Origin: Arbacia lixula
Taxonomy: Eukaryota; Echinodermata; Echinoidea; Arbacioida; Arbaciidae
NCBI GenBank assembly: GCA_963669155.1
Contig: OZ022595.1
Coordinates: 1,325,001-1,389,000 of the forward strand
Direction: 5' to 3'
Length of the DNA stretch: 64,000 bases
Shown: positions 1-64,000 of the stretch, piece after piece
Numbering within the stretch: position 1 is the first letter of the stretch
How the letters are laid out: each line of letters starts with the position of its first letter
Program-made: the position numbers and the translations under genes
The notes under the pieces: generated by a model
Databases searched by the model: none
Seen by the model: only the letters and a program-made list of their open reading frames with translations
Told to the model about the DNA's origin: nothing

Positions 1-341
1 CAATTAACGATAATACAAATTACTGTGCTATTTCAGGCCTGCAAAATAGAACTTTTTTTTATTATATTTATGAGCCAAAGTAAGCCTATAAAGTGCATTT
101 CTTATGAAATTTTCATGCTATGATCGTTAATTATACTTTGAACACACTTTGGGGACAACTTACATTTTTCTGTCTAAATACAATTGATACAATCGTTTAC
201 CGTATGTGGTTCATGAGGCAAATTTGAAATATCAAAGAACTGATATTTGAATAATATGACTAATGGCCATTCACTAGAATCAAATAAATTGAGTCATAGT
301 CGGTGAAACAATACAGAGGTCTGGAGAGAGAGGGGAATGGT

Positions 342-342
<1 letters not shown>

Positions 343-408
<66 letters not shown>

Positions 409-420
409 AGGGAGAAAGGG
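343..420 (+). repeat. GA microsatellite with a G tract
   Basis: About 28 GA units followed by a run of G. The long arginine/glutamate and leucine/serine frames over it are artefacts of the repeat. Confidence 0.95.
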
Positions 421-1379
421 AGATAGGGAGAACGAGAAAAATTTATTGGCTTGTAAAATTAAAACTTCAGAATCAGGGATTATCACTCTTTTATACACCA
501 TTGCTGCATTTTTTGAACGTGATGCGCACAAAACACATAGCGCAGTAGTTTAGCTTGGTTAACTTTATTTTCCATTCAAACAACACGTCGTACATATATT
601 CAAACAAATAATTAAAGAATGATTCATACGGAAGGGCCTGAAAGGAAACAAAGCTTATGGGACCATGTACAAAAAAAAATCGACATACAATCGACTTACA
701 AATAATTATTGGCAACAGTAAAAAAAAAAAAAATAATAATTAATCATGAGGAAAACTACAAGCATCCCCAACACACGCAAGCATGCATACATTATTCAAG
801 CACTCCCATGCTGGCTCAAGGGCATCCATAACACTTATGTACTAGTACTTGAGCAAAGATACTTAATCAACGCTGTTGCTCTCGATCCACCCAGGTGTAT
901 AAACCCAAGTACCTGGTAGGAATAGAATCAGTGCGCCTAGTGTCGTGACTGTCGTGATTCTGACTGTCGTGATTCTGAATGATTCCACTGAGATTGGACA
1001 GGTGTCATATAAAGACTTACAAGCATCCGATGACCGGGGTAATACTATTGGAAAACACTTAGAGACGACACTATTTATTAAGCGCTAAATGATCATTTGT
1101 TGCGTATCATCACATAGAGCTATATTAATGAATGTAGCTCTATGTATCATCATTATTATTTTGCACATTGCATCAAACAGGTAGGCCTACAACTTATTGT
1201 ATTGACCCAACCTAGACCTATGTGAAACATGAAACTATAGGAATAAAAAAAAATGATACAGCATCGAAAACAAAGGCCTAGTACCTTGTATCTCTGCCCT
1301 TTTCATGCTCAGCACATTTAAAAAAAATCGGAAATTGGCGGAGTACAGAATAATTGAGACGTCATGTAAGAATATTGTT

Positions 1380-1542
1380 AAGACAACTGGCTGTTAACTA
1401 TGCGTGTAAGAGCAAACAGCAGTGATCACAGCGGGGACTTTATATATATCTTTTTATTGGGAGTGCCCGATATTAGCCCGCTGTAAAAACAACATTCCGT
1501 CCGGGAAACCTCCCAGTGACATTGTTTAAAACCAGTTGTCTT
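1380..1542. mobile_element. MITE-like inverted-repeat element, copy 1
   Basis: AAGACAACTGG at 1380-1390 is mirrored by CCAGTTGTCTT at 1532-1542. Internal sequence ('agcagtgatcacagcgg', 'gcccgctgtaaaaacaa') recurs at 38664-38807, so it is a dispersed family with terminal inverted repeats. Confidence 0.7.
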
Positions 1543-2024
1543 GACAACATACTGACGAAACCACTTTGTTACTCTCTATCGAACATCATCATCTTTCTGA
1601 TCATGGAGATGATTGGTACTGATAGCAGCGTCAATCTGATTGATTCGCTTCCAGTGCTTTTGTAGGACAAACCAATGAACGAGATCTGTGCCATCTGTGG
1701 ACAATTTCACCATTTATACACGCAATTCCCATACAGCAGCATTTTTGTCGACATTCAAAGGGTTAAACCTCCTGCGCCTGCGCAGTGGGCTCCTAGATTA
1801 ACCAGCATACATGTAATACAGTCTCAATCATTCAATTAATGCAGTGTTTCATTTCATTTCGACCCCCCTGCTGCCCTGTTGAAATTAAACTGAAAAGTAA
1901 ACAAATAAATATATTTCTATGTTACTTTCTATTTATCTATCTATGATTTATATCTATGTGACCTTCTATCTATCTATCTGTCTATCTATGCAATTTTGTG
2001 GCTATATATATGTCTCTATATCTA

Positions 2025-2027
2025 CAA

Positions 2028-2078
<51 letters not shown>

Positions 2079-2098
2079 TTATCTATCTATCTATCTAC

Positions 2099-2148
<50 letters not shown>

Positions 2149-2155
2149 ATCTATA

Positions 2156-2208
<53 letters not shown>

Positions 2209-2228
2209 ATCTATATATCTATCTTTTT
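2025..2228 (+). repeat. TCTA tetranucleotide microsatellite
   Basis: Near-perfect TCTA units for ~200 bp with an internal duplicated interruption (TCTTTCTATCTATATATC at two places), so longer blocks have also been duplicated. Confidence 0.95.
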
Positions 2229-2713
2229 AATCTATGTATGCGACTTTCTATCCCGCAGCTGTTGAGAGTATGAATAAGTTTCGTACCTGCTATATTATTA
2301 AGAATAATAATTGACATGTCTATACTATTGGTGTAAAATACATGTGCTCTCCCTAGAAACTTCGTCACAACAGACCCCCATTTTTTTTAAATATTATTAT
2401 TATTTTTTTTTTTTTTTACCATATTCTGTAATGTGACACCCCCCCCCCACACTCATCTGCAATGAACACCAAAATGTTACAAAAAAATACACATGCCTAC
2501 AACACGTTGGACTGTATTAGAATACTCCTGTATGACATCATCATTGACTAACATGAATCACTTTTGACAGTTTAACAGATTACCTTCATGAAGATGACGC
2601 AAATCAATATTTTTATATCCTTGTATTCACGTGAGACTCTTAAGAGCAAAACAACAACAGAATCAGCTCATCAATAATCCCTAGTACAGATAAGAGCATG
2701 TGTACACGCCCAC

Positions 2714-2752
2714 CGCGCACGCGCATTCTTATGTACATGGGACAAGATGGCG
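2714..2752 (+). promoter_or_regulatory. candidate core promoter: NRF1-like and YY1-like sites
   Basis: CGCGCACGCGCA at 2714-2725 fits the palindromic NRF1 consensus YGCGCAYGCGCR. AAGATGGCG at 2744-2752 fits the YY1 motif often found just downstream of TATA-less start sites. The pair lies ~1.3 kb before the first coding exon and just ahead of a good splice donor. A transcription start near 2725-2740 is inference. A second NRF1-like site, TGCGCCTGCGCA, is at 1773-1784. Confidence 0.45.
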
Positions 2753-2804
2753 ACTTGCTAGTCCCCAACTCTCAGCGTAAATATTTCCTGAAACATGTCT
2801 ATTC
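2730..2804 (+). other. DNAJC13: candidate non-coding first exon of DNAJC13
   Basis: A strong donor, ATTC|GTAAGT, follows 2804, and the first coding exon begins at 4088 with 26 nt of 5' UTR, so a leader exon is needed. An upstream ATG at 2737 is open to the donor and would stop at the TAA in the next exon. A second ATG at 2747 opens a 4-codon frame ending at 2761. Both would be short upstream ORFs. The 5' limit is unknown. Confidence 0.4.
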
Positions 2805-4113
2805 GTAAGTATTGCAGCGTTCCAGTTGTTACAACTAGCCATTTACGTTGAAGAGCTAAGCTGGGAATATTTTGTGGGAGATATGTGGGTGTTGCGAACG
2901 TAGAACACTTCCTGTTTGGAATGATAATTCCGGTAATTATGAGTCGATCGCAAGTTCACGGGCCATAGCAGCCGTGTCGATCTTGTGATCGCAGCTCATT
3001 ATGACCGCGGAGCCGAAGGCACAAACGTGTGTCGAATTTAGTCTAGACTGCACCGCACCGACACGTACCGTAAATTATGCAGGAAGAGGGGTGTGGATGC
3101 ACCAAACCGCCCACATTTTCTCTCAAAGGATTGCTGATTAATGTAATCAGCTCACGTACTGCTTTATAAAACACTGCCTAATTTTAGATTATTACATAAG
3201 TGAAACTTTGAAAGACTGCAAACTGTCTATTGACTTTGTCATTGATGCCATTTAATCTTATTTTTAAACATGAAATCACAACAGTTGACAACCATCTCCT
3301 TGAAACAGATAATAAATAGACCCATGTAACTATGGCTATGTTCATGCATTGAATTTTGTGTTTTACATCATTATCATGTTCTCTTTTATTTCCTGAACAA
3401 TTTGAAAGCATGAACAAAAATGAAGAAAGTAAGATTGCAGGTAAAACACAATCCTATGCACTTTTGAACCAGGCATTTTTCCTCTCAAATACTTGTATAA
3501 TACTTATAACTTAAGCCTGATCCTAAAATTCTCTACAGGCAGTGCCTAGGCAATATCGTGTGCACCAATTTCTTGACATTGTTGAGCAAGCAAGCAGGGA
3601 AGTAAGTTTTCAGTCACCAGTTACAGTCTGGGATCTCAGCAGTGTTTGATATAATCCTTTCGCTACAAAATGTTAAGACCAGTGCTTACAGCCTAAAACA
3701 AAATTGTGTGGCGACCCACTCACCGTACAATTGTACACCGTATCAATTGTAACAGGTTGCTCACGAGTGCAGCTGCCATTGTGTATCCACTGGAAATTTT
3801 GCATGGTTACTAAAATGTGCCAACAGTCCACGCAATGTTTACTGTGGCATAAAGATTTCCTTCAGAGATGGATTATACAATGTTTAGTAAAATCCTCATA
3901 CAACAAATGGGTAAACTCGGTTCCCTTTTTTTGATTAGGAAACCCGGAAGTACAGGAGTAAATGGGATAATGTGGTGGATGTACCCTGCACAAATGTTTT
4001 CTTATAAATGCAATCCAAAACCTAATTTAGACAAAATTTATCTTTCTTTTCATTGCATAAAATTTTCTTTCCTTTCATTTCTCCTAGACAACTGTAAATA
4101 ACAGATCATCATC

Positions 4114-4178
4114 ATGGCTATGAGAGAAAACAAAGATGTGGCGAGCTACTACACCACAAAGCACTCATGGAGAGGAAA
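4114..4178 (+). CDS. DNAJC13: DNAJC13 coding exon 1 (residues 1-22)
   Basis: The exon starts at 4088 after TTTCTCCTAG, with 26 nt of 5' UTR before the ATG at 4114. It encodes M-A-M-R-E-N-K-D through [10 protein letters not shown]. The Lys-His-Ser-Trp stretch corresponds to the N-terminal region reported to contact PI(3)P in the human protein (recalled, not checked). Donor GTAAGT; ends in codon phase 2. Confidence 0.92.
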
Positions 4179-6938
4179 GTAAGTAACAAACACATTGCCT
4201 TCTTCTTTTGTATGGCACTCTTAATGCCTGTTTGATACCGTTTGTAGGCTGAATTGCCTTCTAGGATGAACCACGAGGGGTCGGCATCTTTAACCTGTTT
4301 TCCTCGAGAGGCTTTCTGGCCACTCCACCAGGTATTCACCCTGCTCTTAATCGAGAAGTGAAGTGGGTTCTTCAACATGATCTGGACCTCCATTTACAGT
4401 GTCCAATCCGAGAGACGGAGTGTTTTCCCACGAAGGGGAGAGGCGCGAAAACACACAACTGGCTCTTTTGCAAAGGACTTATGTGGGACTCAAACCCACG
4501 GCCTTGCCATGGAGAGACAAGCTCTCTACCAAGGAGCCACACTGCTCTCCCTCAACGCATTTGCTAAGAAAGATTCAATCCGTGCTTCTGTTGTTCTTTA
4601 GACACCCAGTGATTGATGTCCAAACGCAATCCAAAATTCATATTAGACAAATCTTTGGCATACTGGTTGTCCAAAACTCGGCGGTTTCTGTAGCCTAGAG
4701 ACTGAAACTGCAAAGCTGTTCGCACTGTATCGATGTATTAATGTGAGGGGACTCTGTAGGGAGCCACGCTTGGACAGCTGACCACTAGTCAGTACAATGC
4801 GGTTTATTAATGTAGATTATGATTGCTACGAAACGGGGTGTTTGAAACGTGACCAAGGATAGTCATTCATTTTTCCTGATAGGGTTTTTAATGCTATCAC
4901 TGAGATTGCTTTCAAGTTTTTGTTACATTACACTGCTTATCTATGGAGTGGACTATGGGGACTTTCATGGCTATTGTCAAAAGCCTACCCTGTGTTTGAA
5001 CCTATCATAATTTTCTTTTATTTATGGCTCCTTAATGTGTGCATTTGTTTCATAGTTTGTTATCTTCTTTAAAGTCGTACTTGTGTTTAGCTCTGCAAGG
5101 AATATTTCATGAGTTACATCAAGGAAAGATGACTGTATAATCATTTTATAACATTCAAGTTGTTTGCACTCCTAAATATGATCACAATTGATGATATATC
5201 ATCTGGTTTCTAGGCTCATGTCATGGCATGCAATTATGTATTTTGATAAAGAAAATGTGCTCAGAAAAGCTCCCTTTATGTGTAAGTAAAATGCCCATTT
5301 TTCTGCATTTCCATCAGATACAAGAGGATATTTTCCGTGGGCTCTCATGGAGTCACAACATACAACCCCAACACCATGGAGGTCACAAACCAGGTAAGAA
5401 AAACCAGCTCATTATGAGGTACCCCAAGAAACTGCATTACACAATTGTTGTTTTCATTTAATTATTGTAGCACCTGAATAGAGCTCAGCGCAACAATATT
5501 TTTCAGTGACAGCGGCCTCATTTTTCCAACTTTTATAGGATGCCATGTAATATTTCTGTTGTTTTTTTTCCAGTTTGTCATAGCAGTTAGTACACAGAAG
5601 CAATATTAGAAGGTAAAGCTAAGATGCCTATGGTTTTTTTTTTTTTTTTTTTTTTTTTTGGGGGGGGTATATCGTGATGATGGATGATGCAGTGTGTTCG
5701 GGGGATCGGATACATGTGCTCGGCTACGCGACCTGCCGAGCATTTCTAGTATATTTATTAGTATTATTTACCTAGTTTAGTCCCTTCAGTGGTCAAACAC
5801 TACCAGGGTGCCCTGCATTCATATTTTGACATTTAAGACAACATGGTTTACATAGACACAAACAAATTACATGTCCAGTTCAATGACAAATTTACATTGT
5901 ATACATTAATACATTTTCTGGTTTATTCATACAATTATTATTGTTCACCCCTTCAAAAAGGAGTTTGTAGACTTTGAAAAAGTGACGATGAAGGATGAAG
6001 TACTTTTAAATGTGCGTGATGATTGATGAGAGAAATGTTTATAGTCTTCCCAAATGAGACATTGGTGTGATGTCCGGTGACAAGAATTTCATCATCACAG
6101 TAAAGAAAGGCTTGAGAATGTGAAGAGAATGAGCAGAAATAGGAAATTGGCAGAAAATATGTCCCTTTTGGTTCCAAACCTGAACCTTTCGGTGTTGTGA
6201 CCATACAGTCAGTTTCAAGCTTAATGGTCAATTCATTATTGAAGTGAAAGAGGGGTTCTGACCATAGTTGGAACGACTAGAAAACGCAACATGAACGTGG
6301 CTTTTGATATTCGCCATCTATCTACCACAGTGGACATACAGTGAATTCCATCAGATCGCACCAAACACTGATGCAACTAAACACAGCTAAACAATGACTT
6401 CACCATGGCCATGAAGAAAGGATTCTGAACATAGAAATCTTAAAAATGCAATATGAACGGGGCTTGTGATATTCCTTATCTATCCATCGCAGTAGCCATA
6501 TAAAGAATTCCCTGGGATTGCACCAAAGCAGCCAAACACAGCTGAACAAGGAAGAAGGAATTCTAAACATAGTTAAAAAGACAAGAAATTGCAATATGAA
6601 CATGGTTTTTTATATTACCTATCTATCCACCACAGTGGCCATACAGTGAATTCCATAGGATTGCACTTAACATCAATACAAATCTGAACAATGACTTCAC
6701 GGTCTAAGTGGAGAAGGGATTCTGAATGTAGTTCAAAAGACTAGAAAGCACAATATGAATATGGCTTTTGATATTCCTTATCTATCCATCAACCAACAAT
6801 CCATGTGTCCTTATATGTGTGCTATTTATTTATTTAAAAATGTAATCTTGTTTTAACTTTGTAATTACCTTTGCAAGCCACTTTTATTTACTCGTAGGAC
6901 TGCCATCCTGAATTGTTTTGAATAAATATAATTTACTT

Positions 6939-6992
<54 letters not shown>

Positions 6993-9900
6993 CTTCTACT
7001 ACTTGTACTACTACAGTGGCCGTACAATGAATTCCATGGGATCGCACCAAACACCAAGGCACAGCTGAACAATGAATTCATAATCACCGTCAAGAAAGGA
7101 GGGAAGAAAGCCGAGACGATGCGTTTCTCCACAGAGCACAGGGCAGACGTCATTACAGAGGCCTTGGTAAGAATGGATTGGAATGAATTCTTCACCCTTT
7201 CATTACTGAGTCCTAAAAAAACCATTGTCTTTCAACACATCTTCATTCCGATGGTAATAAGGGAGTTAACCCTTTTATTGCCAGGCCTTGAAAGCCCCAT
7301 AGGCTTACTACACATCTTCATGTCCATGGTAATAAGAGAGTTACAGCTGTTTTCACTCCTCTTCCCGAAACTCCCTATTCAATATTAGTTTGTTATCAGT
7401 TAATTGAGTATTCGTTATTATGATTTGCGAATGAAGAGGGGGAAATGACAAATCTCCCCTTCTTTTATCATCGTTTGTGTTGTTTGATAAGAATGTCTTT
7501 TATCCGGTAATTGCAGTTTGTCCATGAAATAGAACAGTAATCAAAAAAGGGTAACACCAATGCATTTGCGAGCAACTTTGCACTGTCCACAGTAAGATAT
7601 TTCCTCACTCTTCGAAGTAGTGCTAATCTTGATGCAATTTTATTAGATGTGTAGTTGACATGTTCCGACCAGTTTAGGTGATGGTCAAGCCAAATACCAA
7701 GATACTTCGTGCTTTCCACCTGTCTGATAGGCATATTGTTAACAATAATATCAATGTTTTCCTGCATGTAAGATAACTTTTGTGGGGTTCCTATTAGCAT
7801 GAACTGGGTTTTATCGGTATTCAGAGTGAGGTGGTTATGTTTTAGCCACAAATTTAGCCTAATTAAATCACTATTCAGGGCACACTCAATTTCTTTGGGA
7901 TTTGAAGCACTGAACATGATGGCTGTGTCGTCGGCATACATAATCACCTCACTCTGTTCAACTGAGGAGGGCAAATCATTCATAAACAATGTAAATAGCA
8001 GGGGCCCAAGTATAGAGCCTTGAGGTACCCCTGTTGGAAGTATCTGCACCTCAGACCTTGACCCTTGTATTATTGTACTTTGTGTTCGACCTGTTAAATA
8101 AGATGTAAACCACAACAATGCGTTATCACGAACGCCGAACATGCGTAATTTGTGAAGTAATATATTATGGTTTACAGAGTCAAACGCCTTTCTGATATCC
8201 AAAAATACTAATCCCGTCAACCTACCGCTATCCATGTTCTTGTATAAATAATCACTTACATATGTCATCACAGTATTAGTGGAATACCCCTTCCTAAAAC
8301 CTGACTGATGTGGGGTAAATAAATGCATCTCAACTAGGTACTCATGTAACTGACTGTGCACAGCCTTCTCTAATAATTTCATGATTACTGGGATAATTGA
8401 TATGGGACGGTAATTGTTAACACTATCCTTATCCCCACCTTTGTGAATAGGCGTTACCCTGGCCTGCTTCCATTCTTGAGGGATAACTCCTAGCCTGAGT
8501 GAGAGGTTAAATAGCTGAGTGATTTGTTTACAGATTAAGGGGGAAGCAATCTTCAGAAGCCTGGCACTTAAACCATCAATACCTGTTGCCTTTTTAATGT
8601 TAACAGATTGTAGTTCTCTAAGCACAAAATCCTCTTCTACATTAACAAAGGCAAAGCACGATTGAGTACTCTCTGGCAGATTATGTAAGGAAAGTGTAGA
8701 TTCTGTAGCATGAAATCCAGCTGCAAGTTCACTTCCAATAGACACAAAGAACTGATTAAAAGCATTTGCCAATTTAAGAGGGTCAGTCTCACAAGAATCA
8801 AGGAGATTTAAGCTAGTGGGTACACTTTGTATAGAAGTAGGAGTGAGACTCTTAAGTATCTTCCACAATTCAGAAGGGTTAGCTTTGTTTGATACAATTT
8901 GATGGTGACAAAACTCTTTTCTTAATGTGTTTCCTAGGTTATTGACATAATTTCGACAGGTTCTGAAATGTTTCCACTTTACTTTATCCCGTGAACCTTC
9001 AGCCCTTTCTCGGAGTACATCTCTCTCACGTGATAAATGAACAAATTCTGTAGTAACCCAAGGTGTTTTTACTCCTCTAACTCTCAATGTAACAAAAGGG
9101 GCGTGCTTATCACAAATTTGCATGAAAACACTCTTCCACATGTTCCACCCATCTTCTACATTGTCTAGTTTAACAATGTTTTCCATGTCTTGCAAATCTT
9201 CAGAAAAAGACTGTAAATTGAGACGTGCAAAGGCCCGTGTACGCACAACACGGGGTTTTGCCTTCGGTCTGAAATGTTTACAAACAACATACACTAGTCT
9301 GTGATCACTTATACCATGTGAAATAACATTTGTCTCACATACATTAGATGGACGATTTGTAAGAACAGAGAGGTGTAAGGAATGGAGTCAGCACGAAGTG
9401 TAATTTATTCCTACAGCAGTCGCGTGCATTGATATCACAATGGAATATTTGACGCGTTTGGCTCTTTGATCGAGGGAGATCCGCCGCCAAACAAGCATGA
9501 CAACATGCAGGATGCATTTTGAGAAATATATATTCTGTATGCGCAGAAGATTTCAGAACCACTTCATGAACTGAAGTGCATGTGCAATAGTATTACATCT
9601 TATAAAGATACGATTCTGTGAATTTCAGATTATATTGTTGCTTCGTTTTTGTGATAAAAGGAGAATACTGTAGAAAACATGCCAGAGAAATGCCTCCATA
9701 TCGCACATTTCCGAATCATATTTCCTTAAAAATATCTTGTAAATTGTTTATTGAGTGTTTAATCTTTCATGGAAACAATCTCAATTTCGTGTGCGGAGGT
9801 GTCCGGAAAAGTTACGGACCAAATTCTTTCTACAAGTTTTTTCAAAATTCCCCTTCGCTCACCCCAAAACTAATTCACAGTGTGTGTAAATAGATCAGCT

Positions 9901-12900
9901 ACGAGCTCCCAGCGAAGGCTGAACGGTTGACATGCTTCTCAAAACAGATTGTCTTTTATTATTCAGAGGAAGGCACTACCTAATTAGAAATACAGCTAAT
10001 TGTTTAAAACACCTGAATGTCTTGAATTGTTATGAGGCGGCGGACCTCATATATCAAAGGAAGTCTATCCGAGCGCAGTCCATCCATGATAGGTCCATGG
10101 TAAGAATAAGGTCTATCAGAGTTGAGCTATTCTCAGTGACTCTGGTTGGATCATTAATCATTTGACATAAGTTGTGCTGCTTACACAACTTTTTGACAAT
10201 TCGACCTTCTCTTTTACAATACATGTCATAGTTAAAGTCACCCAAAATGTAACATTCAAGACCTGTGTGGGTAGCTAAAGCAATAGTATTATCTATAACT
10301 TCATAATAATCCATTCCTGAGGAAGGAGGTCGGTAAAATGTCCCAATCAGCATAGGTTTAGATTTGGTCAATGTCACTTCTAACCAAACACTTTCAATAT
10401 GTGGGTGTTCCAAGTCGTATTTCCGCTTATAAACTATCGTGTTGGATATATAGACTGCAACACCACCTCCCTGGCGATTTCGATCATTTCGTTCAATTGA
10501 GTACCCTTCCAATCGTATTTCTGCATCATTGATAGTACCATCTAGGTAAGTTTCAGAGAATGAGAATATATCAAAAGGCAAGTTATCAAATTTCTCACGT
10601 ATATGATCACATTTTGAGAATAAGCTACAAATATTCAAATGAGCCAATTTCAAACCTCTACTCTGTATGTTAACAAGAAAACTAGAGTCCATCGATTGTT
10701 CATTTAGTTCTTGGTCATTGTCATTGCAATTCTTGCATGTCCATTCTATTTGGGGTGCTCCCAGGGGGTCGTCGAGCATGGAGATGGCTGAGCCAGCACA
10801 TTTGAGGTGCCAGCGCTCTCTACACACAATACAAGTAATTTCCCTTTGCGTTGGGCGGATTCGTTCATTACAGTCCATGCATACTATTGTGCTTTCGATG
10901 TTACCATGGGCACCGGTAGGGATGGGATTCGGCACATCTGGTTGGTCAGAAGTTGGGCTCCAGCCAACCACAGCTCCGCGGAGATGGATCTTGGGAGCTC
11001 TACGGCCGCGATGAGTCCGCCTTTTACGTCCGATGCGTAGGTCACAGATCCTGCTCCACACGTCGTGTGGTAGCATTTGATGCCAGCAGGTGTTGAGATG
11101 ATGAAGTGTGGGTACATCATAACATATGTGGGTGGTGTTATATGAAGGCAAAGCCACATCCCGGTAGCTCTGAGTTATGGGATCATTGTGACTCGCTACT
11201 TGCGTTGGACCTGGATTCAGTTTAACATCGCCAGATAACATGATAGCAAGTTGAAAACAGGCAGTAGAGTTATTATAATAGGGCACTGGCAGACTATGGT
11301 ATCTCACCAGGTATTCCGTTGATCCGTTCTCTATACGTTCTCTCCTCCATTCAGTGTCACAAAGGGGTAGGTTGCATTCATGCTCTGCAGTCAGGGGATT
11401 TGTGAGCAAGGTCACAATGAAGCCCAATGTCCAAATCCTAATCCACTCCATTGTTTGTAGCAGCAGGCCTTAGATCCTTCATAAAAGTCTGCTATCTACA
11501 CAGTAGGGTACCGCATGATGCCTATGTCATGTGCAGAGGAATGATAATGGTGGCCTCAACTCAGTGGCAACTAGCAGAGTGATACCCAGAAAGTTTTACT
11601 TGGAAAATGCAATGTTGAAACACCTAGTCGCCTCTCCAAAATTGTCCTGTAGAATGACGTCCACACCATGAATCTCCAGTTGAGTTCAGAATACAGCTTC
11701 AAGGTCACCTTACAGAACAAAATGAAATACAACACAGAGCACACAGAATCTGTGGGGCTACCTGGAAGGCGCACACCAACACAACACATGGCCAGAATTG
11801 TTTTACAGACCAATACACTCACACCAACCTCTGAAATGTTTAGAAGCCTAAAGTGGATAGATATGGAAAAACGCTGGCAATTTCAAAAAGGAAAACTCAT
11901 GTTTGACATTTTGAATGGCAATGCGCCCTCATATTTACAAAACATGTTTACACCTTCCATTACAGTGCATCGCTATAGGACAAGAAACGCTGAAAACAAA
12001 GGCTTACTAGTTCCCAAAACAAGAACAGAGAGTGGAAGGAAGGCTTTTTCTTTTGAGGGTGCAGTTCTTTGGAACGCTCTTCCAAACCAAGTAAAGAATG
12101 CCCAATCCAAGAACACATTCTGCTCTCACTACCTGAAATTTTGTGAATAATAATTGTTTAACATCTACCAGTCTAATGATTCATGTTAATGACATACCAT
12201 GTCAGACAAATTATCCTTCAATGTTACTTTATGTGTGACTTGATTTTTTGTATGACCATCTCTTTAGTTTCGATGATATTCAATCAAAATATCTGTAGGA
12301 TAATCCTTGAAATTGATGCTCGATTACTCTTTGATGGGAGAATGTTTTGATCAAACATGATTTATGTTTCTGTGAGCTCTTTATTTTTGGTACAATACAT
12401 TTTATACTTACACTTTGAAAAGACATATTATTGATGCTCGATTACGTTTTACTGGGAGAATGTTCAACATAAGTGATCAAATTGTAATGATCAAGCTGTA
12501 TGTTTACACCCTCTATCGTAATTCCTGTTTCCGTTCTCTTTATTTTTGGTGAAGTACAGGTATACTTTGCAAAAATATATTTCCTCATGAACACATTTAC
12601 TGTCATTTAATTAAAGTATAACTCGGTGTCAGATATATGTCATCTGCTATTTATATTTAGCAGGTATACATGAAATGGTATCTACTTTTATTAAGACTTG
12701 ATGTTAATAGTCCTTTCGAAAGAAGATTTGTATTTATACTTTTTGTATATCACCCTACATATTAGCGAGGCATAAATATTAGTATCAATCACATAATTTT
12801 TAGTCAGAAAATGTACAAGGTTTCGCTTGTGTCATGCATGTGGAAGCATCGGTTCGCCTTCTTCTTTTTGTTATGTTCCTTACTAGATGACCTACGCTGC

Positions 12901-15900
12901 TTTTTGGTTTACAGCATTTGTTTGTGTAATCTATGTGTCTATTTGTTTATCTATTCATGTTACTATATATTATTGTGTTATTTGTACACAGGGCCCCCAG
13001 GGAGAACAGTGCCAAGCTCACTGATGGGGCTACCCTGTTTAAAAAAGACTTAATAAATAAATAATAAATAAATAAATCGGACTAACGACAAAAACATGCT
13101 TGTTTCTTCTGATTATAGAAATACCGTGCGCAGTTTGGAGGAGGAAAGTCGACCGTAGACCAAGTAAGTATGTCAGCACTCAATATATGGTACCACTATA
13201 TGTATTATCACATTTTCAAAGGGGAACTTGACCCTGAAAAGCAGTTGATTTGAATCTAAGCAGAACAATTGTGAGAAGCAGAGTGATAAGTGTGAAAGCT
13301 TTTAACCATCATTTTTACACCATTGAGATAAAGATTTCAGATTTAATGGTGGCATTGAATGAGCAAAAAAAAACAAATTGCTACCATATATTGCTTCCTA
13401 GTTTCACTGTATTCTAGTATTGGCCCCTTTATCTCATAGTTTTGATAATGGAATCATTCATTAATCCATTATATACTGAAACCGCATATTTGAGGGCTGG
13501 CTTTTCTCCATTTAGACACTGAGCAAACATGACTCCCCCGTAATATTCTGTATGGACAATATATGACAGGATATGAATAAACATTAAATTCCTTTTAGGG
13601 TGCAATTAAGCCGCACCCCTTTAGTTACTTCAGTTTCATGGGAAATGTTGGCATCCTTGCTGGACCATTGCTCACGAGGCTCAAAGACATGAGCAATGGG
13701 TTACAAGAATGTACTTTAATCATGAATTAAAGGGTGAAACATGGATTATGTAATGCTAAGTGTTGTTCTCATGTCTTGTCTCAGAGATACAATGCCTTCA
13801 AGCATCATTGGAGTGACAACAGGAAGTCAGTCGTCCTAGAGATCACGCCTTGCTCCGTCGACCAGAAGGACGTAGCGTCGGGGAGAACAATCTGCTCCTA
13901 CTACTTCAAAGATATAGAGGGATTCACATTGGTAAGCAGAAGCATGCTCTCAATTTACATGGTTTGCATTTTGCTGCTTTGTCATAAGTGTTTTCTGCCA
14001 TGGCAAACCAAAACAACTGCTGGAATTTGTAGTGTTTAAAGGACCTAGCTCACTAACGGAGACGTCGCGGTGACTCATGAGACTGGAAAATGGCTTCTAC
14101 TCTCACTAAGGCGATGTCGCCGTGACATATTCCTGTCTATATTTACCTAGATATACAAATTCTACTGTCCTATGGCTTTCTCCTCAGTCTCCTTGGTCTC
14201 GAGCAAGTTTCGGTTCATCCCGATGTTGCGGAGATGTTACAGGGACATCTCTCCTTTATCTTTTTGTGCTTTTCTCCTTCTTCTCCTTGTCTTCCTTCTC
14301 CTTCTCCCCCTCCTTCTCCTTCTCCTTCTCCTCCTCCTCCTCCTCCTCCTCCTCCTCCTCCTCCTCCTCCTCCTCCTCCTCCTCCTCCTTCTCCTCCTCC
14401 TCCCCCTCCCCCTTCTCCTCCCCCTCCCCCTTCTCCTCCCTCCTCCCCCTCCTCCCCCTCCTCAGAGATGGTGTAGCTAGGCTAAGCTGCACCCTCGCAT
14501 CACAGTATAATTCTAAGAGTACAAACTTTGTTTTTCTCTGTGTGTGCAGGTGAACGGCTATCCTGGGGGATTTGCAATCGCACATGGTGGATTCAGCAGA
14601 ATGGTAAGTAAAGAATTGGTGTACATATTTTTGAGTTGGACCATGGCTGAAAAGAAGCAAAGAAATTAAAGAGATTACCTACAAATATAGAGGCTAAATA
14701 GGTATTTGTATAAGGTTTTCAGAATAATTGATATGTATGAAAATTAAAAGCACATCCTTCAAAAAATAGGCTTTTGATCCAAGGTTCATTTGACCAGCTA
14801 GAACTAATTCATCTTTAACAATATGTTGTTCATGGTAAACCGCAAACCTTGTCTGAGGTTTGTCTGACTGGCAACAACTACTGAATAAGTGGTAATTTTC
14901 ACGGTTTAATATTTCACGAATTTTGCGTGTCATTTATAGCGAAAATTTGCCTGTTGGTTCATGTCCATTCACGCTTATGAAAGCACCTCTCAAATTGTGA
15001 AAAACAGCACTCGCGAAATGTGAGATTTACTCCCAAATCGTGAAAATATGTGTATGCGAAAATATTGGCGTGTACAGTAATTCATACAGAGTGCTCTACA
15101 CCCATTGATAGTGAATCACTAGATGTAGGTGAATGTAGTAACAGTATGAAGACAGCTTATTGTCTTGGAAGATGGCTGATTGATCTTGAGTATTTTGCCT
15201 TTCCTTAGCATCTGTTTGCGACGGAGCAGAGAGACCAGCTGATCAAGCAGGCTTCTGAGTTTGCTGCCACCTATGTCGGTGTCATTCTGAGGTTACGCAG
15301 AGAGGCCATCACGTTTGAACAGTTCTCCAACAACAGGCTGGGCAAATACTGGTGAGTGAAACATTCAAAGTACGAAAGCAAATTCAGTCAAACACGTACA
15401 GAAAGACTACCCAAGGGAGACAAGAAAGGTCATCTTCACAAACAGGTGGTCTTTATAGACAGGTTACTTTAAAGACCAGTGCTCTCTTATGGAGCAGAAA
15501 CATGGACCACAACTAAGAGGCTGGAGAGAAAACTAAGAGTAACCGAAAGGGCTATGGAAATAATTATGATTGGTGTTACAAAGATGGACAAAGGTAGAAA
15601 CCAGGATTTGAGAAGGAAAACCAAAGTGCTTGACATAGTACAGGAAATTAAATCAAAGAAATGGAGGTGGGCTGGTCATCTGGCCAGAGGGAAAGATAAT
15701 GGACACATAAATTAACTGTCTGAACCCCCAGAGCTAACACCAGAGGAAGAGGCAGGCAAAGTAGGAGGTGGATGGATGATATTAGAGAATATGGTAGTGT
15801 GACATGGAAACAAACGGTACAAGATAGATCAAAATGGAATAATGAGGAGGAGGCCTTCCTTCAGCAGTGGAGAGAAAGAGGCTAGATAGATAGATAGATA

Positions 15901-18900
15901 CTTAAAAGACAGGGAAACCTTTTTGCAGGTCCAAAACATGATTTTTGTGAAAACCATAAAAGATGGAACAAAATACTGTAGAAGAACTTCCCTCTAAATA
16001 ATAGAACCGGAAACCACGTTTGAGCAAATTATATTGACTATTAGAGTAGGAGGAGGTTTTTATTGATTCACTAATAATAATTTCTGCAAATAATTGAAAT
16101 CATCCAAGGTTGTGATCCTGTGATGAAAATCAATGATTTTGTGACAGCATCAGAATTTTTTTTTGTGTGTCCCATAAAGTTAGTCTATGTTTAATATGCG
16201 GTCTAAGTTAAACAGCGGTTTTGAATATCGGCCATGGAGCATAAGTTTGAAAAGCATGTAGATGGATGATGAGAAACGTATTGCCAAAAACATTATTTTC
16301 TCTGGTATGCGACTATTAGGATAGAAATCTTAGTCTGCTTATGTTTGTGTGAACGCTGTCCATACCATGGCCTTTATTTTTGGTGCAGTGGAGACGAGGC
16401 ATTGACATCGCTCCTAGGTAGCTTATATTCAATGACAGTTATGCATATCAAGCATAAGAAAATAAGGAAGGATGATAAAAAGAATATGACAAAGTCCCCC
16501 ATTTTTTCTGGTATTTGACTTTTAAGACAAAGGTCCTAATCTGCTTATGTTTGTGTGAACGCTGTCCATACCATGACCTTTATTTTTGGTGCAGTGGAGA
16601 CGGGACGTTGACATCGCCCCTTGTGTGCTTATAGTAAATAGCAGACAAATATATTGAGCATAAGTTTGATGAAAATTAGGAAGGATGATAAAACTATATT
16701 ACTAAAATCACTATGTTCTCATGTATTTGGCTAGTAAGACAAAGGCACTAGTCTGTTTATGTTGGTGTGAACGTTGTCCATACCATGACCTTCATTTTTG
16801 GTGCAGTGGAGACGAGGCGTTGACATCGCTGGCGGAGTTTGGGGTGCAGAAGTGGACACTGAGACACAACGAGCCTCAGCGTAGGGTGCTTTGCCTGACC
16901 GAGACATGTATAGTAGAGAGGGATCCTGCCAGCTACAGCGTCGTCACGGTCAAACCGCTGTGTGACGTAAGTTTAACCAAGGCCTTGTTGCATAAAACTT
17001 ACCACTCATTGTAATTTTGCTAACAATGGTAACCTCTATAGAAACCTAGAACTTATCACTGATGGTAATTTTGCTACCAATGGTAACCTCTATAGAAACC
17101 TAGAACTTACCACTGATGGTAATTTTGCTACCAACTGTAACCTCTATAGAAACCTGTACCTTTCCGCTGATGGTTATTTTGCTACCAATGGTAACATCTA
17201 TAGAAACCTAGAACTTACCACTCATGGTAATTTTGCTACCAATGGTAACCTCTATAGAATCCTATAATTTGATTGGCTGTCAAGTGATGTCCCCATGGTA
17301 GTTACTATTAATGACAGAGTTATCATTAATGGTAAGTTTTATGCAACAGAGCCCTAGGTATATTGGTTGTGGACTGTAGCTAAAGATCTGGGCCATGTTG
17401 CATATACATATAGGTTTTTCAACTCCAGTAACTTACCATTAATGAGAAATACCATGGCAACAACCAATTAGCTATCATGATTGCACCTGTTACCATGGTA
17501 GTTACCATTGATGGTAAGTTACAATAATTAACAACCTACATGTATATGCCACATTGTCCTGGGGGTGTTTCACCGAGATGTGCAAACATTTTTAATGACT
17601 CGACGGATGAATGGTGACCTGCTCTTTGGTGACAAATCAGATTCTCAATGATTTTGATTCTGCTTGAAATCAAATCTTTGTATATTATGATTCTTGTTGT
17701 GAAGAAGCATCAAGATACAAAGTTTATAATTCGTCAAATGTAATTAGGATTATTGGAAAAATTAAATCCCACTATGTTAAACCAGAAACAAATTCGAGTA
17801 TCTCATTTAGCACAAGAACAGGTCACCAGTTGTGTGTCATGTGTTTGCGTAACTTATGCACATCTCAGTGAAACAGGACCCTCGTATATTGGTTGTAAGT
17901 TACAATAATTGAAAACCTATGTATGCAACATGGCCCACTTATCATGTTGAAATCCTATATGCCCATACTGTACTCACATTGTCTGAACCTTCCCTTGTAT
18001 GTTTTTCTCTCATCTTGAAGATATTTGCAATAATCCGGAGCCAGGAAAACCCTCAGATGTTTCACCTAGAGTACGTCAGAGGACACATTAGGAAGTACAC
18101 CTCAACAGATCGGTAAGTTGCCATTCTGGGCCCTGTCGCATAAAACTTACCATCGATGGTAACTTTGAAAGATACCAATGGCAATTTCTTTAAGAACTTT
18201 GAATGTGATTGGCTGTTGAGCGGTATTACCATGGTAGTTATCATTGATGGCAGATTTACCACCTTTTTGTCATCTAAGGCCTGCGTCACGATCATGTGAG
18301 ACTTGTAAAGGAGAAGAAAACCACCAAATATAGTGGGTGTGATGTGAGAGAGCGAGTGGGAACAAAGATATAGTAAGTGAGACAAGTAAGTGAAGATGAT
18401 ATAAGCCAAACTAGAATTTGACAAATGTGGAACTAAATTGCAAATCTAACCGTGAGCAACAGGTTAACGGTTAATAGTAGGTATGCATAACAGTGTTTTA
18501 AATGGAATTGCATCGGCTGTGTTTCCACCAGGGATAACTTAATAGCTGGTGTGCTGGACGGTGTGAGGGCGAGTGGGAACAGAGACGTATGCGTGAAGAT
18601 GACCCCCACTGACCGGGGCCAGAGGCAGCAGCCTCTCTATGTTCCAGTGGACGAAGACGTTGAGAGCCATCACCTCCGTTTCTTGGCTGTTCCGTACAGT
18701 AAGAAGATCTCTCTTTCCTTCTGTATTTAAAGGGTTTCATTCCTAAAGGGATGAAGTCTATATCTTTTTAATATCTATTTATATCATGTGGAGGACATTC
18801 ATCTTCCTTTCTTGATTTACAGAGTTTAATTTTTATTTGTTAATTTTTTATCAAAATGTATTTATTCTTTTAAAAACTCATTTCCTACATAGGAATTAAA

Positions 18901-21900
18901 AGCACTTTATCCAATTTTCAAATTCCAAAACCCCGTCCTCTCGGAGACTTAACAAGTAAGTTGATTGATTTCATGACTAGATCTTTCTGTTCTCATCTTA
19001 TAGACAACAACTTTGATGAAGCTGTGATGCGCTTCAACAACAACATCTCATACAGTGGTCTGCTGCATGCTGTTACCCAAGATGTGAGTTCAGTCATCTC
19101 CTCTACATCATCAGCATTCATTCATACACCTTAAAGTACTTTTTTTTTTAAAGTGTATCTGATTATACACCATGATTTTTTTATTAAACAGTGGTCTAAA
19201 TCAAGAAATCTTTTGAAAATTTGGGTGTAAGTAGGTCTGTTAAAAGTGTTGAGATGTTTCACATAGTTATCTATTTACATAAACTATCAAAATGTAGAGA
19301 CTCTTGCAAACTCCTTTTGAGCCTCTCAAAATGCTGCTTTGTAGAATTTAACCCTATATGGACCAGATAAAACCTTGATCTTTGAGATTTGTGGGTATAA
19401 CTTGGACCAAAATGCATCAATGCCAAGACAAATCAATAAATGGTCAAACTATGACGGTGTATAAAAAGTTATCCCCTTCTTTGCTGTACAAGATTCTGCT
19501 CTATGTGTGTTGTGTGCTTAATAATGCAAGTGTTTGCCAATGGAACCCAGAGAGTTAACCCTGCTCATCCATATGTCATATGTTTGTTCCCACCAGGGTT
19601 TCTTCGCAGAGAACAAGGAGAAGCTGATCAATGGAGCTCTGATGGCTCTCCTGGCTCATGAAGGTGAGAGAGAAACTTCTTAAACCTATTCTCCACCAGC
19701 AGCCTGTATCACGATCGATTGCACAATTGATAGATCAATGGTATGACTGATCTGTAATCAAGATCAATCGTATGCCTGATCTATCAGTAGTTCGATTAAT
19801 ATCAATCCTATATCCGTATCACAAAGAACCGACAAACGATATCGATCATGACTTGTGTGGATCGATAAATCAATTGTATGACTGATCTATTGATGGTACG
19901 ATTGATATCAATCGTAAATCTCTATCACAGAGAACCTACAAATGATAGCGACAGTAACTTACAATCAATATTGGATTAGCTTGTGTGGATCAAAACATCA
20001 GTCGTATGACTGATCTATCGATCGTTCAATTGATATCAATCTTAAATCTGTATCACATAGACCCTTTGAATGATATCGACCGTAGCTTGCAATTAATATT
20101 GATAGATCAATCGTATGACTGATCTATCGATCGTTCAGTTAATATCAATCTTAAATCTGTATTCACATAGACCCTTTGAATGATATCGACGGTAGCTTGC
20201 AATTAATGTTGATAGATCAATCGTATGACTGATCTATCGATCGTTCAGTTGATATTAATCTTAAATCTGTATCACAAAGAACCTACAAACGATATCGACC
20301 ATCAACCATAGGTTGTGTGGATCTATCATAACTTTACAATTGATTGCAATATCATGCATATGCTTGAACTCACAAAGATAGCAGTCACGGTTTTGTGATA
20401 CAGTGAGTTGCAATTGCATTGTTGCTCTCTTTAAGGGCTCCCAAAATAATGTTTTGTGCCCCACATTTTGCAGCAATATTTTGATTATTGCTTAATTTAA
20501 ATTTGCAGTTTATTCCCTCTTAAATCCATGTTTTTTGTTTTGTTTTGTGTGAAGGAAACCCAGACACGATGCAAGCAGAGGTTCTTGAAAGTCACCTTCA
20601 GGCTCTGAGGAGACTGGTTGCATCCAAGGCAGGATTTGGTGCTTTCACAACACTCCCAAAGTAAGCACAACTTATAATCATGGTAGAGATTTCACTTATT
20701 ACATGTAGGTAACTCATTTGCACAATTTGCTCTCATTTAAATCCTCTATGAGCCAATACTGTCAGGGACAGATAATTTAAAGATAATGGGGTCATAGACA
20801 ATCAAGGGACTTATGAATATCCTAATATGGAAGATTATTATTATTAGATAGTTGAGGAAGTCTCTCAAAGTGCATAGTTAAAGGAGAAATTCACTCTGAA
20901 GTTGAGTTGGGTTTAATCAAAGAAGAAGATAAAAGAAATATTAGTGAACTTAAGGTTTGATGGAAATCTGTCAAAGGATACAAATGTTCTGATTATAATT
21001 ATGCCTCCGCCACGAAGTGGCCGGAGGCATTATGTTTTCGGGTTGTCCGTCCGTCCCGTCCGTCCCGAATCCGTTTAGGCAATATCTTGAGAACCGTTAA
21101 CCAGATTTGCTTCAAACTTGGTACATATATGTATTGCATGACACTAATGAAGCGTGTAAAATTGGGGTCAAATCTGATTGAGGTCAAAGGTCAAAGGTCA
21201 ATGAACTTTGTAAAAATTGCCCAAAAATGACCTTTTCCACAATAAATCCAAATCCAAGCATGCAATTGTCATTAAACATGGTACAAAGATGGATCACTAC
21301 TTGGAGATAGACTGGTGACATTTTTGGTAAAATTCCTGAAAGGTCAGAGGTCAAAGGTCAATGAAATTTGTGAAAATTTGCCAAAAGTTGACCTTTTTCA
21401 CAATAAATCCAAATCCAAGGATGCAATTCTCATTAAACATGGTACAAAGATAGATCACTACTTGAAGATAGACTGGTGACATTTTTGGTAAAATTCCTGA
21501 AAGTTCAGAGGTCAAAGGTCAATGAACTTTGCCAGAATTGGCTAGAAATTGCCCCAAACTTTAAATTTTTCACAATAAATCCAAATCCAATGGTGCAATT
21601 CCAACCAAACATAGTGAAACGATGGATCACTACTTGGGGGTAGACTGGTGATATTGTTGGTGAAATTGCTGGAAGGTCAGAGGTCAAAGGTCAATGAACT
21701 TTGCAAAAATTGATATTTTTCACAATAAACCCAAGTCCAAATCCAATGGCGCAATTCTAACCAAACATGGTACGAGATGTATCACTTCATGGAGGTAGAC
21801 TGGTGAAAGTTTGGGTAAAACTCCTGAGAGTTCAAAGGTCAAAGGTCAATGAACTTTGCCAAAAAATAGCTAAAAATTGGCCCTTAAGTGATAATTTTCA

Positions 21901-24900
21901 AAATATATCCAGATCCAATGGAGCAATACTAACCAAACATGGTGCAAAGATGGATCACTACTAGACTGATGACATTTTTGGTGACATTTCTCAAAGGTCA
22001 GGGATCAAAGGTCACTGAACTTTGCCAAAAATTGGCTAGAAATTGCCCCCAAATAGATATTTTTCACATTGAATCCAATACTAATGATTCAATTCAAACC
22101 AAACATAGTACAGAGATGTATCACTTCATTGAGGTAGACTGGTGAAGTTTGGGTAAAATTCCTGAAAGATCAAAGGTCAATGAACTTCACCCAAAATTGG
22201 CTAATTTTAAACAAACTTTATACAAGGATGGATTTAGACATACTGGTTAGATTGGAAGGCAAAGAAGTAAGAGGTCAAAAGTCAATGAACATTGCCAAAC
22301 TTGGCTAAACTTGAAAAAGCAGAATGTGATATTTTCATTTCACATAGGAGCAATGGTGCATTGCCCACCAAACATATACATTTTCTGAGAATAGCAAAGA
22401 GGCGGAGGCATATTTATCGACTGCGTGGCAGTCGAATTGCTCTAGTTTTGTGATATTACGTTCGAGATGCTCTCCCATATGTTGTGTGCTGTCTGATAGA
22501 CGACAAATGGGAGAGCATCTCGCACACGACGTCACAAAATTAAAAATTAGACAAATCAGAACTCTTTTATCCTTAGGCGGATTTTTGTCAAACCTTCACT
22601 ATTATCTTTCTTTCATGTTTTTGCTTGTAACCAAATCCAACTGAACTTCAGGGTGGACTTTCCCTTTAAAGAAACAGAGATGGGGAAGGAAAGGGTAGAA
22701 GTGGCAAGGACTACCATTTTTAGGAGCTCACTGGAAACTTTCTTCCCAAGTAATATAGTGATATTATGATTATGGTATATAAATGGGGCTAATGCTGGTT
22801 TTCTTCCCAGGTTCAGAGAGAGGGTTGGTCTGAAGGTGGTGAAGGCCCTCAAGAGGCAGGATGATGGAGTCACACACGCAGCTGTCGACATGCTCTGTGC
22901 CCTCATGCAGGTATTTGCTCCTCCCGTTCGTTTCTCCACTCAGATACTAAGCAGCACAACTCCCATACAATCTGCTGCTGGTACAATGGATGACAGGCTG
23001 TGACTAAACTCTAAATACCTTATATGACACAATTAAGCTACGTCCCTCTGGTAACTGCGGCTCTATAGCAAATTTGAACATCCTACCTAGATGAGGATTT
23101 ACAAAGCCAGAAAATTTAACTGTGAGCAAGGGGACAGGGTAACCCTTTTGAAGGTAAATAGAATGTAAATACCACAGAAAATGAAATGAAATACTATATG
23201 AGAACTTCCTCACAATAAGAGAACTTGGGCCATACTCATGAAAGCTCACTAGCCGAGTTGGTTACTACAATGCATGCATTTTGATGCACTATAGTAACTA
23301 ACTAGGCTTAGTAAGGTTTCATGAATATGGCCCCTGGATACTGGCTGAGAGCAGAATTATATTGATGGCTAGATGTTGAGGTTGTGGACAGGTCATCCAA
23401 AAGCTAGCAGTTCCTGGGGCCTAGAGACTGGAGACCGTAATACGCAATATAGCACACATCACGGCTTTTCACACCACAGTGCTTCATTGACGGATACACT
23501 CAGCGTTGCAATATGGTATATCAATGGAGACCATGATCCCTACGAAACATAGTGTTTCAAACGTAAACAAGGCGAGCTTTTCACTTTTCCTGAAAATGTC
23601 TGTGTTTGATCATTTTATTTTACTTCTTTTGTCTTATTTTGTTCAGTTGTGAAGTGCTTTGATATAAATGTCTCATGCAAAGCACTATATAAATATAGGC
23701 CATTATTCTTATTGTTATTAAGCGTATAGAGAGACACCTGAAAGTATTACTGTGTTTTGATTCTTTAGCCCATGCATGATGACTATGAGCTGAGAACAGA
23801 GCAGATGAACAAGTCCTCTCTCCTTTCATCCAAGTCTTTCCTGGAGAATCTACTCGAGCTCTTCTCTCAACATGTGGTCAGTATATGATGTTTTCTTTTC
23901 ATGCACAGACGTTTTCCCCCATTCAGCATCAACTGATACTAGATTCAGAGTGCATTCCAAACATCGAAACTGAAGCATTGTCATATTGTCATTCTTTCAC
24001 AGAGATGATTTTTTATGATGTTGTTGATTATGTTAAGCTTTTGCATATTTATGTTCTGTCCCCATTGTAATATATAAATGATCAATGATATTTAAATTAT
24101 AAAATATAAATAATATGAATAAAATGCAATAATAAAAAATACAAATTGAATATGCTTTGATTTGATTTGATTTGATTTGATTTGTTCTGATCTGATCTGA
24201 TCTGATCTGATTTCATTTGATTGATTCTGTGTAGTCTGCCTTGGCTCAATTAAAACAAAGAGAATACTGAAATGCAAATTTGATTTGATTTGTTCTGATC
24301 TGACTTCATTTGATTGATTCTGTGTAGTCTGCATAGGCTCAATTGAAACAAAGAGAATAATGAAATGCAAATTTGATTTGATTTGATCCGACTGTATTTG
24401 ATTGACCCTGTGTTTCTCTGTCTAGGCTCGCGGCACCGGCGCTCTGGTGATAGTCTCGCTCCTCGACTTCCTGACGTTTGGTCTGTGTGCTCCGTACAGT
24501 GAGACAACAGACGGCACACTCTTTGATCAGCTGCTAGAACTGGTTGCCAAGCAGGGCAGAATCCTCTACAGACTCTTCCAGGTACACGATAATCATCTTT
24601 TATATAATGCTTTTGTGCTCTGAGATCCATTCACAGTCCTTGTGCCTGCTATTTATGCAAATGATGCACTGCAGACCACTATTTGTGTTAATGAGGTTCT
24701 CTTGCTAGTAAGGATGGTTACATCTAGGTCATGCCTGTCAACCAATCAGGTAACAGGGTCATCGAGATGAGGTATATAATCTGTACTGAGAGCTAGTCGG
24801 TCAGTAATAAATACTGCCAGGTACTCATTTGCTACACAGACTTTATAATTGAAATGATACAAAGCAAATGTACAAGTACATTCATGGTAAAGAATCCTGA

Positions 24901-25773
24901 AAGTGATATGAAATAACAGTAACTGACATTGACTTATTAGATACTGAATTGAATTGAAAGGTTTCAGCTAAATCCAACATCGCTGCCTGAAGGCCGAATT
25001 AGGTTCAATGTACAATTGGAACATGTATAAGTACATGTAGCTTGACACACAATTTGCATAAAAAGCTGCATGTGCATTGTTTAATTATAGTTCACTCGGA
25101 AATTAGTTTTATTTCAATAAAAGGAGATTTATGTTTTTACACACATATCACCATGAAAAGAATGTATTCCTTCATCAAGGAACATTAAAAAGGCAATTTA
25201 TGGAAAAAGTAGTACACAACATTTGGGAACGCACCTTGCATGTGACGTCACAAAATCAAAACTTTAAAATCAAATAACTTTTTTTGCCTTTGACCGATTT
25301 TTGTCAAACCTTCACTAATATGTTCCTTTCATGTTCCTCCTTTCATTGAAACCAAGATAATTTCAGGGTGAACTATCCCTTTAAGGAAAAAAATTTGCCC
25401 AATACCCACATATTTAAAGTTATATTGATCCTCTTGTTTTTCTTTGTTGCAGCATCCGTCCATGACAGTAGTGAAAGGTGCAGGTCTAGTGATGAAGGCC
25501 ATCATAGAGGTAAGGATTGGTGATTCATTTATCTCTCTACCCCTTCTCAGTCCATCTAGCTAGCTGTCTGTCTTATGTATGTATGTATGTATGTATGTAT
25601 GTATGTATGTATGTATGTATGTATGTATGTATCTATTTATCTATCTATCTATCTGTCTATCTATCTGTCTATGTATCTAGCATTCCCTCCAGCCCATCTC
25701 AGTCCAGCTACATATTTATCTATCCATCCATCCATCATATTTATCTATCCATCTGTCCCATCCACCTATCTAC

Positions 25774-25817
<44 letters not shown>

Positions 25818-25865
25818 TTATGTACCTGTCTATCTGTCTATGTATCTATATATATATCTGTCTGC

Positions 25866-25897
<32 letters not shown>

Positions 25898-28800
25898 TTG
25901 TCTGTCTGTCCTTCTGTCTACCTATCTGTTGATCTATCTGATTTCTATCTATCTGTCTATGCATCTGTTTCCATCCATCGATCTGTCTATATATCCCTGT
26001 AGCCCATTTCAGTCCATTGCTGAAGGGGGGCCTCTTCATAAATTGGCGAGCATCAAGTTACGATTGATATTAACCCTTTCTTTTCCTTGTTTCTCAACCT
26101 CCATATGTTGTTTTTGTTTTTTTTGTTCACTAGGAGGGGGATGCAGAGATTGCAGCCAAGATGCAGGAGCTGGCCTTGGCTGAGGGAGCACTGCCCAAGC
26201 ACCTCCATGTAGCTATGTTCACAGGCAGCTCTGACACACGAATGTTGACCAACAGACAGCTGAGCAGGCATCTAGTGGGCTTGTGGGTGACCGGTAACCC
26301 AACAGCATTGGCTCTCCTCAAGAGGATACTGGTGAGTGTGGTGGAGGGGAGGGGGGAGGGGAGGTGGTGAAGGAGGGGCAGTGTTGGAGGAAGGGGGTGC
26401 TAGTGATGGTGGTGGTAAGGGTGAGTGTGACTGGTAACCCAACAGCATTGGCTCTCCTCAAGAGGATACTGGTGAGTGTAGTGGAGGGGCAGGAGGGAGG
26501 GGGAGGGGAGGTGGGGAAGGAGGGGGAGTGGTGGGGGAGGGGTGCTAGTGGTGGTGGTGGTGGTAAGGGTGAGGGTGACTGGGAACCCAACAACATTGGC
26601 TCTCCTCAAGAGGATACTGGTGAGTGTAGTGGAGGGGAGGGGGGAGGGAGAGGGGAGGTGGGGAAGGAGGGCGAGTGTGGGGAAGGGGGGGGGGGAGTGT
26701 GGGGAAGGAGGGGGAGTGTGGGGGGAGGGGGAGTGTGGGGGGAGGGGGTGCTAGTGGTGGTGGGGGTAAGGGTGAGGGTGACTGGGAACCCAACAACATT
26801 GGCTCTCCTCAAGAGGATACTGGGGAGTGTGGGGGAGGGGAGGGGGGAGGGGAGGTGGGGAAGGAGTGGGAGTGTTGGGGGAGGGGTTGCTAGTGTGGGG
26901 AAGGGGGGGGGGAGTGTGGGGAAGGAGGGGGAGTGTGGGGGGAGGGGGTGCTAGTGGTGGTGGGGGTAAGGGTGAGGGTGACATGTAACCCTGCAGCATT
27001 GGCTCTCCTCAAGAGGATACTGGTGAGTGTGGAGGAGGGAAAGGGAGAGGGGAGGTGGGGAAGGAGGGGGTGTGTTTGAGGAGGGGGGGATTAGTGTTGG
27101 TGGTGGTGATGGTGACTGGTAACCCAACAGCATTGGCTCTTCTCAAGAGGATACTGGCAAGTGTGGAGGAAAGAGAGGAAGGAGGTGTAGGGGAATTTGG
27201 AGGGAGAGGGGTAGAGGGGGACTTGTAGTGGTGAGGGTGAGGATGAGAGTGATGGTGATGATGATTGTGGTAATTACAAGGATGATGGGGATGATGAGGA
27301 TGATGAAGTGAAGGGGTGAAGGTGATGATGGTGATTACGATGAAAAGGCAGATTATAATTATGATTTTCCTCAACAACCTTAACCTGTAGCCTTTGCCCT
27401 TTGTCCTTAGACCATTGACCATTAACCTCTGAATTCTGACCTTTGACCTGTGTGCAGCCGTCGGGCCTGCTGGCGGCCCTGGACTCGGAGGACAAGGTCC
27501 CCGAGAAGGAGCGGGACATGATCCACATCCGAGACAACCTCAAGATGGCCCAAGACCAGTCCGGCAAGAGCAAGACCAACCTGCAGTGGCATCAGATCGA
27601 GAACGTGTTGCTGCACTGGAGGCAACGTGTGGGACTACAGAACAAGAAGCAGGCTACCAAGCAGGACGTAAGTCTCAACTCTAAGGGCCCAAGTCACAAA
27701 GGAGTTTATAGATTTATGCCACGATTTAAGCTTGTGGCGTACAATCAGATATGTGTGCTTAATTGAATGTGTACACTTCATATAGGTCCAATAATGAATT
27801 TGTGCGTTTTGCGTAAAGGGCTTAATTTACACAAGTTGCTACGGTTCAGACCACTAAGACCCGAATTTTCAAAGGATTTCTAGATTTAGACCACGGTTTA
27901 AGCAAATATAATGGCGTATAATCAGATATGTGCATGTAATTTAGCGCATACACTTCATCAAGTTTAAATAATGAATGTGCTGCATTTTGCATAGATGGCC
28001 AAATTTACTTAAGTTAGTGAGATTTAGATCAAATTTTTAAAAATCAAATTGATTTAAATAAACCGTGGTTTAAACCATTGTAACTAGTTTGACTGAAGCA
28101 CCCTACGCAAAATGCACGCATCCATTATTAGACCTTTTTTGAAGTGTACACACTACATCAAGCACACTTATCTGCTTATATGCCAACGAATTTGCTTAAA
28201 CCATGGTTTAAATATAAAACCCCTTTGTGAATTTTTGTCCTTTATGTGCCTTATCTCTAAAGACTGAAAAAGTTCTTCTTACACAATTGGGATATTTACC
28301 TGTTTTAGGTGAGCTGTTGCAAACTGGATTTGTTCTTCTTAGACCTCATGACAAGTGAGTCCGTGTATATCTTGTCTCCATCAGTGGCATGAAGTAATTT
28401 AATTAACTGGTCAGAGGTCTGTGGAAGCAAAGAGATCCAGCAAAGCTTACCTAAAACAATCTCCAGGGCCCCGTAACATAATTGCAAATTTCAAAGATAA
28501 ATTCTGATTGGTTAATGGTCAGTCTTTTGAACAAAAAGTGCATGCAACAATGATGTTGATTGGCCATTGCCATTTTGCGATTGATCGCAAACCTTTATGT
28601 TACTGGGCCCTGATTGTGTAAAAAGAACTATAGCATACCGAAGTGTGACGTTATACACTCTACTGTTGTGGCCCAGTGAGAGACTCACTTGAGAGAAACC
28701 TGCATAACAATGCTGCCCTACTCTGACAAAAGGAAGCAACTAACTTCAGAGACTTTTCTTGTAAATGAGCAAAATGTGTCTGTCACTTGCATTGGCATCA

Positions 28801-31800
28801 GTGCAACACCACATCATGTCAGATTAAATATCTAGCAGCAAGAGGAATATTTCTTGTCCAGATTTTGGCTGTATGTAGGGAATGCTGGGTACAATCTAAG
28901 AATACCAATAATCCAGATTTGAGTGATTTGTCACTTGCTTCCTTTATTCAGAGTAGGGCAGAATGGAAATGACAACACCACTTCAGTACTTGGTAAAGGT
29001 ACTCACATGTCTTACAGAGCTGCCTATATGTACTGCCCTACTCTGACAAAAGGAAGCAAGTGACAAATCACTAAAATCTGGGTTAATGCTATTCTTAGAT
29101 GGTACCCAGACCCAGCATTCCCTACATCTGGCCAAAATCTGGACAAGAAATATTCATCTTGCTGTGAGATATTGAATCTAACATGATGTGGTGTTGCACT
29201 GATGCCAATGCAAATGACAGACACATTTCGCTCATTTACAAGAAAAGTCTCGAATGTTAAATGCTTCCTTTTGTCAGATTAGGGCAGTGTATGTCTAGCA
29301 CAAACAAGGGTTTACTGTTCTTGGGCCGTTGAGGCATTTTTGCACAAGTAGCACACACACACTTTCCATAGAGCTTTAATTTGTCTGGCACTGAAAGGAT
29401 TCAGACACATGTTCTTCTCACCCATGTGCACCATGAGCTGAGCTGCCAACTGTTCATTTTTTGCAATATTTAGTACTTTTTTTTAAAGTATCAAATGCTT
29501 GTGATTAAGAGTAATATGCCTCAAAATACTTTTTTTTTGGTGAATGCTTCTATTTGAAAAGATTGAAAATACAAGTTTTGAAGCAAAAATACTGTCTTTT
29601 AGACTAAAAACGATGTTTTTCATTCGTAAGAGGTTGGCATCTTTGCATGAGCGCCATCACCATTGTTTATGTGTCCTTTGGCACACGCAATGCACACAAA
29701 TCCTATAGGGCAGGGACAGATATGTATAAAACCTTACATGCCTAGTTGGAAGTAAAAATGCATGCAGCTGAATGCACTTTAGATATTACGTAGGCTCAGT
29801 AAGGTTTCATGACTATGGCCCTAGCAATTTGACTGGCTCATAGATGATTAAAGGGATAGTTCACCCTGATGATAAGTTAATTTCAATAAAACGATACACA
29901 TAAATGAAACATATTAGTGAAGGTTCGATGAAAATCCGTCAAAGGATAAGAAAGTACTGGTTTTTTTAAATTTCAATTTTGTGACGTTACATGCGAGGTG
30001 CTCTCACATATATTGTGTGCAGTTTAATTCCATAAATTGCCCTTTTTCTGTTTGTGACAAAGAAGAAATTGATATCGTAAAGGTATGTGTGTAAAAACGT
30101 ATCTCTAATGGTGTATCAAATGCCAGGTTAAAGGATGCATATCTTTTTGAGAAAATAGACCAAAAAATGTACATAACGTATGGGAGAGCACCTTGCTAGT
30201 GACGTCTCAAAATTTCAATTTCAAAAGATCACAACTTTCTTAACTTTTGACGAACTTTCAGTGAACCTTTACTTATATGTTCCTTTCATGTGTCTGCTTT
30301 TATTTCAACCAACTTAATTTCAGGGTAAAATATTCCTGTAATAAACTTCTTCTCGTTCTTTGCATACTTTGGTATTTCATGTTTTTGCATGATACTGTGG
30401 GCCATACTCTCTGTGGGTATGTGCTAGATATCATTAGGTGCGAGATAGTTAATTTGCATTTTCTGTATTTCTTTGTGGGTGAATTGCTGAATATGCACTT
30501 CCACTGCATATATCGAATCATGCATGCTGCAAAAAAGTGCAAAGCCAAAATGATATATATTCCATTTATGCAATGTAGTCCAAATGCATTTCTTATACTT
30601 CCAGTTTCTTCTTCCAGATGAATTCATTGCAAAAGTATAATCCATACTTGTGCTTTTATCTCCTCACATCTCACAACAAAAATGCTGCTTTTAATAAGCT
30701 CAGTAAAATGAGATATTCTAAATGAACAATGTGCATGAAAGACATATTATACATTGTGAGCTATCAAGATAAGTGCCATTTATGTTAAAGGAACAAAGTT
30801 TGCATGCAAAATTTCTCAGTATTTCTTCTATATGTCCTCTGGGCTACTCTTTCCTAAACCTGTCATCATTTTCTTTTATTTGTGTGTTCATTTGTTTCAT
30901 AGAATTCCTTCTTTCCTATTGTACTTGTGTTTAGTTCTGCAAGAAATATTTCATGAGTTACAGCAAGGAAAGATGACTGTATGTTGCATGCAGCATTGTT
31001 TTATAACATCTGACTAGTTTTCACCCCACCTAAAGATGATCACAATCGATGATATATCATCTGGTTTCTCTGCTCATGTGATAGCATGTATTATGCATAT
31101 TGAAAAAAAAAATGTCAGAAAAAATACATTCGTCACAACATGCAAACAGAGAATGTGCCGAAAAACGTTGCATGCTCCTGTTTGAATCAGTCCTAACATT
31201 TGAAATACCTTTTCTGCATGACAAATTTGACGAGGAAATAATTAAGTAATTCACATACCATTTCGAAAGTGAATTAGGGTATAGAACAGTGTTTTTTTTA
31301 ATTCTTTTCTTTACTCCATCATCACCAACTTGCATTTGCCCACTTTTCTCTCGCTCACATAACTGACTGACTGCTTTCTGCCATTCAAACGGCCAGCCCA
31401 ACATGGTAAGAACTCACACCCTTTTCCTGGGGCCTGTTGCATGTAAATTGTCAGTTATTGTAACTACCATGGACACAGCAAATGAGCTCTGAGCATTGGA
31501 GCTGTTGCATAAGTAGTTAGATTGAATAGTTAGTTACAATGATTGAAAATTTGTATTCAACATGGCCCTAATATTCTATGCCTGTACCATAAAGAGAAGC
31601 TGTTTTATTATCAATCTGTTTATCGTAAGTTTGCTAACAATTGTAAATCTTTTATCACACAGAAGTTTTAACAGAAATTCATCATGACTTTCATGTAGAA
31701 AATTGCGCTGATTTGTGTTATGGAGAGGCGCAATATATTGCAAAGGAGCAAAAAGCACTCTTACGCTTATTCGTTAGGATGATTCTGTGATAATCTATAA

Positions 31801-34800
31801 AAAGAATACTGCGCTCTATATACTTCCTTGTATCAAATGTAATAATCCCCAAAACCTGTTAACATCTAACCTTAATCTCTGAACGGCTCTTTCCAAAGCT
31901 CTTGGAAAAGAATTCACCCACTAGAAATTCACCCACTAGAAATTCACCCGATAGTGTATAGCAGGTTTGTGCGTTTATATATGGAGTTAGCATCCCTACA
32001 TGTCATTTTGATATGAATTGTGTTTATTGCTCCCATAGAAACCAATTGTGCTCAGGAAAAGGAGGCAGAGGATAAAGAGCGAAGCCAACTGGTTACTCTT
32101 CTACTACAAGTAAGTCTTAAATCTTGATTTGTTCCGTGCTTCTCAAAATCAATCATTTACCAGGAAATACCTTTCCAATTTATAGAAAATCAGTAGATTT
32201 TCTTAGCCATGGATCACTAATAATCTGTGTGCTTCACATTAAATGTGCTGTGTACTTCTTGAAATTAGATGCTATATTCAGTCTGGTAAGGATAGAAATA
32301 GGACTGGGGAGAGATGCCGAAGCCTCCTTGTATTAACATTGGGTGAAGAATTGGGTGAAAAAGACCGCATTGGTATATTTTTATATTTCAATTGAAATAC
32401 ACAAAATGCATACAATTGAGTATAAAGTATATAGTATAGTATATTGTTAATTATCCTTTACAGGAAATTCCTCACCGCCTTGTTCATGTACAAAAATAAA
32501 TACCCTATACATAAACATAGCATTATATAACATTAACATAAACATACATAAAAATAATACAAACATACATTATTTATGAACAAAATTATTTGCAATTAGC
32601 TACTATCAATGTTAATGGTAATGCTTTTGATTGGATATATTTCTTTCTTCCTCTCAGGTTTAACAAAGACCATGCTCTTCCCAATCTGATATGGAACTAC
32701 AAGGTAAGTGCATGATCATTCAGCAAATAGTTGTGTCAACACTATTGCTTAGAAATGATGTATTTGTAAAAAATGTGTGATGTATTTTAGTGAGAATATT
32801 GCCTCTGCAATATATTACCTGCAGGCTTTTTTTCTTGCAAATTGGACAGTTTATTTTGTTGGTGGCTATATTGTTGAATATATGTGATTGCATATAAATG
32901 CAATGATATTTGCCGATTGGGACCTCATTTGCAGTCACACCTGGTCTTTATGAAGAGGTTACTTTGATAGAGGTTTCAGTGAAAACCATTGTTCAGGGGA
33001 AACAAAGCGTGTCGTCTGTCTAGACGGGTAGTCGCCAAAGCAGGCATCAGTGTAGTATAGGCTCTATATCAGAACTGTGTTATTATTGCACACATAAAAT
33101 GTGTTTTCTGTTTATTTTAACTTCTTCATTACACGTGTATCTAACTGATATTTTCGTTTAATTCAATTCAATTCAATGATGGTTTATTAGAATTTCTTTT
33201 TATACAAGTACATGAATGGCAGGTTAACAACTGAATTGATCATATATACCAAACCTGAAGCTTATGGAAATACTGTCATGTTTTGTTACCTTTTGCTGTT
33301 TTTTTTTATGAAGTAATGAAATAAAAACAAATTCAATTCAAATCAATTTCAATCATGACTCGCCTTTCCAGACGAGGGAAGAGCTGAGGCAAGCGCTGGA
33401 GAATGAGATGCGGGCCTTCAACGTAGACCGTGAGCTCGGAGCTAGTCACATCATCTCCTGGAACCACAACGAATTTGAGGTACCGTACCTGTGCCTGCAG
33501 GAGGAGATCAAGATTGGGGACTACTACCTGCGCCTACTGCTGGAGGCAGACGAGAGCAATGAGGAGATCGCAGCAATCAAGCAGTCGTAAGCTCACACTT
33601 AGCCATTTATTCAACAGATATTGACTGGTAGAGGGAAATATGAAAATATTGACTGAAAGGAGGAATGTTATAGTGATATTGACTGGTAGGGTAATATACA
33701 GATATCAACTGGTAGGGGGAATACAGATATTGACTGGTAGGGGGAATATTACACAGATATCAACTGGTAGGGAGGGGGGGGGGGAATATCACATTCAAGC
33801 AAGTTATATTTTCATGAGGAAATGACCTTTCCCCATAAAACTTTGTTGTGGTTGCGGGACATAGAATAATGACATTGTACTAGATTGATAATGTCATCCT
33901 GTTTGCTTTTGGCGTCTTCAGGTATGAGTTCTTCAACGACCTGTACCACCGGTTCCTCCTCACTACTAAGATCCCCATGAAGTGCATGTGTCTGCAGGCC
34001 ATGGCCGTGGTGTACGGCAAGTGCTTTGAGGAGATCGGTGCCTTCAACGACACCAAGTACATCGTGCAGATGCTGGACAGGGTAGGTACAGCGACTGAGA
34101 TACTCTTGGTCCCATTCGATATCTTTTCAATAAAATATGCGGAAAGAAACTATATGTATAATGAAAAGGTAGCAGGTTTTTTTTTTTAAAAAGCTAAGGC
34201 TGGAGAGAAATAAATAACACCTTTTAGTATGAAAGTTTTATTTAACATAAATAACAAATACAAAGCAAGATTACTGTGTACACAGTAAGTACATTACATA
34301 AATTCTTCAGTGTTCACAACACTAAGCGCACAGAGTTTCTTACAATTCTATCTCTATGTGTAGCTTCATTGTGAATAGAAGCATCAACAAATTTGTTCTT
34401 CTTTGATTCACGGCTAAAATGATTCATTACTAGTTGAACAAATTTCCTCAAGTGTCTGGCTCTGTAAGAAGTTTAACCATTTCTATGTATTTTCTGTATC
34501 ATTTCATTCTGTATTATTATACTGTATTTCTTGGTACGTCTTTCATTCTTGTGACAGAGCACAGACAAGCAGGAGAGGGACCGGCTCGTTCTCTTCCTCA
34601 ACCGCCTGCTCAACCACATCCGCAACGTCAGACTCCTCATCGACGCAGGCGGCATCAGGGTGCTCGTCGACCTCCTCACCCTTGCTCATCTTCACATCTC
34701 CAGGGCGGTCGTCCCCATGCAGGTGAGTCTACCGTGTATTCTATTAAAGACAGCCTGTCCCTTTTTCAGATCACCACAAAACCATCAAAACATTAGCAAA

Positions 34801-37800
34801 ACATATAGAGAAGTGTTAGCAAGCTGTATATTCATAATTTGAAACTGATACGTAGTGTAAAATTCAAATAATGCACTTAAACAACGTCTGATTAATAGTC
34901 TTTACCTCAGGCTCTGAGCAGTTTGTGTTGAAATATCTGCTTTATTGATTAATCTGTTTATTAAATTTCAAAACACATTATAAAAATATTGTTCTATAGA
35001 AGGAATCATTTCCAAAGTTTGTTTATTACTCATAAAATTAGGATTTCACACGTGCATAATAACCACATAGATACTGTAACAAAGACTAATGCTTTTTTCG
35101 TAGTACGAAAAAAGTCAGTTTGAAATTTAACGGCTTAAATTTTTACATACACAGAAAGCTTCAACATGCTATATTCTTAGAAATGGTCTTGAATCACATT
35201 TTCTTCAATTTAGGATCGTGATAGACGATTTCAAATTTTAAGCTTGCAAAAGGGACGGACAATCTTTAAGGTGCTGTACCGATTGACTGATCATGTTGCT
35301 CCACAACTTTCTATCTCTAGCCTTCTCTATAATTTGTACTCTTCGATCCTCTTCTCCTCTCTCTTGAAACAGCATACTCCCAGAAAATGATGTCAGAATC
35401 TTGGTCGTGGTACTTGGTACCAGTAGGGCAAAAAATATACTGGGGTTTATCAGATTGAAAAGTGTTTTTTAGTAAACTTACTTAATGTGAAAATTATTAC
35501 AAAATGTAAATGCTTTGTGTTAAATTTTCTTATTTTGTTTGTGTGACTGCCTTTTATAGAGCAATGTGATTGAAGCAGCTCCAGATTCCATGATATCATC
35601 TGAGAAGGAGTGGTACTATGGCAACGGGCCACGGGAGAGATTAGGGCCGTACAGCTACAGTGAGGTGAGTACACCCTTAGATGGACAGTGATCATTAGGA
35701 GGATGCTGACTGTCTGATGGTGATGATGATGATGATTTTGATGATGATGGTTGTGGTAGTGATGGTGATGATAGTGGTGATGATGGTGATTATAATGGGG
35801 ATGATAGCAATGTTTATGATGATGATTTTGATGATGATGGTTGTGGTAGTGATGGTGATGATGATGATGGTTGTGGTAGTGATGGTGATACTATGGTACT
35901 ATGGCAATGGGCCACGGGAGAGACTAGGGCCGTACAGCTACAGTGAGGTGAGTACAACATTAGATGGACAGTGATGATTAGGAGGATGCTGACTGTCTGA
36001 CGGTGATGATGATGATGACTTTGATGATGATGGTTGTGGTAGTGATGGTGATGATAGTGGTGATGATGGTTGTGGTAGTGATGGTGATGATAGTGGTGAT
36101 GATGGTTATTATAATGGGGATGATGGCGATGATTATGAAGATTATGATGATGGTAACGAAGATGTTGATGATAGTGATAATGGTGGTTATGATGGTGATG
36201 GTAATGATGAGGTGATAGTGGAGAGGATTATGTAAGATAAAAAAGATGATAGTAATGATTATGGAGATACCAAAGATGATAAACATAGTGAGTAGGAGAA
36301 TGACGATGAAGTTGAAGATGAAGATTGATAATGGTGAAGATACCGAAGATAATAGAGATAGCGAGAAAAGGAATAGAGATGATGTTGAAGACGATGACAA
36401 TGACAATGATAGTAATGATTATGATTATGAAGATACCAAAGATAATAAACATAGTGAGTAGGAGAATGACGATGAAGTTGAAGATGAAGAGTGATAATGG
36501 TGAAGATACCGAAGATAATAGAGATAGCAAGAAAAGGAATGAGAGATAATAATGAAGACGACGACAATGACAAAGACGAAGATGAAAACGATAATGATGG
36601 TGATAAAGATGAAGATAACAATGATAATGATAGGATGGTAAGATAGAAGAAGCAATAGTAATAATGGTGAAGATGCAGAAGATGATTAAGATAGCAAGAA
36701 GAAGAATGAAGACAAAGACGATGACATTGACATTGCATGAAGATCCCAATAATTCCTCCTGTTCACCCCCCCATCCTATCTTCAGATGAAGGACCTGTGG
36801 GAGGAGGGCGCCCTCAATGCCAAGACGCGTTGCTGGGCCCAGGGCCTTGAGGGCTGGAAACCGCTGCACACCATCCCTCAGCTCAAGTGGAACATCCTGG
36901 CCACAGGCACGGCCGTCATGAATGAGAGCGACCTGGCCACGCTTGTCCTCAACATGCTCATCAAGATCTGCGACTACTTCCCCAGCAGGTGAGCGCATAA
37001 TCCCTCCTTCCTAGTACTACTTGAAAAAGGAAACATCGCGGATCAAGATGGAATTGAAAAACAAAAGTCAAATTTACAAAGAAATTGTAGGCATACACCC
37101 AGTATTAAGGATAGTATGCTCCATCCTCTAATTGAATGAAAAACAAGTCAGAAAAAAATCTTGGAACCAGACGGGATTTGAACCTGCAATCTACTGCTTA
37201 TCGAGCAGCAACTTAACCACGCCAGATATTTCTAGTTCACGGATCAAGACACGACAACATGGAAACAAATACCGAAGAGCCTCATTTCATCTGACTCATT
37301 AATATTCATGTGTAGTCTGCCGTAAGGACCATGTGGCTAGATTTTAGTGAAAGGGCTCTCTGGGGTAATTTCAATTTACAAAGAAATTTTAGTCAAATTG
37401 TGTTAAATTATGTTAAATTATGTCAAATTGTGTTAATTTTATTAGAAGCAAGACTTGGACATTTTAATCCTTTGGATATCTAATGTGATTTTTTTTTATT
37501 TTTGACAAATTTGGGTCTAAAGATATGTGTGTATCAGATAATTCAACATTATCCTTATTGTACACTGCTGATTGGTGCTGAGTATTATGACTTAAGCAAA
37601 TGGGACACCCTGTCTTTAAATAACATATGTAAATAACATATGTTGTGATGGATAAGTTCTTTGTTGCATGCCAATATGTTGTACTTTGAGAGCTGTTTAC
37701 GGTGCAATCATTTGTTTCTGCCTGCACTATTATTTGTTTTTTTTATGGCTTAGTCCACTCTTATTTTAAAGTTCTTTTTTGATATATGTTATCTCTGATG

Positions 37801-39314
37801 TTCATGTTTATTGTTATTCTGGTTATTGCAATTGTTGATTCTTGTCTCATAATTTGTATATATTTTTTAAAGATAAGTGAGAATAAAACTGAGCGTAACT
37901 GAAGAGCTGTGATGTGGTTATACTTGTAGGGATGTTGATGACGGTTGTTGCAATTGTTGATTCTTGTCTCATAATTTCTATATATTTTTTAAGGATAAGT
38001 GAGAATAAAACTGAGCGTAACTGAAGACCTGTGATGTGGTTATACTTGCAGGGATGTTGATGACGCCATCATCCGACCGCTGCCCAAACCCAAGCGAATG
38101 CTGACTGAAGCTGTCAACCTGCCACACCTAGTCCAGGTAGGTCTCCCAGGGAGGGCATCCACACATTCTATTAGGTGTTAACCTACCCCCCCCCCCCTAT
38201 CAGTCCTTCATAGGACAGACACCAACAGTCCTTTTTAGGACTACTACAACTTCCAGAACGAATCAAATCCCTCCTTTTCCCACATCGTGTACCATAAATG
38301 TCTAGTATAAGGTGTTAACCTGTTGCTCGTGGTTTTATAATCTGGCTTCTTTTAACCTGGTCCAGTTAAGGGAATCAACATTTGCCATGGAACTGCAGTA
38401 ACCAAAGGGGTGTGGCTTAATTGCACCCTATGAGGAATTTGAAGTTTATTCCTAGCCTGTCATATCTTAGCGCTGCTTAGTATCTGAGTGGAGAAAAGCC
38501 AGCTCATAAATAGCAGGCTCAGTAAAGAATGGGTTTAGAAAAAGAGATCTTGACACTTTGGAAAATAATTTAAATGAAATTGTAACTCAAATCAAGCTGA
38601 AATCTACCTTAAAGTCAAAGGACGTCAATTTTTTTTAGTGTGATATCATTTGAGCATATAATCAAGACAACTGGTTCTAAATTATGCAAGAAGAGCAAGC
38701 AGCAGTGATCACAGCGGATACTCTAATTGGGTTTGCCCGACACTACCCCGCTAGACAATATTGGACTGGTAAACCTCTCACCCTAGAGTGATTCTGTTTA
38801 GAACCAGGGCCCTGTTGCATAAAACTTATCATTGATTGTAACTTTGCTATCAATGGCAACTTCTATGGAAACCTTTGATTTGATTGGCTGTTGAGCGATG
38901 TTACCATGGTAGTTACCATTGATGACAGAGTTACCATTAATGGTAAGTTTTATGCAACAGGGCCCAGATATACTAACAACATGCTCATATGACGACACCA
39001 CTTGGGTACCCTATGAAAGATGACTCTATCCTGAGTCCTTACCACTTGGGTACCCTATGAAAGATGACTCTACCCTGAGTCCTTACCACTTGAGTACCCT
39101 ATGAAAGATGACTCTATCCTGAGTCCTTGTATTTCCCTGCAGCTGCTGCTGACCTTTGACCCCATCCTGGTGGAGAAGGTATCAGTCCTGCTCTACAACA
39201 TCGTGCAGGATAACCCTCAGCTGCCACGCCTCTATCTCACCGGCGTCTTCTTCTTCATCATGATGTACACTGGATCAAATGTGCTTCCTCTAGCATGGTC
39301 AGTATGTTTGTCTT

Positions 39315-39347
<33 letters not shown>

Positions 39348-39436
39348 ATGTCTGTATGTCTGTATATCTCACCGTCATCTTCTTCTTCATCATGATGTAC
39401 ACCGGATCAAATGTGCTTCCTCTAGCATGGTCAGTA

Positions 39437-39467
<31 letters not shown>

Positions 39468-40139
39468 ATGTCTGTATATCTCACCGTCATCTTCTTCTTC
39501 ATCATGATGTACACCGGATCAAATGTGCTTCCTCTAGCATGGTCAGTATGTTTGTCTGTCTGTCTGTCTGTCTGTCTATCTGTCTATCTATCTATATATT
39601 TCACCGGCATCTTCTTCTACATCATGATGTACACTACCTCAAATGTGCTCCCTCTCGCATAGTGAATCTGTCTGTCTATCTGTCTGTCTGTCTGTCTGTA
39701 TATCTCACCGGCATCTACTTCTTCATCATTATGTACACCTGCTCAATCATGCTTCCTCTCGCATGGTGAGTATGTCTTTCTGTCTGCTTATATATTTTAC
39801 GGGCATCTACTTCTCCATCGTGATGTACACCGGCTCAAACGTACTTCCTCTTATTAAAGAAACATATCAAAATGGCACTTACAAACCATTAGGGTATGAA
39901 TGTGTGGAACATTACTTTCACAAGAATCCAAGTGAGCCAGCTGTTCATTGTGCAGTGATGTTGAGAAAACTTACCCTCATTTCATTTCATTGCCTGATAT
40001 TCTGTCTTCATTCACAGGTTCCTGAAGTATGCACACATGAGACAAGCCTTCAGATCAGAAGAGGTATGAACCCGGTTTGAATCTTTCATTGAGGATCATG
40101 CTAATAGTGAAAGGGGGAGGAGAGGAGGATTAGGAAGAG

Positions 40140-40195
<56 letters not shown>

Positions 40196-40274
40196 AGAAG
40201 AGGTATGAACTCGTTTTGAATCTTTCAATGAGAATCATGCTTAAAGTGAAAGGGGGGGAGGAGGATTAGGAGAT

Positions 40275-40334
<60 letters not shown>

Positions 40335-43300
40335 TCGAGAGAGAGATCAGAAGAGGTATGAACTCGTTTTGAATCTTTCAATGAGGATCATGCTAATAGT
40401 GAAAGGGGGGGGGGGGGGGGAGGAGGATTAGGAAGAGATGAGAGATGTGGAGCTACAGAAGGCAAGATAGGAGAACAAACATATGGATTCTGAACAAGAT
40501 TGGCACAAACTTAACTCTTAGCCCGCTTCATTCGACTTGCGGCACATACAGCGGGCTGCCAAGTTCGACTCAAGTCACATTTCGCACACAATGCATACGG
40601 AACGCATTTAATTGTATTGTGCGCACACACATACAATAGCGACGCGTGTCTTAATTGCATAAGGGGATCAAAGTATCAATAGGCAGGAAGTCTCCCAGGA
40701 CAGGAAGTCTATTGAGAAGTACCCAGGGTCAATTTCAATAGAGGAGTTTAGTTCATTGTAAACTTACTCTTTTTGAACGCCCCACTTAAATCCTAAATTG
40801 CTTGGCTCATTATTCCCATAAAGACATGGGTTCAGTATGTAATGAAAGCTAAAGAACACATCTTTTTTTTATGAACTAACTTAGAGAATAACTTTCATCA
40901 GGACATATTAAATATATAAGGGGTATAAAATAGCCTCCAAAACGATAATTTGGAGACAGAATGTAAAGTTATAATTCTCATAATCTATGATATTATACAT
41001 GACAAAAATGGTACCATTGGCATGATTGGCAAAAGTATTAATTTCTTTTAGACTTTGCTTTTTTTTTCATCACTACAAACCAATAAAAAGTTATTGCAAG
41101 TTGAATAAGACAGTGCATGCAAAACCCCTCTGAATGTGGCACCCTGAAATTAATGTGGCGCACGGGAGATAGTGTGCGTGGCGGGCAAAGAGTTAACTAT
41201 CAGAAGGGGAATTATAGAATGAACACTCAAGTACTTTGGGCACATTGTTAGGAGAAAGGAAGGAAGTGAAAAAACAATCCTGCAAAGTGCAATTGAAGGG
41301 AAGCATGGCAGAGGTCTTCCACTTTCATCTTGGACCGATGATATAACAAGTGTCCAATGAAGGAATGGAGGGTGCAACACGCTTGGTGGAAAATAGAGTT
41401 GTATGGCGTGCTCTCGTGAAGACCACAGCAGCGCTTTACAGTGCCACCTGATCTTGATGATGAAAGAGAGAGAGAGCAGTCAAGAAGACAGGATAGAAGA
41501 TAAGAAATGAGAGGAGAACTGAGAGGAAAAAAGGAGATCTTAAAGAATTAAGAAGAAAAGGAAGAGAGAGAGAGAAAACAGATAAATGTAGGCAAAGAAG
41601 AGCTAGGTGAAGAAAGATGAGAAGACATGAAAATACCTGAAGGAAGATGAATGACAGGATAAAGGAGAGAAGGAAGAGAGAGCAGACAAAGATATACAAG
41701 AGAGGAGCTTGATGAAGATAGATAACAAGAGAGAAGAACAAAGAAGGAAGAGGAGTTCAGAGAGGATAAAAAAGAGAAGGAAGAGAGAGCATACAAATAA
41801 AAGATCCAAGTTCCTAGATGAGAAAGGGGAGGAAATAATGGCGTCACCCATTCACTTGTGTGTCTTTTCTATTTCACTTTATTTCACTTTAGAACAAGGG
41901 TTCGGACATCATCCAGTGCAGCATTCTGGGTAATATCCTGCCTGAAGCCATGGTTCACTTCCTGGAGAACCACAGTGCGGAGAAATTTGCTGAGACCTAC
42001 CTCGGAGAGTTCGACACTCCGGAAGCCATCTGGAGCAATGAAATGAGGTCATTAAAAAAAAATGATTCAGTCTCTTTTTTTTTTACTAGGGTTGCCTCAC
42101 CAGTAAGCAAAGCACTATTCTCTCCGGGGTCCTGGATATATGAAACAACAAACATTACATAGACAATCATTTTGACAAACAAACAATTTGAGTAACACTG
42201 ATCTCATTTTTTCGCATTTTTAAAAGATAATTTGCCAAAGTGTCAAAAAAAATCTGTTGACACCTAGAACAATTGAACGATAGAGTCTTTGCTATTTAAG
42301 GTATGACAGTTTCTGAGTACGTGCACACTTATTCATGGAGGAAATTGTTACCATTCATTGCCCGTAGGCGGATGATGATCGAGAAGATCGCGGCCCATAT
42401 AGCAGACTTCTCGCCTCGTCTCCGTAGCAACACACGCTCCTTGTACCAGTACTGCCCCATCCCTGCCATCAACTACCCACAACTCGACAAGGAACTCTTC
42501 GTCAACATCTACTACCTGAAACATCTCTGTGACACCACCAAGTTCCCCGATTGGCCAATCAAGGATCCTGTAAGTTCAAATTGGGTTTTTAACGTTATAA
42601 CCAGTAAATGCCCTAATTTACAGTAGATTATATTTTTTGTTTGATGCGATTTTAAACCCAAAATCCAATGTTAATCACAAATTGAATAGAATTAGTCTAA
42701 GAGTGATTATTAAGTATTTTTGAAGTTATTTTCCTAATTTACAAAAGATATTCTACTACATTGAGAATTTTGTTTGTTTGCTTGTTAGTATCAATAAACC
42801 AAAATTGAATAGAATTGAATTGAATTGCATTGCATTGAATTGAATTGAATTGAATTGAATTGAATTGAATTGAATTGAATTGAATTGAATCATATCAAAT
42901 TATTATGTGTTGCTGTTTGCGCTATGCAGGTGAAACTTCTGAAGGACATCTTGGAGGAGTGGAAGAAGGAGGTGGAGAAGAAGCCTCCCACAATGTCTAT
43001 AGAGGATGCCTACGAGACTCTCAAGCTGTCTACCGGTACAGGAGGGTGAGTGGTCTTTAATTCTAATCAGACTAGGGGGAGGGGGGGGGGGGGGGAGGGA
43101 AAGGGAGGAGGGGGAGGAGGGGAAGGGAGGAGGGGGAGGAGGGGGCGGGGGAGGGGTATGGTAGGGGGTGCAATAATGCCCACCATGTCTATAGAGGATG
43201 CCTACGAGACTCTCAAGCTGTCTACCGGTACAGGAGGGTGAGTGGGCATTAATCCTCATCAGACTGGGAGGGGGAGAGGGGGAGGGGAAGGGTGGGGGGT

Positions 43301-46300
43301 GGGAGGAGGGGTGAGGAGGGGGGAGAGGGGGAGGAATGATCGTTTTTTTATGTTTCTGTGATTTGTTTTTTGTTAGTTTTTAATACCGTAATGAGCTGTT
43401 TGTTTTGTTTTTTGGTAGTCACGAGGAGAACGACATCAGGAAAGCTTACTTCCGCCTTGCCCAGAAGTATCATCCTGACAAGAACCCAGAAGGAAGGGTA
43501 AGTGACTCGGGATGCTCCAATGTTTCTATATTACTTAAAGAGATTTATATCAAAGCGCTTTAGAGCTAACAATTGAATGAGGAAAAGAAAGAAATTTTTG
43601 AGCATCATGTAACAAGGTCTAGTAACAATATAGTATGCCTTGTGCATTAGATGGGTTTTTAATTTTGACCTAATTGAAGTAATATTAGAAATGGAATGAA
43701 TGGAGGCTGGTAGAGAATTCCCTAGATGTGGGGCAAAGCATGGATTGGACCGTTTACCAAAATATATATATATTTTTTTTTTGATTCGCAGAACGAATGG
43801 ACCTATTAGCGTGTATAACTAAATCATTTGAGGAAGATTATTATGATACTGATGTCATTCCCCCCTGTAGGACATGTTTGAGAAGGTGAACAAGGCGTAT
43901 GAGTTCCTGTGTAGCAAGACGTCCCGACTGTCCGAGGGCCCCAACCCAGAGAACATCGTTCTCATCCTTAGGGCCCAGAGCATCCTGTTTGGCAGATACA
44001 AGGAAGGTACGATATCTCCTTGTTAGGACTCACTACCATTGAGGAAATGTTGTGCAGTGTCAGTTTTTCTTTGCGATCAACAAGTTTTGTAGTGCTGCTA
44101 AATTCTGAGCCGAAGAAGGACTTGTTGACTGAATGTGTGTTATAGGTTGCACTTTATCCGTTGCTCTGATCTTATGCTTGATAATATCTCTGTGACAGCT
44201 CTGTCTCTTGTTGTTTCTGCTGTAATTCGTGAAGGCTACAAGTATATATTGCAATCCGTGGTGGTACCTGTTGAATTTGTTGACTGGGCATCATAAGATC
44301 AACATTTGTTTTTGTGTGTCTCCCTCTGTAGTCCTGGAGCCGTATAAGTATGCAGGCTACCCAATGCTGATCAAGACCATCCAGATGGAGACGAACGATG
44401 ACACGCTGTTCTCCAAATCTGCTCCGCTGCTGACCGCTGCTAGTGAGCTGGCCTTCCACACGGTCAACTGCTCTGCTTTGAATGCAGAGGAGCTCCGTAG
44501 GGAACAGGGCATTGAGGTGAGGGGGAGGGGAGGGGAATTGAAATGAGGGGCAGGAAAGGGGCAACAAAGGGAAGGGGTGGTGGTGGTGGTGGTGGTGGTG
44601 GTGGTGAGGGAGGAGGGGGGAGGAGGGGTAAGGAGAATGCAGAGGAACGAGAGGAGGGGAAAGGAAAAGAAGTGTTGGTAGGAGAGCAAGAAGAAGAACC
44701 GGAAGGAAAGGAGGAATAGGATTGCCGTCATCTACATCTGTCTCTTGTTATTTTTTAATCCGAAACATGGATTGCCGTCATCTACATCTGTCTCTTGTTA
44801 TTTTTTAATCCAAAACATGTTTACTTCTCATTTCAAGTTATCTAATTTATTGTTTGTGTGTAAACTTCACAGGCCTTACAAGATGCGTTGACAAGATGTG
44901 TAGCAGTACTCAACCTATCAAGCAATCCCGAAGACATGGCAGTACAGGTAAGTCTGAGAACAGGAGTCTTAAAGGGATAGTTCACCCTGAAATTAGGTTG
45001 CTGTCACAAAGGCTTATAAGCATCCGATGACCAGCGTAATAACATTGAGAAGCGCTTAAAGGGATAGTTCACCCTGAAATTAGGTTGCTTTCAATAAAAG
45101 CAGACACATAAAAGAAACATATTAGTGAAAATTGGATGAAAATCTGTCAAAGGATTAGAAATGTATGATCTTTTAAAATGTTGATTTTGTGACGCCATGC
45201 GTGAGGTGCTCTTCGATATGTTGTGTATAAATTTTTAGGAAAATGTCAATAAACAAACATACAAGGCTTTCAAACTTGATATCATTCAATCGTAGTCAAG
45301 CCTAATTTTTGCTATGTCCATTAAGTTTATATGCCATGTATGTTTGTTTGTTTATACAATGTATTTGTTCATGTAAGAACAGTAGTAGGAGGGTCCATGA
45401 TTATAGAGAAAAAGAGGACTGCACACGTCTTCTGAATAAAAAGAACGCTGGCAGCCGTATATTCAAAAGGATGGGGGATTATTGAGTCTTCTACATCTTG
45501 AACTTTTGACAAGACGCCTTTATATGATTTCCTATGTCTTGATCTCTACTAGGTGTGTCAAAACGTCATCAAGTGCTACGCAGTGGCTGCACAGTTTGAG
45601 GGCTGCCGGGATCGCATCACTGAGATCCCAGCCATCATCAAGGATCTCTGCAGAACGCTCTACTACAAGGTAAGGCATTAGAGCCAGTTTGGGCTTCTCC
45701 CGTTTGTCCATGAGCAAAATAGTGAACAAGGTAAGGCATTAGAGGCAGTTTGGGCTTAATCTATTTAGTCTATGAGCAAAAATGTATGAGTGAACACTTC
45801 TACAAGGTAACACATTATAACTACTTTGGGTTTGGCCTGAGAAATACTGAGAATACACTCTTCTGTAAGGTAATGCATTATATCAATTTGGGTTTCTCCT
45901 ATTTGGTCTATAAGCAAAATTCTGAGAGTACACTCTTAGATTAAGTGATGCATTATAGCCAATTTCTGCTTTTTCAAAGCACACCTACAAGTGCTAACCA
46001 CTGTCCTAAACATTTTGTAGCAATTTACAAACTTATTGGAATCTTTGTGCCTGCAGAACTTACAGCTGCTGTGCTCAGTGGCTGCAGAATGTGTGAGTGC
46101 CTTCTCGGTAGACAAGTACCTGCAGGACCATCTTCAACAGGCAGGCGTGATCTGGCATCTTCTCATCTACCTCTTCCAGTATGACTTTACCCTCTATGAG
46201 AGTGGGGTGGAGGCCAGCGAGGGGTCCAACCAACAGGTGGGTGTGGCCTGGTGGTGGGTGTGGCCCAATTGTGGTGGTGTTGGTGGTGGTGGTGTTGGTG

Positions 46301-49300
46301 GTGGTGATGGAGTGCGTATGGGTATAATGGTGGTGGTGAAGGTGGTGGTGTTGGTCATGGTCATGGTGGTTGTGGTGATGGTGATGGTGATGGTGAAGGT
46401 GAAGTTGATGGTGATGGTGATGGTGATGGTGATGGTGATGGTGATGGTGATGGTGATGGTGATGGTGATGGTGATGGTGATGGTGATGGTGATGGTGATG
46501 GTGATGGTGATTGTGGTGGTGGTAGTGATGATGGAGGTGGTGGTGAGGATCAAAATGATTTGCAATGTCGCCTCTGGGCTGTGAAAATTATTTTCTTGTG
46601 AAATGAATGAATGTTCCATGTCCTGTATTCTGCCCTCCAGCAAGTGGCTAACAACCTCGCGAACCTGTGCTTCATGGCGCTGGCCAGACTAGCTGGTTAC
46701 CAGGAAGGGGACAAGGCCACTCCTGAGAACCCTGCCATCAGGAAGTCACTCAATGCCCTCCTCACACCTTATCTTGCCAATCAACTCGGGACAGAGAACC
46801 CCAACCAGGTAGGCTACATGTGCAGCAAATTGATTGTGCTTTTTTGTTTGTGTGTTCACCTTCTTCTCCGTCTCTTTCCCTTTCCTTCCCCATCTCCGTC
46901 TCCTTCTCCTTCGCCTCCTGTTCCTTCTTCTTCATTTTCTCTTTCTCCTCTTCCTCCTCCTCCTCCTCCTTCTTCCTCCTCCTCCTTCTCCTTTGTCTCA
47001 TTTTCCATCTCCTTTTCTTTCTTCTTCTTCTTCTTCTTCTTCTTTTTCTTCTTCTTCTTCTTCTTCTCCTTCTTCTTCTCCTTCTCCTTCTTCTCCTTCT
47101 TCTCCTTGTTCTCCTTGTTCTCCTTGTTCTCCTTGTTCTCCTTCTCCTTCTCCTCCTTTGCTTCTTCTTCTGCTTCTCATTTTCACTCTTTATTTCTCCT
47201 CTTGTTTCTCTTTCTTGCTCTCCTATGTCCTGTTCTCCTTCTGTTCGATCTCCTCCTTCTTTCTAAAGTGCCTCTGCGTGACATGGTAAACTTCCAAAAA
47301 GGCAATCAACCCAGCAATTTGAAATATAAATCTGGATGGCAATAATTGTCACATCTTGTTCAAACTCTATTTTGTTGATGTGCTCTTTGTTCTCAGGTTC
47401 TGAAGATTCTGAACAGCAATACTGAGAACCCGTATCTCCTGTGGGATAACTCTACCAGAGTCGAGCTGACGGAGTATGTCAAGGAGCAAAGGACTAATAA
47501 GATCAGAACGGTGAGTATGGCATGATTGAGTTATTCATTTAATATTGATAGTGAGAGCACTGTGGACTAGTGGTGAGAGCTCTTGACTCTTGCAGAGAGA
47601 TCTCGTGTTCACCCCCAGCCCGGTCCGTACACCCTTGGACAAGTTCTTATGCTCATGCTTGTCCCTCTCAACCTAGGCAAATTAAATGGATATCTGGTAG
47701 GATTTACTCCGGATCTGATTCAATCAACTAGCTTCTAGCCGTTCATACTTGGCTACTTTACTAAAACCAGGGTAATAATAAAGCGCTATATAAGAGTCGG
47801 TTATTGTTCTTAATATTGTTGGTATTATTATTATGATTATTTTTATTATTAGTGATTATTGGTTGGGTTTATTAGTCATTAAGTAGTATTTTCTTTCTGG
47901 TAGAATATAATATTTTATTTTTTGGAGTACAACTTCTTTTGGGTAAAGGTTGGCTTCCTGTGCATCTGGATGATCACTTTTTCAAATCATTAATTATCTT
48001 GTTTTTTATGGATTGTACATTTTTCTTAGTGTTTACTGGTATTTTTGTTGATGTGATCGTATACTGCATTTATTACCCATGATAAGTTTCCATGATTTAT
48101 ATCATTAATTACCTTGGGCTTTCTTTCTGTCAAGATTGGGCTTTTTACTTTTTTTTAATAGCCTATTATGTGTATTTCATATATTTTTGTTTTATTAATG
48201 TCCTAGAATATCCACACTATATACAAATTGACAGTTGTAGTTCCTATTGTACTCTCATTAGATACATTTGAAATCAAGCAAAAAAGAAAGTAGTCAAATC
48301 AAAATGAATTTGAATTTGAATTTGAATTTTGAATTTAGCTGTAACACATATTCTTTCTTTCTGTTTTGCCTATGACAGGGGGATTGTGACCCCAATTTTG
48401 GAGCGGACTTCACCTTCAGTGCCCATGCCAAAGAACTCATCGTTGGAGACATCTTCGTGCGCATCTTCAACGACATGCCAACATTCCCTCTTCATGTAAG
48501 TATGAAGTGAAAACACATTAATTTATACCGAAATAAAAACAAATTCATATACCAAATAACATTTACCTGATATGAATGAATTATTATGGAACCATGATGA
48601 ATTATTTCAGCTTACATGTTGCTTTCTTACAAGGTGTAAGAAGGATACGAAAGGATTGAAAACATAATCCTCATTATTCGCATTTATTAATCCTAGTATA
48701 CCAAAGTGCTCATATTGACACCCTGTTTTTCTCTCTCCAGGATGCGAAAGGCTTCCAAAACCAATCATCAGTCTAATTTATTAACCCTAGCATACCAAAG
48801 TGCTCATATTGACACCCTGTTTTTCTCTCCCCAGGATGCGAAAGGCTTCACCAACAGCCTGCTGGATTACCTGGGCTCCCAGGCCCAGTACCTGCACTCT
48901 CTCATGGCCCTGACCGCTAAGGAGGTTGACACCAGTCAGTCCAGCCAGCAAGCTGACCGGCTCAAGAACTGTGAGATGGCGCTGGACGCTCTGGCCAAGG
49001 TCATCAAGAACAACCCTGGTACTGAGATCCAGTGCAACGGTCACTACAAGCTGCTCTTCTCCCTGCTCAGACTGACCGGTGCTACTCAACTGCAGCTGCT
49101 GGCTCTAGAGGTAGGTAACACATGCAGACGCACACACAGATACAGATACAGATGGACATATGTACAGACACACAAGCACATACACACAGGCATACATACA
49201 CACAGACACACAGACACACAGACACACAGACACACAGACACACATACACACATACACACATACACACATACACACATACGCACACACACACATACACACA

Positions 49301-50327
49301 TACACACATACACACATACACACATACACACACACACATACATACACACATACACACATACACACATACACACATACACACATACACACACACATACACA
49401 CATACACACATACACACATACACGCATACACGCATACACACATACACACATACACACATACACACGTACACACATACACACATACACACATACACACATA
49501 CACACACACATACATATACACATACACACATACACACACACATACACACATACACACATACACACATTCATACAGACACACAGCTGCTTGCCCTAGAGGT
49601 ATGGGACACATACAGACACACAGACTCACACACAGAAGGACATATACACAGACAGACAGACAGACACATGCACACATGCAAACATATGCACAGCTGCCTG
49701 CCCCAGAAGTACCAGACACGCACACACACTTTTATTTTAATCAGTTTTTATTCCCAATTCTTCAGGTTTTAGACAATAAACGAACATAAACGAGCATGAA
49801 AATCAACTTAATTATGCATGAATATATAAACTTTAAGGCATTATGCACATAATTAACATAACAATTTCATTCACATCCCCTTTGCAATGATTTTGTTCTG
49901 TTCTGTTAAAGTTTAACAAACCTTCTGAACAGAGACAAATATCTACCACAAAACAAAAAAACAAACTAATAAAATATAATTGATAAATACACAGACGCAC
50001 GCACAGATGCACCCAGGCACACACACAGACACACACACATTGAGACACACACACATTGAGACACACACACAGACACAGACACAGACACAGACACAGACAC
50101 AGACACAGACACAGACACAGACACAGACACAGACACAGACACAGACACAGACACAGACACACACAGACACAGACACAGACACAGACACAGACACAGACAC
50201 AGACACAGACACAGACACAGACACAGACACACACAGACACAGACACAGACACAGACACAGACACAGACACAGACACAGACACAGACACAGACACACACAG
50301 ACACAGACAAACAGACACACACACAGA

Positions 50328-50362
<35 letters not shown>

Positions 50363-50389
50363 CTAGGCATACACACATACACACCCCAC

Positions 50390-50466
<77 letters not shown>

Positions 50467-53400
50467 ACTCTAACCCTATGTGCTATTTCTTCTCATTCAA
50501 ATTTGAACTGCAATGTTATCAGACCTCAATTTGTAAAGTGTTCCATTTCTGTAGGTGGATCTGCAATCTTCCCACTTTAATTGCCAAATTCTTCTCTTCC
50601 TCCATGAAATCCCTTATAATTTGACATATCTTAACCCTGGTAGGTAAGTTGACACACACGTTGACACAGTTGACACACATGTAAGACAGACACACACACA
50701 CAGACACACACAGACACACAGTTGCACAGATTTTTTGCTTGTAAAATATGTTACGGCAAAAGTTGGTTACCATCTTTGCCTATCTGGTGGTACAGTGTGT
50801 GTGTTTGTGTTTGTGTCTTGCAGGTGATCCGCAATGTGACAGGGAACCAAGACTGCGTGGTGAACATTGGAGACTCGGGTGTGGTTGGCTACCTGCTTCT
50901 CACTCTTCACTCTCTGCCTTCAGGTGAGAATAGATAAGACAACTTTAAAGGGATAGTTCACCCTGGAATTGAGTTGGTTTTAGTCAAGCAGAATCATGAA
51001 TGAAACATATTACCAAAGATTTGAGGAAAATCTGTCGAAGTTAAGTTGATAACGACAGCCCCAATCCAAATATTTGAAGCGGCTGGTCCGGAACGGCTTA
51101 TTTCAAATTTTTTTAGGATATTTTCTTCTTGACATTCAACATGGAAATCATCAATTCAATGCAAAGCAGACCAGGCAACTGAGCAGTGTATGTAGTAGAG
51201 TGCTGTAAGTAGATCACTGATGAACACTATGCAGTTAAGTTTAAATGGATGATCAGTCATTATTAAAGGAAACCAAAAACATGGAAAAACGCAACAGTGG
51301 AATTTTTAAGGTAATCATGATATAAATGATCAATTATTACAACTCAGAAACTATGCAGCTAAGACTTAAATGGATGGTTAGTTATTATTAAAGGGGAAAA
51401 ACACTACAGAGGAAGTATTAAGTTAATCTTGATATCAATTATCAGTTATCACCAAAATAGAGCAAAGCCAGAAAAGATGGGTGATCTGAATAAAATGACC
51501 TTAAACCAAGGTGATCTTAAAAAAACAAAAGCCTAAATTAACCCTTTTGCTGTGAGATTTTTAAACCAGTTTCAGCATCCTGAAACCTGATTAGTACTTG
51601 GCACATTCAACCGCTGTACAGACGTTTGTGCTCTATTGATAAAGAAAGGGTGAATGCAGATGGTACTGCTTAAGCCAATCTTGTTATGAATGATCAATCA
51701 TTGCTAAACAAATCCTGCCAAAGAATGAATCCAGAGGCAGCATCTATTTTATTTTGATTTGAATGATCAGTCATCATTGAAGAAGATTAAAACTATTTAG
51801 ATTAGTTGACATGAATTTAAAGACATACCGGAAAAATTACAGACGGCATTAAGCCAATCTGGATGTGAATGTTCAGTCATTGAAGAGAAAGACTGAATAA
51901 AACTGCTCCAGCACAATGCCAGAGGCAGAATTAAATTTTATCTTGAAATGAATGATCAGTCATCATTGAAGAAGATTAAAACCATTGAAATTAGTTGATC
52001 AGAATTAAGAAAATACCACAGCAGTAATAGAGGATGTATTAAGTCAATCTTAATATTAAGTAATTAAATGATAAAAAACAAAATCCCAAGGTGATCTAAC
52101 TTTTGGATTAAGACCCAGAATGAAAACAGAGGAAGTTTTTATTTAATCCTGAAATCAAGGATCAGTAATACTCGATGGGATACAAACAACATCAAAACAT
52201 GTTGATCAGCTGAAGAAGAAATCCCTGAAAAATGACAGAGACTCTAACTTCAAAAGGCAAAATACACAGAGAAAGAGCATTAAGTAGACAACATTGCTAT
52301 TTTCTTGTGTATTTATCATATTACTGAAAAATCCTGCCCTAGCGACCACAAGATAAAGTGATTTTTGTTCTAAATTAATATTTATTACCTTCAAAATGAC
52401 TTTTCAAAGAAATGTGTGGGTCAAAGGATCACTAAATTATCAAATTGGCAATGCGCTCAATCGGAATGAAACCATGCTTTTGCTCCTCAAATTGACACAA
52501 ATATTTCCCTACAGGGTATGTTTTGGACATGTTGTTAATTTGCAAGTCTTGTTCACTTCGTTTTAGGATAAAAATTGGATTTAAAAAAGATAGTAATGCC
52601 AATTTGAAAGCCAAGTAGGTTTTACTCTGAAGAGACATTTTTCCCGCATGAGTTAAGACCACATCTGTCGTCTGCCTTGAGTGGCGTTTTTATATCTATC
52701 TTTCATTCTTGTTTTCTTAAAATATTTGGACAGGTTGTTTATCAGTACTCGAGACATTGTTTGCCTTGGTGTCCCACACAAAGATAGTCAAGGAGATCGT
52801 GTCCAAAGGTAAGGAGACATCCTGTTTTTGTTTATGACAGTCCTTTGTAAGATTATTTCTTACTGGCTGCTACCCTCTCATGCAATTCTTCCCCAAGCTC
52901 TTTGTTTGTCTTTACCCTGATCTATCCATGTTTATGTTTGTAACATAGTGCTTTTACTGTGTATTCCAAAGAGAAGAATATAGTTTTAAAGCAAAGTGAT
53001 TTTTTTTTAACAGAACTTTTAAAAACTGTTCTAGTCAATAGCAAGCCAGACTAGAAGAAATTTTGAATTTTGATATAAGTTGTTGTCGTGGGGGGGGGGG
53101 GGGGGGGGAGGATATTGAATTGAAACCTCTTCTGGTCAGTGGCAAGCCAGAAAGGAGGACCTGATGATTGAAGGACACAAAAATATAATTAAAAGATTAG
53201 GGTTCATATTCATGAAATCTCACTAGCCTACTTAGTTACTAAAATTGTGTGTAGCTCTATGGCACTTAGAAGCCAACTAGGCTTAGTAAGGTTTCATGAA
53301 TATGGCCCCTGTATATTTTAAACATAAGGTGTGAAAGTAGCAAAGTATAAAGGTCCCAGCGGGTGTTTCACCAAGCTGTTCGTAAGTTACGAATGACTTT

Positions 53401-56400
53401 ACAAGCGACTGGTGATCCCTTCTTGTGCTAAATCAGAATCTCAATGAAACAAGGCGTGGTAGCGCATTAAGTACAAGAAGGGATCGTAACTTACAAACAG
53501 CTTGGTGAAACACCCCCCTGTAATGATTGTTGTACCGGTATGATCGACCATGTGTCACAGGGCACCAATAATTAGGTGGTCTTTCGCCAACAACAGATCA
53601 CCTCTTAATTTCGTTAGAATTTTCTTTATCTTCTTCTTCTTCTTCTTCTTCTTCTTTATTTTTATTCCTTCACCCCCACTTTTTTGTGCCGCGCATAACT
53701 CATAATTTCCTACACAATTTTTATTGAAACTTTTATCACTTCTTGGTATTAATGTTATCTTTTAGGAATAAGCTTTTCAAGGTTATCACATGATCATGAC
53801 GTCATCAACGAGCAATTTATTGAAAAACTATTACTTCATCCTACCCGAGAATGGATAATTGGATCAAAATGAAATTTGACATGAATAAATTAAACAAGTT
53901 GACAAATAATTTCATTACCAAAAAAACGCGCGCGTACGCAAAAAACATGACTGTCTTTAATCGGCCATATCTCCTCAGAATGGCTGGTGATCCCCAATTT
54001 TTTTTTACTATTCGAAAAGTGTATGAAATGTAGATGTGATTTCATATGTCATTTCACCTGTAAGTTCATCTTGACGACATCATATTGCCATATGAATGAA
54101 AAAAAGGAATTTTCAATTATGACGTCACTAACTTTTTTACCCGTTTTTGCATATCTCAGTAATCCTTAGTCAATTTTCTCCCCAATTTTATTATTAGGTA
54201 GCTTAGACATTGCTCTACGAATTACTAGCCTTCCTTTTTTAATATAATTCCACATTCTTGGTATAAATTTGATTATAGACATTAATGTCAAAATCGGACC
54301 TATCTACGTGCAATGTCAATGGAAGGGGTATTTCTGAATTGACATGACGAGCTTCTAGGAGCTGTATCTCGCTTATGTCATGGACCTATCATGGATGGAC
54401 TGCGCTCGGATAGACTTCCTTTGATCTATGAGGTCCGCCGCCTCATAACAATTCAAGACATTCAGGTGTTTTAAACAATTAGCTGTATTTCTAATTAGGT
54501 AGTGCCTTCCTCTGAATAATAAAAGACAATCTGTTTTGAGAAGCATGTCAACCGTTCAGCCTTCGCTGGGAGCTCGTAGCTGATCTATTTACACACACTG
54601 TGAATTAGTTTTGGGGTGAGCGAAGGGGAATTTTGAAAAAACTTGTAGAAAGAATTTGGTCCGTAACTTTTCCGGACACCTCCGCACACGAAATTGAGAT
54701 TGTTTCCATGAAAGATTAAACACTCAATAAACAATTTACAAGATATTTTTAAGGAAATATGATTCGGAAATGTGCGATATGGAGGCATTTCTCTGGCATG
54801 TTTTCTACAGTATTCTCCTTTTATCACAAAAACGAAGCAACAATATAATCTGAAATTCACAGAATCGTATCTTTATAAGATGTAATACTACTGCACATGC
54901 ACTTCAGTTCATGAAGTGGTTCTGAAATCTTCTGCGCATACAGAATATATATTCCTCAAAATGCATCCTACATTTTGTCATGCTTGTTTGGCGGCGGATC
55001 TCCCTCGATCAAAGAGCCAAACGCGTCAAATATTCCATTGTGATATCAATGCACGCGACTGCTGTAGGAATAAATTACACTTCGTGCTGACTCCATTCCT
55101 GACACCTCTCTGCTTATGTTCAATTCTGTTACTCTGAAATTTTAGTATGCTGTAGCTGAGTCTACTAGCTTTCGGGGACGTCACCTCCATTTTTTAATCA
55201 GATGTCGGGATCATGGCGAAATTTCAGCTTGATTATCGATTTCTTACTCATTCTAACCCCTGCTGGGCATTACGTGTTAAGTGAATGGGAAGATTTGTGG
55301 CACAATGGGTAAGGCGCTGCTTTAAGATCTCGAGGCCCCCGGTTCGATTCCTGGAGTGGGTACGGTCAATTTTTGTATTCCTTTTGCAATGTTTATTTTG
55401 CCACTTTCCTCTGTTCTATCCCTCACTTTGTCATTGTCTTTGAGATTTTCTTTCCCATTCTTTTTCTCTCGCCCCTTTATCTTTACATGATATTAATTCA
55501 TGTTATTAGCACAGACATGTGATCATTTTGTGAAGTCTCTGAAATGTTAGTATATTGTACGTGGCTTTGTGAGTTTTCTTGAGCGTTGCCTCTGATTTCT
55601 AATAAATAGATAGTGTCACCATGGAAAGACGATGGTGTCACCGTGCATTTACCATACCATGTCTGTGCACAAATTTGCCAATGCAGATCACCTTATACTT
55701 GTCCACAAGTATGTCTCGTTGTTTTTGTTATTACTTTTCATATTCTCTTTGCTCGTATTATTATCATATTCAGTAGTATGTTGTTTGTTATTAGTATTGC
55801 TGTTAATGTAATTGATGTTTTAATTGTTCTCATTAATATGAATGAAATTGATCATTATCATTGGAAATTGTATTTTTACGATTACGATTATTGTTGTTCT
55901 TGTTGTTACGACAACCCCAGGTGGTCTAGTCTACCTACTAGACCTGTTCTTTAACTCTACCAACCCATCTCATTGTTACCTTACATAGGTGGTCTAGTCT
56001 ATCTTCTAGACCTGTTCTTTAACTCCACCAATCCCTTCATTGTTACCTTACATAGGTGGTCTAGTCTATCTTCTAGACCTGTTCTGTAACTCCACCAACC
56101 CCACTCATTGTTACCTTACATAGGTGGTCTAGTCTATCTTCTAGACCTGTTCTGTAACTCCACCAACCCCTCTCATTGTTACCTTACATAGGTGGTCTAG
56201 TCTATCTTCTAGACCTGTTCTGTAACTCTACCAACCCCTCTCATTGTTACCTTACATAGGTGGTCTAGTCTATCTTCTAGACCTATTCTGTAACTCCACC
56301 AACCCCACTGTGAGAGAGAAGACTGGGGAGCTGCTAGCTAAGATGCAGTCTGACAAGCTGGTCGGGCCTCGCATCCGCATCCTCTGCTGCAAGTTCCTGC

Positions 56401-57869
56401 CTCCCGCCTTCCTTGACGCTATGAGGGACTCCCCTGAGGCCAGCGTCGTCATGTTTGAGAGTAGGTGGCTTAGTGGTTAGGCGTCTGGGTGGGTCAGTAG
56501 GTTATGAGTTTAAACATTCGAGGGGATCAATGCATTGTAGTATGGTTCCATTCCACCTTGTGCTGGTCCCTGCTTCCTCAATTCTATGCTTGAGATTGAG
56601 TGGCTCAGTGGTTAGGTGTGCTGGTTGGGCCAGTGGGTTATGGGTTCAATTGTCCAGGGAACTTTTGTTTGTGATATTTCCTTACATTACTTTTCATTCT
56701 AGTCCATGAATAATGCCTAGTTATCATTGAGTCGATAGAGAGCTTATGAAGTTTGCTTATGAGCAGTTTGGTGCGTCGCAGGCCGCAATTGTGTAAAAAA
56801 AAAGAAGACGGGAGCTGATTGTGATGACTGTCACGGTCACTTAACTCTTCCGTCTTGGAGCTCTCCTTTGCCGTTTCAGACTTCAGTTCTTGCGTGTATC
56901 CAACAAGCACTTCTGGCAGAATGCTATTTTGCAAGAGAACCTCCTGGAAACAAACAGAATGGTGGGATACTTCGACTTGTGCACGCGCAGATCAATGTTT
57001 TTGCTTGGCTTATGGTCCTTTTCACCTCCTGTCCTGAAATTGTAAGCTCACAAGTGTCAGAATGGCCTCAGAGTATGACCCTACTCCCAACATGCTTGTT
57101 GCCTTGCAGGTGTGCAGGAGAACCCAGAGCTGATCTGGAATGATGAGTCTCGGGAGAAGATCTCCAACATCATCGTCCGGATGAAAGACAGGTAAGCTGT
57201 CACCATGGCAACACGTCCCTAGCCTGCCTTCATACATGTAGGCGCTGGGATGATCATAATCAAAGTGTGCAACAGCGTCTTGTACTCACAAGACTTATTC
57301 CTGTTCCATTCTCCTCATTTCTCAGGTTTTGAAGTTTTCCTTCGCTGTTCTGGAGAAGAACTGGAGACTGAATAGGCAGCAGCCAGACCCATTTGCTGTA
57401 GAGTTTGGATTAGAAAGGCCCAATTGCCTAAAGTGTGATGTCACATTAACATGCCTTCTATAGAGGCCAAGCTATGGTGGTACATAGTGGTGACTCTCAT
57501 TGAGAGTGACTGACAATGTTGAATCAGCAAACCCCATGTTTCCATCCTCCTCTTGTCCCCACATTTTAGTGTTCTCGTTTAGAACTACAAGCCTGTATAC
57601 CAGTGAATAGCAATCGCTGCTCTATATTTCCATCATATCTTGATGGATGAAATTATAAGAACATCCAATCTAAAATCATGTATACATAGGTGGAATATAT
57701 GTTTCTGTAGTCCAAAAAAATCTGTGCTGTCGTAATGAGTGGATGCATATATTGAATAGAAATGTTCCCCAAGGATCTTATTTGATTGAATGTCATCCTT
57801 GCTTTGCAGGCATTACAAGGAGCAGAAGGACAACCCTGATGCTGCGTGGAAGGTAAGGATGGATTGAAG

Positions 57870-57925
<56 letters not shown>

Positions 57926-58203
57926 AATGACAATAACATTTACAAATATACATTGATCACAATATAAATATACTTATGTAAGAGTAATCAAAGTAAACAG
58001 CAAATGAGCTAAGCATATGTAGATATTGCCATGATATTAACATTAGTTGCAGAGCCTCAGACAATATGCTGAGTATCACTTTGCTTTCCTTCTACCTCCC
58101 TCTTTCTGTCTGTATTTCTGTGTCTCTGACTGTCTCTGTCTCTCACCATCTCTTGCCTCTCGCTGTCTCTCTTTCTCTCTCTTTCTCTCTCTTTCTCTCT
58201 CTT

Positions 58204-58235
<32 letters not shown>

Positions 58236-60254
58236 TTTCTCTCTCTTTCTCTCATTCTCTTGTTATATGCTTCCACTACCTCTCTCTTCCTCTCTCACTC
58301 TAATGAGTCTATTTGTCTCTCACCCGTCTGTCTCCGTCTCTCTCCTCAGCTTCCAGAGGACTTCTCTGTGTCCAGCCAGATCTCTGATGAGATCGTGATT
58401 GGTGGTGTATACCTACGCCTCTTCATTGCCCAGCCGACCTGGGTACTCCGCAAGCCCAAGGAGTTCTTGGTGGAGCTCCTGGAGCAATTCACTCAGCTTG
58501 TCAACATGAACAACCCAAATGTGAGTGCCCTTGGGAGTTAAACTCTTGTGATGGTGGTATTGGTGGTGGTGATGGTGGTATTGGTGGTGGTGATGGTGGT
58601 AGTAGTGGTATTGGTGGTGGTTGTGGTCGTGGTGGTGATAGTGGTGGTGACGGTGGTGGCGGTGGTGGTTGTGGTGGAGCTGCTGGAGCAATTCACTCAG
58701 CTCGTCAACATGAACAACCCCAATGTGAGTGCCCTCTGGAGTTAAACTCTTGTGATGGTGGTATTGGTGGTGGTGGTGGTGGTGGTGGTGGTGGTGATGA
58801 TGGTGGTGGTTAAGGTGGTGGTGGTGGTGGTGGTAGTAGTAGTAGTGGTAATGGTGGTGGATGTGGTGTTGTTGTTGGTGGTGGTGGTAGTAGTGGTATT
58901 GGTGGTGGTTGTAGTGGTATTGGTGGTGGTTGTAGTGGTATTGGTGGTGGTTTTAGTGGTATTGGTGGTGGTTGTAGTGGTATTGGTGGTGGTTGTAGTG
59001 GTATTGGTGGTGGTTGTGGTGGTATTGGTGGTGGTTGTGGTGGTATTGGTGGTGGTTGTAGTGGTATTGGTGGTGGTTGTGGTGGTATTGGTGGTGGTTG
59101 TAGTGGTATTGGTGGTGCTTGTAGTGGTGTTGGTGGTGGTTGTTGTGGTATTGGTGGTGGTTGTAGTGGTATTGGTGGTGGTTGTGGTGGTATTGGTGGT
59201 GGTTGTAGTGGTATTGGTGGTGGTTGTGGTGGTATTGGTGGTGGCTGTAGTGGTATTGGTGGTGGTTGTGGTGGTATTGGTGGTGGTTGTGGTGGTATTG
59301 GTGGTGGTTGTGGTGGTATTGGTGGTGGTTGTAGTGGTATTGGTGGTGGTTGTAGTGGTATTGGCGGTGGTTGTAGTGGTATTGGTGGTGGTTGTAGTGG
59401 TATTGGTGGTGGTTTTAGTGGTATTGGTGGTGGTTGTAGTGGTATTGATGGTGGTTGTGGTGGAGCTGCTGGAGCAATTCACTCAGCTCAGCACACCCCA
59501 ATGTGAGTGCCCTCTGGAGTTAAATCTTGTAATGGTGGTATTGGTGGTGGTGGTGGTGGTGGTGGTGGTGGTAGTAGTAGTAATGGTATTGGTGGTGGTT
59601 GTGGTGGAGCAGTTCACTCAGCTCGTCATCATGAACAACCCAAATTTGAGTGCCTTCTGGGCTCTGTTGCATAAAACTTACCATTGATTGTAACTTTGCT
59701 ACCAATGCCATTTTCTATGGAAACCTTGAATTTTATTGGCTGTCAAGCGATTTTACCATGGTAGGTACCATTGATTGCAGAGTTACCATTTATTGTAAGT
59801 TTTATGCAAAGGGGCCCTGGAGGTGAACTCCAGATTCGTAAAAGGAAGTTGCAAATTTGTGACAATCACGATTTTTGTTTTTGTTACAACAATCACATAT
59901 TTGCCTCTATATATGCAACCCTTACCCTAAACTAAACATTATTGAATTTAAATTGTGAATTCATTGAAGAAACCATCAACATGAGGACAATTGAATTAAA
60001 TCATTCTAAATTACATGTTATAAAATGAAATTGAATTTGTTTTTCCACCAGGGTGACTCCTTGGAGATGGTGACAACAGGGGTCGTGTGCTTCTTCACGG
60101 CTCAGCCAGTCATGGCTGACCAGATGCCGCAGCTCGGTCATCTACCGGTCATCACCAAGTGTCTCAAGAACCAGAATGATGCCATACCAAAGTGCGGACT
60201 GATGGTGCTGCACAGTATATCCAACAGTGATGTGAGTATAAAGGGAAAGAGGGG

Positions 60255-60292
<38 letters not shown>

Positions 60293-60587
60293 CAAGTGAA
60301 GTGAGGTAGATAGAGAAGGAGAGAGAGAGGGAGAGAGAGAGAGGGAGAGAAAGGTGGAGAGAAAGAGGGAGAGAAAGAGGGAGAGAAAGAGAGAAAGAGG
60401 GAGAGAAAGAGGGAGAGAAAGAGCGAGAGAAAGAGGGAGAGAAAGAGAGAGAGAAAGAGGGAGAGAAAGATTGATATAAGTAAAGAGAGATAGATAAAGT
60501 AGAACCAGAAAGATGCCTTACCAAAGTGCAGACTGATGGTGCTACATGCAACAGTGGTGTCACCGAGGAGGGAGAGGGAGAGAGAAA

Positions 60588-60639
<52 letters not shown>

Positions 60640-60670
60640 GCGGGAAGATAGAAAAGGAGAGAAAAGGAAT

Positions 60671-60720
<50 letters not shown>

Positions 60721-62910: not shown

Positions 62911-63570
62911 GTAGGTTCAGTCAAACTGAAGCTAGCCATCATTCAGGTTCAGTCAAACTGAAGCTAGCCATCATTGAGGTTCAGGCAAACTGAAGCTAGC
63001 CATCATTGAGGTTCAGTCAAACTGAAGCTAGCCATCATTGAGGTTCAGTCAAACTGAAGCTAGCCATCATTAAGGTTCAGTCAAACTGAAGCTAGCCATC
63101 ATTAAGGTTCAGTCAAACTGAAGCTAGCCATCATTAAGGTTCAGTCAAACTGAAGCTAGCCATCATTGAGGTTCAGTCAAACTGAAACTAGCCATCATTG
63201 AGGTTCAGTTAAACTGAAACTAGCCATCATTGAGGTTCAGTCAAACTGAAGCTAGCCATCATTGAGGTTCAGTCAAACTGAAGCTAGCCATCATTGAGGT
63301 TCAGTTAAACTGAAACTAGCCATCATTGAGGTTCAGTTAAACTGAAACTAGCCATCATTGAGGTTCAGTCAAACTGAAGCTAGCCATCATTGAGGTTCAG
63401 TCAAACTGAAGCTAGCCATCATTGAGGTTCAGTCAAACTGAAGCTAGCCATCATTAAGGTTCAGTCAAACTGAAGCTAGCCATCATTGAGGTTCAGTCAA
63501 ACTGAAGCTAGCCATCATTGAGGTTCAGTCAAACTGAAGCTAGCCATCATTGAGGTTCAGTTAAACTGAA
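62911..63570 (+). repeat. ~33-bp minisatellite starting at the exon 51 donor
   Basis: About 20 units of 'gaggttcagtcaaactgaagctagccatcatt' with small variants (C/T at 'agt(c/t)aaac', 'ga(g/a)gct'). The first unit begins inside the donor sequence GTAGGTTCAG. Confidence 0.95.
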
Positions 63571-63729
63571 GTGGACTGTCATTGATTGCAGGTGTTTTTA
63601 CTCAGTAATAAACTGTGCTGAAATATGTAACATTTTGTCAAGTTTGTGAGTAAATTCAGCATAACGAATTGAATAACTACATGTAGGTTTATAATAGAAT
63701 GAAAATTTAAAGACAAAGAAATGCATGGA

Positions 63730-64000
63730 TTTATATGAATGAATGAATGAAGTAGAAGGAAGGAAGGGAGAAATGATGTTTTGAATCAATTCATCATGAG
63801 ATACTAGTACATGAATAGAATAACTCATGAATGAATAAATGATTAAATGAATAAATGAATAGATGAATGAAGGAATAAAGGAATAAATAAATAAATGAAA
63901 CATTGAATGAATAAATGAATGAATAAATGTATAAATGAATGAATGAATAAATGAATAAATGAATAAATGAATAGATGAATAGATGAATAGATGAATAGAT
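63730..64000 (+). repeat. AATGAATAA-type tetranucleotide array
   Basis: ATGA/ATAA/ATGAATAG units continue to the window edge. Confidence 0.93.

Follow-up and report, generated by a model that had tools for sequence, protein, structure and literature searches.

The gene for the DNAJC13/RME-8 orthologue of Arbacia lixula, contained in the 64,000-nucleotide window analysed here (GenBank:OZ022595.1, positions 1,325,001 to 1,389,000; coordinates below are those of the window), was found to carry local copies of the segment spanning the exon-intron boundary at 16 of 99 exon borders, about one exon edge in six. These copies are probably near-neutral duplications tolerated at exon edges, of the type described in amphioxus as mirages. 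Ordinary tandem duplication, through slippage or unequal exchange, would happen to straddle an exon edge, and the resulting array would be tolerated, since the copy adjoining the intact exon remains functional, as the observed intact frame indicates and as we assume for splicing. From the anatomy of the arrays, growth would add copies on the intron side only, so that the exon stays whole while the intron becomes longer. The copied splice sites would be near-neutral remnants, and the spliceosome would pick the real site by position where strength does not single it out.

The host gene was identified by comparison with homologues, with Pfam RME-8_N matched on one exon, and the exon model was built from translated comparison and splice-site fitting up to the window edge, beyond which the final coding exons lie. 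The model has 51 exons, among them a small one of 45 bases (13119-13163), and with this number its numbering is the same as that of a first-pass annotation made from the sequence alone, in which junctions were named by exon and not by coordinate; of its 101 borders, the scan for copies covered the 99 not belonging to the 45-base exon. All 51 donors were GT and all 50 acceptors AG, 2162 codons were open without a stop, and identity was 91.1% to Lytechinus variegatus DNAJC13 (2165 aligned positions) and 89.2% to a Diadema antillarum protein. Comparison of these two proteins with the model revealed gaps at residues 722-752 (exons 19-20) only, and none at the 16 copied borders. Exon 19 (27458-27667) is about 16 residues shorter than in the human protein; Lytechinus and Diadema share this short form, which is therefore common to echinoids and not a defect. 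At exon 20 (32039-32109), 23 residues are missing in the D. antillarum protein record, perhaps by a gene-prediction fault in that record. It was also noticed that intron 3 contains, upstream of the small exon 4, a LINE-like element on the minus strand (7471-11469), with a reverse transcriptase frame (RVT_1, 7471-9387) and a second frame (10057-11469) with an endonuclease and a PHD-finger match under the Pfam cut-off. Open frames at 54585-55137 are nearly the same as some at 9344-9893 on the opposite strand, indicating an inverted fragment of the same repeat in intron 44.

For the catalogue of copied junctions (Table 1), each border was compared with the surrounding 2.5 kb on the same strand, a copy being counted when it extended 6 or more bases beyond the splice site in both directions. 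The scan confirmed the earlier observation: it recovered all 15 junctions at which the first-pass annotation had reported a copied border segment, one of them weakly (exon 42 donor), and added the exon 45 donor as a 16th. The copied unit included the splice site, as claimed, at every junction named, and the arrays lay on the donor side at some borders (10) and on the acceptor side at others (6); the position of the real site as the copy closest to the coding sequence is a consequence of the geometry. The nearest copy was head to tail at 11 of the 16 borders and, according to Tandem Repeats Finder (TRF), also at the exon 25 donor, for which the query of the spacing comparison had been limited to 200 bases; at four borders (exon 3 acceptor and exon 32, 42 and 45 donors) the nearest copy was spaced. 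In total, 40 copied sites were found, with identities to the real stretch of 65 to 98%; GT or AG was kept in 35 and lost in 5. The exon part of the nearest copies ranged from 6 to 84 bases (median 36.5), and the exonic share of the units was shorter than uniform (mean 0.32, KS P 0.016). The donors of exons 37 and 49 had old, weak copies, the nearest containing 10 and 6 exon bases, respectively. The same 16 acceptor bases occur in four copies at exon 45, and the same 9-base donor in three at exon 18. The exon 50 array (60918-61878) has a higher-order structure, in which a 492-base block of 103- and 80-base units is itself doubled at 95%. A separate array of a 32-base unit (62913-63571, about 20 repeats, 97%) begins directly after the GT of the exon 51 donor; it abuts this donor and contains no exon bases.

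Table 1. Host gene and copied exon borders in the window
Feature	Position	Strand	Copies and remarks	Detected by
DNAJC13/RME-8 orthologue	4114-62910	+	Exons 1-51	Exon model, homologues, Pfam RME-8_N
Exon 3 acceptor (7017)	6217-7100	+	Acceptor with 84 exon bases copied at 6331 and 6636, spaced; 75-76% identity; AG intact 2/2	Both scans
Exon 8 acceptor (16807)	16234-16830	+	Upstream copies at 16389 and 16595; unit about 206-212; AG intact 2/2	TRF and scans
Exon 18 donor (26332)	26275-27230	+	Five downstream copies; unit about 140-200; GT kept 3/5	TRF and scans
Exon 25 donor (35665)	35611-36154	+	Copy at 35948; unit 283; 85% identity; GT intact	TRF and border scan
Exon 27 acceptor (38052)	37821-38065	+	Copy at 37930; unit 122; 96% identity; AG intact	TRF and border scan
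Exon 28 donor (39298)	39233-39851	+	Three copies; GT intact 3/3; those at 39430 and 39766 keep frame open	TRF and border scan
Exon 29 donor (40064)	40052-40445	+	Two copies; unit about 139-153; GT intact	TRF and border scan
Exon 32 donor (43046)	42987-43334	+	Copy at 43238; offset 192; GT intact	Both scans
Exon 37 donor (45670)	45655-45965	+	Two older copies; 65-76% identity; GT intact	Both scans
Exon 42 acceptor (48835)	48642-48849	+	Copy at 48741; unit 94; AG intact	Both scans
Exon 42 donor (49111)	49093-50240	+	Weak spaced copy at 49599; 70% identity; CACA-rich stretch; failed stricter filter	Border scan
Exon 45 acceptor (56260)	55919-56309	+	Four upstream copies; unit 68; 94-96% identity; AG intact 4/4	TRF and border scan
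Exon 45 donor (56461)	56451-56634	+	Spaced copy at 56596; GT lost; absent from the first-pass list	Both scans
Exon 48 donor (58521)	58468-59660	+	Copies at 58725 and 59503 (GT intact) and 59646 (GT lost); GTGGTG-rich array between	TRF and border scan
Exon 49 donor (60232)	60167-60738	+	Copies at 60301 (GT intact, 6 exon bases) and 60568 (GT lost); about 75% identity	Both scans
Exon 50 acceptor (61821)	60918-61878	+	Nine upstream copies; units 103 and 80; AG intact 9/9	TRF and border scan

When the entire gene was scanned more strictly, with low-complexity sequence discarded and alignments of 40 bases or more required at E up to 1e-6, 15 of the 16 copied borders were retained, the exon 42 donor falling out, and 27 duplicated loci were obtained, 15 border-spanning and 12 purely intronic; TRF with a period of at least 30 gave 18 merged minisatellite arrays, 9 of them across a border. 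Introns 1-50 total 52.3 kb, of which the extra copies at the 27 loci occupy about 6.2 kb, border loci contributing 3.1 kb, and the median intron was 1124 bases with a border array (n=14) versus 618 bases without one (n=36), so that the intron growth suggested in the first-pass annotation finds modest support.

Comparison of the arrays with random placement, as that annotation had proposed, gave a result that depended on what was placed. Upon rotation of whole arrays along the gene there was no border excess: minisatellites covered 9 borders versus 13.8 expected (P 0.90), with 9 arrays versus 7.9 (P 0.39), and all 52 TRF arrays together covered 10 borders versus 21.9 (P 0.999). Duplication inserts sequence, so growth within an intron never brings an array over an exon, whereas rotation lets grown arrays swallow exons; single units were therefore placed instead. 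The gene was collapsed to one unit per array and the observed unit lengths were placed randomly, units that held a whole exon or lay inside one being forbidden. Under this null, 15 of 27 loci were border-spanning versus 4.6-7.1 expected (P 2e-5 to 7e-4), and across 16 threshold settings without masking the excess was 1.9- to 2.8-fold in all, with P at most 0.018. TRF arrays alone, treated as single units under five settings, gave 9 of 18 to 10 of 29 versus 2.9-5.2 expected (P 0.0004-0.02), with 9 versus 2.9-4.8 at default settings (P 0.0007-0.02) and 9 of 26 versus 3.5-5.6 at looser settings (P 0.004-0.07); constrained placement of whole arrays gave 9 of 18 versus 4.3 (P 0.013). Masking of exons and splice sites left 9 of 20 loci border-spanning versus 3.1-4.7 expected (P 0.002-0.024; 10 of 21 in a rerun) and removed 6 of 15 border loci versus 1 of 12 intronic ones; as it also shortens border units, it is harsh on them and may remove too much. 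The strictest complexity filter, applied with masking, left 6/15, 6/14, 6/13 and 4/9 (P 0.04-0.22). The claim that the copied junctions are not a general background is right in part, as 12 of the 27 duplicated loci lie entirely within introns.

In the uncollapsed sequence, local copies covered 16 of 99 borders versus 22.9% of 467 intronic positions of non-low complexity, with no peak at borders; among the controls, coverage was 18-21% for positions up to 100 bases from a border, rose to 26-31% at distances of 100-800 bases and was 12% farther away. In the collapsed sequence, coverage was highest close to the border (16-18% within 50 bases) and dropped to 4.5% at distances of 200-300 bases and to 1.8% past 500. 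Growth-weighted control positions gave 7.5%, a value not comparable near borders, and no conclusion was drawn from it. Old and young loci were both in excess, and among loci with a best identity of at least 95%, 5 of 8 were border-spanning versus 1.3 expected; as the strata use the best pair in each array, they do not date its first event.

Taken together, a two- to three-fold border excess exists under single-unit placement in this gene, which was chosen for showing the pattern, so that the P values are too small by an unquantified factor. Part of the excess probably comes from detection, as a duplicate retains its likeness longer in its exon half: the duplicate of a conserved exon edge should remain recognisable for longer than that of neutral intron. 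At 10 borders with at least two copies, however, identity between the real site and its copies was in most cases similar to that among the copies (exon 50, 0.939 versus 0.966), and the constraint which the detection argument requires is therefore not evident. The rest of the excess may reflect a lower turnover rate in the DNA beside exons or the fact that this gene was selected.

The same excess could be taken to mean that duplication is seeded at exon-intron junctions, as the first-pass annotation had suggested, via transcription, splicing or local sequence, so that echinoid introns grow from their edges. The single-unit result, the part of it that survives masking, its presence among the most alike loci, the peak of collapsed coverage near exon edges and the involvement of acceptors as well as donors all point in this direction. 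Against it, the excess shrinks when exons are masked and is weak at the strictest complexity filter, rotation gives none, most loci share no element, no mechanism is known, and the data come from a single gene picked for its pattern; seeding is possible at most, and we consider it rather unlikely. Its wider form, in which junction-focused duplication repeatedly copies splice sites, echinoid introns grow mainly from their edges and many genes contain near-identical, functional-looking sites among which the spliceosome chooses by position, is doubtful to a like degree. If the junction excess were true genome-wide, it would point to a process growing introns from exon edges.

It is improbable that the repeated junctions are an assembly artefact resulting from mis-joined reads or merged haplotypes. 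One assembly was examined, and copy numbers in the near-identical exon 45 and exon 50 arrays may be wrong; amphioxus drafts disagreed on mirage copy number, one being aberrantly assembled according to PMC3087553 and PMC3902484. However, the copies here are 2 to 35% diverged from the real stretch, with a unit length peculiar to each locus, and the lancelet PGBD5 repeats were confirmed by new reads, as described in PMC3902484.

The properties of the copied sites bear on the proposal that selection maintains the arrays, whether as reserve splice sites, as decoys or as splicing regulators. GT or AG is kept in most copies, although it is lost in five, and mean identity to the real copy was 0.90 in the exon part, 0.91 in the site and 0.84 in the near intron part; thus, conservation of the whole site does not exceed that of the copied exon bases. 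The bases adjacent to the junction were the best kept (0.93-0.96 versus 0.88-0.91 elsewhere in the exon part), which may be caused by the requirement for border-spanning alignments, and judged from the sequence the pattern would roughly correspond to unselected copies of a constrained original. Splicing at a copied site would introduce a premature stop for 38 of the 40; the two others are the exon 28 donor copies at offsets 132 and 468, which keep the frame open and would add 44 or 156 residues. In the exon 28 array, one frame is open for 233 codons (39068-39769), TGTC repeats included. The decoy buffer suggested in the first-pass annotation therefore finds little in its favour, and selection for such a role is highly improbable.

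Scored with a simple consensus table of our own, 20 of the 35 intact copied sites equalled or exceeded the real site, and 10 of the 16 borders had at least one intact copy scoring as well as the real one. Site strength alone cannot explain the choice at these borders, and the real site is presumably favoured by its position, through exon definition and the shortest exon. Besides lengthening introns, the copies offer the splicing machinery several similar sites, and the exon 45 and exon 18 arrays are natural tests of spliceosome choice among identical sites.

An origin from a mobile element inserting at or making splice sites, similar to introners, is scarcely tenable: many junctions in one gene are hit and one pair of loci matches (37821/58468, 55 bases, 71%), but every unit carries its own exon's bases and no similarity was seen in 348 of the 351 pairings of loci. 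An element shared between loci was ruled out, the 3 matching pairs being weakly alike and the others unrelated.

Near-neutral duplication tolerated at exon edges thus remains our preferred reading, and it has precedents. In the passages on mirages in PMC3087553, which cite Canestro 2002 (PMC117041), the term denotes minisatellite-like tandem duplications of exon-intron boundaries in amphioxus, named for Adh3 and extended to the globins BflGb6 and BflGb9; PGBD5 and troponin C are also mentioned in PMC3902484. According to these two sources, mirage units measure tens to a few hundred bases, the BflGb6 copies are 81-100% alike, AG or GT is present in many but not all copies, RT-PCR suggests undisturbed splicing, and haplotypes differ in length, the authors suggesting a route to new introns. 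The A. lixula arrays resemble mirages in unit length, in that the repeat unit spans the boundary at its 5′ or 3′ side (16 of 99 borders, 9 arrays by TRF alone), in that AG or GT is likewise kept in many but not all copies (35 of 40), and in that the normal product would be preserved, to judge from the intact frame and the gap-free proteins of relatives at the 16 borders. They differ in being found in an echinoid instead of a lancelet, in affecting 16 of the 99 borders scanned in one gene versus the one or two per gene named in those passages, and in that some copies are older (65-76%) and spaced; moreover, they are known from one sequence, whereas splicing and length polymorphism are described for amphioxus. 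In mirages the inner copies are homogenised and the edge copies less so; here, identities between real site and copies and identities among copies were similar at most of the 10 borders with two or more copies, with 0.939 versus 0.966 at exon 50.

No junction-spanning repeats appear in the available portions of PMC12783039 and PMC4039745, and no echinoid mirage was found in the one open-access library searched. Minisatellite expansions at exon-intron boundaries are likewise described in human segmental duplications (PMC2812944), where, in the text available, they vary between recent paralogues and alter transcripts, whereas here they lie in a single conserved gene whose protein is apparently unchanged. 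Intron gain by tandem genomic duplication, as in the Rogers model and the potato RdRp case (PMC4974935), likewise involves a duplication carrying splice signals, but there the duplication makes a new intron, whereas here existing introns were lengthened. Set beside the cited passages, the phenomenon itself is already known, and what is new here is the taxon and the density: with this gene and its 16 affected borders, mirages extend beyond lancelets to an echinoid.
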